Shown: positions 1-64,000 of the stretch, in pieces | How the letters are laid out: each line of letters starts with the position of its first letter | Numbering within the stretch: the first letter of the stretch is position 1 | Assembly (NCBI RefSeq): GCF_000355805.1 | Contig: NZ_CM001837.1 | Span: 879,408-943,407 of the forward strand | Reading direction: 5' to 3' | DNA: 64,000 nucleotides | Origin: Dokdonia sp. PRO95 | Lineage (GTDB): Bacteria; Bacteroidota; Bacteroidia; Flavobacteriales; Flavobacteriaceae | Made by a program: the position numbers and the translations under genes | Notes under the pieces: model-generated | What the model was told of the DNA's origin: nothing | What the model saw: the letters and a program-made list of their open reading frames with translations, nothing else | Database searches by the model: none

Positions 1-978
1 CATAGATATTTGTGCAGACGTAGCTCTATCTTCATTTTTGAGCTGTCCTAGTCTAAAAGCTAATAATTGTGCCTTTGTAATCTCTGTAATCATTTCTGCA
101 AGCTTCTTTTGCTGCAATTGGAAAGCAGCAATAGGCTTTCCAAATTGGATACGCTCTTTTGCATAACGCAATGCAGTATCATAACAGTCCATTGCAGCTC
201 CTATCGCTCCCCAAGCAATACCAAATCGTGCCGAATCAAGACAACCTAATGGCGCTCCTAATCCAGATTTGTTTGGCAATAAATTTTCTTTAGGCACTTT
301 TACATCTTGAAAGATGAGCTCTCCTGTGGCACTTGCTCTAAGTGACCATTTATTGTGAGTCTCTGGAGTAGAAAATCCTTCCATTCCTCTTTCTACTATA
401 AGACCGTGTATACGTCCTTCTTCATTTTTTGCCCACACAACAGCCACATCACAAAATGGGCTATTTGAGATCCAAAGTTTTGCCCCGTTTAAAAGATAAT
501 GGTCTCCCATATCTTTAAAGTTTGTGACCATCCCACTAGGATTAGACCCGTGATCTGGTTCTGTAAGTCCAAAAGACCCCATAAACTCACCAGAGGCTAG
601 TTTTGGTAAAAACTTGCTACGTTGCTCTTCAGAGCCATATTTCCATATAGGATACATCACTAGTGAAGATTGTACAGAGGCAGTAGATCGCACACCAGAG
701 TCACCACGCTCTATCTCTTGCATTATAAGTCCGTAAGAAATTTGATCTAAGCCGGCTCCGCCATATTGCTCAGGGATATATGGTCCAAAAGCACCTATTT
801 CTGCTAGGCCTGGAATGATAGACTTTGGAAACTTTGCATCTTGCGCTGCTTGCTCTATTATAGGTGATACGTCACGCTTTACCCAAGCACGGGCAGCATC
901 ACGTATTAATTTATGTTCTTCGGTAAGAAGGTCGTCTAGATTATAATAATCTGGAGCCTCAAAAAGATCTGGTTTCAT
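1..978 (-). CDS. gcdH: Acyl-CoA dehydrogenase, glutaryl-CoA dehydrogenase-like (C-terminus cut by window edge)
   Basis: The reading frame begins at the ATG at 978 (MKPDLFEAPDYYNLDDLL) and stays open to the first base of the window, giving 326 residues without the C-terminus. It has the N-terminal helical and middle beta domains of acyl-CoA dehydrogenases: GPYIPEQYGGAG, then RSTASVQSSLVMYPIWKYGS, then FGLTEPDHGSNPSGM, the flavin/substrate signature. The segment with RS-ASVQSSLVM-PI--YGSEEQR closely recalls glutaryl-CoA dehydrogenase, which oxidatively decarboxylates glutaryl-CoA to crotonyl-CoA in lysine/tryptophan degradation. The catalytic Glu of that subfamily lies in the missing C-terminal part, so substrate is inferred. 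It sits 58 nt downstream of trmN on the same strand and could be read through from the rpsP operon. Confidence 0.85.
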   Translation of the reverse strand, partial: MKPDLFEAPDYYNLDDLLTEEHKLIRDAARAWVKRDVSPIIEQAAQDAKFPKSIIPGLAEIGAFGPYIPEQYGGAGLDQISYGLIMQEIERGDSGVRSTASVQSSLVMYPIWKYGSEEQRSKFLPKLASGEFMGSFGLTEPDHGSNPSGMVTNFKDMGDHYLLNGAKLWISNSPFCDVAVVWAKNEEGRIHGLIVERGMEGFSTPETHNKWSLRASATGELIFQDVKVPKENLLPNKSGLGAPLGCLDSARFGIAWGAIGAAMDCYDTALRYAKERIQFGKPIAAFQLQQKKLAEMITEITKAQLLAFRLGQLKNEDRATSAQISM

Positions 979-1036
979 AGCTTAGTTTTTTGCATCGTAA
1001 AAGTAGCGAAAACGTTTTCAATGCCCAAAACCCAGC

Positions 1037-1855
1037 TTACATTTTGATATAGAAGTCTTTAACTAGTGAGACATATGCGTCAGTATAATCGTGACGTGAC
1101 TTTTCGATAATAAGCGTTGTTATCTCTGCGGGACTTTGCGGGGTTACGCTTTCGCGAAAGCGGTCTTCTCCATCTACCACTTCTTCATCTTGAACAGCAA
1201 ATGAGAAAGACATAAGACTGCGCTTTACTGGTGCGTCTGGGGTTCCTTTTACTCTGGTAATTCTTGTAGGCACAAGTTGTGCTCTAGAACATAGCAAAAT
1301 AAAATCCTCTTCACGCTCATAAGGGATTATCACGTTAAATGTACCTTCTGGCGAAAGCAGCTTTGCTACCGCTCCCACAAGTAATTCAAAAGGCATCGCA
1401 GACTCAAACCTTGCTTGTTCTCTTGCATCTTGGGCTGCACCATCATTTTGCGACTTTTCTTTTAATGCGTCTTGCGAGGCTTGTGTGAGATCTTCTGTAT
1501 AAAATGGCGGGTTACAAACTATAAGGTCATACTCATCATCTACCTCTGCCGCAAACTCGTATAAATGTGCGTGGTAACAAAACAAACGATCGCCCCAGTC
1601 ACTGTTTTCAAAATTTTCGGTAGCCTGCTCATAGGCATTATCATCTAGCTCTACAGCATCTATAGTTTGTGCATCGCAGCGTTGTGCAAGCATAAGTGCT
1701 ATCACACCTGTGCCTGTCCCTATATCAAGTATACTATCTGGGTAAGCCTCTGTAGACGTCCAAGCACCTAGCAAGACACCATCTGTGCCTATTTTCATCG
1801 CACAGCGATCTTGAGCGATGGTAAACTGTTTGAATTTAAAGGGTTTTGATGACAT
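1037..1855 (-). CDS. trmN: tRNA1(Val) (adenine(37)-N6)-methyltransferase
   Basis: A 272-residue class I SAM-dependent methyltransferase of the YfiC/TrmN6 family, which methylates A37 of tRNA1(Val). The N-terminus (FKFKQFTIAQDRCAMKIGTDGVLLGAW) is the family signature. Motif I is LDIGTGTG at residues 43-50, and the N6-adenine motif NPPF is at 115-118. A charged Gln/Ala/Lys-rich insertion follows the NPPF motif (about 121-150), making it longer than the usual ~240 residues. The start ATG overlaps the rimM stop by one base (TAATG), which points to translational coupling. Near the C-terminus a copy of the iterated palindrome encodes RFRES. Confidence 0.92.
   Translation of the reverse strand: MSSKPFKFKQFTIAQDRCAMKIGTDGVLLGAWTSTEAYPDSILDIGTGTGVIALMLAQRCDAQTIDAVELDDNAYEQATENFENSDWGDRLFCYHAHLYEFAAEVDDEYDLIVCNPPFYTEDLTQASQDALKEKSQNDGAAQDAREQARFESAMPFELLVGAVAKLLSPEGTFNVIIPYEREEDFILLCSRAQLVPTRITRVKGTPDAPVKRSLMSFSFAVQDEEVVDGEDRFRESVTPQSPAEITTLIIEKSRHDYTDAYVSLVKDFYIKM
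1147..1162. repeat. Iterated palindrome, copy 1
   Basis: Perfect CGCTTTCGCGAAAGCG inside trmN, read as RFRES near the C-terminus of the protein. Confidence 0.95.
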
Positions 1856-2379
1856 TATATGTATAAATCTATCAAGCCTTCAGGTAGTTCAAAATGCATT
1901 TGCTTGTTCTCGCGGTCTAGCTTTTTGATAAAGTCATCTACCATAGGGATGAGTACTTGAGAGCCATCACGATCTATCTCAAAAATAGCCTGTGTGTTAC
2001 TATCATTTACATAAGTGATGGTACCTATCTCACCAAAAGCTTTGTCTACCGCAGTAAAGCCTACTACCTCGTGGAAGTAAAATTGATCTCCCTTTAACTC
2101 AGGAAGCAAATCTAGAGGCAAATATAAACCTGCGCCTATCATATCATCTGCATCTTCTTCCGTATCTATATCTTCAAATTTCACACGAAGCAAACTAGAT
2201 TTATGTAACTGTGAGGTCTCTACAAAATAAGGTACAAGACTAGGCCCAAAATCAATAAACACGGAGTCCATGTCTACATACATTTCTGGTTCGTCAGTAT
2301 CAAGTTTAGCCAGAAGTTCACCTTTAAAACTATACTTTCTAACTATTTTTCCGAGGTAGAAACAATCTTCTTTTTTCAT
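1855..2379 (-). CDS. rimM: Ribosome maturation factor RimM
   Basis: A 174-residue protein of normal RimM length. RimM helps mature the 16S rRNA 3' domain and binds ribosomal protein S19. The N-terminal beta-barrel domain (YLGKIVRKYSFKGELLAKLDTDEPEMY) carries the typical G-I/V---G-KGE pattern, and the C-terminal PRC-barrel domain begins near residue 95 (GDQFYFHEVVGFTAVD) and ends in the family-typical LLIPMVDDFIKKLDRENK-MHFELPEGLIDLY pattern. It follows rpsP by 179 nt with a terminator-like hairpin between them and overlaps trmN by one base. rpsP-rimM-trmN is a common order in flavobacteria. Confidence 0.95.
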   Translation of the reverse strand: MKKEDCFYLGKIVRKYSFKGELLAKLDTDEPEMYVDMDSVFIDFGPSLVPYFVETSQLHKSSLLRVKFEDIDTEEDADDMIGAGLYLPLDLLPELKGDQFYFHEVVGFTAVDKAFGEIGTITYVNDSNTQAIFEIDRDGSQVLIPMVDDFIKKLDRENKQMHFELPEGLIDLYI

Positions 2380-2485
2380 AGGGTGTAAAAATACGGGATA
2401 TCTTATAAAAAGTCTTAAAAGTTAATTGATAAGCAATATCAAGCATCGCGTTTGACCTCAATAGAGCAGCAATAAATTTAAGCCA

Positions 2486-2515
2486 TAAAAAAAGCCCCAA
2501 TAATTAAATCAGGGC
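2486..2515 (-). terminator. Terminator-like hairpin after rpsP
   Basis: On the minus strand, GCCCTGAT and ATTGGGGC (2515-2508 and 2501-2494) form an 8-bp stem with two G-U pairs and a 6-nt loop, followed by a run of seven T. It lies between rpsP and rimM, so it may attenuate the downstream rimM-trmN genes relative to the ribosomal protein. Confidence 0.65.
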
Positions 2516-2558
2516 ATTTTCAAAATGTTGCGAAAGCATAACTGCTTCCACGAGTTTT

Positions 2559-3074
2559 TTACTCTTCAGAATCTGAAGCTGCTGCTTCACCTTCTGCAGG
2601 TGCATCTTCAGCGTCTGCAACCACTTCTGGTTGAGCTGCTGCGATACGAGCCTCGTTTACAGCTTTTTCAGCTGCAAGAGCTTCTGCTTTTGCTTTTTCT
2701 TCTGCTTGAGAAAGACTTCCTTTCTTAGCTTCTACTTTACTAGCTTTCTCCGCTACCCAAGCATTAAATTTCTCTTCTGCTTGCTCTTCAGTAAGTGCAC
2801 CTTTACGCACACCACCAGCTAGGTGATTTTTAAGCATTGCTCCTTTATAAGAAAGAAGACGCTTTGCAGTTTCTGTAGGCTGCGCTCCGTTTTGTAACCA
2901 TGTTACAGCAAGATCAACATCAAGGTCGATGATTGCTGGGTTACTGTTAGGATTGTAAGTACCTATTTTTTCTAAGTATTTACCATCTCTCTTTGCGCGA
3001 GCATCTGCTGCTACAACCCAGTAAAAAGGTTTACCTTTCTTACCGTGTCTTTGTAATCTAATTTTAACTGACAT
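2559..3074 (-). CDS. rpsP: 30S ribosomal protein S16 with long C-terminal extension
   Basis: Residues 1 to about 85 are a canonical bS16 (MSVKIRLQRHGKKGKPFYWVV, then KIGTYNPN, WLQNGAQPTETAKRLL), a primary 30S protein needed for early 16S assembly. The full product is 171 residues, about twice the usual bacterial length. The extra ~85 residues are Ala/Glu/Lys-rich, first amphipathic (EEQAEEKFNAWVAEKASK) and then highly acidic, ending EGEAAASDSEE. Such low-complexity tails are common on Bacteroidota S16, and their role is unknown. It is the first gene of the rpsP-rimM-trmN run. Confidence 0.97.
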   Translation of the reverse strand: MSVKIRLQRHGKKGKPFYWVVAADARAKRDGKYLEKIGTYNPNSNPAIIDLDVDLAVTWLQNGAQPTETAKRLLSYKGAMLKNHLAGGVRKGALTEEQAEEKFNAWVAEKASKVEAKKGSLSQAEEKAKAEALAAEKAVNEARIAAAQPEVVADAEDAPAEGEAAASDSEE

Positions 3075-3121
3075 AAAAGTTAATTTGTGGGGTACCCGAC
3101 CCCGTTTTTTAAATAAGTGTG

Positions 3122-3129
3122 CAAATATA
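3122..3129 (-). promoter_or_regulatory. Possible -7 element for rpsP
   Basis: The minus strand reads TATATTTG, matching the Bacteroidota -7 consensus TAnnTTTG, 48 nt before the rpsP start. No clear TTG -33 element lies at the usual distance. Confidence 0.4.
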
Positions 3130-3174
3130 CTATAATTTTTCTGGCACTCATCACGTTATATCTTTAATATAAAG

Positions 3175-3182
3175 TACTTTTG
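3175..3182 (+). promoter_or_regulatory. Possible -7 element for the lipoprotein gene at 3206
   Basis: TACTTTTG matches TAnnTTTG and ends 23 nt before the ATG. The -33 TTG is not evident. Confidence 0.4.
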
Positions 3183-3205
3183 CCCTCTATTATTGATTTT
3201 TTATT

Positions 3206-4018
3206 ATGCGTAATTTACTGTTTGCTCTCATCTCTATTGTCACTTTTATTTCTTGTAGTACTATAGAAGATAATACACCTGCACTTCAAGGTGTGCGTGA
3301 TACTGTATTACTACGCACTACAGACAGTAGAGCTATTCTTGATGAAAATGGTGATTTATTTTTAAAAGGAGAGCGCGGTGAAGAGGTAATAAGCTTCCAA
3401 ATACAAAATCAAGCGCAGACTCAAATCACCTTCGGTGGTCAGAACAATCCTAACATTGCAACATATATTGATAAAGACGGAAAGGTATTTACAACCGAAT
3501 CTTCAAAAGCCAGCGGCTTACTAGACTTCTCATTTAACGGGAGTAGTTCGATTTCTGGTGATTTTAAGTTTACTGCGTTTACACCTTTTCTTGCAGATAC
3601 TGTCGTATTTAGCAGAGGTGTCGTTTATAGAGTTCCTATACTTACTCCTACAGTAATTGAACCAGAAATTGAAGATGTAGATGACAATTTTGAAGCTCTC
3701 ATTAATACTACGGTTTTCAATTCTATAGTCATTAATCACATTATCTCTGGTAATGTTATCACGGTTCTAGGCCGTACATCTTCTACCAATATAGCTATAA
3801 GCTTCCCTATAAACAGCACAGCTGGAACATACACTATTGGTTCAAATCCTGACTTCTCTGCCGCTTACACCACTCCTTCAGGAATCTCAAATGCCATATC
3901 TGGTGAGATTACGATAATTGCTAATGATCAAGAAAATAACATAGCCTTAGGTACATTTAACTTTATGACTGCGCAAGGTTTTTCAATTACTGATGGTGCG
4001 TTCACCATTAATTACTAG
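3206..4018 (+). CDS. Lipoprotein, DUF6252-like
   Basis: A 270-residue secreted lipoprotein. Residues 1-16 form a hydrophobic signal ending in the lipobox FISC, so Cys17 should be lipidated. The rest is beta-rich and low in Cys, with the pattern GTYTIGSNPDFSAAYTT...SGEITI...LGTFNF, which resembles flavobacterial DUF6252 proteins of unknown function. That match is from memory of the family, not a search. It stands alone between divergent rpsP and the DUF2383 gene, with its own -7-like element. No enzymatic motif is visible. Confidence 0.75.
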   Translation: MRNLLFALISIVTFISCSTIEDNTPALQGVRDTVLLRTTDSRAILDENGDLFLKGERGEEVISFQIQNQAQTQITFGGQNNPNIATYIDKDGKVFTTESSKASGLLDFSFNGSSSISGDFKFTAFTPFLADTVVFSRGVVYRVPILTPTVIEPEIEDVDDNFEALINTTVFNSIVINHIISGNVITVLGRTSSTNIAISFPINSTAGTYTIGSNPDFSAAYTTPSGISNAISGEITIIANDQENNIALGTFNFMTAQGFSITDGAFTINY

Positions 4019-4397
4019 TGAACTTAACATTACACTTCCCATTTAATGCATCACTAAGTTTATAGGCATCAGCATTGACCTCTTAACCTCTCGTTTAAAA
4101 AATTTACAAACGACATTCTCAAATAGGTAGTTCTCACAATTACCTAGCAACTACCCTTGTCTTAGGTTAAGATACTTGATCTATCAAGAAAAGTTGTTTA
4201 TTGACTTTTAACCGCTCTGTTTTACCAGTACTATCTTCCATTGCCTCCCGTCTTATCATACTATTAAGACAATTAACATCCTTTTACGTTAAAAGAAGCC
4301 AATTATAATCACTTTGGGTTAAAGGTAGTTAAACCCTTTATGTATAGTGTTTTAAGCCCATATCTTTACACCAATACTAACAACAAAAACAGACATT
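4019..4397. other. 379-bp gene-free region with several inverted repeats
   Basis: No open frame of note. It holds a perfect CTTGAT-CT-ATCAAG inverted repeat (4175-4188), a GGTAGTT/AACTACC pair (4126-4132, 4149-4155), and GGGTT/AACCC arms (4316-4320, 4332-4336) about 25 nt upstream of the probable -7 element at 4361. It probably carries regulatory sites for the downstream ferritin-like gene. Confidence 0.5.
4361..4368 (+). promoter_or_regulatory. Possible -7 element for the DUF2383 gene
   Basis: TATCTTTA is close to TAnnTTTG and lies 29 nt before the ATG. The same 12-mer CATATCTTTACA recurs upstream of the response regulator at 51715. Confidence 0.4.
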
Positions 4398-4844
4398 ATG
4401 AACTATACAGAGGAAGTAGCAGATAAATTAAACAACCTATTAACGAAGTCATATGATGCAGAGGCTGGCTACAAGAAAGCAGCTGAAAATGTAAAAAATA
4501 CTGGCTTAAAAAACTTTTTTCAGAACCGTGCACAAGACAGATACAACTTTGGGCATGAAATTAAAGAAGAGGTAAGAAGTTTTGGACAAGAAGTAGATAA
4601 GGGAACAAGTTTCCAAGCAGATATGCACAGAGCATGGATGGACGTTAAAACAGCATTCTCTACAGATGATGATGAGTCAACACTAGAAGAAGCAATTCGT
4701 GGAGAGAAAGCATCAGTAGAAGCATATAATGAAGTACTCGCAGAGACATCACTTCCAAGTTCTACAAGAAATGTATTAGAGAAACAACGCAATAGCATCC
4801 AGAATGCATTGAATGAAGTAAAGACTTTAGAAGAGTGGGCATAA
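4398..4844 (+). CDS. Ferritin-like four-helix-bundle protein, DUF2383/PA2169 family
   Basis: A 148-residue soluble, almost entirely helical protein. Residues 4-110 (VADKLNNLLTKSYDAEAGYKKAAEN..LKNFFQNRAQDRYNFGHEI..) have the spacing of Glu and His residues typical of the DUF2383 (PA2169-type) ferritin-like superfamily. The family is often stress or starvation induced, and its biochemical activity is not established. The gene is monocistronic, with a 380-bp upstream region rich in inverted repeats and a strong terminator directly behind it. Confidence 0.85.
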   Translation: MNYTEEVADKLNNLLTKSYDAEAGYKKAAENVKNTGLKNFFQNRAQDRYNFGHEIKEEVRSFGQEVDKGTSFQADMHRAWMDVKTAFSTDDDESTLEEAIRGEKASVEAYNEVLAETSLPSSTRNVLEKQRNSIQNALNEVKTLEEWA

Positions 4845-4870
4845 GCACATTAAGCACACCAGATAAAATT

Positions 4871-4902
4871 AAAAATCCAGCCATAATGGCTGGATTTTTT
4901 TT
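4871..4902 (+). terminator. Strong rho-independent terminator
   Basis: ATCCAGCCA/TGGCTGGAT stem (4875-4883, 4887-4895) with a TAA loop, flanked by A-run and eight T. It ends the DUF2383 transcript. Confidence 0.9.
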
Positions 4903-4989
4903 GTGCATAAAAGTTGATAACTCATAGCTGTAATTTCATGTAAAAAGCACTAAAATGTAGTACTTTTCATATCCACTTTTTCTACGCCT

Positions 4990-7900
4990 ATGTACCTTAT
5001 TTTTGATACCGAAACCACCGGACTTCCTAAAAACTGGAACGCTCCACTTACAGACTCAGATAACTGGCCTAGAGCGATACAGATCGCATGGCAGTTGCAT
5101 GATGAGATGGGTAACGTCATAGAGCATCAGGATTATCTTATCAAGCCAGATGGATTTGACATTCCTTATGATGCAGAGCGCATACACGGTATCTCTACAG
5201 CACTTGCCGAAAGAGATGGGATTGAACTCTCTGAAGTACTCTCAAAATTTAATATTGCACTTTCAAAATCAAAGTATGTTGTAGGTCAGAATGTGGGCTT
5301 TGATACTAATATTATGGGTGCCGAGTTCCACAGACTCAATGTAGGTAATAACCTTCAAGAACTACCCGTACTAGATACCTGTACAGAAAAGACCGCCACT
5401 CTATGCCAGCTACCTGGAGGACGTGGTGGCAAGTTTAAACTACCTACGCTTACAGAGCTTCACAATCATCTTTTTGGCGAAGGTTTTGGCGAGGCGCACA
5501 ATGCCACGGCAGATGTGGAGGCAACTACTCGTTGCTTTTTAGAACTGATACGCCAGCGTGTTTACACAAAAGAGGAACTTGATGTTGCACCAGATTATTT
5601 TGATAGATTCTCTCAATCTAATCCACAGCCTATTGAGTTCATTGGACTCAAACACATAAATCTCAAAAAGGCTTCGGCAAAAATTGCCCAAGCACTAGCT
5701 GCCCAAGATGATACTCCAGAGATTTCTAAGGCAGAGATAGAGGAAAATAAAGAACAACTTTCTGATGTAAAGTTTGCTCACCTTCATAACCACTCACAAT
5801 TCTCCATATTACAATCTACCGCAAGCGTTCAAGATATTGTAAAAGCTGCCACACTACACAAAATGCCCGCTGTTGCTATGACAGATATGGGTAATATGAT
5901 GGGTGCTTTTCACTTTACAAAAGCGGTAAAGTCACATAACGCAGGCGTAAAAAAAGCAAATGCCGCAGCCGTAGAGGCGGGAGAAGAACCGGAGGGAGTA
6001 CCTCTTAAAGCCATTATTGGTTGTGAGTTTAACGTATGTGTAGACCACAAAAACAAAAGCCAGAAGGACAATGGGTACCAAATAGTGATACTCGCCAAAA
6101 ACAAAAACGGATATCAAAATCTCTGTAAAATGGCCTCTATAGCCTATACAGATGGGTTTTACTACGTTCCTAGAATAGACAAACAAGTAATTGAGCAATA
6201 CAAAGAAGATCTCATTGTACTCACGGGAAATTTATATGGTGAAGTGCCAAGTAAGATTCTTAATGTAGGAGAAAAACAAGCCGAGGAATCTCTTATTTGG
6301 TGGAAAGAACAATTTGGTGACGACCTCTATGTCGAGCTCATGCGTCACGGTCAAGAAGATGAAGATCGTGTGATGCCTGTTTTAATTACGCTTTCGCGAA
6401 AGCATAACGTAAAACTTATTGCTTCTAATAACACCTTCTACATTGATAAATCTGATGCAGATGCGCATGATGTTTTACTTTGTGTAAAAGATGGTGAGAA
6501 AGTAGCAACACCAAAGGGTCGAGGTAGAGGATATCGTTTTGGTTTACCAAACGACGAATACTACTTTAAGAGTGCAGATGAGATGAAAACGCTTTTTGCA
6601 GATGTGCCAGAAGCTATCTTAAATGTACAAGAGGTTGTTGATAAAATTGAACCTTACGAACTAGCAAGAGATGTATTACTTCCAGCATTTGACATACCAC
6701 AAGAATTTGTATCTCCAGAAGATGCCATAGATGGTGGAAAACGCGGTGAAAATGCTTTCTTAAAACATCTTGTTTACGAGGGAGCAAAAAAACGATACGG
6801 ACAGGATCTCTCTGAAGAAGTTATAGAACGCTTAGACTTTGAGCTAGATGTAATTGAAAAAACAGGTTACCCAGGATACTTCTTGATTGTAGAAGACTTT
6901 ATAAGAGAAGCTCGTAACATGGACGTTTCGGTAGGTCCCGGACGTGGATCTGCAGCGGGATCTGTTGCAGCATACTGTTTATGGATTACAAACATAGACC
7001 CGATGAAGTATGATTTGCTTTTTGAGCGTTTCTTAAATCCGGATCGTGTGAGTATGCCCGATATTGATATTGACTTTGATGATGAAGGTCGTGGGCGTGT
7101 AATGCAATATGTGATTGATAAGTATGGTGCAAATCAAGTAGCACAAATCATCACTTACGGTACAATGGCTGCAAAGTCATCCATAAGAGACACTTCTAGA
7201 GCGCTAGATTTATCACTAGGAGATGCAGACCGTATTGCAAAGCTCATACCTACTATGAGTAAGCTACGCAAGATCTTTGGTAAGACAGATGCAGAGTTGC
7301 GTAGTTCTTTTAGATCTGATGATTTGCCTAAGGTACAAGAGCTTATAAATATAGAGACTCAAGACAACCTGGAAGGGCAAATGCTACGTCAAGCAAGACA
7401 GTTAGAAGGATCTGTACGTAATACAGGAATACATGCTTGTGGTGTGATTATCACACCTAGTGACATTACAAACTTTGTACCTGTTGCACTAGCCAAAGAT
7501 TCTGATCTTTACGTAACCCAATTTGATAACTCTGTAGTAGAGGAAGCTGGGCTACTTAAAATGGATTTCTTGGGTCTGAAGACCCTTACACTTATAAAAG
7601 ATACTGTTAAGCTTGTTAAGTATCGTCATGATATAGATCTCGACCCAGAGAACTTCCCCCTTGATGACGAAAAAACGTATGAGTTATTCCAGCGCGGTGA
7701 TACCGTAGGGATATTTCAGTATGAATCTCCAGGAATGCAAAAGCACATGCAATCGCTCAAACCTACCGTGTTTGAAGATCTTATTGCAATGAATGCCTTG
7801 TATCGCCCTGGACCGATGGAATACATACCGTCATTCGTAAGAAGAAAACACGGAGAAGAAGAGATAGAATATGACCTTCCAGCCATGGAAGAATACCTTA

Positions 7901-9381
7901 AGGAAACGTACGGTATTACTGTCTACCAGGAGCAAGTAATGCTTCTTTCTCAAAAGCTTGCAGATTTTACAAAAGGTGAGGCCGATGTACTTCGTAAGGC
8001 AATGGGTAAAAAGCAAATTGCCGTTCTTGATAAAATGAAGCCTAAGTTTATAGAGCAGGCTTCTGCCAAAGGACATGACCCAGAAAAACTAGAGAAAATC
8101 TGGAAAGACTGGGAAGCATTTGCCGCATATGCATTTAACAAGTCACACTCTACATGTTACGCATGGATTGCTTACCAAACAGCATATTTAAAAGCACACT
8201 ACCCAGCAGAGTATCTTGCCGCTGTACTGTCTAACAACATGAATGACATAAAGCAAGTAACATTCTTTATGGAAGAGGCAAAACGTATGGGACTAGAAGT
8301 ACTAGGGCCAGATGTAAATGAATCTTTTAGAAAATTTACGGTAAATGATAATGGCGCTGTACGTTTTGGTATGGGTGCGGTAAAAGGCGTAGGTACAGGA
8401 GCTGTTGCCACTATTGTAGAAAATAGAAAAGAAGGAAAATACAAATCTGTTTTTGACTTTGCTCGTCGTGTAGACTTACGTGCAGCAAACAAAAAAGCTT
8501 TTGAAAGTCTTGCTCTAGCGGGTGGGTTTGATGAACTAGATGGTGATACTCATCGCGCTCAATTTTTTAATCATGACGGAGATGGTATTACTTTCTTAGA
8601 AAAAGCCGTAAAATATGGTGCTCGTTATCAAGAAAATGAAAACAGCTCACAGGTAAGTCTCTTTGGAGAGTCTAGCGAAGTCCAAATACCAGAACCAGAA
8701 GTTCCTCCATGTGAAGAATGGGGAACTATGGAAAAACTCAAACGCGAGAAGGAGGTTGTAGGAGTATATATCTCTGGCCATCCGCTAGATGATTTTAAGA
8801 CAGAAATGGAAACATTTTGTAATGCAACGGTGTCTAATTTTCACCAGATGGAGGCTTACGTCAATAGAGAGCTCACCTTTGGTGGCGTAATATCTGACGT
8901 ACAACATCGCGTATCAAAAAATGGAAAAGGATGGGCAGCTTTTACTGTTGAAGATTTTACAGATTCCTTTGAGTTTAGAATGTTTGGAGAGGAGTATCTC
9001 AAGATGCGTCACTTTTTGATCCCTAATAGCTTCATACATGCAAAAGTGTTTATTAAGGATGGGTTTACAAACAGAGAAACAGGTAGAAAAGGTGATCCAA
9101 GAACGCAGTTTAATAGTATCCAGCAATTGCAGGATGTGATGGAAACAAACGCAAAGAAACTCACCATAAATATTGACATCAACGAGGTTGCGGAAGCCCG
9201 CATAGAAGAAATAAAGAATATTCTTGATCTCCATGTAGGCGATGCAAAGCTCCACTTTCAAGTATTTGAACCACTTGAAAAACTCTTTGTAAAAATGCCT
9301 AGTAAACGCATGAAAGTAAGAATTTGTCAAGAACTTCTAGACACCTTAGAAGAGAACAGTGTTCACTATAAATTAAACTAG
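4990..9381 (+). CDS. dnaE: DNA polymerase III alpha subunit with N-terminal DEDDh proofreading exonuclease
   Basis: A 1463-residue replicative polymerase, about 300 residues longer than E. coli DnaE. Residues 1-195 are a DnaQ/epsilon-like 3'-5' exonuclease: motif I FDTETTG (Asp6, Glu8), motif II GQNVGFDTN (Asp105) and motif III HNATADVE (His170, Asp175), a complete DEDDh set. A linker leads to the PHP domain starting near 262, with HLHNH (His264, His266, His268) intact. The polymerase core has GPGRGSAAGS and the catalytic MPDIDIDFDDE at 689 onward (Asp691, Asp693, Asp695 region). The C-terminal part has the helix-hairpin-helix region and an OB fold (LTFGGVISDVQHRVSKNGK). An intrinsic exonuclease suggests proofreading in cis rather than by a separate DnaQ. 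A palindrome copy encodes TLSRKH at about residues 467-472. Confidence 0.97.
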   Translation: MYLIFDTETTGLPKNWNAPLTDSDNWPRAIQIAWQLHDEMGNVIEHQDYLIKPDGFDIPYDAERIHGISTALAERDGIELSEVLSKFNIALSKSKYVVGQNVGFDTNIMGAEFHRLNVGNNLQELPVLDTCTEKTATLCQLPGGRGGKFKLPTLTELHNHLFGEGFGEAHNATADVEATTRCFLELIRQRVYTKEELDVAPDYFDRFSQSNPQPIEFIGLKHINLKKASAKIAQALAAQDDTPEISKAEIEENKEQLSDVKFAHLHNHSQFSILQSTASVQDIVKAATLHKMPAVAMTDMGNMMGAFHFTKAVKSHNAGVKKANAAAVEAGEEPEGVPLKAIIGCEFNVCVDHKNKSQKDNGYQIVILAKNKNGYQNLCKMASIAYTDGFYYVPRIDKQVIEQYKEDLIVLTGNLYGEVPSKILNVGEKQAEESLIWWKEQFGDDLYVELMRHGQEDEDRVMPVLITLSRKHNVKLIASNNTFYIDKSDADAHDVLLCVKDGEKVATPKGRGRGYRFGLPNDEYYFKSADEMKTLFADVPEAILNVQEVVDKIEPYELARDVLLPAFDIPQEFVSPEDAIDGGKRGENAFLKHLVYEGAKKRYGQDLSEEVIERLDFELDVIEKTGYPGYFLIVEDFIREARNMDVSVGPGRGSAAGSVAAYCLWITNIDPMKYDLLFERFLNPDRVSMPDIDIDFDDEGRGRVMQYVIDKYGANQVAQIITYGTMAAKSSIRDTSRALDLSLGDADRIAKLIPTMSKLRKIFGKTDAELRSSFRSDDLPKVQELINIETQDNLEGQMLRQARQLEGSVRNTGIHACGVIITPSDITNFVPVALAKDSDLYVTQFDNSVVEEAGLLKMDFLGLKTLTLIKDTVKLVKYRHDIDLDPENFPLDDEKTYELFQRGDTVGIFQYESPGMQKHMQSLKPTVFEDLIAMNALYRPGPMEYIPSFVRRKHGEEEIEYDLPAMEEYLKETYGITVYQEQVMLLSQKLADFTKGEADVLRKAMGKKQIAVLDKMKPKFIEQASAKGHDPEKLEKIWKDWEAFAAYAFNKSHSTCYAWIAYQTAYLKAHYPAEYLAAVLSNNMNDIKQVTFFMEEAKRMGLEVLGPDVNESFRKFTVNDNGAVRFGMGAVKGVGTGAVATIVENRKEGKYKSVFDFARRVDLRAANKKAFESLALAGGFDELDGDTHRAQFFNHDGDGITFLEKAVKYGARYQENENSSQVSLFGESSEVQIPEPEVPPCEEWGTMEKLKREKEVVGVYISGHPLDDFKTEMETFCNATVSNFHQMEAYVNRELTFGGVISDVQHRVSKNGKGWAAFTVEDFTDSFEFRMFGEEYLKMRHFLIPNSFIHAKVFIKDGFTNRETGRKGDPRTQFNSIQQLQDVMETNAKKLTINIDINEVAEARIEEIKNILDLHVGDAKLHFQVFEPLEKLFVKMPSKRMKVRICQELLDTLEENSVHYKLN
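6389..6404. repeat. Iterated palindrome, copy 2
   Basis: 14-bp core perfect; the last base of the 16-mer is A instead of G. Inside dnaE, read as LSRK. Confidence 0.95.
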
Positions 9382-9780
9382 CTACGCCACATTACGAGGA
9401 TTTAACAACTTCCTTCGCACTAAGATAGTTACTTCTTCCATGTAACTATCTGTCTCTAGTGTGTAGGTGAATTTTTGTGAATGCTCGTTACTTTTTACAC
9501 TCTGTATACTAGCCTGATGCAAAATGAATGCTCCATAATTTGGGTAACCTAGGTATTTGCAAAGCTTTTCTATCATCCTCGCATTAGGCGATAATTCTTT
9601 TGCTTCTACATCTTCTATATAATTATTATAGTAATTGAGAAGTGTTCTTCTTGAAATTTGGTAATTAAACTCACACCAGAGACTATTTGCTAGGTGATCT
9701 GCCCATTGTGTTTTTGTGTTTCCGGGGGTTTCTGTTTGCGCTTTCGCGAAAGCGGACAAAACAATTTTTCTAAACATCAT
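9382..9780 (-). CDS. Small protein of unknown function
   Basis: A 132-residue soluble protein convergent with dnaE (stop codons abut). I do not recognise it firmly. The central segment (QISRRTLLNYYNNYIE..LSPNARMIEKLCKYLGYPNYGAFI) has the look of a helical domain found at the N-terminus of many Bacteroidota proteins, where a surface/HTH-like unit ends in a YLGY-NY motif. The C-terminal part (KFTYTLETDSYMEEVTILVRRK) is beta-like and basic. A palindrome copy encodes AFAKA at residues 10-14. An inverted repeat at 9831-9846 lies 50 nt upstream, so it may be regulated or be a regulator itself. Confidence 0.6.
   Translation of the reverse strand: MMFRKIVLSAFAKAQTETPGNTKTQWADHLANSLWCEFNYQISRRTLLNYYNNYIEDVEAKELSPNARMIEKLCKYLGYPNYGAFILHQASIQSVKSNEHSQKFTYTLETDSYMEEVTILVRRKLLNPRNVA
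9739..9754. repeat. Iterated palindrome, copy 3
   Basis: Perfect CGCTTTCGCGAAAGCG, read as AFAKA near the N-terminus of the 132-residue protein. Confidence 0.95.
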
Positions 9781-9830
9781 AATGGTCGTTTTTGTTTCTA
9801 AATCATTCCTACATTTTTTCTATTAAGGAC

Positions 9831-9857
9831 TGGAAAGTATTTTCCATCGGTTTTCCA
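9831..9857. promoter_or_regulatory. Possible operator: TGGAAA inverted repeat plus third half-site
   Basis: TGGAAAGTATTTTCCA is a perfect 6-bp inverted repeat with a 4-bp spacer (9831-9846). A third TTTCCA follows at 9852-9857, offset 11 bp, so three half-sites lie one helical turn apart. It is in the divergent region between the 132-residue gene and the lipoprotein-kinase-regulator genes. Confidence 0.4.
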
Positions 9858-9938
9858 TCTAGCGCTCTTAATAAGCTAGATATTTACGTATCTAAAAGAT
9901 AATCAGCACACAAAGAACGATAAATAGCACTTAGTTCT

Positions 9939-9957
9939 ATAAAGGAAATCCGTAAAA
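9939..9957 (+). repeat. 19-bp repeat, upstream copy
   Basis: ATAAAGGAAATCCGTAAAA recurs with one mismatch at 12854-12872. This copy lies 66 nt upstream of the small lipoprotein start. Confidence 0.55.
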
Positions 9958-10023
9958 CGAGCTATTTTTATTTGTTAAGTATGATTTTTCTTACATGAAA
10001 TTCAACCCTAAACCATTTAAATT

Positions 10024-10194
10024 ATGAAAGCAACAACTTACATTTTAGCATTTTTATTTATTGGAGTTACATTTACTGCCTGTACTCCAGACATCGTTAT
10101 TGAAGAAAGTGATCGCATAGAAAGCACTTGGGGAGAGGATGACAACAATGAGGAAGAAAAAAAAGGAGAAGATGAGGAAGACGAGAGTAATTAG
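10024..10194 (+). CDS. Tiny acidic lipoprotein
   Basis: A 56-residue product starting MKATTYILAFLFIGV. The hydrophobic signal ends in the lipobox FTAC (Cys20). The mature part (about 37 residues) is dominated by Asp and Glu (GEDDNNEEEKKGEDEEDESN), so it would be a short acidic peptide tethered to a membrane. It lies 45 nt upstream of the TPR histidine kinase on the same strand and is probably co-transcribed. It could be a small accessory or sensor component of that system, but this is inference from position only. Confidence 0.6.
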   Translation: MKATTYILAFLFIGVTFTACTPDIVIEESDRIESTWGEDDNNEEEKKGEDEEDESN

Positions 10195-10239
10195 ACTATC
10201 TGCATCTTAATATTTTTTCCTTATTCGTATCTTAGAGGG

Positions 10240-12150
10240 ATGAAACAGCTTGTTCTGTCATCCCTCTTTTTACTGTATAGCTTTACTGTTTACAGCGCCT
10301 TACCACCTCAAAAAAATAAAGCTGAGGATAGTTTACTGTACTACAAAAAATTAAGTCGCCAAAAGAAAAATACTTACGAGGATAGACTGATTGCAAATGA
10401 AAAAGCCATTTACTGGGCAAAACAAGTATCAGACTCTGTATATCTTGGTCAGCTAGACTATAGATGTGACTTGTATTACTACGACGATCAATACGACCAA
10501 GCTATAACCCAAAGCAAAAAGCTATTATATGAAGCTAGACGGTTAAAAAACAAAAGATTTATTGGTAAAGCCTATTTTCAAACAGGAGATTTCTTTCAAA
10601 AAAAGAAAAACTCATCCGATGCTTTTTCTAACTATGTACGGGCAATAGAATCTTATAGTGAGATAAACGATAGCTTACAGGTTATACGTATTTCAAAAAA
10701 GGCAAGCTACATACAAGCCAGTCTGGGGGATATAGACGGAGCAGAATATACTATCGTAAATGCTCTTGATTACAGTGATGCATTAAAAGATCTTTCTCAA
10801 ATTTCTTGGTTTTATGACATTTTAGGTAGAGTATATAGAGAGCGTGGCTTGTGGCTAGAAGCTATACGATATCATAGGAAGGCATTACAAATTGCAAATA
10901 ACACAAGCAGCAAGGCTTCACTTATTAATAATTATGCCATTACCCTTCTAAAATCTGGTGATAATGATGGCGCTATACAGCAACTAGAAGTAGGTCTTGC
11001 TTATAAAGACAGCCTGTCACTTAAAACATTATATAGACTAAAAGATAATTATGGCTTTGCAAAATCTCGGGCTGGGCATAAAGACGCCATATTTTTACTA
11101 GAAGAAGCTTTATCATTGAGAAGTGATATAAATGACATACCTGGAGCATATGCAAGCCACATACATCTTGCTGAGGCTTACATGACATTAGAAAACACTA
11201 AAAAAACTGCATATCACGCCCAGCAAGCTTATAATATTTCTTCTAAAGCTAAAAATACAGAAGCTGTTATAAAGGCCTTGGACTATTTAATACCTGTAAC
11301 TATAGAATCCAATGTACTTTTTGAAGAATATACTTCTTTATCTGATTCGCTGACTAAAGCTCAAAATAATGCTAAGTTTGAGTTTGCAAAACTGCGTTAC
11401 GATGTAGAAAAAGCTGAAGAACGAGAGAGTAGAGCCTTAGAACAAATTACAGCCTCACAACTGCGAGAAGATATAGCACGCAGAAAGATAAACTGGGCCC
11501 TTGCAGGCATAGGAACTCTTGTAGTAATTGCTGTCATATTTATATTGTACCAACGTGAGCGATCAAAAAAACAGCGACTACTAGACCGTTATGAAACAGA
11601 AAAGCGCATTGCAAAAAAACTTCATGATGAGCTAGCAAACGAAATATACTTAGTTATGAATGAGGTTGAAAATGAAGCCTATTCTCCAGCAGTAGCAGAT
11701 AGGCTTGAAGATATTTACAAACTAAGTAGAGATCTTTCAAGAGACACAAAACCTATACAAACAGATGGGAACTTTCCAACAGAGCTTGCAATGAATTTAC
11801 AAACATACACCTCATCAGAACGCAAACTCATATTGAGAGGCCTTGAATCTATAGACTGGAACGTTGTTAAACCAGAAGTAAAAATTGAGATTTACAGAGT
11901 ACTACAAGAGTTAATGACAAATATGAGAAAGCACAGTAAAGCTTCACTTGTTGCACTTGTTTTTAAAACTGCAGATAAACTCTTGGAAATAAATTACAGT
12001 GATAACGGTAAAGGAGTATCACTATCCAAAGGTAATCGCGGCAGCGGTTTATTAAATACACAAAATCGAATCAAAAGCTTAGGAGGACACATACAATTTG
12101 AATCTGCAGTAGATGAAGGCTTTAGAGCAGAATTATCCATTCCAATTTAA
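10240..12150 (+). CDS. TPR-domain sensor histidine kinase (HisKA_3-like)
   Basis: A 636-residue membrane sensor kinase. It has a signal peptide (MKQLVLSSLFLLYSFTVYSA), a periplasmic stretch of tetratricopeptide repeats to about residue 350 (such as GKAYFQTGDFFQKKKNSSDA and ILGRVYRERGLWLEA), a coiled coil, and one transmembrane helix at about 417-437. The phosphoacceptor is His462 in KKLHDELANE, the NarL/DegS-type H-box. The ATPase domain has an N-box (QELMTNMRKHSKA), G1 (DNGKG) and G2 (GSGLLNTQNR). The ATG is preceded by a GAGGG. It is paired with the response regulator 11 nt downstream. TPR kinases of this layout are common in Bacteroidota, and the signal sensed here is unknown. Confidence 0.92.
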   Translation: MKQLVLSSLFLLYSFTVYSALPPQKNKAEDSLLYYKKLSRQKKNTYEDRLIANEKAIYWAKQVSDSVYLGQLDYRCDLYYYDDQYDQAITQSKKLLYEARRLKNKRFIGKAYFQTGDFFQKKKNSSDAFSNYVRAIESYSEINDSLQVIRISKKASYIQASLGDIDGAEYTIVNALDYSDALKDLSQISWFYDILGRVYRERGLWLEAIRYHRKALQIANNTSSKASLINNYAITLLKSGDNDGAIQQLEVGLAYKDSLSLKTLYRLKDNYGFAKSRAGHKDAIFLLEEALSLRSDINDIPGAYASHIHLAEAYMTLENTKKTAYHAQQAYNISSKAKNTEAVIKALDYLIPVTIESNVLFEEYTSLSDSLTKAQNNAKFEFAKLRYDVEKAEERESRALEQITASQLREDIARRKINWALAGIGTLVVIAVIFILYQRERSKKQRLLDRYETEKRIAKKLHDELANEIYLVMNEVENEAYSPAVADRLEDIYKLSRDLSRDTKPIQTDGNFPTELAMNLQTYTSSERKLILRGLESIDWNVVKPEVKIEIYRVLQELMTNMRKHSKASLVALVFKTADKLLEINYSDNGKGVSLSKGNRGSGLLNTQNRIKSLGGHIQFESAVDEGFRAELSIPI

Positions 12151-12161
12151 TTTACGGCAAC

Positions 12162-12827
12162 ATGTTTAAAAAAATACTAGCAGCGGAAGACATAGATAAT
12201 ATTAAACTAGGAGTCTCTTCTATTCTCAAACAACTCAAGATACCAGAAATCGTACACGTCGAATACTGTGATGAGGCTTTTTTAGAGTTCAAAATGGCAA
12301 TTCAAGATAATGCTCCCTTTGATCTTTTAATAACAGATCTTTCTTTTAAAGAATCATATCGAAAAGAGCGCCTTACCTCTGGAGAGCATCTTTTTAGAGC
12401 ATTAAAAGAAGTAGACCCCACTATTAAAGTAATCGTTTACACCATGGAAGATCACCCTCAACGCTTTGATAGTATCTGGAAATCGGGTTTACTAGATGGT
12501 TATGTATGTAAAGATAGAAGAGGTCTAGAAAATCTCAAAGAAGCAATAGAACAAGTCGCAAAAGGCGAGAAATACATCTCTCAACATCTTGCAGATAATG
12601 TTAAGCAAAAAAATCTAGTAGAACTTAACAACTACGACATCGAATTATTGAGTCTACTAGCAGATGGTGCAACACAAGATGAAATACAGCACTATTTCAA
12701 ATCTAAAAATATCAAACCCTATAGTAGAAGTAGTATTGAGAAGCGACTGCGCGAATTACGTACAGAGTTTGGCGCAAAAACGACCATACATCTCATACGA
12801 CTACTAGCTGATTTACGTCTAATTTGA
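12162..12827 (+). CDS. Response regulator with receiver and C-terminal HTH, partner of the TPR kinase
   Basis: A 221-residue regulator. The receiver domain covers about 1-130, with an acidic pair (AAEDID, Glu9/Asp10), the phosphoacceptor Asp59 in FDLLITDLSF, and the conserved Thr/Lys region (VIVYTMED, then GYVCKDRRG). The C-terminal 60 residues (IELLSLLADGATQDEIQHYF..SSIEKRLRELRTEFGAKTTIHLIRLL) look like a LuxR/NarL-type HTH with a longer than usual turn. Spacing to the kinase is 11 nt, so the pair is an operon. A near-identical 19-bp site lies upstream of the operon and 26 nt after this stop, a possible autoregulatory target. Confidence 0.9.
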   Translation: MFKKILAAEDIDNIKLGVSSILKQLKIPEIVHVEYCDEAFLEFKMAIQDNAPFDLLITDLSFKESYRKERLTSGEHLFRALKEVDPTIKVIVYTMEDHPQRFDSIWKSGLLDGYVCKDRRGLENLKEAIEQVAKGEKYISQHLADNVKQKNLVELNNYDIELLSLLADGATQDEIQHYFKSKNIKPYSRSSIEKRLRELRTEFGAKTTIHLIRLLADLRLI

Positions 12828-12853
12828 AATAAATTTTAAATAAAAACACGTAA

Positions 12854-12872
12854 ATAAAGGAAATACGTAAAA
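12854..12872 (+). repeat. 19-bp repeat, downstream copy
   Basis: ATAAAGGAAATACGTAAAA, 18 of 19 identical to 9939-9957. An extra ACGTAAA at 12848-12854 precedes the one at 12865-12871 by 17 bp. Confidence 0.55.
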
Positions 12873-13004
12873 TTTTACCTCAATCCACTCCTATCTTTAT
12901 AATACTTTATTAAGTTCTTGTAAATTATTTTTTTGAAGAAACTTCATAGCATATTATACACAGTGTAATAGTGCCATGATCAATATTCTACGGTCCCCCA
13001 ACCT

Positions 13005-13042
13005 AAAAACACCTTATCGAAGTACCGATGGGTGTTTTTTTT
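13005..13042 (+). terminator. Rho-independent terminator
   Basis: AAAACACC (13006-13013) pairs with GGTGTTTT (13031-13038), with an inner ATCG/CGAT pair, followed by a T-run. It could end the kinase/regulator transcript, leaving a 3' region of about 200 nt, or a small RNA arising from 12830-13000. Confidence 0.8.
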
Positions 13043-13048
13043 GTAAAA

Positions 13049-13081
13049 CAAAAAAGTCTGCTCGAGAGCAGACTTTTTTTA
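13049..13081. terminator. Bidirectional terminator between the regulator and sucB
   Basis: AGTCTGCT/AGCAGACT stem (13055-13062, 13067-13074) with a CGAG loop and A/T runs on both sides. It ends sucB on the minus strand. Confidence 0.9.
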
Positions 13082-13101
13082 GAATTAAGATAAATATCAA
13101 A

Positions 13102-14352
13102 TTACATTTCTAATGCTTTCTTGATATCTCCATCCATAAGAATGTTAATAGGATCTTCTAGTGCTTCTTTTACAGCTACTAAGAATCCTACAGACTCTTT
13201 ACCATCGATAATTCTGTGATCATAAGATAATGCTACAAACATTATAGGTGCGATTACAATCTCACCATCTTTTACGATAGGGCGCTCTACGATATTGTGC
13301 ATTCCTAAGATACCAGATTGAGGTGGGTTTATGATAGGTGTAGATAACATAGATCCAAATACACCTCCATTTGAGATTGTAAAGGTTCCTCCTGTCATCT
13401 CATCTACCGTAATTTTACCATCTCTAGCTCTTATTGCAAGGCGTTTTACCTCGCTCTCAACCCCTCTAAAAGAAAGGTTTTCTGCATTTCTAATAACTGG
13501 TACCATAAGTCCTTTAGGACCTGATACAGCAATTGAGATATCTTTATAATCAAAAGTAAGCATCTCCTTACCATCTATCATACTGTTTACAGCAGGATAC
13601 ATCTCAAGAGCTCTCACTACAGCTAATGTAAAGAAAGACATAAAACCTAGACCTACACCGTGCTTTGCCTTAAAGTCCTCTTTGTATTGCTTACGCAAGT
13701 CAAATATAGGCTGCATATTTACCTCGTTAAAGGTAGTAAGCATTGCTGTTGTGTTTTTTGCTTCTACTAGACGTTCTGCAACTTTACGACGTAGCATAGA
13801 TAACTTAGTACGTGAGTCACCTCTAGAACCTGGTCCTGGAGTTCCCATAGAAGGTGTTGCTTTTACAGCATCTTCTTTAGTCACGCGACCAGCTCTACCT
13901 GTACCCGTAACCTGGCTAGCAGTCATTCCTTTTTCATCAAGAATTTTTCTTGCTGCTGGGCTTGGAGTTCCAGATGCGTATGTCTTTTCAGTTTCGGCAG
14001 GAGCTTTTTCTCCTGTGTTAGGAGTTGCTGCCTGCTCTTTTTTAAGGTTTTCTTCTACTTTACCATCTCCACCACCTTCATCTCCACCTTCATAGGTGTC
14101 TGTAGCTGGCGCCTCTGCAGCAGTATCAATAAGGCACACAACTGCACCTACCTCAACAGCATCACCTTCTTCTGCTTTAAGTGTAATGACTCCACTCATC
14201 TCTGCTGGAAGCTCGAGCGTTGCTTTATCACTGTCTACCTCGGCAATGGCCTGGTCTTTTTCTACATAATCGCCGTCTTCAACGAGCCATTGTGCGATTT
14301 CAACTTCTGTGATGGATTCTCCCGGTGAAGGGACTTTCATTTCTAAAACCAT
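13102..14352 (-). CDS. sucB: Dihydrolipoyllysine-residue succinyltransferase (E2 of 2-oxoglutarate dehydrogenase)
   Basis: A 416-residue E2 with one lipoyl domain (residues 1-77; lipoyl Lys43 in EVDSDKATLE), an acidic Gly-rich linker (about 85-110), a peripheral-subunit-binding domain (about 126-160, GTPSPAARKILDEKG), and the catalytic acyltransferase domain from about 185. The active-site motif DHRIIDG gives His379 and Asp383. It transfers succinyl groups to CoA in the TCA cycle. It follows sucA by about 70 nt and ends at a bidirectional terminator. The length and domain order are normal for OdhB/SucB. Confidence 0.97.
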   Translation of the reverse strand: MVLEMKVPSPGESITEVEIAQWLVEDGDYVEKDQAIAEVDSDKATLELPAEMSGVITLKAEEGDAVEVGAVVCLIDTAAEAPATDTYEGGDEGGGDGKVEENLKKEQAATPNTGEKAPAETEKTYASGTPSPAARKILDEKGMTASQVTGTGRAGRVTKEDAVKATPSMGTPGPGSRGDSRTKLSMLRRKVAERLVEAKNTTAMLTTFNEVNMQPIFDLRKQYKEDFKAKHGVGLGFMSFFTLAVVRALEMYPAVNSMIDGKEMLTFDYKDISIAVSGPKGLMVPVIRNAENLSFRGVESEVKRLAIRARDGKITVDEMTGGTFTISNGGVFGSMLSTPIINPPQSGILGMHNIVERPIVKDGEIVIAPIMFVALSYDHRIIDGKESVGFLVAVKEALEDPINILMDGDIKKALEM

Positions 14353-14421
14353 AATGTTTCTGGTTACGCCAGTATTACTAAACCTACTTAGATGAAGGAC
14401 GCTGGCGGCTATTAATTGTTA

Positions 14422-17169
14422 CTATTTTACAGGCGCTTCAAAAACGCTATCTATTACTTTTTTGTGTCTTGCTTTTGATCTTGTACTACTTCCCGCAGCT
14501 GGAGATGCATAAACACGTCGCGATGCTACTCTAAGTTTTACTTGATCAAAATTCATAAGCATATAACCCCAAGCTCCCATATTTCTAGGCTCTTCTTGTG
14601 CCCAGACATAATCTGTTACATTAGGATAAGTTGCTATAATATCTTCTAACTGCTTTTGTGGCAGCGGGAATAATTGTTCTATACGTACAAGGGCTACATC
14701 ATCACGTCCATTTTCCTTACGACGCTCTAAGAGATCATAATAAAATTTACCTGTACAGAATACAAGTGATGTAACTTTCTTCTTATCTACCTCAGTGTCA
14801 TCAAGAACTTCTAGAAAAGACCCTGTGGTAAGCTCCTCTTTAGTACTCACTACAAGAGGGTGCCTTAATAAGGATTTAGGTGTAAAAACTACAAGCGGCT
14901 TTCTGAAATTCCACTTCATCTGGCGACGTAGTAGGTGAAAGAAGTTTGCTGGCGTCGTTACATCTGCCATTATAAGGTTATCTGTAGCACAAAGCTGCAG
15001 GTAACGTTCCATACGTGCACTAGAGTGCTCAGAACCTTGACCTTCATACCCGTGAGGTAATAACATCACAAGTCCGTTTTGTGTTTTCCACTTAGACTCT
15101 GCTGCGCTTATGTATTGGTCTAACATTATCTGTGCACCATTTGAAAAATCTCCAAATTGAGCCTCCCAGATAGTAAGTGTCTTAGGAGCAGCCATCGCAT
15201 ACCCGTAGTCAAAACCTACCACTCCATACTCAGAAAGTAGTGAGTTATAGATATCCATCTTACCAGCTACGTCTAAACGGTTGTGTAGATTGATCTCTTC
15301 TACATCATCTTCTGTTTTGATAATGGCGTGACGGTGAGAAAATGTTCCTCTCTCTACGTCTTGTCCAGATATACGTACATTAAATCCTTCTTCCATAAGA
15401 GAACCGTAAGCAAGAAGCTCACCCATTCCCCAGTCTAATTGGTTCTTTTCTGTATACTGCTTATTTCTATCTGCAACAATACGCTGTATCTTGCGTATGA
15501 ACTTTTTATCTTCTGGTAACTTCGTAATACCATCTGCTATAACATCTAGCTTACTTATATCATAGGTAGTATCTACAGGAGTAAGAATATCTTCTCTACT
15601 TCCTATCTCATACCCTTCCCAGTCATCTGCAAGAATCTCGGTAATTACCGTTTTATCTCTCTTACGAGATTCTTCAAGATCTTCTTCAAGATCATCTTTA
15701 TATTCTTTTTCGAGCTGCTTAACGTATCCCTTTTCTATAATTCCTTCCTTAAGAAGTCTTTCTGCATAGATATCACGTGGGTTTGCGTGTTTTGAGATTG
15801 CTTTATATAGTAAAGGCTGTGTAAACCTAGGCTCATCACCTTCATTATGTCCATACTTTCTATAACCTAGTATATCTATAAATACATCACGACCAAATTG
15901 CATTCTAAAATCAAGTGCAAAAGCAAATGCGTGACATACAGACTCTACATCATCTGCATTTACGTGTAGTACTGGAGACAAGGTAACCTTACCCACATCT
16001 GTACTATAAGTAGATGATCTCGCGTCGAGATAGTTTGTAGTAAAACCTACTTGGTTATTTGCTACGATATGTATCGTACCACCCGTGCGATATCCTTCTA
16101 ACTGTGCCATTTGCACAATTTCATATACAATACCTTGACCAGCTACGGCAGCATCTCCGTGTATAGCAATAGGAAGAATTTTCTTCTCATCTCCTCCTAA
16201 CTGATTATCAATTTTTGCACGAGACATCCCCTCTATTACTGCTCCTACAGTCTCGAGGTGCGATGGGTTAGGTGCTAGGTCCATACGTATTTTGTGTCCC
16301 TTATCGCTTTCGCGAAAGCTAGTCCACCCCATATGGTATTTTACATCTCCATCAAAAAGTTCATCCTCATCATACTCTTTTCCATCAAACTCAGAAAAGA
16401 TTGCCTCTGGTGATTTTCCGAAGATATTTGCTAGAACATTAAGACGACCACGGTGTGCCATCCCTACTACAAATTGCTCAACACCTTTATCAGACCCTCT
16501 CTCGATAAGCGTATCAAGTCCCGGAATCATAGCGTCAAGACCTTCTACAGAAAAACGTTTTTGCCCTACATACTTAGAGTGCAAGAAACCTTCAAAAGAA
16601 GCTGTTTGATTTAATTTTTTGAGAATATGCCTTTTTTCCTCTTTTGAAAAAGAAGGATGGTTATCATTTTTATTGAGCCAGTTCTGTATCCAAGCAATCT
16701 CTTCTGGATTACGAATGTACATATACTCAATACCTATGTGGTCACAATATATGGCCTCAAGGTGATTTACAATCTCTTGTAACGTCTTCTTCCCAATACC
16801 TAAAATTGAACCAGCTTCAAACTCTGTACTAAGATCAGACTTAGAGAGTCCAAAGTTTTCTATCTCTAGTGTAGGTGCATATTTACGACGTGCACGTACA
16901 GGGTTAGTCTTTGTAAAGAGGTGACCTCTGTTACGGTATCCGTCTATTAATTTTACTATTTGAAATTCTTTTTGAATTCCTTCAGGAATAACCACAGTCT
17001 CTCCCCCTACATCACCAGTAACCTCTTCTGCACTTTCTAGTCCAAAGTCAAAACCTTGAAAAAAAGCGCGCCAGCTAGCTTCTACACTATCTGGGTTAAG
17101 TAAATATTGATCGTAAAGCTCAGCAAAGTAAGCGGTATGTGCGGCATTCAGAAATGAAAATCTATCCAT
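14422..17169 (-). CDS. sucA: 2-oxoglutarate dehydrogenase E1 component
   Basis: Thiamine-diphosphate-dependent E1 that decarboxylates 2-oxoglutarate and passes the succinyl group to SucB. The frame is open from 17238 (938 residues), but I place the start at 17169 (915 residues). MDRFSFLNAAHTAYFAELYDQY is the usual Bacteroidota N-terminus, and a TAnnTTTG -7 element lies at 17208-17215, inside the longer version. Visible motifs include FLHSKYVGQKRFSVEG, GMAHRGRLNVLAN, HGDAAVAGQGIVYE, NNQVGFTT, GYRKYGHNEGDEP and the C-terminal SRRVYASPAAGS. A palindrome copy encodes SFRES. Confidence 0.97.
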   Translation of the reverse strand: MDRFSFLNAAHTAYFAELYDQYLLNPDSVEASWRAFFQGFDFGLESAEEVTGDVGGETVVIPEGIQKEFQIVKLIDGYRNRGHLFTKTNPVRARRKYAPTLEIENFGLSKSDLSTEFEAGSILGIGKKTLQEIVNHLEAIYCDHIGIEYMYIRNPEEIAWIQNWLNKNDNHPSFSKEEKRHILKKLNQTASFEGFLHSKYVGQKRFSVEGLDAMIPGLDTLIERGSDKGVEQFVVGMAHRGRLNVLANIFGKSPEAIFSEFDGKEYDEDELFDGDVKYHMGWTSFRESDKGHKIRMDLAPNPSHLETVGAVIEGMSRAKIDNQLGGDEKKILPIAIHGDAAVAGQGIVYEIVQMAQLEGYRTGGTIHIVANNQVGFTTNYLDARSSTYSTDVGKVTLSPVLHVNADDVESVCHAFAFALDFRMQFGRDVFIDILGYRKYGHNEGDEPRFTQPLLYKAISKHANPRDIYAERLLKEGIIEKGYVKQLEKEYKDDLEEDLEESRKRDKTVITEILADDWEGYEIGSREDILTPVDTTYDISKLDVIADGITKLPEDKKFIRKIQRIVADRNKQYTEKNQLDWGMGELLAYGSLMEEGFNVRISGQDVERGTFSHRHAIIKTEDDVEEINLHNRLDVAGKMDIYNSLLSEYGVVGFDYGYAMAAPKTLTIWEAQFGDFSNGAQIMLDQYISAAESKWKTQNGLVMLLPHGYEGQGSEHSSARMERYLQLCATDNLIMADVTTPANFFHLLRRQMKWNFRKPLVVFTPKSLLRHPLVVSTKEELTTGSFLEVLDDTEVDKKKVTSLVFCTGKFYYDLLERRKENGRDDVALVRIEQLFPLPQKQLEDIIATYPNVTDYVWAQEEPRNMGAWGYMLMNFDQVKLRVASRRVYASPAAGSSTRSKARHKKVIDSVFEAPVK
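16305..16320. repeat. Iterated palindrome, copy 4
   Basis: 14-bp core perfect; the 16-mer ends in T instead of G. Inside sucA, read as FRES. Confidence 0.95.
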
Positions 17170-17207
17170 TTGATATTTAAGTTCTGCGTCTTGCGACTTT
17201 AGAAAAG

Positions 17208-17215
17208 CAAAAATA
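17208..17215 (-). promoter_or_regulatory. Possible -7 element for sucA
   Basis: The minus strand reads TATTTTTG (TAnnTTTG), 38 nt before the ATG at 17169. It supports the shorter sucA start. Confidence 0.45.
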
Positions 17216-17280
17216 CGATAATTAACATTTTTGGACATATAATACCTATATTTATAACAGAGAATTAAGACACTACAGCT

Positions 17281-17820
17281 ATGAAATGCAATTTTTTAGG
17301 GATTATACTACTTACAGGCCTCTTTTTTACAATGACAACAACAACTCAAGCGCAAGAGATTGCTACAAAACCTAAAAGTGAGTTTTGGAGCAAGGTGCGT
17401 TTTGGTGGTGGATTAGGCTTAAATTTTGGCCGAAACAATACTAACATCACGGTTGCACCAAGTGCATTGTACCAACCCAATCAATATGTCGCATTTGGTC
17501 CAGGGCTTAATTACACTTATCAAAAATTTGGAGATTTTAAAACAACTCTTGTAGGGGCAAGTGCTATTGTCATTTCAAATCCGCTTGATTTCTTACAGCT
17601 ATCTGGAGAGTTTGAGCAACTTCGCGTTTTTCAATCGGTTTCTGGACTACCAGACATTCCAAATTCTTGGAACACTGCACTCTTTCTGGGCGCGGGATAC
17701 CGTCTCAACGTAGGAGGCAATAGCCTAGGCGCAATCGGGATACGTTACAATGTACTCTTTGACGATAATGATTCTGTTTATGCAGATGCGTGGCAGCCTT
17801 TTGTGAGGGTTTATTTTTAA
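17281..17820 (+). CDS. Outer-membrane beta-barrel-like protein
   Basis: A 179-residue exported protein: signal peptide MKCNFLGIILLTGLFFTMTTTTQAQ with a cleavage site after QA, then alternating beta-strand segments (RFGGGLGLNFGRN, AFGPGLNYTYQKF, NTALFLGAGYRLNVGG, LGAIGIRYNVLF). It ends in FVRVYF, a C-terminal aromatic as in outer-membrane barrels. Homologues beside sucA are sometimes misnamed alpha-ketoglutarate decarboxylase, but nothing in this sequence supports an enzyme. It is divergent from sucA. Confidence 0.75.
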   Translation: MKCNFLGIILLTGLFFTMTTTTQAQEIATKPKSEFWSKVRFGGGLGLNFGRNNTNITVAPSALYQPNQYVAFGPGLNYTYQKFGDFKTTLVGASAIVISNPLDFLQLSGEFEQLRVFQSVSGLPDIPNSWNTALFLGAGYRLNVGGNSLGAIGIRYNVLFDDNDSVYADAWQPFVRVYF

Positions 17821-17848
17821 GGAAACATTTATAACAAGTGGTTTTTGT

Positions 17849-17856
17849 TAAGTTTG
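17849..17856 (+). promoter_or_regulatory. Possible -7 element for the lipoprotein at 17881
   Basis: TAAGTTTG matches TAnnTTTG, 24 nt before the ATG at 17881. Its position argues against an upstream TTG start. Confidence 0.4.
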
Positions 17857-17880
17857 CTAGACATCTTATCAAGCCTTACA

Positions 17881-18732
17881 ATGACACAAAAACTTCGTTA
17901 TCTACTTATATTAGTAGCATTATGCACTCTTAATTCTTGTGGTTTCTCATCAGAAACAAAAAGTCCAATTATAGAACTGAGTGACACAAATGAACCTTTT
18001 GTGGGAAAAATTGTTCTTGAAAATATTGAGGACAATACTAAAACCGAAGTTACTTTTCATGTAGATGTAAATAGTATACGTAGAGAGCAAACTCATCAAG
18101 GAGGTGAAGGCCTTCTAGGCGATAAAGCTGGTATAATTGTAAACTATGACAAGGATCAAGTTATCTTATACAACACATCTGGAGGAGCAAAATGGACAGA
18201 ATATACTATAGAAGAGTATAAAAACACACTGGCCAAAGTCACCTTTCCATACGCATCTATTGTAACGCCGTATGATTACACTTATAGTTTCTTAAACGAT
18301 TATACTGCTATAGTGGCAAAAGAAAATGCTCTAGAGATTGAATCTCTCCAACTCGATTATAAACTCTATAGCAATCTTAGCTTACGTCAAGAAAATTTTG
18401 ACACGGATGAGATTAAAGTAAAGCGAGAAATGATAGCACTCGTCTTTCCAAATATGCCAAAAGATGTACATTTTCCATTACTTTTTAAAATCTCAAAAAA
18501 CACAGGAGATAACAACTTAAAAAACGAAACTAATCTATCAGAAAAGGGATGGAAAGACAAGATAACTCAAGTGCTTAATGAACTAACCACCAAAGAAAAC
18601 AAAGTAAAAAGTATCCAACGTGGTGAGGTACACCCTTCCTTATTTGAGTTTAAAGAGGAAGATTTTATCAAAACGCGTCCAGAGTACCTTTTCAACTCCT
18701 ACAATAATGGAAGCTCTTGGGGTGATGATTAA
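17881..18732 (+). CDS. Lipoprotein of unknown function
   Basis: A 283-residue lipoprotein. I start at ATG 17881 (MTQKLRYLLILVALCTLNSC, lipobox LNSC). The frame is open further upstream only through a TTG at 17845 that sits beside a -7-like element. The mature protein starts with a beta-rich domain (GKIVLENIEDNTKTEVTFHVDVNSIRRE..GLLGDKAGIIVNYDKDQVILYN) resembling a DUF4412-type fold, then a helical charged C-terminal part ending in NNGSSWGDD. I cannot assign a function. It is convergent with yciI, six bases from its stop. Confidence 0.65.
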   Translation: MTQKLRYLLILVALCTLNSCGFSSETKSPIIELSDTNEPFVGKIVLENIEDNTKTEVTFHVDVNSIRREQTHQGGEGLLGDKAGIIVNYDKDQVILYNTSGGAKWTEYTIEEYKNTLAKVTFPYASIVTPYDYTYSFLNDYTAIVAKENALEIESLQLDYKLYSNLSLRQENFDTDEIKVKREMIALVFPNMPKDVHFPLLFKISKNTGDNNLKNETNLSEKGWKDKITQVLNELTTKENKVKSIQRGEVHPSLFEFKEEDFIKTRPEYLFNSYNNGSSWGDD

Positions 18733-18738
18733 TAAAGA

Positions 18739-19029
18739 TTACACCTCCAGCATACTTCCTAAAACCACATTCCACTCTTTAATTTCCCAAGAAGAAACAA
18801 TACCGTTTTTCACATAAGGGTCTTGTGCCGCAAATGTCTCAACTTGCGATTTGTCTTTTACTTGAAAGATTAACACACCTGTTTCACCAGGACCTTCTGT
18901 AGCACCACCTAGTAGAAGACTGCCCGCAGCTACAGCTGTTTTTGCAACCTCAAAATGATCTTTGCGATAGGGCGTTCTTTTCTCTAAATAATTTTCTACA
19001 AAAGTATATGTAAGGATATAATATTTCAT
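18739..19029 (-). CDS. YciI-family protein
   Basis: A 96-residue protein of the YciI/dimeric alpha-beta-barrel family (YYILTYTFVENYLEKRTPYRKDHFEVAKTA, then DPYVKNGIVSSWEIKEWNVV). The His in RKDHF and the Asp-Pro-Tyr motif match the putative active site of YciI-like proteins, whose physiological role is mostly unknown. The start codon immediately follows the stop of the methylmalonyl-CoA mutase large subunit, so it is probably the last gene of that operon. Confidence 0.88.
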   Translation of the reverse strand: MKYYILTYTFVENYLEKRTPYRKDHFEVAKTAVAAGSLLLGGATEGPGETGVLIFQVKDKSQVETFAAQDPYVKNGIVSSWEIKEWNVVLGSMLEV

Positions 19030-21156
19030 CTAGTCCATCATAATCTCTAGAAGACCTATCGCCGCCTCACTTATTTTTGTTCCAGGCCCAAAAACTGCTG
19101 CGGCTCCAGCCTCAAATAAAAATTGATAATCTTGCTGTGGAATCACTCCTCCTACAATCACCATAATATCTGGTCTTCCTAGCGCCTTTAGTTCTTCAAT
19201 TACTTGAGGAACTAATGTTTTGTGACCAGCAGCAAGTGATGAGACTCCTAGTATATGCACATCATTTTCTACTGCTTGTTTTGCTGCCTCTTTAGGTGTT
19301 TGAAATAGCGGCCCTATATCCACATCAAAACCTATATCTGCGTAGCCAGTTGCTACTACTTTGGCTCCACGGTCGTGACCGTCTTGCCCCATTTTGGCAA
19401 TCATAATTCTAGGACGACGCCCGTCTTGCGTTGCAAATTGGTTTGCGAGTTGTTGCGCTTTCGCGAAAGCGGAATCTTCTTTCATCTCTTTGCTATATAC
19501 ACCACTAAAGGATTGTATCTGCGCTTTGTGACGCCCATAAACCTCCTCTAGTGCATCTGAAATTTCTCCTAGGGTTGCTCTTTCTCTAGCTGCTATAACC
19601 GCAAGTGATAATAAATTACCATTGCCCTCTCTAGCTGCGTTTGTAAGCGCCTCTAAAGCTTGAGAAACTTTAGCTGAGTCTCTGTCATTTTTGATTTGAT
19701 CCAGACGCTTAAGCTGGCCATCACGCACCTTTGTATTATCTACATCAAGTATATCTAGGTGCTCATCTTCTGTAGGTCTGTATTTATTTACTCCCACAAT
19801 AATATCTTGACCACTATCTATGCGGGCTTGCTTTCTAGCAGCTGCCTCTTCAATACGCAATTTAGGAATACCAGCTTCTATAGCTTTAGTCATTCCGCCT
19901 AGCTCCTCTACTTCTTGAATAAGCTCCCAGGCTTTATGAGCAATATCATTTGTGAGAGACTCTACATAATAACTACCCGCCCACGGGTCTACAGTTTTTG
20001 TAATATGTGTTTCTTGCTGTAAGAAAATTTGTGTGTTACGAGCAATACGAGCAGAAAAATCTGTAGGTAAGGCAATGGCCTCATCTAGTGCGTTTGTGTG
20101 CAAACTCTGCGTCCCTCCAAAAGCCGCTGCAGCGGCTTCTATGGTAGTACGAGCTACATTATTAAATGGATCTTGCTCTGTAAGACTCCAACCACTAGTC
20201 TGGCAGTGGGTTCTCAAGGCAAGAGACTTTGGGTTTTTAGGGTTAAATTGTTTTACAATTTTTGCCCAAAGCATACGTGCTGCACGCATTTTGGCAACTT
20301 CCATAAAGTGATTCATCCCTATTGCCCAAAAGAAAGATAATCTTGGCGCAAAGCTGTCTATATCCATCCCGGCAGCAAGCCCAGTTTTTATGTACTCCAG
20401 TCCATCTGCTAGGGTGTATGCGAGTTCTATATCGCAAGTTGCTCCAGCTTCTTGCATATGATATCCAGAGATTGAGATACTATTAAATTTAGGCATCTCC
20501 TTTGCTGTATATTCAAAGATATCTGAGATAATTCTCATAGACGGTGTAGGAGGATATATGTACGTGTTACGCACCATGAATTCCTTAAGAATATCATTTT
20601 GGATTGTACCCGAAAGTAGCGCCGTATCTACTCCTTGCTCTTGTGCTGCGACTATATAAAATGCCATAATAGGCAGTACAGCACCATTCATAGTCATAGA
20701 GACAGACATCTTATCTAGCGGTATCTGGTCAAAAAGGATTTTCATATCCTCTACCGAGTCTATCGCCACACCTGCCTTACCCACATCTCCCACTACGCGT
20801 TCGTGATCACTATCATAACCACGGTGTGTTGCGAGATCAAAAGCTACCGAGAGTCCCTTTTGGCCTGCAGCAAGGTTTCTACGATAGAATGCGTTACTAT
20901 CTTCTGCAGTAGAAAAACCTGCATACTGGCGTATCGTCCAAGGCCTTCTTACGTACATTGTGCTGTAAGGCCCGCGTAAGTTAGGAGCTATACCTGCGAT
21001 AAAATCAAGATGCTCCAGACCTTCTAGGTCATCCTTTGTATAATACGACTTTACGTCAATCTTTTCTGCAGTAGTAGTCACCTTAGCTTCTACCACTGAC
21101 GATGTGTTTTCTTCTAGAGAGGAAAGTGTGATATGTTGAATATTTCTTCTACTCAT
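19030..21156 (-). CDS. scpA: Methylmalonyl-CoA mutase large (catalytic) subunit
   Basis: A 708-residue B12-dependent mutase interconverting (R)-methylmalonyl-CoA and succinyl-CoA. The catalytic TIM barrel covers about 60-550 ([38 protein letters not shown], and [23 protein letters not shown]). The C-terminal cobalamin domain has the base-off motif DGHDRG with axial His, then GVSSLAAGH and IVGGVIP. It overlaps the embedded lipoprotein gene by 8 nt. A palindrome copy encodes AFAKA in the linker before the B12 domain, a surface-exposed region. It links propionyl units to the TCA cycle. Confidence 0.96.
19456..19471. repeat. Iterated palindrome, copy 5
   Basis: Perfect CGCTTTCGCGAAAGCG in the scpA interdomain linker, read as AFAKA. 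Confidence 0.95.
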
Positions 21157-21733
21157 TACTTTCTTGTATAGGAAGCTCAGTCATTGTAAGCTGTTGATAA
21201 TATGTATCTAAAGCGACATACAAAGCTGTGTATCTGCTTTTTGAAGCTTTACGGCCAAAATTGCGCATTCTAGTGCTAAATAATTTTGGATCCATTGTAT
21301 TTGAATCAACAAGCGCTTCTATCATAAGAGCAAGCTGCGGATCCTCTATATTTTTGAGAATACATGAAATATTACTGTATGCTAGATTACTTTTAAACCC
21401 GCCATCTTTAATAATTCCCGCTTTTACGAGTTCTTTTCTTATTGCTAAAGTGTGAGGTGTAGCTAGTCGCTCATATTCCGCTTCTCCTGAAAAACCAACG
21501 TATAAAAAATTTGCATATGCCTTATTAACCAATTGAGATTCTGGATCATATGCATTTGTAATATCCTGCTCAAATTGATATAAAGCCTCATTAAGCAATG
21601 TATTATTTGCATTTACACAATTAATTACTTGTTCCTTATCTGCGTGTTTAAACTCAAGTGAAGCTTCATTATCACATGAAATAACCCCAATTACAATAGA
21701 TACAGCAACAATAAGATTATAGACTTTTTTCAT
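21149..21733 (-). CDS. Lipoprotein embedded between the two mutase subunit genes
   Basis: A 194-residue lipoprotein (signal [20 protein letters not shown], Cys20). The mature part is helical with two conserved-looking Cys ([17 protein letters not shown]) and no recognised domain. It starts 4 nt after the small mutase subunit ends and overlaps scpA by 8 nt, so it is in the same message and probably coupled. A periplasmic or membrane-anchored protein has no obvious role in a cytosolic B12 enzyme pathway. It may be needed for cobalamin or acyl handling, or simply be a hitchhiker. Confidence 0.75.
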
Positions 21734-21737
21734 AGGA

Positions 21738-23096
21738 CTATTTTTCTGTTTTGATACGTTCTTGTTCTATGGCCTCAGCTAGGCGTTTTGATATTATAGG
21801 CTCCAGTAATGTTTTACGTGGATTAATTTTTACAAAAGGATAAATTTCTAACTCACCCTTCATCAAATCTTTCGGGTTAGGATGCTTATTTGTTCCTAAC
21901 AGAACCAACTCACCCTCATCAAATTTGGCTTGCTCCTTTGCAGCGCTTTCTTTTATTTTACGCTGGATTGTACCTTCTTTAAGTTGCTTTAAAAAACCTC
22001 CTTGTGCCTCTATATCTTTATAAAGTGTAAGCGCTTTTTCTGCAAGTTGAGAGGTAAGTTCCTCTACATAATAAGAACCATCTGCTGGATTTTGAACCAC
22101 GTCAAAATAGCTTTCTTCTTTAAGTACAATAAGCTGATTACGAGATATACGCTGTCCAAAATTATTGGTTTTGTGATATAACGCATCATATGGCATGTTT
22201 ACTACCCAGTTTGCCCCACCTAATACGGCACTCATACACTCCGTAGTGGTACGTAGCATATTTGTATTATAATCGTAAATAGTTTTATTTCTGCGTGATG
22301 GATGAGCTATTATATTAATGACTGTGTCCTCAAAATCAAATGCAAAGAGCACTACAGTCGCAAGCTTTCTAAGGGCTCTTAACTTTGCAATTTCAAAAAA
22401 ATAGTTTGTTCCTACTGCGACTTCAAAAGTGACCTGATTAAGGCTAAGCTCTTCTTTCTCGCAATGATTTAAGTACTCTGTAAGATGAGCGATACCGTAA
22501 GCCAACTGCTGCACCATAGTAGCGCCAGCATTTTGATATAACGTGGTATCAACGGTAAGCTTATTCTCCCTTCCTTGCAGTAAGCCACTTACAATACTAT
22601 GATCTTTTTGTAGGTTGTGATACCAGTTACCATCAAGTGCAAGATGATTAATGATATCGAGCTTTATGGTGATATGATACGCTTTCGCGAAAGCGTGAAA
22701 ACCATTATAAAATTCTTCATCAAGAAAATTAAGCTCAAAATAAAGAGGAATATCTTTGCTCTTTAAATCTTGAAATAACAGCTCTATATCAAAAGGAGTG
22801 TTTGCTTGAAAGTAAATAGCTTCTACACCGCTTTCTATAGCTTTATTTGCTGTTTGTGCAGATTGCGCCGCATCTACAATAAAAATTTTCTCACCTATGA
22901 ACCACTGTTCAGGAGCTTGAACAGCTACAGTTTCTTTTATTTCATCACTGTGATAAAAGGGTTTTACATGTATTCCTTCTAGACTTTGCCATACAAGCGT
23001 CTCATTATAGTCTGCACCCTTGAGGTCAAACTGTATTTTTTGCTTGAAAGCCTTTGCAGAAACTGCGTCAAATTCTGAAAATAAATTAGTCTTCAT
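21738..23096 (-). CDS. mutA: Methylmalonyl-CoA mutase small subunit
   Basis: A 452-residue non-catalytic partner of ScpA. I start at ATG 23096 (MKTNLFSEFDAVSAKAFKQKI); the open frame extends to 23126 but lies within divIC. Family features include the N-terminal Lys/Gly-rich barrel start (LKGADYNETLVWQSLEGIHVKPFY), ANWVVNMPYDALYH-KTNNFGQRISRNQ and DPADGSYYVEELT-like sequences, and no C-terminal DxHxxG B12 domain, as expected for the small subunit. Its start overlaps the divIC stop by 11 nt. A palindrome copy encodes AFAKA (GFHAFAKAYH). Confidence 0.92.
   Translation of the reverse strand: MKTNLFSEFDAVSAKAFKQKIQFDLKGADYNETLVWQSLEGIHVKPFYHSDEIKETVAVQAPEQWFIGEKIFIVDAAQSAQTANKAIESGVEAIYFQANTPFDIELLFQDLKSKDIPLYFELNFLDEEFYNGFHAFAKAYHITIKLDIINHLALDGNWYHNLQKDHSIVSGLLQGRENKLTVDTTLYQNAGATMVQQLAYGIAHLTEYLNHCEKEELSLNQVTFEVAVGTNYFFEIAKLRALRKLATVVLFAFDFEDTVINIIAHPSRRNKTIYDYNTNMLRTTTECMSAVLGGANWVVNMPYDALYHKTNNFGQRISRNQLIVLKEESYFDVVQNPADGSYYVEELTSQLAEKALTLYKDIEAQGGFLKQLKEGTIQRKIKESAAKEQAKFDEGELVLLGTNKHPNPKDLMKGELEIYPFVKINPRKTLLEPIISKRLAEAIEQERIKTEK
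22680..22695. repeat. Iterated palindrome, copy 6
   Basis: Perfect CGCTTTCGCGAAAGCG in mutA, read as AFAKA; the palindrome extends to ACGC...GCGT. Confidence 0.95.
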
Positions 23097-23421
23097 TCTC
23101 TGTAGATAAACTATCTTGATATTCAATTATATAAATTTCCTCGTTGTCCTTTTTCATAAGGTATTCTTCACGAGCAAATCTTTCTAAACCTGCACTATCC
23201 TTAAGTTGTAAGATTTGTGCATTATCCTTTGCTATTTCTTTTTTAAAGTATGCTCTATTACCTTCCAACTTATCGTATTCCTGATTAAGCTCTCTATGTA
23301 ATAGATAAGAACTACCATCAAAAAACAACATCCACACTAGAAAAATGAAAAAAATGAGCAAGTATTTATTGCTCATTATTCTAAACCATTTTTTCTGTTT
23401 TAGTTCCTTGATGTTCATCAT
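23086..23421 (-). CDS. divIC: Septum formation initiator family protein (FtsB/DivIC)
   Basis: A 111-residue bitopic protein: basic N-terminus (KELKQKKWFR), one transmembrane helix (about residues 20-37, YLLIFFIFLVWMLFF), and a periplasmic coiled coil (HRELNQEYDKLEGNRAYFKKEI) ending in the family's LERFAREEYLMKKDNEEIYIIEY motif. FtsB/DivIC joins FtsL and FtsQ/DivIB in the division complex. It lies between udk (18 nt) and mutA (overlap 11 nt), an order I recall as typical in flavobacteria. Confidence 0.92.
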   Translation of the reverse strand: MMNIKELKQKKWFRIMSNKYLLIFFIFLVWMLFFDGSSYLLHRELNQEYDKLEGNRAYFKKEIAKDNAQILQLKDSAGLERFAREEYLMKKDNEEIYIIEYQDSLSTENED

Positions 23422-23439
23422 TGTAAATATAGCAAAACC

Positions 23440-24048
23440 TTAATGTAATCGTTCATTTATGATACTACGAACGATATCTACAGCCACTGTATTGTATCTG
23501 TTATTAGGTATAATAATATCTGCAAATTCCTTTGTAGGCTCTATAAACTGCTGGTGCATAGGCTTCAATGTAGTTTGATATCTATTCAACACTTCATCTA
23601 GATCGCGACCACGCTCTGCGATATCTCTCTTGAGACGACGTATTAAGCGCTCATCACTATCTGCATGCACAAATACTTTAATATCAAAGAGATTGCGAAT
23701 ATTAGGATCTGTCAAGATAAGAATTCCCTCTACCACAAGCACATTTGTAGGACTCGTAAGCACAGTCTCATCAATACGGTTATGCGCAACAAATGAGTAC
23801 ATAGGTTGCAAAATATTTCTACCCTCTTTAAGCTCAACAAGATGCTGGCATAGCAAAGGAAAATCTATTGCATTAGGGTGATCAAAGTTCACCTTCTTAC
23901 GATCTTCCATCGATAATGCAGAGAGATCTTTATAATATGAATCTTGAGAAATTACTGTTACTTGTCCTTCTGGCAGATCTGACACAATCTGATCTACAAC
24001 GGTTGTCTTACCACTTCCAGTACCACCACCTATTCCTATAATAAGCAT
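23440..24048 (-). CDS. udk: Uridine kinase
   Basis: A 202-residue P-loop kinase of the uridine/cytidine kinase family, phosphorylating uridine and cytidine to UMP and CMP in pyrimidine salvage. Walker A is GGGTGSGKT (residues 7-15). QDSYYKDLSALSMEDRKKVNFDHPNA is the family substrate region, and VVEGILILTDPNIRNLFDIKVFVHADSDERLIRRLKRDIAERGR gives Walker B and the lid Arg residues. The length is typical. It is 48 nt downstream of hflX and 18 nt upstream of divIC. Confidence 0.96.
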   Translation of the reverse strand: MLIIGIGGGTGSGKTTVVDQIVSDLPEGQVTVISQDSYYKDLSALSMEDRKKVNFDHPNAIDFPLLCQHLVELKEGRNILQPMYSFVAHNRIDETVLTSPTNVLVVEGILILTDPNIRNLFDIKVFVHADSDERLIRRLKRDIAERGRDLDEVLNRYQTTLKPMHQQFIEPTKEFADIIIPNNRYNTVAVDIVRSIINERLH

Positions 24049-24096
24049 AAATTAAAGCTATTAAATTTTACATCACTTATTCCAGTGATAATTAGA

Positions 24097-25326
24097 TTAT
24101 TCTTCTTCGCTATTTCCTACTTGCCCTTCGTATTCTGGGTACAAAAAAGCATTATAAGGAAATCTTGTAACGTGAATTTCTCTTACACGCTCGTACACTT
24201 TCTTTCTAAACTCTTCAAAATTATTCTTATTAAGAGCAGATATAAAGATAGCATCACCATTTGTACGTGACATCCAGGTTTCTTTCCACTCATCTAGAGA
24301 ATAATGAACTCCTGTACGCTCCACCATAAGGTCATCATCATCGTAAGCTTCGGCTTTATAAGCATCAATCTTATTAAAAACCATAAGCGTAGGCTTATCC
24401 ATACTTTTTATCTCATCCAGAATTTTATTTACAGCATTGATATGATCTTCAAATTGTGGATGAGAAATATCTACTACATGCAGTAACAAGTCTGCCTCGC
24501 GAACTTCATCTAGCGTACTTTTAAAAGAATCTACAAGTTGTGTAGGCAATTTACGTATAAACCCTACTGTGTCTGAGAGTAGAAAAGGAAGGTTACCTAT
24601 AACAACTTTACGTACCGTTGTATCTAAGGTTGCAAAAAGTTTATTTTCGGCAAAAACTTTACTCTTACTTATCACATTCATGAGCGTACTTTTACCCACA
24701 TTTGTATATCCTACAAGAGCAACTCTCACAAGAGCACCACGATTGCCACGTTGTGTAGCCATTTGCTTATCTATACTAAGCATCTTTTTCTTAAGCAAGG
24801 TAATACGGTCACGCACAATACGTCTATCTGTCTCAATCTCTGTCTCACCAGGACCGCGCATACCTATACCTCCACGCTGGCGCTCCAAGTGTGTCCATAA
24901 ACCTGTAAGTCTAGGTAGTAAGTACTCATATTGAGCAAGCTCCACTTGCGTGCGCGCATAACTCGTTTGAGCTCTCTGAGCAAAAATATCGAGGATTAAA
25001 TAAGTGCGATCTACAATCTTACATTTTAAGATTGCTTCAATATTACGTTGTTGTCCAGGAGTAAGCTCGTCATCAAAGATAACAGTACCTACCTCATGCT
25101 GCTCTACATATGCAGCCACATCTTCCATCTTCCCGGTCCCTATAAAAGTTTTAGGATTAGGACGTTCTAATTTTTGAGAGAAACGCTTTAACACTTCGCC
25201 TCCTGCCGTATAAGCAAGAAACTCAAGTTCGTCAAGGTACTCTGTCATTTTATCGTGCGTTTGCTTTTGGGTAACTAGCCCAATCAGTACACACTTTTCG
25301 TAATCTATTTTTTCTGTTTCGAGCAT
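24097..25326 (-). CDS. hflX: GTPase HflX
   Basis: I choose ATG 25326 (MLETEKIDYEKCVLIGLV; 409 residues) over an upstream start at 25377, because TACCTTTG, a perfect -7 element, lies at 25339-25332, within the longer form. The N-terminal HflX domain includes TFIGTGKMEDVAAYV, DDELTPGQQRN and ERQRGGIGMRGPGETEIETDRR. The G domain has G1 VGYTNVGKST, G3 DTVGF and G4 NKID. HflX is a ribosome-binding GTPase that splits or rescues stalled 70S ribosomes under stress. It heads the udk-divIC-mutase run. Confidence 0.95.
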   Translation of the reverse strand: MLETEKIDYEKCVLIGLVTQKQTHDKMTEYLDELEFLAYTAGGEVLKRFSQKLERPNPKTFIGTGKMEDVAAYVEQHEVGTVIFDDELTPGQQRNIEAILKCKIVDRTYLILDIFAQRAQTSYARTQVELAQYEYLLPRLTGLWTHLERQRGGIGMRGPGETEIETDRRIVRDRITLLKKKMLSIDKQMATQRGNRGALVRVALVGYTNVGKSTLMNVISKSKVFAENKLFATLDTTVRKVVIGNLPFLLSDTVGFIRKLPTQLVDSFKSTLDEVREADLLLHVVDISHPQFEDHINAVNKILDEIKSMDKPTLMVFNKIDAYKAEAYDDDDLMVERTGVHYSLDEWKETWMSRTNGDAIFISALNKNNFEEFRKKVYERVREIHVTRFPYNAFLYPEYEGQVGNSEEE

Positions 25327-25331
25327 ATTAA

Positions 25332-25339
25332 CAAAGGTA
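25332..25339 (-). promoter_or_regulatory. -7 element for hflX
   Basis: The minus strand reads TACCTTTG, only 5 nt before the chosen ATG, so the transcript may be leaderless or nearly so. Confidence 0.45.
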
Positions 25340-25395
25340 GCAAATGGATTGCAGTCTTTTTGACTAAATTGTAACACTCATAGACACTATTCAAT

Positions 25396-26379
25396 ATGGA
25401 GGATGATTACGCTTTCGCGAAAGCGCAACAAGAAAAAATACAATGTGCAGTAGGCTTTTATAACCTAGAAAATCTTTTTGACACGACAAACAACCCAGAA
25501 ACGCTAGATGACGACTTTACTCCGAACGGTTTTAAGGAGTGGAATAGCTATAAGTATAATAAGAAAATAGCCAAACTATCCAAAGTCATATCAAACATAG
25601 GGAAGGATGACACAAATACTTCGCCATCCCTACTAGGTGTTGCCGAGGTAGAAAATAGAGATGTACTAGAAGCTCTTATTGCCACAGACCATCTCAAAAA
25701 TGAAGGTTATGATATTGTTCATTATGACTCTCCAGATGAGCGAGGTATTGATGTTGCTTTATTATACAAAAAAGCAGATTTCAAAGTTACTGCAAGTAAG
25801 CCCATCACGCTCTACCTAGAAGCCGACGAAGGTGGGAGGGACTATACACGTGACATTCTTTATGTACAAGGAGAACTTTTAGGAAATCCAATGCACATCT
25901 TAGTGAATCACTGGCCTTCCCGAAGATCTGGTGAGAATGAAACTTCTCAAAAACGCATAGCAGCAGCTAGTCGCAACAGGGAGATTATAGACAAACTCAT
26001 GAATGATGATCCTAAAGTGAAGATTATCATCATGGGTGACTTTAACGACGGCCCACACAGTGAAAGCGTAAAAAACAACCTCGTTAAAACTGAGTTTTAC
26101 AACCCAATGCTCTATTTAGGAACAAGGTATGAAGGAAGCTTAAATTATAGATTTGAGTGGTTCATTTTTGACCAGATTATCTTTTCAAACAATTTTGTAC
26201 AGCTACACGAAAACACACTTCTTTATGAGAAGTCAGATATTTACAATGACTTTTTTCTTACCGAGTATGAAGGTAAATTTAAAGGCACACCCTTTCGCAC
26301 CTATGCAGGAAAAAGATATTTAGGCGGCTATAGCGACCACTTTCCTGTGTATAGCATTCTATCTACAAGACCTGAATAA
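25396..26379 (+). CDS. Endonuclease/exonuclease/phosphatase family protein, no signal peptide
   Basis: A 327-residue protein of the EEP (DNase I-like) fold. The fold's residues are present: Asn in FYNLENLFD, Glu in VAEVENR, His in VNHWPSR, Asp/Asn in MGDFNDGP, and the terminal SDHFPV. The substrate could be DNA, RNA or a phosphodiester. It is a paralogue of the protein at 30823, sharing FYN-ENLFDT, HYDSPD-RGIDVALLY and VNHWPSR. It starts MEDDYAFAKAQQ, where AFAKA comes from a palindrome copy, and lacks the hydrophobic signal of its paralogue; an in-frame TAG just upstream excludes a longer start. It is therefore predicted cytosolic, unless the N-terminus was lost. Confidence 0.85.
   Translation: MEDDYAFAKAQQEKIQCAVGFYNLENLFDTTNNPETLDDDFTPNGFKEWNSYKYNKKIAKLSKVISNIGKDDTNTSPSLLGVAEVENRDVLEALIATDHLKNEGYDIVHYDSPDERGIDVALLYKKADFKVTASKPITLYLEADEGGRDYTRDILYVQGELLGNPMHILVNHWPSRRSGENETSQKRIAAASRNREIIDKLMNDDPKVKIIIMGDFNDGPHSESVKNNLVKTEFYNPMLYLGTRYEGSLNYRFEWFIFDQIIFSNNFVQLHENTLLYEKSDIYNDFFLTEYEGKFKGTPFRTYAGKRYLGGYSDHFPVYSILSTRPE
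25410..25425. repeat. Iterated palindrome, copy 7
   Basis: Perfect CGCTTTCGCGAAAGCG at codons 6-10 of the EEP protein, read as AFAKA followed by QQ. Confidence 0.95.
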
Positions 26380-26387
26380 AAAGATTT

Positions 26388-27887
26388 TTAATTTGCTTTA
26401 ATTTCAATCTCATCGAGCTCATATGTACCGTCAAAGTTGGAATTTCCAGAGCCATTGTATTTAAAACCTATATAACCCGTATCTGTAACACAAGAGAGAT
26501 CTACAATACCAGAGTCAATCCAGCTTCCGAAGAAGTCATTATCTGCAACAACATCTGCTGCGGCTAGCACATCCCAAGTAGAAGCAGCAATTGTTGTGAC
26601 ATCGCCATCCCAGTCGTTAGAAAAAAGTATGGTCAACCTACTACCATCTGCAAAACTGTTTGAGGTTCTAAAACGTAAGGTTTCTCCTGTATTTGATGTA
26701 AAATCTATGGGAGGAGTGATTAACCAAGATACCGTTCTTGCATCTCCAGAAAAAGCAGAAGCAATTCTCGCAGATCTACCTAATGACGCATTCTGACCAG
26801 TACTCCTGTATGCTTCCCAAGCTTGAGTGCCTTCCTGCTGGTAATTAGTCCAACCATTACCCACAATAGGATCATTATTAGTTTGCGTCTCAAAAAACTC
26901 TTCAAATAATATATTTTCTCCCATTCCACTAGCTGGACCACAATCTATTTCTACAGGATCACAACGGTCTGTCTCCTCAAAAATGACGGCTTCTGGATTA
27001 TTAATAGCAAGATTATAGGTGTCTCCAAAAAAGTTACGGGTGAGTACTCCCGATATACTGCCAACTCCATCTGGCAGCAATATAGATTTAAAATTTGCAA
27101 ACGTACTTGTACTTACAAGGGTGGATTGCCCAGTGGTGCAATGTACTAGTTCACGTTCTCCATCAAATTCATCAAGAGGCTCTCCGGCATAGGTAACACT
27201 CCCATCAATGACATCCTCCTTTATAAACTGAACATCCGAGAGCTTGACGAATATATTTTCTAACTCATTACTAAAATCTTCTATTATAACCTCAAGCGGT
27301 ACTATTTCTTCAATAATGGATGACCTCTGCATAAAGCTAAACTGAGCTGGCGCTGGAATTTTATCTAGATTTTCTGTCATGCCTAGCGTTAATATTCCGT
27401 TGCTATCTCCTATCCACAAACCTCCTATAGCTTGATTGTCTAGTGTTGCATTACCTAGCTTTACAAAAACCTTGCGACCCACTTCATAATACGTATACAG
27501 CGGACTCTCATCTATAAGCACACGTACACCTGCTGTAGGATTACTTGCTGCATCTTGTATGATGATCTCCTCAAACCAGTTTCCAGAGGCATCACTACTT
27601 ATCACAAAACCTTCTACATAACGATTAGTGTCAGAAAGATCAAGTCTAAATGTGCTGCGCAGGGCTGTGACATCTGTTTGGCTAGTAGCATTGATGCCAA
27701 GATTATCTGCCTCGATTAGAACGGCCTGTTCATAGAGGTTTGCTAGCTGTGCGATGGTGATGATTTCTCCGTCTAGAGCTGGCTCAGTGATTTCAAGCAG
27801 TGGTGTTGTGAACTCATCATCATTCACACAGCTCATAGCTAATACAAGCATGGCAGCGATTGATAGTTTCTGGATTAATTTCATCAT
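26388..27887 (-). CDS. DUF5689-domain lipoprotein
   Basis: A 499-residue lipoprotein (MMKLIQKLSIAAMLVLAMSC, Cys20). The N-terminal two thirds (RFVEGFVISSDASGNWFEEIIIQD-like, VFVKLGN, QRSSIIEEIVPLEV, SGVLTRNFFGDTYNLAI) match my recollection of DUF5689, an OB-fold-like module related to regions of secreted nucleases such as YhcR. The C-terminal ~170 residues (ENILFEEFFET..WTNYQQEGTQAWEAYR..WLITPPIDFTS..) look like a choice-of-anchor-J/MAM-like beta domain. It lies 14 nt downstream of the TonB receptor and is presumably its surface partner. Confidence 0.78.
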   Translation of the reverse strand: MMKLIQKLSIAAMLVLAMSCVNDDEFTTPLLEITEPALDGEIITIAQLANLYEQAVLIEADNLGINATSQTDVTALRSTFRLDLSDTNRYVEGFVISSDASGNWFEEIIIQDAASNPTAGVRVLIDESPLYTYYEVGRKVFVKLGNATLDNQAIGGLWIGDSNGILTLGMTENLDKIPAPAQFSFMQRSSIIEEIVPLEVIIEDFSNELENIFVKLSDVQFIKEDVIDGSVTYAGEPLDEFDGERELVHCTTGQSTLVSTSTFANFKSILLPDGVGSISGVLTRNFFGDTYNLAINNPEAVIFEETDRCDPVEIDCGPASGMGENILFEEFFETQTNNDPIVGNGWTNYQQEGTQAWEAYRSTGQNASLGRSARIASAFSGDARTVSWLITPPIDFTSNTGETLRFRTSNSFADGSRLTILFSNDWDGDVTTIAASTWDVLAAADVVADNDFFGSWIDSGIVDLSCVTDTGYIGFKYNGSGNSNFDGTYELDEIEIKAN

Positions 27888-27901
27888 CTTAATATTAAAG
27901 T

Positions 27902-30676
27902 TTAAAATCGAACGTAAGCATTTGCGTAGTATGTAGTTCCTCTCCCAAAGAATAACTTATCTCCAAAAATGGGAGTCGCACGCTCAGATTCCTCAAGTTT
28001 AGATCTATAATTTACTCTACGAGAATCCTCAAAGCCTCCTGTAATATAATTTTCATTGAGTACATTATTTACTGTTGCAAAAAAGCCCACAAAGTACCTT
28101 CCTATTCTCCATGACTTTCCCCCTATAATATTTACGAGATGGTAATCATCTATTTGTGTTTGTCTTAGTAAACCCTTAGCTACATCCACATCAAAGTCGT
28201 TAAAGGGTTGGCCATCTATATCTTGATTGAAATTTGGTGTACGCGCTAGGTTACTAAAATCTATGTAAGCATTAGAAAAGCGATTTACCGTAATTCCAAA
28301 ATTCCAGAATTCTGGGTCTCTATATTCAAGGCCTAGTTGATAGGCTCTTTCTGGCCCGCCAGCAACATGCAAATTATTGAGTACAACTTTACCATCTCCA
28401 AAAGTCTGAGGACCATCAAAATCATCTGAGGTATAGTAGATATCTGGATTATTTGCATACGTATATTGACCTACAGATGCAGCCGCTTTTAACTTAAGCG
28501 TAGGTAATACCTGCGCCTCTATTCCTACTTCTACGCCTATATTTTGTCGCGCAATATTAGTAAGTACTTCTTGTACAAAAGACGCCTCTGTTTGCGCTAT
28601 CGAGTTTTGAGTAAAGAAGAATCCCAAATCAGTCCCGTTTTGAAACCCAGTATAAAATCCTGTGAGACGTCCTTTTACAATAGGAGATCTATAAATATAG
28701 CTAGCATCCACACTTTGTATTTGTTCTGAAGTTAAGTTATTAACTACATCATTATTTTGTCGAGCATTACTAAAACTATTTCTAATAGAAGGAGCAGTAG
28801 TATAGTAAGCTCCGTTTACTGTAACTATATGTCTACCGGTAAATTTATATGTCGCGCCCGCTTTTAGACCTACATCTGTAAATGAAAGTTTCTCACTAAG
28901 CCCAAAGGAATTTTCACCTACAAAATTTCCGTTCTCATATAATCCCTCACGCTGATAACTTGTAGTACTTGCCGTGCCAGAAATAAAAAACTCTGAATTC
29001 TTAAAAATAAATTGTCCTTGAGCAAATCCGCTTATTGTACTTGAATTGATATTATAGTTATACTTATATCGATCTCCTACTTGAACAATGCGGTTAGGAT
29101 TACGCACATCGCTTTGTGCAAGATCGCCTTCTTGACCATCTTGACTCTCGCTTACGGAGAAGTTATCTATATCAAGAAATCCCTCTCCTCCTAGCAAATC
29201 CCTAACTTGCGCATAATTTTCACTTCTCAAATCTCTGTAAGATAAATTTCCATTTATAGTAATTGCATCAGTAAGCTGTGAGTTCAAAATAATATTTGCA
29301 GTTAATTGTGTATCTGCCACCACATCATCTTGAAGGATTACTTTTGAGTTCCCTCCATCTGCATTCGCCTGATAGATAGACTCCCAATCTAGCTGACCAT
29401 CACTAATAAAGTCTTGCTGCAGCAGATAAGCTCTTTGAAAATCTCCCGCAGTTGGACTTGGGTCTTGAAGTGCAAAACTGGGCAAGAGTTGATAATAGTT
29501 TGGCGCCGGATTCCTCAAACTTCCATTATCTATCCTACCACTTTTTATGGCACCCATTTGATATCCCAAGTTTATATTAACACTAGTATTATCACTTATA
29601 TCCCAATAATGATTGATCATGAATACTGGCTCTTGAATCTCGCGTAATCTAGCATTGCGCTGTTGCCCGTTTTGAAAACCCCAATATGGATTATAGGTAC
29701 GTCCTTTGAGATCAACCTGTTCTTGAGTTAAAGCAGAAGCACGACCGCGACGATTAGGCGTATAAAAAGCAGAAAAATTAAGACTGCTGTTACTATTTAT
29801 TTTCTTTTCTATAGATAAATATATCGAGTTAGCATCGTATAAGGTGCCATCTTGAAAACCCTCTTTACCAAAACGACGAGACAACAACACACTGTAAGCC
29901 CACCCTTTCTGAGATAATCCACTATTATAGCTACCCATTATTCTGCCTTGGTAAGAAGCACTAGCTGCGGCATATGAAACCCTACCGCCTTTTCGCTCCT
30001 GGGATGCTCGCATGATAATATTTGTTACACCAGCTAGTCCTCCAAAGCTATATTCACTCGCTTTTAATCCTTGTGTAAACTCACGATTGCGCTGTGCATC
30101 GTTAAGTCCGCCCCAACTTCCCCACTGCGGCCGACCGTTAAACTGCATATTCATTTCTATCCCGTTGATGAGAAGCTTGCCATTTGCATTATCTAACCCT
30201 CTTGGTCTAAAAAAAGTAGCACTCCAATCAAATGCTGCTGCACTCAAAAAAGCATCTCGTCCAGCAGACAATAATCCAGAGGTATTAAAACTTTCTTGAG
30301 TATCGCCGCTATTCAAATCATTTTCTGATAATGAGATTAACCCCATCTGTCGTTGTTCTTCTGAGATATCAATATCAATGGTTATGATTGGAAGTTCTAA
30401 TATTTCATTGACTGTTATAATGACGGGCAGCCTCTTGGTAATGAAGCCATTTTTTTCTACAATTAGAATTTGATCTCCATACGACTCGATACTAGTCAAC
30501 ACAAATACACCAAGTGCATCTGTTTTTACAGTGTCATTATCACCTTGAATTTTAATACTCACATCTGGAATCGGCTGTGAAGTGACGGCATCTATAACCG
30601 TTCCTTTAAGTTGCGCTTGAGACCACAATACACCGCCAAATAATAAGAAAGCGTAACGTAATAAATTTTTGTTCAT
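27902..30676 (-). CDS. TonB-dependent receptor with carboxypeptidase-like N-terminal domain
   Basis: A 924-residue outer-membrane receptor starting at ATG 30676 (MNKNLLRYAFLLFGGVLWSQAQ, signal peptide); the frame is open to 30718 but the signal peptide fixes the start. LKGTVIDAVTSQPIPDVSIKIQ is the carboxypeptidase regulatory-like domain. The plug region (FRPRGLDNANGKLLINGIEMN, GLAGVTNIIMRAS) is followed by the beta-barrel to a C-terminal aromatic (YYANAYVRF). There is no SusD neighbour. The adjacent DUF5689 lipoprotein and two flanking EEP proteins suggest import of nucleic-acid fragments or phosphate esters, as inference from context. Confidence 0.9.
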   Translation of the reverse strand: MNKNLLRYAFLLFGGVLWSQAQLKGTVIDAVTSQPIPDVSIKIQGDNDTVKTDALGVFVLTSIESYGDQILIVEKNGFITKRLPVIITVNEILELPIITIDIDISEEQRQMGLISLSENDLNSGDTQESFNTSGLLSAGRDAFLSAAAFDWSATFFRPRGLDNANGKLLINGIEMNMQFNGRPQWGSWGGLNDAQRNREFTQGLKASEYSFGGLAGVTNIIMRASQERKGGRVSYAAASASYQGRIMGSYNSGLSQKGWAYSVLLSRRFGKEGFQDGTLYDANSIYLSIEKKINSNSSLNFSAFYTPNRRGRASALTQEQVDLKGRTYNPYWGFQNGQQRNARLREIQEPVFMINHYWDISDNTSVNINLGYQMGAIKSGRIDNGSLRNPAPNYYQLLPSFALQDPSPTAGDFQRAYLLQQDFISDGQLDWESIYQANADGGNSKVILQDDVVADTQLTANIILNSQLTDAITINGNLSYRDLRSENYAQVRDLLGGEGFLDIDNFSVSESQDGQEGDLAQSDVRNPNRIVQVGDRYKYNYNINSSTISGFAQGQFIFKNSEFFISGTASTTSYQREGLYENGNFVGENSFGLSEKLSFTDVGLKAGATYKFTGRHIVTVNGAYYTTAPSIRNSFSNARQNNDVVNNLTSEQIQSVDASYIYRSPIVKGRLTGFYTGFQNGTDLGFFFTQNSIAQTEASFVQEVLTNIARQNIGVEVGIEAQVLPTLKLKAAASVGQYTYANNPDIYYTSDDFDGPQTFGDGKVVLNNLHVAGGPERAYQLGLEYRDPEFWNFGITVNRFSNAYIDFSNLARTPNFNQDIDGQPFNDFDVDVAKGLLRQTQIDDYHLVNIIGGKSWRIGRYFVGFFATVNNVLNENYITGGFEDSRRVNYRSKLEESERATPIFGDKLFFGRGTTYYANAYVRF

Positions 30677-30754
30677 AGCTCCTAGTTCATGTGATATCTC
30701 AGTTTTAAATATTAACACACGAAAGTTTTAAAATCGCAAAGCGCTGAAATTCAT

Positions 30755-30762
30755 TACATTTG
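30755..30762 (+). promoter_or_regulatory. Possible -7 element for the secreted EEP gene
   Basis: TACATTTG matches TAnnTTTG, 60 nt before the ATG at 30823. A clear -33 TTG is lacking. Confidence 0.4.
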
Positions 30763-30822
30763 ACTTGCATATTACGAAAAATCTTACATAAAACACACAT
30801 ACATTCTATAAATCACAAAACC

Positions 30823-31875
30823 ATGAGATCTACAATACTTGCGATATTGTTATTTTTTTACGCTTTCGCGAAAGCGCAACAAACCGATAAATATAGAGCT
30901 CACACTATAGCATTTTATAACGTAGAAAATCTATTTGACACCATCAATGACCCCATCACTTATGATGATGATCGCACACCTGAGGGAAAGGATCATTGGA
31001 CCGAGACGATATATCAAGACAAGGTGAGAAACATCGCCAGAGTAATTGCCGATATAGGAAAGGACTTCACAAAAAACAGCCCAGCAATTGTAGGCCTCGC
31101 CGAAATCGAAAACCGAAAAACTGTAGAAGCACTAGCAAATGACCCCCTATTATTGTCTAATGATTATGGCATTGTCCATTACGATTCTCCAGACAGGAGA
31201 GGTATAGACGTAGCGCTGTTGTATCAAAAGAGGTTATTTAAGCCAGTATCTACTAGCAAGCATGAGTTGCTCATTTATGAGATTGACAATCCATCAAAAC
31301 GCAAGTTTACAAGAGATCAGCTTCTTGTATCTGGCTTACTCGATGGCGATATGGTTCACATCATTGTAAACCACTGGCCATCTAGATCTGGAGGAGAAGC
31401 AAAGAGCAGAAAAAAGCGTATGGACGCAGCTTCACTGACGAAGAAAATTACAGACAGCTTACAAAGTAATGACCCTTATGCCAAGATTATTATCATGGGA
31501 GACCTCAATGATGACCCTACAAATGTTAGTGTAAAAAAAGTGTTACAAACGCAGCGCAAGATTAAAAAAGTAAGAGATAAGAAACTTTACAACCCCATGG
31601 AATCCATGTTTAAAAAAGGCATAGGCACGCTAGCATATCGCGATGGATGGAACCTCTTTGACCAGATAATTATAAGTGCACCACTACTAGATAATGACTA
31701 CACCTCTTTCAGATATTATAAAGCCGGTATTTACAACAAAAGCTACTTGAGTAACCCTAAGGGTCGTTATAAAGGATATCCTTACAGAAGCTTTGCAAAT
31801 GGTATATATACAGGTGGCTATAGCGACCACTTTCCGGTTTATATTTATGTGATTAAGAAAGAACACGTAGATTAA
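30823..31875 (+). CDS. Secreted endonuclease/exonuclease/phosphatase family protein
   Basis: A 350-residue EEP protein from ATG 30823. An open frame to 30760 uses a TTG lying in a -7-like element, so I reject it. The signal peptide is MRSTILAILLFFYAFAKA, followed by QQ; the -3 to -1 residues AKA of the cleavage site are supplied by a palindrome copy. Fold residues: FYNVENLFD, LAEIENR, VNHWPSR, MGDLNDDP, SDHFPV. It is probably periplasmic or extracellular, cleaving nucleic acid or phosphodiesters, and lies divergent from the TonB receptor. Confidence 0.9.
   Translation: MRSTILAILLFFYAFAKAQQTDKYRAHTIAFYNVENLFDTINDPITYDDDRTPEGKDHWTETIYQDKVRNIARVIADIGKDFTKNSPAIVGLAEIENRKTVEALANDPLLLSNDYGIVHYDSPDRRGIDVALLYQKRLFKPVSTSKHELLIYEIDNPSKRKFTRDQLLVSGLLDGDMVHIIVNHWPSRSGGEAKSRKKRMDAASLTKKITDSLQSNDPYAKIIIMGDLNDDPTNVSVKKVLQTQRKIKKVRDKKLYNPMESMFKKGIGTLAYRDGWNLFDQIIISAPLLDNDYTSFRYYKAGIYNKSYLSNPKGRYKGYPYRSFANGIYTGGYSDHFPVYIYVIKKEHVD
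30861..30876. repeat. Iterated palindrome, copy 8
   Basis: Perfect CGCTTTCGCGAAAGCG, read as AFAKA at the end of the signal peptide of the secreted EEP protein. Confidence 0.95.
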
Positions 31876-31937
31876 TAATACAAAATCAATAAAAAACCCA
31901 AAATCAAAACTGATTCTGAGCTTTATGTTTTCTAGTA

Positions 31938-31953
31938 CGCTTTCGCGCAAGCA
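31938..31953. repeat. Degenerate palindrome copy
   Basis: CGCTTTCGCGCAAGCA differs from the 16-bp consensus at two positions in the right arm. It is intergenic, after the secreted EEP gene. Confidence 0.7.
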
Positions 31954-31989
31954 TACTAATAAGCTTTACAAATATTTAATCAATGGATA

Positions 31990-32424
31990 TTAAAACCATT
32001 GATTCCATGGTATAATGGCGAGCACTGCGATAAGTGCAAGCGTATAAAAGATGGCTATCTTCTTAAATTTAGGCGTAGATAGGCGTTGTTTTTTATGTTT
32101 AGAATAACCAATAGTTACAAGTACTACTGCGATAATCATTAAAAATGGATGCTCTACCGCAAGTTGTCTTGCTTGGCTAGAGAGTCCTCCCATTCCATTT
32201 GCTTTTATAGCTTGCAAACCATTAGGTGATACAACCCACAGTACAAGACCTATAAGCAGTTGTATGTGCATCGTTATAAGGGTGAATAAAGCTAAGCTCA
32301 TATCCTTCCCGCCATATTCTTTTTTTCCAAAGAATTTTACAAGTGCATTAAATGTGGCTACCACAAGAACAATAACTACAAGGTAAGCCCAGTACGAATG
32401 GACAAATTGAACAACTGAGTACAT
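31990..32424 (-). CDS. Small four-helix membrane protein
   Basis: A 144-residue protein with four predicted transmembrane segments (about residues 12-30, 44-64, 92-107 and 121-139). It begins MYSVVQFVHSYWAY, with His residues in helix-proximal positions (His9, MHIQLL, VEHPFL). Similar flavobacterial proteins are sometimes annotated cytochrome b, which the paired His could support, but I see no firm haem motif. It is monocistronic between the EEP locus and the Oar-like receptor. Confidence 0.7.
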   Translation of the reverse strand: MYSVVQFVHSYWAYLVVIVLVVATFNALVKFFGKKEYGGKDMSLALFTLITMHIQLLIGLVLWVVSPNGLQAIKANGMGGLSSQARQLAVEHPFLMIIAVVLVTIGYSKHKKQRLSTPKFKKIAIFYTLALIAVLAIIPWNQWF

Positions 32425-32473
32425 AAATAAATGGTTTAATAAGTTTGAGTTTCAAAGATAATCCATAAAAACA

Positions 32474-32503
32474 AAAGCCGCTACTGTTTCCAGTAGCGGC
32501 TTT
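32474..32503. terminator. Strong terminator after the Oar-like receptor
   Basis: AAAGCCGCTACTG/CAGTAGCGGCTTT, a 13-bp perfect stem with a TTTC loop and a T-rich tail on the minus strand. It ends the receptor transcript. Confidence 0.92.
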
Positions 32504-32536
32504 ATTATTGCGATTGCAATTATGTGATAATAGTTC

Positions 32537-35500
32537 TTAGTTAAAGATATAACGAAGACCTATTTGCATTTGCCATCTTGAAGAGTTAAATCCTGCATCA
32601 TCAATCTGATCAAGACCTCTTTCTACACCATCGTTAAATGTGAATTCTGGAGTAGTACCATCATCAGCAAATCCTTCAAAGTTAACAAGAGTAGCAGTAT
32701 CAAATCCACTTGTAAAGTATCTTCTTCCCCAATCCTTGTTGATTAAGTTTGTGAAGTTAAATACATCTGCAGATAATTGGAAAGCATGTTTCTTCTCACC
32801 GAACTGAAGTGCAAAATCTTGAGTAAACTTTAAATCTACTACGTGACTCCATCTTGCTCTGTTTCTGTTACGTTGAGCAAATTCTCCTCTACGTGTGCTT
32901 AAGTAATCATCGCCTTCGATAAAAGCATTAAGTGCTACCCACTGCTCCTCTGCAGTTGCAGTTACGTTACCATCTCTATCTGTATCATCAATTAAGTTTG
33001 CATCTGCAAAATTAGCTGGTACAAATGGTAATGGAGTAAATCCTTCACCTGTATCGTTAATTAAGCGGTTACTGTTACCTCCACCTACAACATAGCTATA
33101 TGGAGTTCCTTCTGCTCCTTCATAGAAAAGACCAATAGATGTTTTTACGTTTTCTGACCATTTAATATCAACAACTGCGTTTGCAAGCGTTCTATGTCCT
33201 TGGCTAAAGTCAGAAACTGAAGTTCCAAGTTGGTTAGACCCATTTACACTTTCATTAAACGCCCAGTTAGATATATTCTGAGAAGACGTACCTTCAAATA
33301 CAGTAGTAGAACGACCATAAGAATAAGTTGCACTAGCTCTTACGTCTACCATTGTAGAGTAAAAATTCTTAGATAACGTAGCAGAAGTATTAAATGCTTC
33401 TCCATCATTAGTATTAGATATCAAGAAGATTCCTCCATAAGTACCATCAACATCTTGTCCTCCATAGTTTGCACGGCTTCCAGCCCCTGTTGTCATAAAC
33501 TGTGGTCCTTCTAGGTTTAAGTTTTCAAGTTGAAGACCTGTAATTACACTACTGTGAGAAACCTCAGCAGATACAGTAAATCCATTTCCTAATTTCTGAT
33601 CAACCGCTAAACTCTTTTTAAACACCTGTGGTAATTTAAGATCTTCGGCAAGTAAATCTATATTTCCTTGGAATTCTCCATCTTGTCTGAATTGACTGTT
33701 TACATCAGGGTTGAAATCTGGAACTCCGTCTCCAAATATTCTTGTGTTTGCTACAACAGTACCTGTATTGTTGTAAGCTCCACCTGGCCACACTAATGGT
33801 ATTCTAGAAGTAAATAAACCTAGACCTCCACGTATTTGTGTTGTCTTATCTCCTTTTACATCCCAGTTAAATCCTAAACGCGGAGAGATGTGTGCAGTTG
33901 TTTTAGGTCCTTGACCTACACGTGCACCTTGTAAATCTTTTCCAGCAGCTTCTAATAAACCAACAGTTCTTGTGTTGAAGTCAGAGTTTCCTCTTCCATC
34001 ATCCCAAACCGGTAAATCTACTCTTAAACCAGCAGTCATTTTAAAAGTCTCAGACATTTGTACTTCGTCTTGAGCATAAAATCCTAATTGGAATAAATCA
34101 AATTCAGCAGCTCCAACAGAATCATCACCTACTCCACCTAGAAGTGAGTAACTACTACGGAATTCATTTGCATCATCATTATAGAAATCCTCTAATGAGT
34201 TATAAGTGTACTCTCCAAAGTTACGTCCAAAAAACACATTCTTAACTTTACTGTACTCGTTGTGAGTTCCTAAAGTAACTGTATGACGTCCAGAGAAAAT
34301 CTGGAAGTTGTTTGTAAGTGTGAAGATATCTTGTTCAAGTAAGTTAGCTGTTGAGAAAGGCTCTGAACCAGCAAATATTCTTGCATCCCCATCGTTGATT
34401 TCAATTCTTGGGAAAGGATCTCCATTAACACCTCTATCATCACGTACTCTTGTGTATCCAAGGATAAATCTGTTTGCATACTTATTACCAAACGTAGAGT
34501 TAAGTTCTAAAGATGCTGTGTTTGTATTAGACTCAAAGTTCTGAGCACCTCCAGTAAAGTTAATTGTTCTTGAACTAGAACGACCTATTCCAAAGAAATC
34601 TGCCTTTACTAAGTTGTTACGGAAAGATAATTTGTGATTCTCGTTAATATTCCAATCTAATTTGAAAAGGATTTTATTACTTTCTAAAGTTCTAGTATTG
34701 TTATCAAAAGTTCCTGGGTTGTAACCATACTCATCAATCAAGAACTGTCTGAATGTAGACACACCGTCTAAACCTGAATCTCCAGCATAGTTACCATCAA
34801 ATGGCTGAGGAGTTTCATCGTTTTGACCTTCATAATTTACAAAGAAGAATAATTTATCCTTGATAATAGGACCTCCTACACGTACACCAAAAGTCTTTGC
34901 AGAGAAATCAGCAAGCTTTTCTCTATCACTATCATCTTCGAAATCACCAGGAGTTTTTCCTGCAAGCGACTCGTTTCTGAATAGGTAATAAGCAGAACCT
35001 TCAACCTCGTTAGTTCCAGATTTTGTTACGGCACTAATCGCACCACCAGCAAAACCTCCAATAGTTACATCATAAGGAGCAACATTAACTTGGAAAGATT
35101 CAATTGCATCAATAGAGATTGGGTTTACACCAGTCTGACCTCCATTTGTTCCTGATCCAGAAAGACCAAAAGCATCATTATTTACAGCTCCATCAACATA
35201 AAGAGCGTTATAGCGATTGTTTTGACCACCAATAGATAATTGATTATCACCTCTCACCTGTGCTTCAGGAGTAAGACGTGCAAAATCTGAAATAGATCTA
35301 GAAATATTAGGCAACGCTTCTACTTGACGTTGACTAATAGCCGTTTCAGATCCCGTTTTGTTTGCATCAAAAACACTGTTAGGTTGAGCAGTAATTACAA
35401 TCTCGTCAAGCGCATTTGCGTTCTCAGCCATTGTTGTACTAACTCTCTTAGTCTCTCCAAGAGTAAGTGAAAAACCATTAAGTGCATAATCCTCAAATCC

Positions 35501-35755
35501 TACGTAAGTAATCGTAACATTGTAAGGTCCACCTGGTCTTAAGTTTGTTAGACGGTAAAAACCATCAAAATCTGTTACTGCTCCATACACAGAACCTGTA
35601 GGTACGTGTGTTGCAACAATGTTTGCTCCAGGCAATGGACCTTCTGTGTTGTCTAACACACGTCCAGAGATAGAACTTGTCGTTACCCCTTGTGCTAATG
35701 ACGATACCGTCACTAGAAACATGGCGATCAATGATAAAAATGTAATTTTCTTCAT
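32537..35755 (-). CDS. TonB-dependent receptor, Oar-like
   Basis: A 1072-residue outer-membrane protein. Signal peptide MKKITFLSLIAMFLVTVSSLAQ, carboxypeptidase regulatory-like domain (SGRVLDNTEGPLPGANIVA, DFDGFYRLTNLRPG), plug (NISRSISDFARLTPEAQV, then QNNRYNALYVDGAVNN and IGGFAGGAISAVTKSGTNE) and a long barrel ending YIFN. The TPGV/TKSGTN plug pattern is typical of Oar-like adhesion or protein-uptake receptors of Bacteroidota and Myxococcus. It has its own strong promoter and terminator, so it is monocistronic and probably abundant. The substrate is unknown, peptides being plausible. Confidence 0.93.
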   Translation of the reverse strand: MKKITFLSLIAMFLVTVSSLAQGVTTSSISGRVLDNTEGPLPGANIVATHVPTGSVYGAVTDFDGFYRLTNLRPGGPYNVTITYVGFEDYALNGFSLTLGETKRVSTTMAENANALDEIVITAQPNSVFDANKTGSETAISQRQVEALPNISRSISDFARLTPEAQVRGDNQLSIGGQNNRYNALYVDGAVNNDAFGLSGSGTNGGQTGVNPISIDAIESFQVNVAPYDVTIGGFAGGAISAVTKSGTNEVEGSAYYLFRNESLAGKTPGDFEDDSDREKLADFSAKTFGVRVGGPIIKDKLFFFVNYEGQNDETPQPFDGNYAGDSGLDGVSTFRQFLIDEYGYNPGTFDNNTRTLESNKILFKLDWNINENHKLSFRNNLVKADFFGIGRSSSRTINFTGGAQNFESNTNTASLELNSTFGNKYANRFILGYTRVRDDRGVNGDPFPRIEINDGDARIFAGSEPFSTANLLEQDIFTLTNNFQIFSGRHTVTLGTHNEYSKVKNVFFGRNFGEYTYNSLEDFYNDDANEFRSSYSLLGGVGDDSVGAAEFDLFQLGFYAQDEVQMSETFKMTAGLRVDLPVWDDGRGNSDFNTRTVGLLEAAGKDLQGARVGQGPKTTAHISPRLGFNWDVKGDKTTQIRGGLGLFTSRIPLVWPGGAYNNTGTVVANTRIFGDGVPDFNPDVNSQFRQDGEFQGNIDLLAEDLKLPQVFKKSLAVDQKLGNGFTVSAEVSHSSVITGLQLENLNLEGPQFMTTGAGSRANYGGQDVDGTYGGIFLISNTNDGEAFNTSATLSKNFYSTMVDVRASATYSYGRSTTVFEGTSSQNISNWAFNESVNGSNQLGTSVSDFSQGHRTLANAVVDIKWSENVKTSIGLFYEGAEGTPYSYVVGGGNSNRLINDTGEGFTPLPFVPANFADANLIDDTDRDGNVTATAEEQWVALNAFIEGDDYLSTRRGEFAQRNRNRARWSHVVDLKFTQDFALQFGEKKHAFQLSADVFNFTNLINKDWGRRYFTSGFDTATLVNFEGFADDGTTPEFTFNDGVERGLDQIDDAGFNSSRWQMQIGLRYIFN

Positions 35756-35779
35756 GATATTTGTTAATAATTAGCGTTG

Positions 35780-35809
35780 CAAAATTACTCTAAATTTGTG
35801 GAGTGCCAA
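35780..35809 (-). promoter_or_regulatory. Promoter of the Oar-like receptor gene
   Basis: On the minus strand TTG (35809-35807), 19 nt, then TAATTTTG (35787-35780): an exact match to the Bacteroidota TTG-N19-TAnnTTTG promoter, 25 nt before the ATG. Confidence 0.8.
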
Positions 35810-35861
35810 TATTAACTTAACGTTAACTTATCCAAGCAAGTTCATTCACTAGCGGACGCAC

Positions 35862-35895
35862 AAAAAAACCTTTCAAACATTAGCCTGAAAGGTTT
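35862..35895 (-). terminator. Terminator after pgi
   Basis: AAACCTTTCA/TGAAAGGTTT, a 10-bp perfect stem (35866-35875, 35886-35895), followed on the minus strand by seven T. Confidence 0.88.
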
Positions 35896-35925
35896 CTTAA
35901 TAAAATACTAATAATCAACTACTTG

Positions 35926-37539
35926 TTATATTTCCTTATAGTAGTTCATCAAGTTTTTAGTAGAACCATCATGATTTTCACTTGTACCTGAACTAAACTC
36001 ATTAAGCACTTTTTTTGCAAGTTGCTTCCCTAACTCAACTCCCCATTGATCATAAGAGTATATATTCCATACCACTCCTTGTACAAAAATTTTATGTTCA
36101 TACATTGCCACCAGTGACCCTAAGCTCTCTGGAGTGAGTTTTTCACCTAGAATTGTTGTTGTAGGCTTATTTCCTTCAAAAACTTTAAAAGGTATGAGTT
36201 CTTCTATACGCTTTCGCGAAAGCGTACTTCCCTCAAAATCTTGCTCCACTTGAGATACAGTCTTACCATTCATGAGTGCTTCTGTTTGTGCAAAGAAATT
36301 TGCCATAAGCTTATCATGGTGGTCTTGATTACCGTGAAGTGACTTTTTGAAACCAATAAAATCTGCCGGAATTAATTTTGTTCCTTGATGAATCAATTGG
36401 AAAAATGCGTGTTGTGAGTTGGTTCCTGGTTCGCCCCAAATAATATTTCCAGTTTCATACGAAACGCGGTCACCGTTGCGATCTACGCTTTTTCCGTTAC
36501 TTTCCATAATTGCTTGTTGCAAGTATGCTGGAAGTCTATGTAAATATTGAGAATAAGGAATTACAGCTTCTGTCTCTGCTCCATAAAAATTATTATACCA
36601 CACACTTAAAAGTGCCGTAATCACTGGAATGTTTTGATCAAACGACGTGTTTTTAAAATGTTCATCCATCTTAAAAGCTCCGTGAAGTAAGCCTTCAAAG
36701 TTTTTATAACCCACAGCTAGCGCTATAGATAAACCTACTGAGCTCCAAAGAGAAAAGCGCCCTCCCACCCAGTTCCACATGGGGAATACATTATCTGAAG
36801 AAATACCAAAGTTAGCTATAGCCTCCTCGTTAGTAGAAACTGCAACAAAATGGCTACCCACCGCCTCTTCTCCTAGTTGATTTACAAACCACTTTCTTAC
36901 TGTTGTGGCGTTACTCAATGTCTCTTGAGTTGTAAATGTCTTTGATACTATTACAAAAAGCGTTGTTTCTGGATTAAGATCTTTAATAGTCTCCATTACA
37001 TGGTCACCATCTACATTTGATATAAAATGAGTAGTCAGGTGGTTTTTGTAATACTGTAATGCCTCAACAACCATCACTGGCCCAAGATCTGATCCACCTA
37101 TACCTATATTTACAACATCTGTAATCTCTTTACCGGTAGCGCCTTTATGCTTACCAGAAATAACTTTTTCAGTAAAAATTTCGATTGACTTTTTTACATC
37201 ATCTACTTCTTCCTTTGCAAAAGCGTCACTCTTTTCATCACGCAATGCGGTATGCATCACTGCTCTATCTTCTGTAGCGTTTATTGCATCCCCACCAAAA
37301 TAACTGTCAATTGCCTCTTTTAATCCAACCTCTTCTGCTAGTTGTATAAGAAGATCACGAGTTTCGGTTGTGATTCTATTTTTACTATAATCTACATATA
37401 ATGAATCCCAAATAATTGTAAAATCGCTTGCACGAGTGCTATCCTTAAAAAGATCTACCAGCAAGGTATCTTTAGTTTCCTTGTAATGCGTTTCTAATGC
37501 TTTCCAAGCTGCCGTTGTGGTTGGGTTAATATTTTTCAT
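35926..37539 (-). CDS. pgi: Glucose-6-phosphate isomerase
   Basis: A 537-residue isomerase converting glucose 6-phosphate and fructose 6-phosphate in glycolysis/gluconeogenesis. Signatures seen: [14 protein letters not shown] (phosphate-binding), [26 protein letters not shown] (PGI signature 1), [21 protein letters not shown] with the catalytic Glu and His region, and the C-terminal GVELGKQLA (signature 2). Normal length. A palindrome copy encodes TLSRKR near residue 440. The gene lies 11 nt downstream of the M23 peptidase gene and ends at a strong terminator. Confidence 0.98.
36209..36224. repeat. Iterated palindrome, copy 9
   Basis: Perfect CGCTTTCGCGAAAGCG in pgi, read as LSRK; extends to ACGC...GCGT. 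Confidence 0.95.
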
Positions 37540-37550
37540 TAGGTAGGTTC

Positions 37551-38864
37551 TTAAGATTGTTGTTGTTTTTCTTCTGCTTGCTGTTGTGCAAACTCCATTT
37601 CAGCTTCAGACATAAACGGAATGTTATCTAATTGAAGTCTTAGAGGTTTGCGTATACTATCATAAATGGGTCTTAATCGCTCATCTAATGGTTTTGATGC
37701 TGGCAGGTCCTCTTTAAAAGGGTCAACTTGTTTTCCATTTTTCCAAAAACGATAACACACATGAGGTCCACCAGAATTTCCAGTCATACCTATAGTTCCT
37801 ATTACATCTCCTTGACGTACAGACTGACCTACCTTTACAGCTCGTCTTTGCATGTGTAGATATTGCGTATCATAAGTAGCATTGTGGCGTATTTTTACAT
37901 AATTACCGTTACCTCCACGACGCTCTGACTTTGTAACTACTCCATCTGCCGTAGCAAGGATAGGTGTGCCTATAGCTCCTGCAAAATCAGTTCCTTTATG
38001 TGGGCGCAACTTGTAACCATAGTACTTTATACGTCTTTTAAGGTTATACCTTGACGATATTCTATTAAACTTGAGTGGTCCTTTTAAAAAAGCACGACGT
38101 AAGTTATCTCCATTTTCATCAAAGTAATCAAAACCACCAGCCAGAGAGTCATTTGCAAATCTAAATGCATATATCTCACGCCCGGCATGTTCAAAAAGAA
38201 CTGCCTTAATTTTACCTATACCAGCAGGGATTGTATCATTTACAAAGCGCTCTTCATAAATCGCCTTGAAGCGATCACCTTTTTGAAGTTTAAAAAAATC
38301 AATAGTCCATGCGTAAATATCTGCCATTTTATAAGCGACATTTACACTCACCCCAAGATCGTCAAAAGTAGAAGATAGGTTACTATTTATTACTCCAGAG
38401 ATTTCGCGTTCATAAGTGGTTGTAGGATGCTTTTTTGCTGCAGCTTTTACATTTTCTTCAAAATCAACTACAACATAATCTTCTCTGTTTTGCTCATAAA
38501 TAAATACTTGCGCAGCTTCTATAGAGTCTTTAGACTTAAGTAAGACATAAGGTTTTCCTTTTCTTATACGGCGCGTATCAAAAACTGATTTTACAGAATC
38601 AGAAATCTCTTCTATCGTTGCATAATCTACATTTGCATCAAAAAGAATCTTTCCAAAGCTATCCCCAGATTGCACGGTATCTCGTTCTACAATATAATCA
38701 TCAAGCACGTATCCGTACTCTTTGACTACCTCAGGTGGCGCAGTATAAATTTCTTCGGCATCTGTCTCGTCTGAGCTGGTGTTTCCGCAGGCATAAATAA
38801 AAAGGCTTAAAAAAACTAAAAGATATAGGTGGTTATATTTCACAAAAAGTAAGTTGTAATTCAT
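37551..38864 (-). CDS. M23-family peptidoglycan peptidase, lipoprotein
   Basis: A 437-residue envelope protein with N-terminal hydrophobic segment and a lipobox-like IYAC near residue 26. An OapA/LysM-like region ([24 protein letters not shown]) precedes the LytM domain at about 280-400: HKGTDFAG provides the zinc His and Asp. The usual C-terminal HxH is here PHVC ([17 protein letters not shown]), with Cys at the second position. Cys could still bind zinc, or the enzyme may be inactive; I recall similar HVC motifs in other flavobacteria. The start overlaps the tryptophan dioxygenase stop by one base. Confidence 0.9.
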
Positions 38865-39802
38865 TATACATCATGCCCCCAGTTTGCTAGCTCTTCTGCC
38901 GTCCAGACATCTGGAAAGAAAATACGTCGCTGGTATTTAGGGTGCATATATTTTGTCCATTCGCTTCCGCCTGTTGCCTCCACTACTTTCTCACCATTAT
39001 TTAAATAATGATTTGCAGCATGATAATGAGACATAACCCAAGTGACATTTACTGTGTAATCGTAGTGACGCATGGCATCACGTAACTTTTGATTCTCACG
39101 GACTTCTTGAGGTAAACTTTTAAAGCGGGCGTACAAATTTATAGTATTATATTCTTTTGTAAACGCTACAAAGTCGTTTTTATACTTCTCTTCAAAGGCT
39201 GTGAGCAAATAAGATTTTTTACCAGTATGATAATCCTTGCCGGCGGCTTGCCAATATAGATGTTCTAACGCATGTTCGTACGGAGTATTGCGGTCTATGC
39301 TTTCGCGAAAGCGATTATCTATAAGATTTATTAAATCTGTACTTGCAAACTCGATTTTTCTGTATTGCGCACTTTGAAAACCACTAGCTGGAGTCAGCGT
39401 TTTTCTGAATTTCATATACTGCTCAACATCCATTCCTTCCTGCATAATCGAGAAAGAACTTGTGAGCATATCAAAATACCGACTTATACGTCCTAAGCGA
39501 GAGCTAAAAAAGTCTACGGTAAGCTCAGGGTGGTGTGCTACTTGCTCAATCTCCCATAATACCATTTTAAAAAGCAGCTCATTAACCTGATGATACATGA
39601 TAAACACATTTTCATCTGGCATGCTCGTGCGTGGCAACTGCAAACTTAATAATGCATCTGTATGGATATAGTCCCAATAAGTAATAGGCTTACTTTGCAG
39701 TAATCCTTCAAGATGATCATCAAGATCTTGATCTATCTTCTCATACTTATCATCAAGCTGATTGATGATTTTTTCTATGTCTGGTTGAATGGGCTTTTTC
39801 AT
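38864..39802 (-). CDS. kynA: Tryptophan 2,3-dioxygenase family protein
   Basis: A 312-residue haem dioxygenase that opens the indole ring of L-Trp to N-formylkynurenine. Family features are TYWDYIHTDALLSLQ, the FIMYHQVNELLFKMVLWEIEQV helix, the GFQSAQYRKIEF substrate region, the haem His in VMSHYHAANHYLNN, and TGGSEWTKYM. No kynurenine formamidase or kynureninase is in the window. A palindrome copy encodes RFRES. It couples by a TAATG overlap to the M23 gene. The symbol follows the reaction; some flavobacterial members remain biochemically untested. Confidence 0.88.
   Translation of the reverse strand: MKKPIQPDIEKIINQLDDKYEKIDQDLDDHLEGLLQSKPITYWDYIHTDALLSLQLPRTSMPDENVFIMYHQVNELLFKMVLWEIEQVAHHPELTVDFFSSRLGRISRYFDMLTSSFSIMQEGMDVEQYMKFRKTLTPASGFQSAQYRKIEFASTDLINLIDNRFRESIDRNTPYEHALEHLYWQAAGKDYHTGKKSYLLTAFEEKYKNDFVAFTKEYNTINLYARFKSLPQEVRENQKLRDAMRHYDYTVNVTWVMSHYHAANHYLNNGEKVVEATGGSEWTKYMHPKYQRRIFFPDVWTAEELANWGHDV
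39298..39313. repeat. Iterated palindrome, copy 10
   Basis: 14-bp core perfect (39299-39312); the outer left base is T. Inside the tryptophan dioxygenase gene, read as FRES. Confidence 0.95.
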
Positions 39803-39905
39803 GAGTAGTTATTGGACCGTCGATAATGCGTTTATCAAACACTTCGTATTTCACAAACATCAACGCTGTGTTGCCTAATTTATTAAGTGGCAATTTACAA
39901 AATCC

Positions 39906-40724
39906 TTAATCAAACACGATCTCAAAAGGATGCTTAAGTCCTTTATATGCATCTAGATCTGCTTTAAGCGAACCTACTGACAAATCAGCCTTAATACGAA
40001 GCGGTATTTTATTATCATCGTCACTCACCCATATCGTAAGACTTTCTTTTTCTTGAAAAACACGACCAGACTGTACGAGTGGTCTAAATACTAATGTCTT
40101 TACCTTTCCAAACTTAGTGCGAATGGTTTCTCTTTCCAGAAAACGCATTTTAAATGGATAGTTTTCTCCATCAAAAAACATGGTAAGCTTAATTTCGTCT
40201 CCAGCCTTTAACTCGTCTGTAGTAAGATTATTACGCAAGTAATACATTGCAGAGACCATATCTTGAATACCTGGCTCTGTATCAATGGTGGTTTTCTTAT
40301 TACGCTTTATATCGTTTATATGCGCTTTATTTGACACTTGATCAAATTCTATCACCTTGTTTTTAGTGTGACCACCTTCGTCTATCTTTCGAAGAAATTT
40401 ATAAGGTAAATCGGTCTTTTTATCTACCCAACTCTCATAATAATCCTCTACCCCAAAGGCCAGACCCACAATACCTGTAGTCTCTCCAAAACCTTTAATG
40501 TGATGCACTGGCTTTCCTTTATAAGTAGCATCTTTAATATCTATAGTAGCATAACCCCCAGTAAGCAGCCCGTAATGCACTCTAAATTTAAGCCACTCTC
40601 CAGCCTGATAAGTATCCCTATGTTTCATCACACCATTACTTACTGGCGCCTGCATGAAGGCAGTACTTACAAGAAGCACTATCATTATTAATAAGGCAGG
40701 TATGTATTTGTTATGTGACTTCAT
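39906..40724 (-). CDS. DUF3108 domain-containing exported protein
   Basis: A 272-residue protein with signal peptide or N-terminal anchor (NKYIPALLIMIVLLVSTAFMQA). The body is beta-rich with the DUF3108 pattern YQAGEWLKFRVHYGLLTGGYATIDI, followed by DYYESWVDKKTDLPYKFLRKIDEGGH and IWVSDDDNKIPLRIKADLSVGSLKADL. The family is periplasmic and of unknown function, structurally close to lipid- or LolA-like beta shells. It lies 103 nt upstream of the tryptophan dioxygenase gene on the same strand. Confidence 0.85.
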   Translation of the reverse strand: MKSHNKYIPALLIMIVLLVSTAFMQAPVSNGVMKHRDTYQAGEWLKFRVHYGLLTGGYATIDIKDATYKGKPVHHIKGFGETTGIVGLAFGVEDYYESWVDKKTDLPYKFLRKIDEGGHTKNKVIEFDQVSNKAHINDIKRNKKTTIDTEPGIQDMVSAMYYLRNNLTTDELKAGDEIKLTMFFDGENYPFKMRFLERETIRTKFGKVKTLVFRPLVQSGRVFQEKESLTIWVSDDDNKIPLRIKADLSVGSLKADLDAYKGLKHPFEIVFD

Positions 40725-40785
40725 CTTAGGTCGTTATTTGGTTGTATAAAGCATATAATACAATTGTTATTCCAAAAATATAATA

Positions 40786-40822
40786 ACAAAAAACTCCGTC
40801 CTATTTCTAAGACGAAGTTTTA
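40786..40822 (-). terminator. Terminator downstream of hpd
   Basis: Minus strand: AAACT-CGTC and GACG-AGTTT arms (with single unpaired bases) around an ~11-nt loop, followed by TTTTTTG. It ends the hpd transcript. Confidence 0.7.
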
Positions 40823-40857
40823 GTTAAATAATTGTAATTGTGCAAATAACAGCGTTA

Positions 40858-40873
40858 CGCTTTCGCGAAAGCG
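40858..40873. repeat. Iterated palindrome, copy 11
   Basis: Perfect CGCTTTCGCGAAAGCG, intergenic, 12 nt beyond the hpd stop codon. Confidence 0.95.
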
Positions 40874-40884
40874 CACTTGGAACC

Positions 40885-42045
40885 CTACAGAGTACCTCTC
40901 TGTGCTTGCTCTCTTTCTATGGACTCAAAAAGTGCCTTAAAGTTTCCTGCTCCAAATCCTTTTGCCCCCATACGTTGTATGATTTCAAAAAATAAGGTTG
41001 GTCTATCTTCTAGTGGCTTAGTAAATATCTGAAGTAAATATCCATCTTCATCTGCATCTACAAGAATAGAAAGCTCTTGCAAACGTTCTATGTCTTCCTT
41101 CATCACTTTCATGTGCTCACCCAGTCTTTGTGGGATATCGTCATAATACGTTTGTGGCGGTGGTGGTAAAAACTCGATACCACGAGCCTTAAGCTGTGCT
41201 ACCGTCTTAATAATATCATCTGTTGCAAGGGCGAGGTGCTGTACACCAGCTCCTTCATAAAAATCTAAATATTCTTCTATTTGAGATTTCTTTGCTGCCT
41301 CTGCTGGTTCGTTTATCGGGAATTTAATGCGACCGTTCCCGTTACTCATTACCTTACTCATAAGTGCCGAGTATTCTGTGTGAATTTGTTTATCATCAAA
41401 AGACAAGAAGTTTACAAACCCCATTACCTCTTCATAAAACTTCACCCATGTATTCATCTGGTTCCAGCCCACATTACCCACCATGTGATCTACATATTTT
41501 AAACCTGTAGGTTCTGGATTATAATCAGACTCCCATTTTCTAAAACCTGGCAAGAACACTCCTTTATAATTTTTACGCTCTACAAACATGTGTACTGTCT
41601 CTCCATAGGTGTAAATCCCTGCGCGCACAGTCTCTCCATGCTCATCTGTTTCTACAAAAGGCTCGCAATATGATTTTGCACCACGTTTTGTAGTTTCCTC
41701 ATAAGCACTTCTTGCATCTTCTACCCATAATGCAACCACCTTTACACCATCACCATGCTTTACAATGTGATCGTTTATAGGTGACTTACTGTTAAGCGGT
41801 GTAGTAAGTACAATGCGTATTTTATCTTGCTTAAGCACATAACTTACCTCATCTCGAGATCCAGTCTCAAGACCTTTATAAGCATATGATTGAAAACCAA
41901 AAGCAGTTTTATAAAAGTGTGCTGCTTGTTTTGCATTACCCACATAAAACTCCACATAATCTGTCCCTAGAAGCGGAAGAAAATCTTGCGCTCCTTCAAA
42001 TATTTTTTCTAATCCGTAGTCTACAGATTTTAAGTCCTTGCTCAT
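40885..42045 (-). CDS. hpd: 4-Hydroxyphenylpyruvate dioxygenase
   Basis: A 386-residue Fe(II) dioxygenase converting 4-hydroxyphenylpyruvate to homogentisate in Tyr degradation. Two vicinal-oxygen-chelate domains: the N-terminal one starts DYVEFYVGNAKQAAHFYKTAFGF and the C-terminal one starts YVDHMVGNV. The Fe ligands are the His in VDHMVGN, the His in GVQHLALATDDI and the Glu in LFFEIIQR. The C-terminal GFGAGNFKALFESIEREQ is the family tail. Alone in its transcription unit between two palindrome copies; the partner hmgA lies 600 nt upstream on the same strand. Confidence 0.97.
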   Translation of the reverse strand: MSKDLKSVDYGLEKIFEGAQDFLPLLGTDYVEFYVGNAKQAAHFYKTAFGFQSYAYKGLETGSRDEVSYVLKQDKIRIVLTTPLNSKSPINDHIVKHGDGVKVVALWVEDARSAYEETTKRGAKSYCEPFVETDEHGETVRAGIYTYGETVHMFVERKNYKGVFLPGFRKWESDYNPEPTGLKYVDHMVGNVGWNQMNTWVKFYEEVMGFVNFLSFDDKQIHTEYSALMSKVMSNGNGRIKFPINEPAEAAKKSQIEEYLDFYEGAGVQHLALATDDIIKTVAQLKARGIEFLPPPPQTYYDDIPQRLGEHMKVMKEDIERLQELSILVDADEDGYLLQIFTKPLEDRPTLFFEIIQRMGAKGFGAGNFKALFESIEREQAQRGTL

Positions 42046-42145
42046 AGTTGTTACTTTTCAGCGAAGTTAGTTTAAGCTATTACTTCACTATTAATACTAA
42101 TTTATAAGTCTTCTGCTTGCGCAGATTGTTATGTTGTTTTTGTTA

Positions 42146-42161
42146 CGCTTTCGCGAAAGCG
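42146..42161. repeat. Iterated palindrome, copy 12
   Basis: Perfect CGCTTTCGCGAAAGCG, intergenic, 4 nt past the stop codon of the CCC-motif gene; extends to ACGC...GCGT. Confidence 0.95.
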
Positions 42162-42164
42162 TAA

Positions 42165-42638
42165 TTAATCAATACTATCTCTTTCTGGAAACACCTCGTT
42201 TAAGAAAATAGAATCTGTACTTATAGAGTCTACTTCCTCCTCCATAAAAACATCATCATTAAAATCATCTTCGTACTCCCAGTTGTTATCTGTGCTATAC
42301 GCATCATTTGTAAGATCATCAAATGCTCCAGTCATACCAGCAACTCCTAAAAACGCAAGCGCTCCTATCACGATAAGTAAGAATAATCCATTTAAAATGA
42401 TGGAAATAATATTAAGAGTTCGTGCTATGGAAACGTTGCTCCTGCTTGACTCAGAAAACTCATCTGGGTTTAAGCGATAGAGTTTCATGCTCTTATTTGC
42501 CATCACAAGTCCTGCGATACTCAGTCCTAGTGGAATGATTGCTGTAAATCCATAACAGCAGCAACCAGCAACACCTATCACGAGGCCAACGATTCCTAAT
42601 ATTAATGCAGACGGATCTGCGGGTAATTTATTTTGCAT
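42165..42638 (-). CDS. CCC-motif membrane protein, DUF4190-like
   Basis: A 157-residue protein with two transmembrane regions (about residues 12-45, containing GVAGCCCYG, and 72-100) and a very acidic cytosolic or periplasmic tail (YEDDFNDDVFMEEEVDSISTDS). The triple Cys in the first membrane segment marks flavobacterial CCC-motif proteins related to DUF4190. Function unknown; lipid modification or membrane scaffolding has been imagined but nothing here proves it. It starts 8 nt after hmgA, so it shares that message although it has no clear role in tyrosine degradation. Confidence 0.75.
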   Translation of the reverse strand: MQNKLPADPSALILGIVGLVIGVAGCCCYGFTAIIPLGLSIAGLVMANKSMKLYRLNPDEFSESSRSNVSIARTLNIISIILNGLFLLIVIGALAFLGVAGMTGAFDDLTNDAYSTDNNWEYEDDFNDDVFMEEEVDSISTDSIFLNEVFPERDSID

Positions 42639-42646
42639 ATTGATGT

Positions 42647-43807
42647 TTAGTGGTCTAGCCAGCTTTGATAATAACTCTCGTCTGCAATTGCCATGGCGTC
42701 TTTACAAACCATAAGTGGTTTAAAAGTATCTACCATCACTGCAAGCTCTTCTGTTCCCTCTTTCCCTATACTTTTCTCTGCAGTTCCTGGGTGCGGACCG
42801 TGAGGAATACCTGCTGGGTGTAAAGAAATATGTCCAGCCTCTACATCTGTACGGCTCATAAAATCACCATCTACATAATACAACACCTCATCACTATCTA
42901 TATTACTATGATTGTATGGTGCTGGAATACTGAGCGGGTGATAATCGTATTTTCTAGGCACAAAACTACAGATTACAAAAGCATCTGTTTCAAATGTTTG
43001 GTGCACTGGTGGCGGCTGGTGGATGCGACCAGTTATAGGTTCAAAATCATGAATTGAGAATGCGTATGGATAGTTATAGCCGTCATATCCTACCACATCA
43101 AAAGGATGAGAAGCATATACCATCTCAAAAATATCGTCTTGCTTTTTAACCTTGATTAGAAACTCTCCTTTCTCATCGTTAGTTTCTAGCTCATACGGCT
43201 GTCTTAAGTCACGCTCACAAAATGGAGAGTGCTCCAGCAGTTGACCAAAATAATTTCGGTAACGCTTAGGAGTATAAATAGGTCTGCGCGACTCTACGAT
43301 AAAGAGTCTATTATCATCCGTATCAAAATCTATCTTGTAGATAACTCCTCTAGGAATGAGTAAGTAATCTCCATATTTAAAATCAAGATTTCCTAAGTGT
43401 GTACGCAGTTTTCCAGTGCCTTTATGAACAAATATAAGTTCATCTGCATCTGTGTTTTTGTAAAAATAATCTTGTGTGCGTTCTTGAGGAGCTGCAAGTA
43501 TGATGGTACAATCACTATTAGTAAGTACGGCTTTCCTACTTTCTAAATAATCCTTTTCTGGTTTTATTTGAAAACCACGAAAACGATACGATTGCATGTT
43601 ATTTTCCTTTGCAATTTCTGGTTTTACAGAGTATTGCTTACGTATTTCCTTTACTTGCGTAGGTCTGTGTACGTGATAGCTATTTGTGCTCATCCCGTCA
43701 AAACCTATGGTACCAAACAATTGTTCGGAATATAAGGAACCATCTGGTTTACGAAACTGAGTGTGACGCTTATGAGGGATATCTCCCAACTTATGATAAA
43801 AAGGCAT
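42647..43807 (-). CDS. hmgA: Homogentisate 1,2-dioxygenase
   Basis: A 386-residue cupin-type Fe(II) dioxygenase opening homogentisate to maleylacetoacetate. The N-terminus (MPFYHKLGDIPHKRHTQFRKPDGSLYSEQLFGT) and the C-terminal half (PFDVVGYDGYNYPYAFSIHDFEP, then GRIHQPPPVHQTFET, and HPAGIPHGPHPG with His residues for iron) match the bacterial family, shorter than the animal enzyme. With hpd and the tryptophan dioxygenase it forms an aromatic amino acid degradation neighbourhood. Fumarylacetoacetase is not in the window. Confidence 0.95.
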   Translation of the reverse strand: MPFYHKLGDIPHKRHTQFRKPDGSLYSEQLFGTIGFDGMSTNSYHVHRPTQVKEIRKQYSVKPEIAKENNMQSYRFRGFQIKPEKDYLESRKAVLTNSDCTIILAAPQERTQDYFYKNTDADELIFVHKGTGKLRTHLGNLDFKYGDYLLIPRGVIYKIDFDTDDNRLFIVESRRPIYTPKRYRNYFGQLLEHSPFCERDLRQPYELETNDEKGEFLIKVKKQDDIFEMVYASHPFDVVGYDGYNYPYAFSIHDFEPITGRIHQPPPVHQTFETDAFVICSFVPRKYDYHPLSIPAPYNHSNIDSDEVLYYVDGDFMSRTDVEAGHISLHPAGIPHGPHPGTAEKSIGKEGTEELAVMVDTFKPLMVCKDAMAIADESYYQSWLDH

Positions 43808-43828
43808 TGTTGTGTTTTTAGATTGTCT

Positions 43829-43856
43829 TAAAGTTACTCAAAATCAAGTAAAGCAA
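43829..43856 (-). promoter_or_regulatory. Promoter candidate for hmgA
   Basis: On the minus strand TTG (43856-43854), 17 nt, TAACTTTA (43836-43829), 21 nt before the ATG; close to the Bacteroidota consensus. A TTCCTC/GAGGAA hairpin lies just upstream (43868-43884). Confidence 0.5.
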
Positions 43857-43970
43857 TCTATTCTGGGTTCCTCTTTATGAGGAAATTAAGAAGTATAGGT
43901 AAGTTTATCCAGCCTTGTGCGTTCATGAGCGTAAATATAGGGGATTTTTACCGTGTTGTAAAAATGGAAT

Positions 43971-45218
43971 TTAGAAAGTTCTATCTGGATGAAACATAGC
44001 CATATCCATACTAGGTGTTACCTCATCTACAATTTCTTGCACTAGTTTACCTGTACTAGGTCCTAACGTCCACCCCATCATTGCGTGACCCGTAGCGATA
44101 GTGAGGTTTTTACATTTTGAGCTTTTACCTATATATGGCATCCCATCTGCAGATACTGGTCGCAAGCCACAGGTAGCACCAGCTTTTTCTTCTGCTGTAA
44201 TATGTACTTCTGAAAAATACTTATTGACACCATCTGCAATAGCGTCTACTCGAGCCTTACTAATTGTGTGATTTATTCCAGCAATTTCCATCGTTCCTGC
44301 AAAACGTGTAAATCCATTCATTGGAGTTATCGCCACTTTTGCTTCTGCAAGTATAGATGGGTAGGTAATTCCTGTCTCTTTTGTGGTCTGGATGCGATAT
44401 CCTTTTCCAGCTTGAAGGAGTAGGTTTATGTTTAGCTTTCGCGAAAGCGTACTTGTCCAACTTCCAGCTGCCATCACAACCTCATCTGTTTTAAGAACTT
44501 CTTTATCTGTCTTTACACTGGTGATTTTACCATTATTAATCTCTAAATCAATCACTTTCTCCTCTTGTCGAATGACAACACCTTTTGATAAAAGATGCGC
44601 TTTCATTTCTGCCATGAATTCGCCAGGAGTGCTGTGATGATCACACTCAAAATACGAGGCGCCCACGATATCAAGCGTAGCATCTGGCATCATCTTCTTA
44701 ACATCTTGCGCAGTAATGACTCTTGCACTTAGCCCTTCTTTTATTGCAATTTGCACAAGTTCGTCCTCGTGATGAAGTGTTTCTTCTGTCTGGCAAAGCA
44801 TAAGCAAACCCTTTTTTTCTAAGTGAAAAGAAAATCCTTCTTCTTGCTTGATCTGATGATATAAATCTCGGCCCAATACCGCAATTTCTTTCATTACGGG
44901 AACAGCTCTATTTACGTGTTTCTGAGTACACGACTTATTAAAAGCTAGCGACCATTTTAAGAAATCTGCTTCAAGACGTGGCTTAATATACAGCGGACTC
45001 TTTTTATTAAACATCCACTTTATCCCTTGCCTCATGACTCCGGGAGCTGCCAGTGGTACGAGATGACTAGGAGACATATACCCAGCATTTACATAACTCG
45101 CGCCGCCATCCATTTTAGATTGATCTATAACCGTGACTTGATGTCCAGACTTTTGTAGAAAGTATGCACAACTTAACCCTATAATCCCTCCACCTATGAT
45201 GATAACATTTTTTGCCAT
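43971..45218 (-). CDS. FAD-dependent D-amino acid oxidoreductase, probable D-hydroxyproline dehydrogenase
   Basis: A 415-residue DadA-type flavoenzyme. The dinucleotide-binding motif IIGGGIIGLSCAYFL is at 6-20. The DAO fold continues with GGASYVNAGYMSPSH, VVMAAGSWTSTLSR and the C-terminal GATCGLRPVSADGMPYIG and ATGHAMMGWTLGPSTGK. In this operon the substrate is most likely cis-4-hydroxy-D-proline made by the epimerase next door, oxidised to pyrroline-4-hydroxy-2-carboxylate. The last gene of the operon, 21 nt after the epimerase. A palindrome copy encodes TLSRK within the flavin-adjacent region. Confidence 0.9.
   Translation of the reverse strand: MAKNVIIIGGGIIGLSCAYFLQKSGHQVTVIDQSKMDGGASYVNAGYMSPSHLVPLAAPGVMRQGIKWMFNKKSPLYIKPRLEADFLKWSLAFNKSCTQKHVNRAVPVMKEIAVLGRDLYHQIKQEEGFSFHLEKKGLLMLCQTEETLHHEDELVQIAIKEGLSARVITAQDVKKMMPDATLDIVGASYFECDHHSTPGEFMAEMKAHLLSKGVVIRQEEKVIDLEINNGKITSVKTDKEVLKTDEVVMAAGSWTSTLSRKLNINLLLQAGKGYRIQTTKETGITYPSILAEAKVAITPMNGFTRFAGTMEIAGINHTISKARVDAIADGVNKYFSEVHITAEEKAGATCGLRPVSADGMPYIGKSSKCKNLTIATGHAMMGWTLGPSTGKLVQEIVDEVTPSMDMAMFHPDRTF
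44434..44449. repeat. Iterated palindrome, copy 13
   Basis: 14-bp core perfect; outer left base is A. In the D-amino acid oxidoreductase gene, read as LSRK. Confidence 0.95.
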
Positions 45219-45239
45219 AAATACTTCTTTTATCCAATG

Positions 45240-46244
45240 CTATATTACAGAAAACCCTAAAGCATAGGGATCTTCCTCGTCTATGGTAATGGTATTATGT
45301 CCATATATTCTTGCCCATCCTTGTATGCTAGGTACAATGGCTTTTTGATCACCTATCATTGTTTCTTTTGTTACACGACCTATAAATTTTGAACCTATAA
45401 AACTTTCGTGTACAAAAGGTTCTCCTACTTTCAATTTCCCTTTTGCATATAATTGTGCAAGCCGAGCCGAAGTTCCCGTACCACAAGGGCTGCGATCAAT
45501 TGCTTTATCTCCATAAAAAACAGCATTGCGCCCATCAGATGTTGCATCTATAGGATTACCTGTCCATAACATATGGGTTACATCCCTTATGGTATCATTT
45601 TCTGGATGGATAAACTGATTAGGATATTTCTCATTAATACGCTCACGCACTACTTGACTCATTTGTATAATCTGACCAGCCGTAAACTCGTGTACGCCAG
45701 CAAAATTCTTTTGTGAATCTACAATTGCGTAGTAATTCCCTCCATAAGCAACGTCAAACGAAATTTCGCCGAGATCTGGGCAATCGACGGTTAGATTTTC
45801 GGCAGCTAGAAAAGAGGCTACATTAGTGAGACGTACCCAATCTACTTTATCACCAGTTTGTTGGTATTCAATTTCAACTAATCCTGCTGGGGCTTCCATT
45901 TTAATAATACCAGGCACTCTAGGTGTGATGATTCCTTCTTCTATTGCGATTGTTATCGTCCCGATAGTTCCGTGACCACACATAGGCAGACATCCTGAAG
46001 TCTCTATAAAAAGAATAGAAAAATCATTTTCAGGATCATGCGGAGGAAACAAGATGCTCCCGCTCATCATATCATGACCGCGTGGTTCAAACATCAATCC
46101 TTTGCGTATCCAGTCATACTCTTTAAGAAAATGCTGTCGCTTCTCGCTCATAGTTGCTCCCTTTAGATCTGGCCCACCATGAGCGACGAGTCTTACGGGA
46201 TTTCCGCAGGTGTGTGCGTCTATACAACTAAAAGTGTGCTTCAT
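45240..46244 (-). CDS. 4-Hydroxyproline 2-epimerase (proline racemase superfamily)
   Basis: A 334-residue cofactor-independent epimerase. The two catalytic Cys are present: Cys89 in LPMCGHGTIG and Cys254 in DRSPCGTGTSARLA. Both being Cys indicates a racemase/epimerase, not a dehydratase, which has Thr at the second position. With its neighbours it should invert trans-4-hydroxy-L-proline to cis-4-hydroxy-D-proline, the first step of hydroxyproline catabolism. It sits 12 nt downstream of the DUF885 gene and 21 nt before the FAD oxidoreductase. Confidence 0.93.
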   Translation of the reverse strand: MKHTFSCIDAHTCGNPVRLVAHGGPDLKGATMSEKRQHFLKEYDWIRKGLMFEPRGHDMMSGSILFPPHDPENDFSILFIETSGCLPMCGHGTIGTITIAIEEGIITPRVPGIIKMEAPAGLVEIEYQQTGDKVDWVRLTNVASFLAAENLTVDCPDLGEISFDVAYGGNYYAIVDSQKNFAGVHEFTAGQIIQMSQVVRERINEKYPNQFIHPENDTIRDVTHMLWTGNPIDATSDGRNAVFYGDKAIDRSPCGTGTSARLAQLYAKGKLKVGEPFVHESFIGSKFIGRVTKETMIGDQKAIVPSIQGWARIYGHNTITIDEEDPYALGFSVI

Positions 46245-46256
46245 ATTAAACAGGTG

Positions 46257-47969
46257 CTAACTATTTTTCTCAATCCAGTGTTTCACTCGTCTATCAAGTA
46301 TAGCGAGTGTCACCGTTCCTTGCTCTAAGATAATCTCATGGAATTCTCTAATATCAAACTTAGCACCTAGCTCTTTTTCTGCTAGCGTTCTCAATTCTCT
46401 TATTTTGAGTTCGCCCATTTTATAAGCAAGCGCTTGTCCCGGCCATGAGATATATCTATCGGTCTCCGTATTAATTTCATGTATGGAAAGCGCTGTGTTT
46501 TCAGACATATAATCTACCACTTGCTCCCTTGTCCAGCCTTTTGCGTGTAATCCAGTATCTACTACAAGTCTGCAAGCACGCCACATTTCATAGGTCAATT
46601 GTCCAAAACGTTCGTACGGTGTTGTATACATTCCCATTTCGGCAGCGAGGTATTCGCAGTATAATCCCCATCCCTCACCATATGCATTTACATACATATT
46701 TTTTCTAAATGTTGGAATACTATCTCCCAACTCTTGATTAAGCGATCCTTGTAAGTGATGCCCAGGAACGGCCTCATGAACTGTAAGTGATGGCAGCACA
46801 TACACCGGACGACTAGGTAAATCATAGGTGTTTACCCAGTAGTATCCAGGATTTGTACTTCCCTTTGCACTACCTACATATCGCCCTGTCGTGTATTTAG
46901 GAGCAATAGCATCTGGTACTGGAGCCACTCCGTATGGTTTGCGAGGTAAAGTCTTAAAAAATCGAGGTAACTGAGCATCTGCTCTTTTTGCCATGTCGCG
47001 AGCAATCATAAGTAATTGCTCTGGAGAAGTGGCGTAAAACTGTTTGTCTGTGCGCAAAAATTGTAAAAAGTCTGCAAAAGAGCCTTCAAAGTTTATTTCC
47101 TTAATAATTTTCTGCATTTCGGCTTTGATGCGGGCAACTTCAGCGAGTCCTTTATTATGCACCTCGTCTGCGGTGATATCTAGGGTAGTGTAATAGTTTA
47201 TTCTGTTTTGATAATATGCTTTTCCATTTGGTGTTTCTGAAACTCCAAGGGTAGTGCGAGTTTTCGGGAGATATTCTGTTTCAAAGAATGTTTTTACACG
47301 CTCAAAAGACGGAACAACCTGTTGTTCTATTGCGCTTCTAGCAGCTACCAATAGTGAATCTCTTTGCGCTCCCGATATTGAACTTGGTAAGTTTAAGAAT
47401 GGCTCATAATAGAAGCTGTCTTTATAATCGCCTACAATTTGTGAATCATACGTACTCTCATATCCATTAAAAATCACATGCGGCTGCGAGACACCTTTTT
47501 TTACTCCTTCTCTCAATAATGGTAAATATTGATCTACTACGTCTGGTAACGCTTTCAGCTTATTGAGGTATGAAACAGCTTGCTTATACGTACTTATGGG
47601 ACGCACCATATAATTCCAACTACTGTGGAAACCCGAGTCTGACAACAGCGGATTTAGATAGCGTTCGTATTCATAATAATCTACCGTTTCTTGATGCTTA
47701 AACATGAGTAACTCTAGAGATATGAGCTCCGTTTCAGACAACGTTGATGGTGTTATAGCCTGTAGTTTTTTAAGTTGCGCTTTCGCGAAAGCGGACTCCT
47801 TTTCAAACCGTTCTTTTGAAAACACACCCATAGGATGCTCATCTGCCAAATCATCTTGCCACTTGAACTCCTGACTATCTTCTATAATTTTTGCAAGCTG
47901 CGCCGAAGAATTCTGAGCGCAAACATTCATTGAAATACAGAAAACGAGCAGTATAATTATATGCTTCAT
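46257..47969 (-). CDS. DUF885 exported metallopeptidase-like protein
   Basis: A 570-residue exported protein (signal MKHIIILLVFCISMNVCAQ). The DUF885 family is a probable zinc peptidase: VHEAVPGHHLQGSLN carries a HExxxGHH-type motif, and GWGLYCEYLAAEMG supplies a likely further ligand Glu. In the hydroxyproline operon it could release hydroxyproline-containing peptides outside the cytoplasm, for example from collagen fragments; this is inference from context. Six bases after the aldehyde dehydrogenase. A palindrome copy encodes AFAKA near residue 62. Confidence 0.85.
   Translation of the reverse strand: MKHIIILLVFCISMNVCAQNSSAQLAKIIEDSQEFKWQDDLADEHPMGVFSKERFEKESAFAKAQLKKLQAITPSTLSETELISLELLMFKHQETVDYYEYERYLNPLLSDSGFHSSWNYMVRPISTYKQAVSYLNKLKALPDVVDQYLPLLREGVKKGVSQPHVIFNGYESTYDSQIVGDYKDSFYYEPFLNLPSSISGAQRDSLLVAARSAIEQQVVPSFERVKTFFETEYLPKTRTTLGVSETPNGKAYYQNRINYYTTLDITADEVHNKGLAEVARIKAEMQKIIKEINFEGSFADFLQFLRTDKQFYATSPEQLLMIARDMAKRADAQLPRFFKTLPRKPYGVAPVPDAIAPKYTTGRYVGSAKGSTNPGYYWVNTYDLPSRPVYVLPSLTVHEAVPGHHLQGSLNQELGDSIPTFRKNMYVNAYGEGWGLYCEYLAAEMGMYTTPYERFGQLTYEMWRACRLVVDTGLHAKGWTREQVVDYMSENTALSIHEINTETDRYISWPGQALAYKMGELKIRELRTLAEKELGAKFDIREFHEIILEQGTVTLAILDRRVKHWIEKNS
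47778..47793. repeat. Iterated palindrome, copy 14
   Basis: Perfect CGCTTTCGCGAAAGCG in the DUF885 gene, read as AFAKA. Confidence 0.95.
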
Positions 47970-47975
47970 AAGGTT

Positions 47976-49472
47976 CTATTTTAGATAATCTGGCAACAGC
48001 GCCGAAGGAAAGTCTTGGAAACTAAAAGGCCTTACCCAACGCAAAATACTATGATTCCCTACCGCCGTAAAGCGACTATCTGTACTTGCTGGATATGGTC
48101 CTCCGTGTGTCATGCCATCTTCTACCGCAACTCCTGTGGGAACTCCGTTATAAATGATGCGACCTACCTTGTCTTGTAAAGCTAGTGTAATATCTTGTAA
48201 TGTGGCAACCTCTTCATCTTGAGCGATAAGAGTTGCCGTAAGCTGCCCTTCTAGATTTTTTATAATCGCTAACTGTTCTGCTTCATCTTTTGCAAGCACA
48301 ACCATAGAAAAGGGACCAAAAACTTCTTTGTGCAACTGAGAATTATTGATAAAATCTACACCTTTTACAACTGCTAGTGTGGGAGCTGCATGGTTTTCTT
48401 TACTGCTATTAGTACTCATCACAAAAGTAACTTCAGGTACTTTTGCCATTTCTTTCCCTCCGCTAGTAAATCCAGATTGTATACGTGGATGCAACATGCA
48501 TCCTTCCTCTACCTTGCTCAGATTATTTGCTAGATCATTTACAAAAGCTTGAGCTTCATCACTAGCAACGGTAATAATTAGTCCTGGATTTGTACAAAAC
48601 TGCCCTACACCTTGAGTGATAGAACCTGCATATGTTTCGGCTATTTGAGAGCCTCTATTACTTAAAGCCTCCTGCGTTATAATCACAGGATTTATACTTC
48701 CCATCTCTGCAAAAACTGGAATAGGAGTATCTCTTTGTGCAGCGAGATTATACAGTGCACGACCACCAGTATGACTACCCGTAAATCCAACGGCTTTTAT
48801 TACCGTGTGTTTTACGAGTTGCTCTCCTACATCAATACCTGCACTATTAAGATTAGAAAAAACACCCTCTGGCATTCCTGTTTTTTGTGCAGCTTTTATA
48901 ATTGCTGTTGCCACCATCTCTCCCGTACCTGAATGCATAGGATGTGACTTTACAATAACAGGACAACCGGCTGCAAGCGCACTAGCGGTATCACCACCAG
49001 CCGTAGAAAAAGCCAGCGGAAAATTACTTGCCCCATAAACAACTACAGGCCCTATAGCAATCAATGCTTTTTTAAGTCCGCTGGTGTTACCAACTCCTAT
49101 AGGATTACGCCACTTGTCTTGTGACACTAACTCTGCAAACATTCTAAGCTGTCCTAATGTTCGACCTAGTTCTCCTTGTGCTCTACCTTCTGGCAAACCA
49201 CTCTCTTGCGTGTACATATCCGTAAGATCTGAGCCAAGAGCCTCTATCTCGTCTGCAATATTATTTAAAAAGCTTGCGCGTTTACTTCCTTTTATTTGAC
49301 TGTAGGGATGAAAAGCGTTGTGAGCAAGCGCGCAAGCTGTGTCTATTTCTTGTTGAGTAGCCTCGTAAAATGCGGTTGGATTTTCCTTATTTAATTGAGG
49401 ATTTATAGTTTTATAGGTAACGGCGCCCTTAGCACTCTGTGTAAAACCTATTTGATTCTTTCCTGTAATCAT
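47976..49472 (-). CDS. Alpha-ketoglutaric semialdehyde dehydrogenase-like aldehyde dehydrogenase (NADP+)
   Basis: A 498-residue aldehyde dehydrogenase. VVVYGASNFPLAFSTAGGDTASALAAGCPVIVKSHP is the cofactor region, FAEMGSINPV holds the general-base Glu, and GVGQFCTNPGLI holds the catalytic Cys. The Asn-Phe-Pro-Leu and GSINP forms are typical of KGSADH-type enzymes that oxidise 2,5-dioxopentanoate to 2-oxoglutarate. That is the last step of hydroxyproline degradation, and the product feeds SucAB. It overlaps the DUF1272 gene by 4 nt (ATGA). Confidence 0.92.
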   Translation of the reverse strand: MITGKNQIGFTQSAKGAVTYKTINPQLNKENPTAFYEATQQEIDTACALAHNAFHPYSQIKGSKRASFLNNIADEIEALGSDLTDMYTQESGLPEGRAQGELGRTLGQLRMFAELVSQDKWRNPIGVGNTSGLKKALIAIGPVVVYGASNFPLAFSTAGGDTASALAAGCPVIVKSHPMHSGTGEMVATAIIKAAQKTGMPEGVFSNLNSAGIDVGEQLVKHTVIKAVGFTGSHTGGRALYNLAAQRDTPIPVFAEMGSINPVIITQEALSNRGSQIAETYAGSITQGVGQFCTNPGLIITVASDEAQAFVNDLANNLSKVEEGCMLHPRIQSGFTSGGKEMAKVPEVTFVMSTNSSKENHAAPTLAVVKGVDFINNSQLHKEVFGPFSMVVLAKDEAEQLAIIKNLEGQLTATLIAQDEEVATLQDITLALQDKVGRIIYNGVPTGVAVEDGMTHGGPYPASTDSRFTAVGNHSILRWVRPFSFQDFPSALLPDYLK

Positions 49473-49735
49473 AATGCTTTAATTTTTTGCTGATGCAATG
49501 CTACGTTTACTGGTTTATGCACTGTAATTGTAGATGCCGGATACTTTTGTAATAGATGTTCTGGTCGTATTGGTCTCTTCTCAAAACCACCTCCGCAGTT
49601 AGGACATACTTTTAATAATATATCATCTACACATTCTTTGCAAAAGGTACATTCAAAAGTGCATATCATTGCATCACTAGCATTATACGGCAATTGCTTA
49701 TTGCAATGTTCACATGATGGTCTTATCTGTAACAT
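49469..49735 (-). CDS. DUF1272 zinc-ribbon protein
   Basis: An 88-residue protein with eight Cys in paired motifs (CEHCNKQL, MICTFECTFCKECV, CPNCGG) and basic C-terminal region (KRPIRPEHLLQKYPAST). This is the DUF1272 pattern, a small zinc-ribbon/treble-clef-like protein of unknown role. Both ends are coupled: it overlaps the deaminase stop by one base (TAATG) and the aldehyde dehydrogenase by four. Its stable place in the hydroxyproline operon suggests a function there, perhaps a metal or regulatory accessory, but none is known to me. Confidence 0.85.
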   Translation of the reverse strand: MLQIRPSCEHCNKQLPYNASDAMICTFECTFCKECVDDILLKVCPNCGGGFEKRPIRPEHLLQKYPASTITVHKPVNVALHQQKIKAL

Positions 49736-50649
49736 TATAAGTTTTTATAGGCAGGTAAACTAGGTCTGCTAGCCAATCCACTTTTAATTATTTGTAAGAC
49801 ATGTTCTCTCTCATCTCCAGAAAGTGGCAGTCTAGGTTTACGCACATCTTCTGTCCCTATACCAGTATGTACTTCTGCAAGTTTTATGTTTTGTACCAGT
49901 TTAGGATTTATATCTAATTCTAGTAGTGGTAAGAACCAGCGATAAATCTCAATTGCTTCTTTAATTCTACCAGCCTTTTGTAGCTCGTATATTGCTACAG
50001 TCTCTGCTGGAAAAGCACATACTAAACCTGCGACCCAGCCATCTGCTCCCATCACCAATGACTCTAGCGCTAGAGTATCAACACCAGTCATTATTTTAAG
50101 TCTATCTCCAAAGTTGTTTTTAATGCGTGTCACATTAGAAATGTCACGAGTACTTTCTTTTACAGCTTCAATATTATCCTGTTTTAACAAGGTCTCAAAC
50201 ATATTGAGCGTGACCTCTATTTTATAATCTATAGGGTTATTATAAATCATAATAGGTAAGCTAGTACTACTGGCTACGTCTTGAAAATAAGTAACCACCT
50301 CTGCGTCTCCTGCATTATATCGCATAGGAGGAAGCATCATAAGACCACTTGCTCCGTCTTCTTCGGCTTTGTGTGCAGCAGCTATAGCGCCTTTTGTAGA
50401 TTGCTCGGCGATGTTTATCATGACGGGTACACTACCTTTTACAAGTTTTACCGTCTCCGTAGTAAGTGTGCGCTTTTCATGATCTTCCAGAGTGCTCGCC
50501 TCCCCTAGCGTTCCACCTAGCACAATACCATGAACTCCCGCATCAAGTTGGGCTTTGATGTTTACAGCAAACATGTCAAGATCTAGCTCATCTTTTTTTG
50601 TGAATTTTGTCGTTACCGCAGGCATGACACCTTTCCATTCTATGCTCAT
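49735..50649 (-). CDS. Dihydrodipicolinate synthase family protein, probable pyrroline-4-hydroxy-2-carboxylate deaminase
   Basis: A 304-residue class I aldolase-fold lyase. The Schiff-base Lys is Lys164 (EAVKEST) and the catalytic Tyr is Tyr136 (IMIYNNP). The GGTLGE motif at 45-50 replaces the G-TGE of true DapA, and a biosynthetic DapA would not be expected here. By context it should deaminate 1-pyrroline-4-hydroxy-2-carboxylate to alpha-ketoglutaric semialdehyde. First gene of the hydroxyproline operon, with a -7 element 17 nt upstream of the ATG. Confidence 0.88.
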   Translation of the reverse strand: MSIEWKGVMPAVTTKFTKKDELDLDMFAVNIKAQLDAGVHGIVLGGTLGEASTLEDHEKRTLTTETVKLVKGSVPVMINIAEQSTKGAIAAAHKAEEDGASGLMMLPPMRYNAGDAEVVTYFQDVASSTSLPIMIYNNPIDYKIEVTLNMFETLLKQDNIEAVKESTRDISNVTRIKNNFGDRLKIMTGVDTLALESLVMGADGWVAGLVCAFPAETVAIYELQKAGRIKEAIEIYRWFLPLLELDINPKLVQNIKLAEVHTGIGTEDVRKPRLPLSGDEREHVLQIIKSGLASRPSLPAYKNL

Positions 50650-50666
50650 AATGATGTTATTTTGGT

Positions 50667-50674
50667 CAAAGATA
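50667..50674 (-). promoter_or_regulatory. -7 element of the hydroxyproline operon
   Basis: The minus strand reads TATCTTTG (TAnnTTTG), 17 nt before the first ATG. No TTG is present 19 nt upstream, consistent with a promoter that needs an activator such as the divergent AraC protein. Confidence 0.5.
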
Positions 50675-50746
50675 ATGGCGCCATAAGCTTAAGATTAAAT
50701 ACTGTTTTATCCATCTATAATAGTATATTATCCAAATTAACGTGAC

Positions 50747-50779
50747 TTGCTAATTAATTAAAACAAAAAAGTACCTTTA
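50747..50779 (+). promoter_or_regulatory. Promoter candidate for the AraC regulator
   Basis: TTG (50747-50749), 22 nt, TACCTTTA (50772-50779), ending 3 nt before the ATG at 50783, so the transcript would be leaderless. Confidence 0.45.
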
Positions 50780-50782
50780 TGC

Positions 50783-51616
50783 ATGCGTGTACTTCCTTTT
50801 AAAATTCCGAAGCCTAGCAATGCTGCTATTCTATTTCAAGTAGATCAAGGTGTATTATACAATGCACTCCATCATCATGAGGAAATCCAAATAAGCTACA
50901 TTAAGAAAGGAACGGGAACTCTAGTGGCAGGAGACACTGTTCATTCATTTTCGGCTGGAGAGGTAATTGTTTTAGGTAGCTTTCAGCCCCATGTATTTAA
51001 TAGTGACACCGCAGATTGCTTGATGTATTCTGTGTTCTTTAGTGCAGCATCTTTTGGCGATATATTTTTACAACTAGAAGAAGGGAAAGGTATTGCAGAT
51101 TTTAACGCTTTCGCGAAAGCGGGATTTAAAACATCCGTAACTCCTGAAATTGACTCTTTGTTCCAACATATAAACACGGCTCAAGGAATGCATAGACTAG
51201 GGCATTTTATAGACCTAATTACTGTCTTGAAAATCAAGAAAAGCATCTCGCTCTCGACGTTTATCTATAAACGTCATATTTCTGAAAAAGATGGAAAACG
51301 CATGAGTGCAATCTTTGACTTTACACTAGCAAACTACAAGCAAGAGGTGCATTTAAATGATCTCGCATCACTCACATCTATGACGCCTCATAGCTTTTGC
51401 AAATACTTTAAACAGCGCACAAACAAGTCATATTTTAGTTTTCTTACTGAAGTTCGCATTGCACATGCCTGCTCCTTACTAGAAGCCCAACAAGAAATTT
51501 CTATAGCAGATGTTGCAGATCGCTGCGGTTATAAGACTTTATCGCATTTTAATAAAAACTTTAAGAAATTGAAGAAAATCACTCCAAGCGCCTTTAGAGA
51601 CAAGGATAGGACGTAA
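50783..51616 (+). CDS. AraC-family transcriptional regulator of the hydroxyproline operon
   Basis: A 277-residue regulator: N-terminal cupin sensing domain (about 10-110; LHHHEEIQISYIKKGTGTLVAGD) and a C-terminal pair of HTH motifs (HLNDLASLTSMTPHSFCKYFKQRTNKS, then ISIADVADRCGYKTLSHFNKNFKKLKKITPSAFR). It is divergent from the hydroxyproline operon with 133 nt between, so it is the likely activator, responding to hydroxyproline or an intermediate. A palindrome copy encodes AFAKA at about residues 109-113, in the linker between the domains. Confidence 0.9.
   Translation: MRVLPFKIPKPSNAAILFQVDQGVLYNALHHHEEIQISYIKKGTGTLVAGDTVHSFSAGEVIVLGSFQPHVFNSDTADCLMYSVFFSAASFGDIFLQLEEGKGIADFNAFAKAGFKTSVTPEIDSLFQHINTAQGMHRLGHFIDLITVLKIKKSISLSTFIYKRHISEKDGKRMSAIFDFTLANYKQEVHLNDLASLTSMTPHSFCKYFKQRTNKSYFSFLTEVRIAHACSLLEAQQEISIADVADRCGYKTLSHFNKNFKKLKKITPSAFRDKDRT
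51106..51121. repeat. Iterated palindrome, copy 15
   Basis: Perfect CGCTTTCGCGAAAGCG in the AraC-type gene, read as AFAKA in the interdomain linker. Confidence 0.95.
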
Positions 51617-51682
51617 TTATTTAAGTTTTTCTTTTCTTAGATTTTTATAAAAATGTTAAGAAAGCTACGATATAATATCTCA

Positions 51683-51690
51683 TATCTTTA
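51683..51690 (+). promoter_or_regulatory. Possible -7 element for the response regulator at 51715
   Basis: TATCTTTA, 24 nt before the ATG; identical 12-bp context (CATATCTTTACA) to that before the DUF2383 gene. Confidence 0.35.
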
Positions 51691-51714
51691 CATAAACAAC
51701 CTAGACTAACCAAA

Positions 51715-52263
51715 ATGATTGATACTCCACTACGCATACTTATTGTAGAAGACCTAGTATCTGATGCTTTTCTCGTACAAAAACAGATTAAACGTTTTTG
51801 TAATAATGTTGAGATCAGCATTTCAGACAAAGAGCTTTCACTTGCTGTGGCTCTCAAACAGTTTTTACCAGATATCGTGGTAAGTGACTTCAACCTTGAA
51901 GGATTTACCGGATTTGACGTTATTAAACAAGTCAAGGAATTTAATAGTGAGATCCCGGTAATTATTATTACAGGAAACCTCAACAATGAAGAGAAAGCAG
52001 CAGAGCTTATCTTACAAGGAGCCTCTGGATTTTTCTTGAAAGAAAACCTTCAAAATTTACAACAAAAACTACAACCTCTTTTTGAAAAATTTATTTCAGA
52101 AAAGCAGGAACTTATCACACGTTTAGAAAGACAACGTGAAAAAGATGCTAGAGAGCGAGAGCTTACAGATTACTTGCGCCATCATGACTTTGAAGCTTAC
52201 GAGCACAAAGAAGCGATTGAATCTCTTAAAGACAAAGTGCTCAAATTTTTATCCATAAAATAA
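51715..52263 (+). CDS. Response regulator, receiver domain with coiled tail
   Basis: A 182-residue protein. The receiver domain (1-125) has the acidic pocket (IVEDLVSD), phosphoacceptor Asp58 (VVSDFNLEG), switch Thr (IIITGN) and Lys (FFLKEN). There is no DNA-binding domain; the tail (about 130-182) is a charged helix (EKQELITRLERQREKDAREREL) followed by RHHDFEAYEHKEAIE. It is 3 nt upstream of the CHASE3 kinase, so probably a partner acting by phosphotransfer or protein contact. Similar receiver proteins accompany bacteriophytochrome-like kinases. Confidence 0.88.
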   Translation: MIDTPLRILIVEDLVSDAFLVQKQIKRFCNNVEISISDKELSLAVALKQFLPDIVVSDFNLEGFTGFDVIKQVKEFNSEIPVIIITGNLNNEEKAAELILQGASGFFLKENLQNLQQKLQPLFEKFISEKQELITRLERQREKDARERELTDYLRHHDFEAYEHKEAIESLKDKVLKFLSIK

Positions 52264-52266
52264 CCC

Positions 52267-53679
52267 ATGGATACTACCGAATCTAAAAATATAGTCAGGT
52301 CACTTTACTTAAGTTTTTTTTCGACGCTTACTGTAATAGTTTTAGTTACACTGTTATATCTAGCATCACAATACTCTCAAAAGTGGATTGTTCATACTAA
52401 TGAAACAACTACTCAAATTCATAATGTATCTGAGACTCTATTAAAAGCTGAGAGCATGCTACGGGGTTACTTAATAAGTAAAGACCCTGAATATCGCATT
52501 GATTATAAAGTCCAAATAGCAAAATTGAGGGGTGAGATCAATCAGCTTAAAACAAAAACTCAAGATAACCCCTCACAACAAGAAAACTTAAGAAAGTTTG
52601 AAGCGCTAGTAAATGAGCGTATACAGGGCATGGATAATAACATGGAGAACTACGTCCTACGTACTCCAGAAGAAAATAGAAAACGTACCGGAAGAGTAGA
52701 AACCTTGCGCCTCATAGATGCTATTGATAATATGCGAGACATCATGCTTATTGAGGAAAACGCACTACTACTAGAGCGTAAATCTACCTACGACACGATT
52801 TATGTTTTAAGTCTTATTGCATTATCAATAGCCTTATTATTGATGCTTTTTAATGTGTATGCCGTTAGAAAAAGACTTATTCCGCTCTTTACAAAACTTG
52901 CAGAAAATAATGATGCTCTTATTGAGCTAGTACACTCTCGAGATCAAGAAATTGCTCTTAAAGAAGCACAAATGGAAATGAATGAAGATCTCATTCACCA
53001 GATGGAAGATAAGAACAAACAGCTTAACCAGTTTGCTTACATAGCTTCTCACGATTTGCAAGAACCTCTGCGCACGGTAGATAACTTTATTGCACTCTTT
53101 GAAGAAGATTATGGAGAAAAATTAGACGGTGAGGCTGGCACTTATTTTGACTTTATAAAAGGAGCTACAGCACGTATGAAAAGTCTGATTACCGGCTTAC
53201 TCAATTACAGTAGATTGGGCCGCTCTGGAACGCGTTCAAAAATTGATCTCAACAAACTTTTAAACGATATAAATGTAGACCTAGGCACTCGCATAGAAGA
53301 GAGCGGGACAGTTATCACTAAGGACACACTTCCTACTGTATCTGGTTATCCAGTAGAATTACGACAGCTTTTTGTAAACTTAATTACAAATGCCATCAAG
53401 TTTACTCCACCGGAACGAGCTCCAAAGATCCATATAGGTGTAAGCGACTCGAGACTTTACTACACGTTTAAAGTTTCTGATAATGGATTAGGAATTAAAA
53501 AAGAACACCTAGACAAAGTCTTTAACATGTTTACACGCCTTCACAGTGCAAAGGAATATGAAGGTACAGGTATAGGTCTTGCCTTCTGTCAAAAAATAGT
53601 TGAATTACATAAGGGAAAAATAAGTGTTGCATCTACCGTAGGTGAAGGCAGCACATTCACATTTACTTTAAAAAAATAA
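52267..53679 (+). CDS. CHASE3-domain sensor histidine kinase
   Basis: A 470-residue membrane kinase: transmembrane helix at about 12-32, extracytoplasmic CHASE3-type helical sensor (about 35-175, with AESMLRGYLISKDPEYRIDY), second helix at about 177-198, coiled coil, and HisKA with His262 in YIASHDLQEPLRTV. The HATPase_c domain has the N-box (QLFVNLITNAIKF), DNGLGI and GTGIGLAFCQKIVE. HisKA of the form HDLQEPLR is of the phytochrome/Rcp1-linked type. It is flanked by two receiver-only proteins (3 and 4 nt away), so the three form one phosphorelay operon. Confidence 0.93.
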   Translation: MDTTESKNIVRSLYLSFFSTLTVIVLVTLLYLASQYSQKWIVHTNETTTQIHNVSETLLKAESMLRGYLISKDPEYRIDYKVQIAKLRGEINQLKTKTQDNPSQQENLRKFEALVNERIQGMDNNMENYVLRTPEENRKRTGRVETLRLIDAIDNMRDIMLIEENALLLERKSTYDTIYVLSLIALSIALLLMLFNVYAVRKRLIPLFTKLAENNDALIELVHSRDQEIALKEAQMEMNEDLIHQMEDKNKQLNQFAYIASHDLQEPLRTVDNFIALFEEDYGEKLDGEAGTYFDFIKGATARMKSLITGLLNYSRLGRSGTRSKIDLNKLLNDINVDLGTRIEESGTVITKDTLPTVSGYPVELRQLFVNLITNAIKFTPPERAPKIHIGVSDSRLYYTFKVSDNGLGIKKEHLDKVFNMFTRLHSAKEYEGTGIGLAFCQKIVELHKGKISVASTVGEGSTFTFTLKK

Positions 53680-53683
53680 GAGC

Positions 53684-54103
53684 ATGCAACCACTAAGAGA
53701 GATATTACTGATAGATGATTCTGAGTCTGATAACTTTGTACATTCACGTGTAATTAAAAAGGCACAGGTAACTGCAAAAGTAACCATCAAGTATTCTGGC
53801 GAGGAGGGGCTTACCTATCTCAAAACTCTCATTAATGAAGATTATCCACGCCCTGACCTAATTTTCTTAGACATCAACATGCCTGGAATGGATGGATTTG
53901 AGTTTTTAGAGCATTATGAAGAATTAGAAGATGTGCAAAAAGCAGGAGTGGTGATTGCGATGCTTACGACCTCTACATCTCCAGTAGATAAAAAGAAGGC
54001 CGAAAAGTATGACTTATTGCAGCATTTTGATAACAAACCGCTTACTCAAGAAAATCTTTTTAAAATTCTAAAAGAGCAATTTCCAGGACGTTTTGATGAT
54101 TAA
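53684..54103 (+). CDS. Response regulator, Rcp1-like single receiver
   Basis: A 139-residue single-domain response regulator. LLIDDSESDNFVHSRVIKK gives the acidic pair, Asp63 (IFLDINMPG) is the phosphoacceptor, the switch Thr lies in AMLTTSTSP and Lys in HFDNKPL. The extended region after the beta-3 strand (EHYEELEDVQKAGVVIAML) matches Rcp1-like regulators. Four nt after the kinase. Its last four bases overlap the stop of the convergent membrane hydrolase gene. Confidence 0.9.
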   Translation: MQPLREILLIDDSESDNFVHSRVIKKAQVTAKVTIKYSGEEGLTYLKTLINEDYPRPDLIFLDINMPGMDGFEFLEHYEELEDVQKAGVVIAMLTTSTSPVDKKKAEKYDLLQHFDNKPLTQENLFKILKEQFPGRFDD

Positions 54104-55101
54104 TTGCCTTTAATCCTTGTCCATAGATTACCCAAGACGGCATTCATATTTGAAGGGTCAGGGCGATCTTCTGTGGCGGTGATAGTACCGTTATTTTCCT
54201 CTAGCTTGTATCTAAAAACAAACTGAGGATTATCTGGATCTATAGCGATAAGTCCAAAACGGAGGTCATTATATATCCACTTATCTTGAATTTTCTCAAG
54301 AATATACCATCCTTCAGAAATGGTAATGAGTCGTTGTACTTCTGACCTATTAATAAGCGCTTCACTTTCTGAGCGCTTTTTGGGATATGCCTTAAAAGAA
54401 ATAGGCTGCGTGTCGAGTAAAGAGTAATCTCCTATAAGATAATTTTCGCCTGCATCTACGTTTATATTCCACAGCACAGTATTCATAGGGGCTGGACGCG
54501 TTGAGATTTGGGTATATGTTATGCCCTGCTGCTCAAGATTCTGAACCACCTTTTGATGGGCTACATATTTTATCACAACTGTGAGTAATAAATATGAGCT
54601 ACTTATGTAAAGGCCAAGGTTGTTAGTACGCTTTCGCGAAAGCGAACCACGTTTTCTAGTAGCTGCTATGAGGACACATATTAAGAAAGGAACTGTGTAT
54701 AATGGATCTATGACAAAGATGCTATTAAAAGCAACCCTCCAATTAAATGGCCAAAATATTTGCGTTCCCCAAGTCGTAAAAGCATCTAACAATGGATGTG
54801 TAAAAAAACCCCAGAAAAATAGCTTTGACCATCCTTGCCAGCCTACATCTGGTCGTTTTTTAAGCTGATGGACGAGCCATCCAAACAAGGGTGCTGCGAG
54901 AATAGAAAATACAATACTGTGGCTAAAACCACGGTGCATCTCGGTGGCTGTGATAGTATCTGTAAGATATCTCCACACAATGTCAAGATCTGGTATGGTA
55001 CCCGCAACCGCTCCCCAGATCATTGCTCTATTACCTATCTTTTTACCAAGTACTGCCTCGCCTACTGCAGCGCCAAGAACTATCTGAGTTAAACTATCCA
55101 T
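54100..55101 (-). CDS. Membrane-bound metal-dependent hydrolase, YdjM family
   Basis: A 333-residue membrane protein of the YdjM/LexA-regulated inner-membrane hydrolase family (MDSLTQIVLGAAVGEAVLGKKIGNRAMIWGAVAGTIPDLDIVW, then HRGFSHSIVFS and FFTHPLLDAFTTWGTQIFWPF). The conserved His and Asp residues of these motifs form the likely metal site at the membrane, as in phospholipase-C-like enzymes. Four or five transmembrane helices are followed by a soluble C-terminal domain. Last gene of the packed operon, 19 nt after the MutS-like gene. A palindrome copy encodes SLSRKR in a loop. Confidence 0.88.
   Translation of the reverse strand: MDSLTQIVLGAAVGEAVLGKKIGNRAMIWGAVAGTIPDLDIVWRYLTDTITATEMHRGFSHSIVFSILAAPLFGWLVHQLKKRPDVGWQGWSKLFFWGFFTHPLLDAFTTWGTQIFWPFNWRVAFNSIFVIDPLYTVPFLICVLIAATRKRGSLSRKRTNNLGLYISSSYLLLTVVIKYVAHQKVVQNLEQQGITYTQISTRPAPMNTVLWNINVDAGENYLIGDYSLLDTQPISFKAYPKKRSESEALINRSEVQRLITISEGWYILEKIQDKWIYNDLRFGLIAIDPDNPQFVFRYKLEENNGTITATEDRPDPSNMNAVLGNLWTRIKGN
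54629..54644. repeat. Iterated palindrome, copy 16
   Basis: Perfect CGCTTTCGCGAAAGCG in the YdjM-family gene, read as LSRK. Confidence 0.95.
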
Positions 55102-55120
55102 ACTATTTTATTAAATAATG

Positions 55121-56893
55121 CTATGATACAATCCCCATTTTCTTTAGTAAGAAACTAGCATTCATATTCTGGCAAATACCTTCTTTAAAAGTGTAATCAA
55201 AAAAGAGTTCGTCGTTTATTATTTGTGCGTCAAAGTAATAGTTCTTCACCTCCTTGAGATCATTTGCAGCCTCACATAAACTTAAATCGTGTGTAGCTAT
55301 AATACCAGTCGCTCCTGCACCTACAAGCTTATCTATAAACTTACGAGAACCCTCTGCCTTATCCGTACTGTTAGTTCCTTTTAAAATTTCATCTAGGATG
55401 ATAAAGTAACGATCTGTTTCTATCTGATCCACTATAAACTTAAGACGTTTGAGTTCGCTGAAGAAGTAACTCTCATCATCTGTAAGACTATCTGTGGTGC
55501 GCATACTAGTAATTAACTTTATAGGCGTATATGAAGCGCTCGTTGCAAATATGGGCAAGCCTACGTTACCCATCACAATCTGTAAAGCCACCGTTCTTAA
55601 GAAGGTACTTTTACCAGCCATATTTGCTCCTGTGATGATAAAGAACTCATCGTTTTTTATAGTGATATCATTGCGCACAGCAGTTGTAGGATCAAGAAGA
55701 GGATGCGCTGCTCCTGTAGTAACTAGTGTAGTTCCAGTTTCGGTAATCTCAGGAAATACATGAGCTTGATGATTAAAAGCATAATTACCCAAACTGTTAT
55801 AAGCATCAAAAAAGGCGATTACTTCAAACCAATCTTCTACTGCATCGCGATGTGTTGCAATCCATCCTTCAATGTTGTGTACAATACTTAAATCTCTAAG
55901 AAAAAACCCATTAGATATGAGTCCAATTATAAAATTGTTACGCTGATCAAGTGCGTCTAGATGTTTTGAAAAAGCTCTTAAAATGGACGAACTTGATTGC
56001 TCTGACGTGATGACCATTTTACGCTTATTTACTAGCAAATCACTTGCAAATTCTTGCTCTTCTATTCTAGATAACAAGCTCGCATATTGTGTAAATGTGG
56101 TTTGAATTTTCCCCGTATGTGCAGAGAGCATATTTATTCTCCCAAAGAATCTGCCGCTTATTAACAAACCTATCCCAAATACTATGAACACCCACCATCC
56201 AGCAATGAAACCTATAAAATAAGATCCAAGCGTAAGCAATGAGATTACAGAAAATATACGTGAGATAAGTTTCATTTGTTTAGGTACAAATGAGGAGTAA
56301 TCTTTTAACCAAAGCAGTACACTATCTGCAGATAAATCTGTGCTAACTAATGATGCAATAGCACTAAATAACTGCCTCCACTCTGGCAGCTCGCCTAACT
56401 CTTTTACAGCTTCTTGCTTTTGTGATATTCCTTCAATATTATTTGAAAGAAGCATGGAAACTAGTTTTAAAGAACCACTATCAAGAGCCGTTCTATTAAA
56501 GTACTGAAAGAAAGAGCCACGACCAAAAAGATCTATATCTTGACTAAAAACATGCTCCGGATTATGAAATTCACTCCCATCTGGCAGATCATAAAAATCC
56601 CTATTAAGAACTTTTAATTCTGTCTCATTGCGCTCCAGAAGTGCCTTAGTAAGATCACGCTTGTGCTGCAACTGGCTGTGGCGACTCACTAGTAATAAAA
56701 AAGCAATAACACCTGCGATTATACACCCCATAAGCAATTGCGTATTACCTAGAGTGAAATACACACTCGCTGCTGTAGCTAAGAAAACAACAAGCCTAAT
56801 AGTACTTGAGATATTGAGTTTCCTTTTAATCTCAGATACTTCTTTCTGATATGTTTTGATTTGTCCTTCGTAAAAGGCAGTTGGTTCTGTCAT
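55121..56893 (-). CDS. Membrane-anchored MutS-like ATPase
   Basis: A 590-residue protein whose C-terminal third is a MutS ATPase domain: Walker A TGANMAGKSTFLRT (Lys near 427), SMRTTDSLTDDESYFFSELKR, Walker B FIILDEILKGTNS and the conserved ATHDLSL. Instead of mismatch-binding and connector domains it has hydrophobic segments: about residues 30-70 (two helices) and 208-240 (two helices), then a short lever/clamp-like region. It is therefore not a classical MutS and is predicted to be membrane bound. Such proteins occur in Bacteroidota as MutS-related proteins of unknown role. Two nt after the MmcQ gene. Confidence 0.88.
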   Translation of the reverse strand: MTEPTAFYEGQIKTYQKEVSEIKRKLNISSTIRLVVFLATAASVYFTLGNTQLLMGCIIAGVIAFLLLVSRHSQLQHKRDLTKALLERNETELKVLNRDFYDLPDGSEFHNPEHVFSQDIDLFGRGSFFQYFNRTALDSGSLKLVSMLLSNNIEGISQKQEAVKELGELPEWRQLFSAIASLVSTDLSADSVLLWLKDYSSFVPKQMKLISRIFSVISLLTLGSYFIGFIAGWWVFIVFGIGLLISGRFFGRINMLSAHTGKIQTTFTQYASLLSRIEEQEFASDLLVNKRKMVITSEQSSSSILRAFSKHLDALDQRNNFIIGLISNGFFLRDLSIVHNIEGWIATHRDAVEDWFEVIAFFDAYNSLGNYAFNHQAHVFPEITETGTTLVTTGAAHPLLDPTTAVRNDITIKNDEFFIITGANMAGKSTFLRTVALQIVMGNVGLPIFATSASYTPIKLITSMRTTDSLTDDESYFFSELKRLKFIVDQIETDRYFIILDEILKGTNSTDKAEGSRKFIDKLVGAGATGIIATHDLSLCEAANDLKEVKNYYFDAQIINDELFFDYTFKEGICQNMNASFLLKKMGIVS

Positions 56894-56895
56894 AA

Positions 56896-57252
56896 TTATA
56901 GAGCCGCAAGTTCGGCTTGTTGTTTTTTTGTCATTTTTGATACGACCAGATTGTAAGAATGGTCAATAAGCTCTGCTAGTAATTGTGGTGGCAACTCTTC
57001 CAGAACACAGGTATTCCAGTGAGTTTTATTCATATGCCATCCAGGAATAATAGCTCCATCGTGAGTCTCTCTCAAAATGACAGCTCGATCTGGATCACAT
57101 TTTAAATTTGCCGAAAGTGGAATTCGTTTTAAAGAGCAAAGCGCAAACATTTTACCCATCACCTTAAAAACTAGGGTGTCTGCATCAAAAGGAAACTCCT
57201 CTGTCACTCCTTTTTTATCAAGGCAATATGTTCTAAATGCTTCTATATTCAC
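56896..57252 (-). CDS. MmcQ/YjbR family protein
   Basis: A 118-residue protein of the MmcQ/YjbR family (CyaY-like fold): CLDKKGVTEEFPFDADTLVFKVMGKMFAL, then LKCDPDRAVILRE and PGWHMNKTHWNTV-like region (GWHMNKTHWNTCVL). The family was proposed to bind DNA from its fold, without direct proof here. The start codon is GTG, overlapping the stop of the P-loop gene by four bases (GTGA), and the next gene follows two bases later. Confidence 0.9.
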   Translation of the reverse strand: MNIEAFRTYCLDKKGVTEEFPFDADTLVFKVMGKMFALCSLKRIPLSANLKCDPDRAVILRETHDGAIIPGWHMNKTHWNTCVLEELPPQLLAELIDHSYNLVVSKMTKKQQAELAAL

Positions 57253-57737
57253 TTGGCAATTATTGTTGCTTCTATGAGTTCATCTTCCAAAGGTGGTTCA
57301 AACCAAGTTTCCATAAATTCAAAATCTTCTTCCGAAACGTCAAATTCGTAGGTGGCTCCTTGCTCTTTATTACGCTGTTGTACTCGTTCTTTTCTCATTT
57401 CCTTAGCTATATCTAAAAAATGAAGCTGATAGGGTATTTGATGCGCTTTCGCGAAAGCGTAAAAACGTTCTCTTCTATATCGCTTTGCAAATCCTAGATC
57501 TAAAATTGCGGGGGTATCCGCCTCTTCCAGCTGTAACACTAGGGATAGAATCATCTGGTCGTTACGCGCGATGCGTTCTAAAAACCAGTCAACTCCGTCT
57601 GTATCTTGTTTATCATCTAGAAATAATGTTTTATTCCAATGATCAATGGAAAATAAGATACCATTAACGCTTTTTTTAAGATCTAATGAATATGTAGTTT
57701 TTCCTGCTCCTGTATTTCCAGTAATGAGATATATCAC
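57249..57737 (-). CDS. P-loop NTPase / kinase-like protein
   Basis: A 162-residue nucleotide-binding protein with Walker A GNTGAGKTT (residues 7-15), an acidic region (FSIDHWNKTLFLDD) and the LDLGFAKRYRRERF segment containing the Arg lid of small kinases. This resembles zeta-toxin/shikimate-kinase-like AAA proteins that phosphorylate small molecules; the substrate is unknown. Start is GTG, overlapping the stop of the DUF4230 gene by one base (TAGTG). A palindrome copy encodes AFAKA just after the Arg-rich segment. Confidence 0.85.
   Translation of the reverse strand: MIYLITGNTGAGKTTYSLDLKKSVNGILFSIDHWNKTLFLDDKQDTDGVDWFLERIARNDQMILSLVLQLEEADTPAILDLGFAKRYRRERFYAFAKAHQIPYQLHFLDIAKEMRKERVQQRNKEQGATYEFDVSEEDFEFMETWFEPPLEDELIEATIIAK
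57444..57459. repeat. Iterated palindrome, copy 17
   Basis: Perfect CGCTTTCGCGAAAGCG in the P-loop gene, read as AFAKA. Confidence 0.95.
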
Positions 57738-58354
57738 TAAGATTCAATTTTCTTAGGCTCCTTACTCGCAGGTATTTCTAGTGATGAGTAGTCTAGTTTC
57801 CAGCCTATAGTTTCTACAAGTTTTTGCATTAACTGTACGGTTTCTAGCGCCTGCGACTTTGCTTCCTCATAAAGTCCGCTCTGCGGGATTTTATCGCGTA
57901 TGTGCTGCTTTGCCTCTCTGTTTATCTCTGTAAGATCTGTGCTAGTAAATGGATTTGCCCACCCTTCTTTCTTATCATAATACTTAAAATCTGTCTCTAC
58001 AGAAAGTAGCTCTGGTTCTGGAAAGTTAAACAGCTTGATGGTTCTATTCTTATCATCTGCCTCCATTTTAATCTTAGTAAGATCAAAACCTATATGCGCT
58101 TTTGCATCGATAAGTACAATTGCTTTTTTTGAACCTAAGAGTAGGTTCATCCATTTATTTTTTAAGCCTTCGTAATGATATATCTCTGCAAAGTCGCCCT
58201 CTACGGTGATAAATTTACACACTGTTCTTATGCGCTCCATAAGCACCACAGATTGTGCTTGAGCATCTGGCGCCTTAGATTTTCCAGAGATCCAGTTAAA
58301 TATAAAATAAGAGAGTATCGCTCCTATGGCGAGCCCTATAAATACTAATTCCAT
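57737..58354 (-). CDS. DUF4230 membrane-anchored protein
   Basis: A 205-residue protein with one N-terminal transmembrane helix (residues 3-23, LVFIGLAIGAILSYFIFNW) and a DUF4230 domain (RIRTVCKFITVEGDFAEIYHYEG, then KKAIVLIDAKAHIGFDLTKIKME, ELLSVETDFKYYDKKEGW). The function is unknown. It is the first gene of a five-gene chain (DUF4230, P-loop, MmcQ, MutS-like, YdjM). A -7-like element lies only 5 nt before its ATG. Confidence 0.87.
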   Translation of the reverse strand: MELVFIGLAIGAILSYFIFNWISGKSKAPDAQAQSVVLMERIRTVCKFITVEGDFAEIYHYEGLKNKWMNLLLGSKKAIVLIDAKAHIGFDLTKIKMEADDKNRTIKLFNFPEPELLSVETDFKYYDKKEGWANPFTSTDLTEINREAKQHIRDKIPQSGLYEEAKSQALETVQLMQKLVETIGWKLDYSSLEIPASKEPKKIES

Positions 58355-58358
58355 AAAG

Positions 58359-58366
58359 TAAAGATA
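58359..58366 (-). promoter_or_regulatory. -7-like element for the DUF4230 operon
   Basis: The minus strand reads TATCTTTA, 5 nt before the ATG at 58354, implying a leaderless or very short 5' end. Confidence 0.35.
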
Positions 58367-58461
58367 CTAAAAGCCCTCAAAGACTTCACCATATAAAATG
58401 CCAGTAACCACAATGGGATATGGGTATCATAATCTCATCGTACAATCTATATGCCAGTCAA

Positions 58462-59973
58462 TTATTTACTCTCAGACTTAAAACTTTGTATAGCCGCATT
58501 AGGCTCCATAATAGTATACCCTTTCCAGAAATTAGGATCATACTCAGATAAGTATGTTGCCTCCATCTCTTTAATTTCTTCTACTGCATCATACGTACTT
58601 TGGTCAATGCTAGTAGTGCTAAAAACAACGAGCTCCTTTTTTGAATAACTAGTGTTTGCTATTTCAATCTCCATCGCTACTTCATTTTGCTTTCGGCGAC
58701 CTCCTACATTTTTGTTTTTCTCAATGATTTTTAAAGGCCTATCTATACCAACGCGTTCTCCGTTTTCTAGCTCCATAAATCGCAAGGAATAGCCACCATT
58801 ATCATCTTTTGCATAGATGCTTTTACCCTTATACAAGTACTTCTTGTAGCTTATGCCAAACATCCCAAAACTTGACAGCTTACGTACATTTTCATATTCT
58901 AGTCGCATTACTGCAAAGTCATCAGTATTTATATATAAGGTCCCTTTAAAATCTTTTCTTCCTTTAGGCTCAAAGTCTATTACGTAAACTATATCATCAC
59001 CTATTGCAGTAAATTCTCTCTTAGTAAATCGATAACGATTGGATTTTGTTAAGAAGTCAAGCTTTGTATCCTCTTTATAAAACATAGCCTCAAACAGATC
59101 AGAAAGGTCAGATTTGATACTTTCTGTAATGGCTTTCTCCTTGTCATTTTCTTCTTGCTCTGTATCTACCTCTATTTTAAGTCCGCCATTTGAGCTGCCC
59201 ATTTTTGTAGAGTCATCTACTTCAATAGTGGTACCTACGATTCCAGATTTTATTTTAAAGTAAGAATCTGCTTTTACGTTTTTCTCAATAATTTCTTCAA
59301 GCCTTTTTCCAAAACTCTCCACCCCTACATCTTTTTTAGTTTTGTCATAGAGCTTTGCTGCTTTGTCTATAACGAGCTTTTGATTGTCATAATTTCCAGA
59401 AAGTGTCCCAACAGACTCACTGTAGTAATCACTCTTCTTTGCTACAGATCCCACTAGACTATCCATAAAGACCTGGTTAAATTCTGGAATAGTCGTTTTT
59501 TCTACTTCGATATCCATTTTATCAATACGATCAGACTCAGACTGTCTGAAGAATATTTTTTTCTCAGTAAGCGCATTAGGATAGTTAACAGCTATGTTTT
59601 CTTTAACGCGCTCTATGATTTCCTCTGCATCCAGCGGATTATTTGTGAGAAATACATTATCTAGTTCGTTTGTTTTTACACGCAGCGATATAATAGTGTC
59701 CATCACTTTCTTAGGAAAAATAGCAACCTCTTCATATCCCATAGACGAGATATACACAGAGTCCCTAAGTGCAGATAGCTTATGCTCTCCTAGGGTAAAG
59801 ATGCCTTCTTCATTTGTGATTGCACCTGTATTTTCAGATAACTTTACAGTTGCAAAAGGAATGGGTTCTTTAGTCCTTTCGTCAATTACGGTTACACTAT
59901 AAGATTGTGCTACCGCCGTAGCAGCGCAGGTTATTGTAAGTAACGTGAGAATGAATTTTATAAGTGTCGTCAT
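58462..59973 (-). CDS. Exported carboxypeptidase-like regulatory-domain protein
   Basis: A 503-residue exported protein: signal MTTLIKFILTLLTITCAATAVAQ, then a carboxypeptidase-D regulatory-like/TonB-box-like domain (YSVTVIDERTKEPIPFATVKLSENTGAITNEEGIFTL), then a long alpha/beta region (EEIIERVKENIAVNYPNALTEKKIFFRQS) and a beta-rich C-terminal part (LDFLTKSNRYRFTKREFTAIGDDIVYVIDFEPKGRKDFKGTLYINTDDFAVMRLEYENV). This layout recalls DUF5686-type outer-membrane-associated proteins without the final barrel. Probably cell-envelope, function unknown. It is monocistronic. Confidence 0.8.
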   Translation of the reverse strand: MTTLIKFILTLLTITCAATAVAQSYSVTVIDERTKEPIPFATVKLSENTGAITNEEGIFTLGEHKLSALRDSVYISSMGYEEVAIFPKKVMDTIISLRVKTNELDNVFLTNNPLDAEEIIERVKENIAVNYPNALTEKKIFFRQSESDRIDKMDIEVEKTTIPEFNQVFMDSLVGSVAKKSDYYSESVGTLSGNYDNQKLVIDKAAKLYDKTKKDVGVESFGKRLEEIIEKNVKADSYFKIKSGIVGTTIEVDDSTKMGSSNGGLKIEVDTEQEENDKEKAITESIKSDLSDLFEAMFYKEDTKLDFLTKSNRYRFTKREFTAIGDDIVYVIDFEPKGRKDFKGTLYINTDDFAVMRLEYENVRKLSSFGMFGISYKKYLYKGKSIYAKDDNGGYSLRFMELENGERVGIDRPLKIIEKNKNVGGRRKQNEVAMEIEIANTSYSKKELVVFSTTSIDQSTYDAVEEIKEMEATYLSEYDPNFWKGYTIMEPNAAIQSFKSESK

Positions 59974-60074
59974 AAGATGGTTATTTACTATATAGACGCT
60001 AGAAAATTTAAAATAGTTGCCTAAACTATTAAAATGACGTCTTTATAGTCAACATGTTACGCTCTAAAACAAAA

Positions 60075-60098
60075 AAAAGCGTCCATCGGGACGCTTTT
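60075..60098 (-). terminator. Terminator after the tiny charged-protein gene
   Basis: AAAAGCGTCC/GGGACGCTTTT stem with a 3-nt loop, followed on the minus strand by a long T-run. It starts 1 nt after the stop of the 54-residue gene. Confidence 0.88.
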
Positions 60099-60099
60099 G

Positions 60100-60264
60100 T
60101 TATTCTTCTTCTTTCTCTTTAAGAGCTTTCATCTTTTCTTTTGCTTCGAGTAATCGCGCTTCACTAGCGTCTCTCTTCTCGCGCTCTTTCTTTTTCTTAC
60201 GATCCATAAGCTTAGAATGCTTTGCTTTATTTTTCGTGTTCTTAGGAGTTCCTCTCTTTGCCAT
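60100..60264 (-). CDS. Tiny, highly charged protein
   Basis: A 54-residue protein starting MAKRGTPKNTKNKAKHSK and ending LKEKEEE. About half the residues are Lys, Arg or Glu; residues 18-54 should form one long charged helix. The N-terminal basic, Gly/Pro/Asn-rich part recalls RNA-binding or ribosome-associated small proteins; I cannot name a family. A strong terminator begins 1 nt beyond the stop. It is 19 nt after the ThiE-like gene on the same strand and could be the last cistron of the trxA-thiE message. Confidence 0.7.
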   Translation of the reverse strand: MAKRGTPKNTKNKAKHSKLMDRKKKKEREKRDASEARLLEAKEKMKALKEKEEE

Positions 60265-60283
60265 GGTGCAAATATAGTAAAGG

Positions 60284-60886
60284 TTAGGTATTCGCTTTCG
60301 CGAAAGCGTTTTTCATCTCAATAAATGCTGCTACGGGATCATCTGCATTCCATATGCCGCCTAGCGCTCCTACTCCTTTAAAACCAAGCTTTAGTGCTTC
60401 TGGAGTTGTGGTTGCATTGATTCCTCCCATACCAACAATATCTTTTTTGATGTGACGCACATCAAAACCTCTTCCTTGCATATCACTCTTAGAAATTGCC
60501 GAAAAAACAGGACTTAATAACGTATACTCAAAACGTACTGCTTGCGACGCTAGATCTTCTGGCTCATGATAAGAGGAAGACACGATATTATCTTTACTAG
60601 TAAATGAATTTACGTAGGCTTCTAAACCATCACCTTGCGCTCTCCACATCGCTTCTTCTAGATGCACGCCCTTAATATTAAACTGACCACACAGCTCTTT
60701 ATGAAAGTTATGCGTCATTATACGATTATGATATGCACTATCAACCTTTTTCAGGTATGCTATGTGATCATCAAGACTCGCATTTGGTTTTCTAAGATGA
60801 AAATGAGATAGCCCAGCTTCAAATAGATGATGCAGCGTGGCAATCTCGTATTCACTCGTTTCCTCAGGAGAAATTAATATGATCAT
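60284..60886 (-). CDS. Thiamine phosphate synthase-like protein (ThiE/TenI)
   Basis: A 200-residue TIM-barrel protein of the ThiE/TenI group (GLSHFHLRKPNASLDDHIAYLKK, then GVHLEE, SSSYHEPEDLA, EYTLLSPVFSAISKSD and GMGGINATT). ThiE couples HMP-PP and HET-P to thiamine phosphate, and TenI-like members isomerise the thiazole. The region after HLR lacks a few residues of canonical ThiE, so the reaction is uncertain. No other thi gene is near. It directly abuts trxA. A palindrome copy encodes the last residues (NAFAKANT), so the C-terminus itself derives from it. Confidence 0.85.
   Translation of the reverse strand: MIILISPEETSEYEIATLHHLFEAGLSHFHLRKPNASLDDHIAYLKKVDSAYHNRIMTHNFHKELCGQFNIKGVHLEEAMWRAQGDGLEAYVNSFTSKDNIVSSSYHEPEDLASQAVRFEYTLLSPVFSAISKSDMQGRGFDVRHIKKDIVGMGGINATTTPEALKLGFKGVGALGGIWNADDPVAAFIEMKNAFAKANT
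60293..60308. repeat. Iterated palindrome, copy 18
   Basis: Perfect CGCTTTCGCGAAAGCG covering the last codons of the ThiE-like gene, read as AFAKA, two residues before the C-terminus. Confidence 0.95.
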
Positions 60887-61183
60887 CTATGCAGTTTTTA
60901 CCACTTCAACAATCGCACTTTTCTCTAGCACTCCAGATTGTCTCCACACTTGCTTACCACCTTTATAAAGGATCATAGTAGGTACTCCGCGCACATTATA
61001 CTGTGCAGCAAGCGGCTGATTTTTATCTACGTCTATTTTTACAATTTTTACTTGGTCACCTAGCTCGTCTTTTACTTGTTCTAGAATAGGCCCGAGTGTT
61101 TTACAAGGTCCACACCATGTTGCATAAAAGTCTACTAAGACAGGAGTTTCAGATTGGATTATATCAAAAAAAGATGATTTCAT
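60887..61183 (-). CDS. trxA: Thioredoxin
   Basis: A 98-residue thioredoxin with active site WCGPC (Cys24, Cys27) in VLVDFYATWCGPCKTLGP, the buried Asp in VDFYAT and the cis-Pro in GVPTMILYKGG. No signal peptide, so cytosolic. The ThiE-like start codon follows its stop immediately. Confidence 0.96.
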   Translation of the reverse strand: MKSSFFDIIQSETPVLVDFYATWCGPCKTLGPILEQVKDELGDQVKIVKIDVDKNQPLAAQYNVRGVPTMILYKGGKQVWRQSGVLEKSAIVEVVKTA

Positions 61184-61467
61184 CGTTGTGTATATTTTAG
61201 ATTTTTTGAAATATAATGAAATACCTCTGTACCACTAATGGCTTTAAGAGATTTATAACCTTAGTCGTTTTTGATGTTTGTTCCTTAATATATAAACTAG
61301 CACATTTTTGAACCAGTAAATACCCTCAAAACTACTCGCATTTACAGCTCTAATTCTCAAACATCTCTCTTCACATTTTTTAACAATGGACGGTTAAGGT
61401 TTATTAATTGCTTTTACAAAAAGGTAGTTTCAAATTATCTTTAAGTAAACATTTAAAAATTAAAATC
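61184..61467. other. Intergenic region between trxA and a 47-residue gene
   Basis: Divergent spacer. TATCTTTA (61436-61443) is a -7-like element 24 nt before the ATG at 61468. AAAGGTAGTT at 61420-61429 also occurs upstream of the DUF2383 gene (4321-4330). No further structure seen. Confidence 0.35.
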
Positions 61468-61611
61468 ATGAGTAATACAACACCTAATCCAGAGAAAACT
61501 AGCAAGAAAGAACAGGCGATTAATCTAGAGGCAACTCACGGCAAAGAGATTAATAATCAGGTAAAAGATAAAAAAGAGTTTACCCAGCCACGAGATAATC
61601 TAAAGAGTTAA
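61468..61611 (+). CDS. 47-residue hydrophilic protein
   Basis: A 47-residue protein from ATG 61468 (MSNTTPNPEKTSKKEQAINL, ending QPRDNLKS). The frame is open upstream to a TTG at 61408, but the ATG, with a -7-like element 24 nt before it, is preferred. It is rich in Lys, Glu, Asn and Gln with no hydrophobic segment, so probably disordered. It is followed by a strong terminator, so it is a genuine short transcript. Function unknown; possibly a stress or starvation product. Confidence 0.65.
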   Translation: MSNTTPNPEKTSKKEQAINLEATHGKEINNQVKDKKEFTQPRDNLKS

Positions 61612-61630
61612 TCACTCACTGTATATAAGA

Positions 61631-61662
61631 AACCCCGAAGAAATAATCTTCGGGGTTTTTTA
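61631..61662 (+). terminator. Terminator after the 47-residue gene
   Basis: AACCCCGAAG/CTTCGGGGTT, a 10-bp perfect stem (61631-61640, 61648-61657), followed by a T-run. Confidence 0.9.
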
Positions 61663-61664
61663 TG

Positions 61665-63575
61665 TTATAATAGTGCGTTGTCCTTTACACTCTGTACAAC
61701 TTCAGGATTAAGAAGTGTACTTATATCCCCTAGATTATCTCCTTCCCCAGAGGCAATCTTGCGCAGTATACGTCGCATGATTTTACCAGATCGTGTTTTA
61801 GGTAATCCATTTGTAAATTGAATTTTATCCAGCTTTGCTATCGGGCCTATTTTTTCTGTGATAAGCTGATTAATTTCCTTGCGTAAATTATCATGATCAC
61901 GTCCTTCACCAGTCTCCTTTAAAGTTACATAACCGTACAAAGCATTTCCTTTAATAGTATGAGGAAAACCTACAATTGCACTTTCGGCAACAGCTGGATG
62001 TTCATTAATAGCATCTTCTATAGGTGCTGTACCCAGGTTGTGACCAGAAACGATAATGACATCATCTACACGTCCCGTGATTCTATAATAACCCGTTGCA
62101 TCTCTTAAAGCGCCATCTCCAGTAAAATACATATTATCAAATGCCGAAAAATACGTGTCTTTATACCTTTTGTGATCACCCCATATCGTTCTAGCTATAC
62201 TAGGCCATGGAAATTTAATACACAACCTTCCTTCTACTTGGTTTCCTTTTATTTCTTTCCCTTGTTCATCCATTAAACAGGGTTGTATCCCTGGTAAAGG
62301 CAAAGTTGCAAATGTGGGAATTGTAGGCGTTGCAAAAGGGATAGGACTAATCATAATTCCACCGTTTTCCGTTTGAAACCAGCTATCAACAATTGGACAT
62401 TTTTTCTTCCCTATATTATCATTATACCAGTGCCAAGCTTCCTCATTTATGGGTTCGCCTACGGTTCCTAAAACCTTGAGAGATGACAAATCATACTTCT
62501 CTACATAACTCAAGTTCTCCTTGGCAAGTGCTCTTATCGCTGTGGGTGCTGTATAAAATTGGTTTACTTGATGTTTATCTATTATTTCCCAAAAGCGTCC
62601 CCAGTCTGGAAAACTTGGAACTCCTTCATAAAGTACAGAGGTGGCACCATTTGCAAGTGGCCCGTAGACAATATAACTATGCCCAGTAATCCATCCTATA
62701 TCTGCACTACACCAGTACACATCATCCTCTCTATATTGGAATACATTTTTAAATGTATATGCACTATACACCATATATCCCGCGGTAGTGTGCAACATTC
62801 CCTTAGGTTGCCCTGTAGAACCAGAAGTGTATAATATAAAAAGAGAATCCTCTGCTTCCATAGTTTCGGCAGGGCATTCTGTTGATGCCTCCTTTAACAG
62901 TGGTGCTACCCACTCATCACGCCCCTCTTTCATTACTACATCACCACCAGTGCGCTTAACAACAAGCACGCTCTCCACAGATGGCGTATTTTCTAATGCA
63001 TCATCTACAATACATTTAAGGTCAATTGTTTTATTACCACGATAGGAGCCATCACTTGTAATCACCATCTTACAGCTTGCATCATTGATACGCGTGCTCA
63101 ATGCAGTACTAGAAAAGCCAGCAAATACTACCGAATGTACTGCTCCTATACGCGCACAGGCAAGCATAGATACCGCAAGTTCTGGTATCATGGGTACATA
63201 AATACACACACGATCACCGCGCGTCACACCTTTACCCTTAAGCACATTTGCAAACTTGCACACGCGTTCATGGAGGTCTTTATAAGTAATATGTTCGGCA
63301 GGATCTTCAGGGTTATTGGGCTCAAAGAGCAATGCGGTTTTATTACCACGAGTATAGAGATGCCTATCGAGACAATTTTCTGTAATATTTAATTGGGCTC
63401 CATCAAACCACTTTACTTCTGGCTTTTTAAAATCCCATTCTAATACGGTATCCCAGCGCTTTCGCCAAACAAAATTTTCTTCGGCAATTTCTTCCCAGAA
63501 CTGCTCAGGCTTATCTACAGACTTTTGGTAGACTTGAAAATACTCTTGTAGACCTTTTATGTGGTAATTACTCAT
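61665..63575 (-). CDS. acsA: Acetyl-CoA synthetase
   Basis: A 636-residue AMP-forming acyl-CoA synthetase. The AMP-binding P-loop is LYTSGSTGQPKG, with the A3/A5-type motifs WFQTENGG and the aspartate of the GDGALRD region. GRVDDVIIVSGHNLGTAPIEDA and the C-terminal LPKTRSGKIMRRILRK hold the CoA region and the acetylation-sensitive Lys. The N-terminal YFQVYQKSVDKPEQFWEEIAEE and KWFDGAQLNITENCLDRH are acetyl-CoA synthetase features rather than general acyl-CoA ligase. It activates acetate for the TCA cycle or lipids. It ends 53 nt from the 47-residue gene, convergent. Confidence 0.97.
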   Translation of the reverse strand: MSNYHIKGLQEYFQVYQKSVDKPEQFWEEIAEENFVWRKRWDTVLEWDFKKPEVKWFDGAQLNITENCLDRHLYTRGNKTALLFEPNNPEDPAEHITYKDLHERVCKFANVLKGKGVTRGDRVCIYVPMIPELAVSMLACARIGAVHSVVFAGFSSTALSTRINDASCKMVITSDGSYRGNKTIDLKCIVDDALENTPSVESVLVVKRTGGDVVMKEGRDEWVAPLLKEASTECPAETMEAEDSLFILYTSGSTGQPKGMLHTTAGYMVYSAYTFKNVFQYREDDVYWCSADIGWITGHSYIVYGPLANGATSVLYEGVPSFPDWGRFWEIIDKHQVNQFYTAPTAIRALAKENLSYVEKYDLSSLKVLGTVGEPINEEAWHWYNDNIGKKKCPIVDSWFQTENGGIMISPIPFATPTIPTFATLPLPGIQPCLMDEQGKEIKGNQVEGRLCIKFPWPSIARTIWGDHKRYKDTYFSAFDNMYFTGDGALRDATGYYRITGRVDDVIIVSGHNLGTAPIEDAINEHPAVAESAIVGFPHTIKGNALYGYVTLKETGEGRDHDNLRKEINQLITEKIGPIAKLDKIQFTNGLPKTRSGKIMRRILRKIASGEGDNLGDISTLLNPEVVQSVKDNALL

Positions 63576-63951
63576 TATGTATCTATTTGATTGATAAAAG
63601 ATATAGAGTATGACGCTAATAATGAAAACATTTAACGCTTTCGCGAAAGCGTACTAAAGACAAACCACCTTAATATTATCATAAATGCAAAATCTCAACT
63701 AGTTAAGGCTCAAATATGCAACAGAACACCTTTTTATAACATCAAAATTATTCATTACTGATAATTAGCGGCTTACAAAAAATTTAAAATCAATCTTAAT
63801 AAATAAAAAAACTCATCAAACATCTCAAACAATCGGTGAAAAGCAGTATTTTTTAGATTAAAAGAATATTATTAGTTAATTAAATACATTTTCTGATGTA
63901 ACAACTGCTCTAGGGGCAATTGCTTAAATTTTAATTCCCAAATCAATATTT
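63576..63951. other. 376-bp gene-free region upstream of acs
   Basis: AT-rich. It holds one palindrome copy (63636-63651) and no other motif I can support; TATCTTTT on the minus strand is a weak -7 candidate for acs. Confidence 0.5.
63636..63651. repeat. Iterated palindrome, copy 19
   Basis: Perfect CGCTTTCGCGAAAGCG, intergenic, 60 nt upstream of acs; extends to ACGC...GCGT. Confidence 0.95.
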
Positions 63952-64000
63952 ATGACTAGACTAACCATACTACTGCTAGTTGTTTTAAGCACTGTATACT
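63952..64000 (+). CDS. Start of an exported protein (truncated by window edge)
   Basis: ATG at 63952 followed by TRLTILLLVVLSTVY: 16 residues of a hydrophobic signal-like segment, cut at the window end. Family cannot be told. Confidence 0.5.
   Translation, partial: MTRLTILLLVVLSTVY

Follow-up and report, generated by a model that had tools for sequence, protein, structure and literature searches.

The question raised by this 64-kb stretch of DNA from Dokdonia, a marine proteorhodopsin model (the whole stretch is referred to as the window), is why a single palindrome recurs throughout it, and what might keep it there. The 14-mer GCTTTCGCGAAAGC is present in 19 perfect copies, with one more copy carrying one mismatch, and 15 of the 19 form the 16-mer CGCTTTCGCGAAAGCG, the first starting at position 1147 and the last ending at 63651. 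A recount confirmed these figures of the original prediction, which had also correctly described the copies as scattered singly and not in tandem. They are listed below by the coordinates of the 14-mer; no strand is assigned to the word, and the sign in brackets is that of the open reading frame (ORF).

1148..1161, perfect copy, 16-mer, inside ORF 1037-1855(-)
6390..6403, perfect copy, 14-mer, inside ORF 4990-9381(+)
9740..9753, perfect copy, 16-mer, near the start of ORF 9382-9780(-), AFAKA frame
16306..16319, perfect copy, 14-mer, inside ORF 14422-17238(-)
19457..19470, perfect copy, 16-mer
22681..22694, perfect copy, 16-mer
25411..25424, perfect copy, 16-mer, near the start of ORF 25396-26379(+)
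30862..30875, perfect copy, 16-mer, near the start of ORF 30760-31875(+), where it encodes the signal-peptide-like LFFYAFAKAQQ
31939..31952, degenerate copy, one mismatch
36210..36223, perfect copy, 16-mer
39299..39312, perfect copy, 14-mer
40859..40872, perfect copy, 16-mer, intergenic
42147..42160, perfect copy, full 22-bp palindrome TTAC...GTAA, intergenic
44435..44448, perfect copy, 14-mer
47779..47792, perfect copy, 16-mer, in the DUF885 ORF 46257-47969(-)
51107..51120, perfect copy, 16-mer
54630..54643, perfect copy, 16-mer, same site present in genus g162
57445..57458, perfect copy, 16-mer
60294..60307, perfect copy, 16-mer, near the 3' end of ORF 60284-60886(-)
63637..63650, perfect copy, 16-mer, intergenic

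The GC content of the window is 38.1%, and shuffled windows, with up to 2 mismatches allowed, contained a mean of 0.16 copies and a maximum of 2. Markov expectations were obtained from 464 kb of the same genome (the window together with 20 other stretches, each of 20 kb; 14% of the genome), where 111 copies were observed against 0.0009 expected at order 3 and 0.007 at order 4; the expectations at orders 5 and 6 (1.1 and 39 copies) are raised by the word's own contribution, which dominates the underlying counts. Scaled down to the window, the order-3 value is about 0.0001, in agreement with the earlier estimate. The word is both abundant and homogeneous: the complete genome holds 794 perfect 14-mers, at a density of 1 per 4.2 kb, and 80 one-mismatch forms, a ratio of 10:1. 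The presence of other iterated words was rejected, since, masked N aside, each of the 40 12-mers found most often in the 464-kb sample is a part of the element, its flanks or a one-armed form of it.

All 18 genomes of the genus searched contain 369-905 copies, the reversed-pattern control giving 0 in each, so that the proposed genome-wide iterated element is real, with counts neither at the level expected from composition nor confined to the window. Its range is restricted, as hundreds of copies were found in three genera among 395 genomes of the family, while the near genus Leeuwenhoekiella has merely 6-10; the word was missing from all 69 non-Dokdonia loci checked. Copy number does not track genome size (r 0.34, 13 genomes).

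Within this range the word is conserved. It was perfect at 21/21 orthologous sites between G004 and G006 (93% identity), at 17/19 between G000 and G004 (88%), at 13/17 and 14/17 in comparisons at 79-80% identity, and at 6/7 at 72.6%; in an overlapping set at 60-80% identity, it was perfect in 30/49 comparisons versus 3% of control 14-mers. Some of the same sites are found in g162 at 65-77% identity. Among the individual copies, that of the DUF885 ORF is perfect in 8/9 aligned rows, the site at 39299..39312 is perfect too in g162 and a number of Dokdonia relatives, and the copy at 44435..44448 is retained at 70-74% identity, g162 having the same site, whereas that at 36210..36223 is retained by some relatives at 73-75% identity and missing from others. 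In G004 and G006 a single C-to-T change separates the 51107..51120 site from the perfect form seen in G001, G008, G011 and G016, and the degenerate site at 31939..31952 has perfect orthologues in G016 and G001 and one-armed ones in G004 and G006. Where genic alleles are without the word, the difference consists of scattered substitutions or small gaps; the aligned rows of relatives contained no clean empty site, and copy density showed no consistent difference between aligned and unaligned DNA. In the distant genus g10 the word appears to occupy other sites, which suggests a second origin there.

Placement was assessed with mechanically called ORFs of 90 aa or more. Inside open ORFs lie 57 of the 111 copies of the 464-kb sample, and 54 lie outside them, though such DNA makes up only about 11% of the sample. 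The original description of copies in genes as well as in intergenic DNA thus holds, yet genome-wide the copies favour intergenic DNA, which holds only 3/19 of those in the window. The copies, moreover, repel each other. In five contiguous sets, from which G004 and G006 were left out, 4 of 137 gaps were shorter than 1 kb versus 30.9 expected with the intergenic preference kept; G004 and G006 have 1 such gap each per set of 20. Spacing is even, with coefficients of variation of 0.67 and 0.74 for the first 100 copies of G000 and G001 (exponential median about 0.98), and counts per 20-kb stretch (n = 20) are under-dispersed (variance/mean 0.44, P 0.018).

The word forms part of an extended symmetric element. 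It widens to the 22-bp palindrome TTACGCTTTCGCGAAAGCGTAA, and the bias reaches beyond this core, the 5' flanks being G/T-rich out to about -17 on both strands; 14 bp are fixed, 22 are preferred, and about 48 are included with the flanks. An oriented flank model was no better than a symmetric one on held-out sites, a one-sided model was worse in both g1 and g10, and selection for hairpins was discarded, as flank complementarity did not exceed that of shuffled flanks and was even below it at g1 positions 5-17. Apart from the palindrome and the composition of its flanks, the copies have nothing in common.

The word is also carried by phage contigs and by a metal-resistance island. In pairs of viral loci below 88% identity it was kept in 32/47 cases versus 6.4% of control 14-mers; this figure is inflated, since the word served as the query that retrieved the loci, and the pairs are not independent. 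One phage capsid region had no relatives in the phage collection searched. As a positive control, Haemophilus phage HP1 contains 17 perfect copies of the uptake core of its host.

By analogy, the word would appear to behave most like a label of self DNA during gene exchange. The reading tentatively preferred here, held with slightly less than even confidence, is that the palindrome serves throughout the genome for recognition by a single specific protein and persists because DNA exchange is biased towards it. Briefly, one protein would read the palindrome, most likely in cell-to-cell DNA exchange, and word-bearing DNA would be preferentially taken up or recombined, so that intact copies would replace damaged ones and spread by molecular drive, whether or not selection also favours exchange with kin. 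A single copy per exchanged fragment would suffice and a close second copy would gain nothing, which under this proposal would explain a spacing of a few kilobases. Three parts of this are inferences: the reading of the word by a protein, its role in uptake or recombination, and its maintenance by biased exchange and not by fitness at each site. Among the roles originally listed, an uptake or recombination signal fits best because of the even spacing, the intergenic preference, the homogeneity and a carriage by phages such as that seen in HP1.

The systems closest to this proposal are the DUS and USS of the Neisseriaceae and Pasteurellaceae. PMC1939737 gives 1471 perfect and 764 singly mismatched words for H. 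influenzae and describes uptake words as non-palindromic; PMC2397512 (DUS) and PMC7811141 (USS) report a spacing that is even or on the scale of exchanged fragments and, in the latter, AT-rich segments flanking the USS. The Dokdonia word shares with them a copy number in the hundreds to thousands, a scarcity of mutated forms, a regular spacing on the kilobase scale, an intergenic excess, biased flanks and a limitation to some genera, and its phage contigs recall the host-adapted temperate phage HP1, which carries the Haemophilus word. In contrast, it is palindromic, longer, found in Bacteroidota and accompanied by relatively fewer one-mismatch forms; and while DUS is absent from newly acquired DNA, the Dokdonia word shows inconsistent densities in aligned and unaligned DNA and a count independent of genome size. 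Pilus machinery, judged by the PF00437 pilus/secretion ATPase alone, was over the cut-off in only 3/10 motif-rich genomes and absent from 7/10, so that the uptake route of Neisseria and Haemophilus is not generally present. The word may work like DUS and USS, but it is not classed as one of them, being palindromic and lacking a pilus-type ATPase in 7/10 carriers.

No reader protein for the word was found. ComEC is encoded in all 24 genomes checked and its occurrence does not track the word; the ComEC tree separates the two carrier groups, with two changes needed and 0/200 bootstrap trees with one. For both reasons, a transferred ComEC as the partner of the word in g10 was ruled out. An impression of faster ComEC evolution in carriers, based on branch-length ratios read off the tree, was dropped because those of Leeuwenhoekiella are similar. 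In the open-access literature, neither the 14-mer nor its inner 12-mer appears in any paper, and the matches listed include no report of such an element; those on natural transformation never mention Dokdonia, so that transformation in this genus is unsupported.

A different and unlikely explanation is that the word provides, every few kilobases, an anchor for some dimeric protein, abundant in the cell, that belongs to the nucleoid or organises the chromosome. The symmetric palindrome and flanks, for which orientation adds nothing, would suit it, as would the even spacing and a fairly uniform density over the 20 sampled stretches; the phage contigs would fit as well, phage DNA that keeps the word being handled like the chromosome. 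Protein dimers bind the parS/Noc sites, palindromes of 14-16 bp that resemble the Dokdonia word in size and in their TTTC...GAAA arms. However, these arms are separated by 4 bases, against 2 in the Dokdonia word, and parS/Noc sites number a few or tens, as opposed to hundreds of evenly spread copies. An extra ParB as the binder is not supported, with a single ParB_N match in each of ten motif-rich genomes, nor is the suggested segregation role through such a protein, and the exact parS core GTTTCACGTGAAAC was absent from 323 loci covering only parts of each genome. Total copies that do not rise with genome size, the near-empty Leeuwenhoekiella and the lack of a known binding protein also argue against an anchor.

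Less probable still is a Chi-like signal, at which a helicase-nuclease would stop degrading DNA and start recombination, to the gain of both chromosome and phages. The density is similar to that of E. coli Chi, phage contigs bear the word, and its 5' flanks are G/T-rich on both strands; RecA is said to favour such DNA. Nevertheless, Chi sites are short, non-palindromic, oriented and read on one strand, which a 14-22 bp palindrome with so few one-mismatch forms is not.

There is little to recommend a HIP1-like role, in which an orphan methylase would modify the TCGCGA core and effects on repair or replication would keep the sites. Methylase sites are usually shorter than a word with at least 14 fixed bp, and here the conserved stretch is 14-22 bp, not the 6-bp core. 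The palindrome does resemble cyanobacterial HIP1 (GCGATCGC), which PMC4390886 ties to orphan methylases, in being highly iterated over genome and clade; unlike HIP1, of 8 bp, it is longer and regularly spaced. A link to C5-methylases is not supported, as 5/11 motif-rich genomes had no match to PF00145, the family searched (adenine- and N4-methylases lie outside it), and the methylation role originally suggested is thus weakened. Finally, a selfish REP/MITE-like element spreading by transposition, a variant of the selfish palindromic motif originally suggested, is most improbable: hundreds of near-identical copies and the gaps at the word in 4/9 aligned rows of intergenic site 40859 would agree with it, but the copies share only palindrome and flank composition, 57 of the 111 sampled stand inside ORFs that remain open, genic alleles without the word show substitutions or small gaps, and even spacing and sites common with g162 speak against it.

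Returning to recognition during DNA exchange, should the word serve uptake, then to judge from the open-access matches listed no strong uptake word would have preceded it in Bacteroidota and no palindromic one anywhere; in most carriers tested, its reader would also have to be something other than the known pilus receptor. The origin of such words, by molecular drive or by selection for kin DNA, would become testable by comparison, since there are many Dokdonia genomes, a site-sharing genus (g162), a near-empty near genus and a distant carrier genus; genetic work on Dokdonia might benefit from the word as well. A fuller version, possible although more doubtful, would have a palindromic, genome-wide 'self' word of Bacteroidota, about 48 bp including the flanks, with a pilus-independent reader, obeyed by chromosome, phages and islands, with two origins and a one-armed dialect.

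As to the forms that the element takes, one and the same extended sequence would, on this fuller version, seem to have arisen on two occasions, once in Dokdonia and its near neighbour g162 and once in the distant g10. One-armed forms account for 34/145 core occurrences; they keep away from perfect copies, yet not from one another (5/18 gaps between neighbouring one-armed copies are under 1 kb), and in the species of the window they may stand, as a dialect, beside the full word.

The original prediction counted 19 perfect copies of the 14-bp palindrome GCTTTCGCGAAAGC in the window, 15 of them as the 16-mer, plus one degenerate copy, and a recount bore this out, the degenerate copy having a single mismatch. 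The genome of the strain itself, a single contig of 3,305,093 bases, carried 794 perfect copies, and 874 when up to one mismatch was allowed, and therefore 80 one-mismatch forms; the reversed, uncomplemented word, taken as a control, gave zero copies. All 18 Dokdonia genomes searched, this one counted in, contained 369-905 copies each, the total being independent of genome size (r 0.34 in 13 genomes, each at least 93% complete). The word was found, at 2-9 copies each, in 11 of 11 Dokdonia loci, which gave the best matches to a window protein (L120-L130, one of which bears the label 'Cytophagaceae bacterium'), and in none of the 69 non-Dokdonia loci compared with them.

Within the family, 89 of 395 genomes held at least one copy and only six exceeded 400, namely two of the genus Dokdonia, three of a distant genus (g10; 578, 664 and 609 copies) and one of a near genus (g162; 408 copies), the remaining 83 positive genomes carrying 1-19. 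Any copy was present in 16 of 296 genomes of a phylum sample, none with more than four except the strain's own. In an RpoB comparison, g162 and g126 tied as the nearest genera (94%) and g10 was absent among the matches listed; g10 stood apart in the ParB and ComEC trees. Three genomes of g126, a genus identified as Leeuwenhoekiella by matching a named locus at 100%, contained only 6, 9 and 10 copies. Several low-count genera had clustered copies and an island in common. This island (L111-L116, L119), of metal-resistance type and with pieces 74-95% identical, is common to several marine genera and bears the word in genomes otherwise with few or no copies; the genes scanned in one copy of the island (L111, plus one L112 protein) encoded efflux components (RND, outer-membrane and membrane-fusion), a multicopper oxidase and heavy-metal ATPases, and none of the Dokdonia loci examined matched it.

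When sites in the window's orthologous regions were counted from the first genome of each pair, perfect copies were found at 21 of 21 sites between two other Dokdonia genomes, G004 and G006 (93% identity), and, starting from the strain's own genome (G000), at 17 of 19 in G004 (88%), 13 of 17 in G001 (79%), 14 of 17 in G016 (80%) and 6 of 7 in G003 (72.6%), all of the same genus; counting from the opposite genome was similar (G003 to G000, 6 of 8). At 60-80% identity, in an overlapping locus set, 30 of 49 motif comparisons were perfect, versus 3% of control 14-mers. Missing copies were either one or two mismatches off or differed at 3-12 positions, gaps counted, and four aligned rows had gaps at the word's position at intergenic site 40859. 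Six of the nine distinct g162 sites with a spanning alignment were common to at least one Dokdonia, including those in the rpoB-rpoC gap and behind parB, which argues that the word predates the Dokdonia-g162 split. Six g10 sites had Dokdonia-alignable DNA within 350 bp, zero alignments spanned the site, and the word was absent from the parB-adjoining site in all three g10 genomes; for these reasons, g10 probably gained it separately.

The anatomy of the element was derived from 464 kb of the strain's genome (the window plus 20 stretches), containing 111 perfect copies. Here, the flanks extended the palindrome to TTACGCTTTCGCGAAAGCGTAA, and on each strand the 5' flank was depleted in C and enriched in G/T to about position -17, in genic and intergenic copies alike; the g10 copies showed the same bias, and those of g162 only weakly. 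Since an oriented flank model predicted held-out sites no better than a symmetric one, the flanks were regarded as symmetric. As many as 54 of the 111 copies lay outside ORFs, though ORFs make up 89% of the sample. The frame reading Ala-Phe-Ala-Lys-Ala was used by 34 of the 57 genic copies, and eight of these 34 fell within the first ~35 codons of the called ORF (starts not curated), including those at 9740, 25411 and 30862 of the window; several follow a hydrophobic stretch, and these early copies look as if they formed a signal-peptide cleavage site.

Gaps between copies were more regular than exponential, with a CV of 0.67 in G000 (P 5e-5) and 0.74 in G001 (P 9e-4), for the first 100 copies of each, and of 0.39 within the window; lengths of ~2.75-3.5 kb were in excess. 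The larger genomes G002 and G017 were also regular (CV 0.65 and 0.50, contiguous 200-kb stretches). In five pooled sets, 4 of 137 gaps were below 1 kb, against 30.9 expected under a null retaining the intergenic preference of the copies (minimum 18 in 2000 draws), and two further sets of ~20 gaps had one such gap apiece. Copy counts were under-dispersed across 20 stretches of 20 kb (variance/mean 0.44, P 0.018). The two longest copy-free gaps among G001's first 100 copies are filled by two giant ORFs, 4431 and 5060 aa long (G001:C1:287300-321000; L109, L110).

The core TTTCGCGAAA occurred 145 times in the 464-kb sample, with two GC arms in 111 cases, one in 34 and none in 0. The one-armed form, GCTTTCGCGAAAATNTGA, was found at 42 distinct sites in stretches L009-L028 and L100-L108 (34 of them in L009-L028), its other arm tending to A-T-N-T-G-A; as a class it was seen in the strain's own genome only, not in the other Dokdonia loci examined. 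A perfect copy lay within 500 bp of 0 of the 34 (random positions, 19%) and within 1 kb of four (36%), and 5 of 18 gaps between one-armed neighbours of the same stretch were below 1 kb, one being 27 bp. One-armed copies thus avoid perfect copies and not each other, and so may be functional equivalents, a dialect of the word, or residents of DNA of other origin.

The 16-mer was present in 41 stretches from 30 viral contigs, with at least two copies in the examined part of 18. Among 20 proteins scanned from four of these contigs, 15 matched phage families, including terminase, portal, capsid, tape measure and one integrase. In related phages (64-72% identity), drawn from contigs selected for containing the word, several pairs had it at the same site and other pairs did not. 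In Haemophilus phage HP1, the uptake core of the host occurs 17 times in perfect form, so carriage by phages does not conflict with reading the word as an uptake signal. In its homogeneity, the repulsion between copies, its conservation, its phage carriage and its preference for intergenic DNA, taken together, the word matches published descriptions of the uptake sequences of Neisseriaceae (DUS) and Pasteurellaceae (USS) (PMC2397512, PMC7811141, PMC1939737). Another flavobacterium, Riemerella columbina, is described as naturally transformable with a preference for its own DNA and no established word (PMC7965970). Two findings speak against a plain DUS: the palindromy of the Dokdonia word, and the presence of an above-cut-off pilus/secretion ATPase in only 3 of 10 motif-rich genomes. 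ComEC was found in 24 of 24 genomes checked; its transfer between the two carrier groups was rejected by the ComEC tree. Biased DNA exchange, with a putative reader, would maintain the word. The main rival, that it serves a chromosome-organising protein, seems less likely to us. Considering the DUS/USS-like traits together with the palindromy and the few pilus ATPases, we tentatively favor maintenance through biased exchange; in our reading, the word acts like an uptake sequence, yet it is not classed as one.

In a Saprospiraceae MAG (L197, JAEUUP010000113.1), the non-palindromic CCCCTCAGTA occurred 21 times in 21.7 kb, 10 on one strand and 11 on the other, often extended to ACCCCTCAGTAT; Bacteroidota thus have another uptake-word-like repeat, unrelated to the Dokdonia one. 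A DUF885 protein sharing 48% identity with its Dokdonia counterpart is encoded on a contig labelled Alphaproteobacteria (L199), the bin of which may be mixed.
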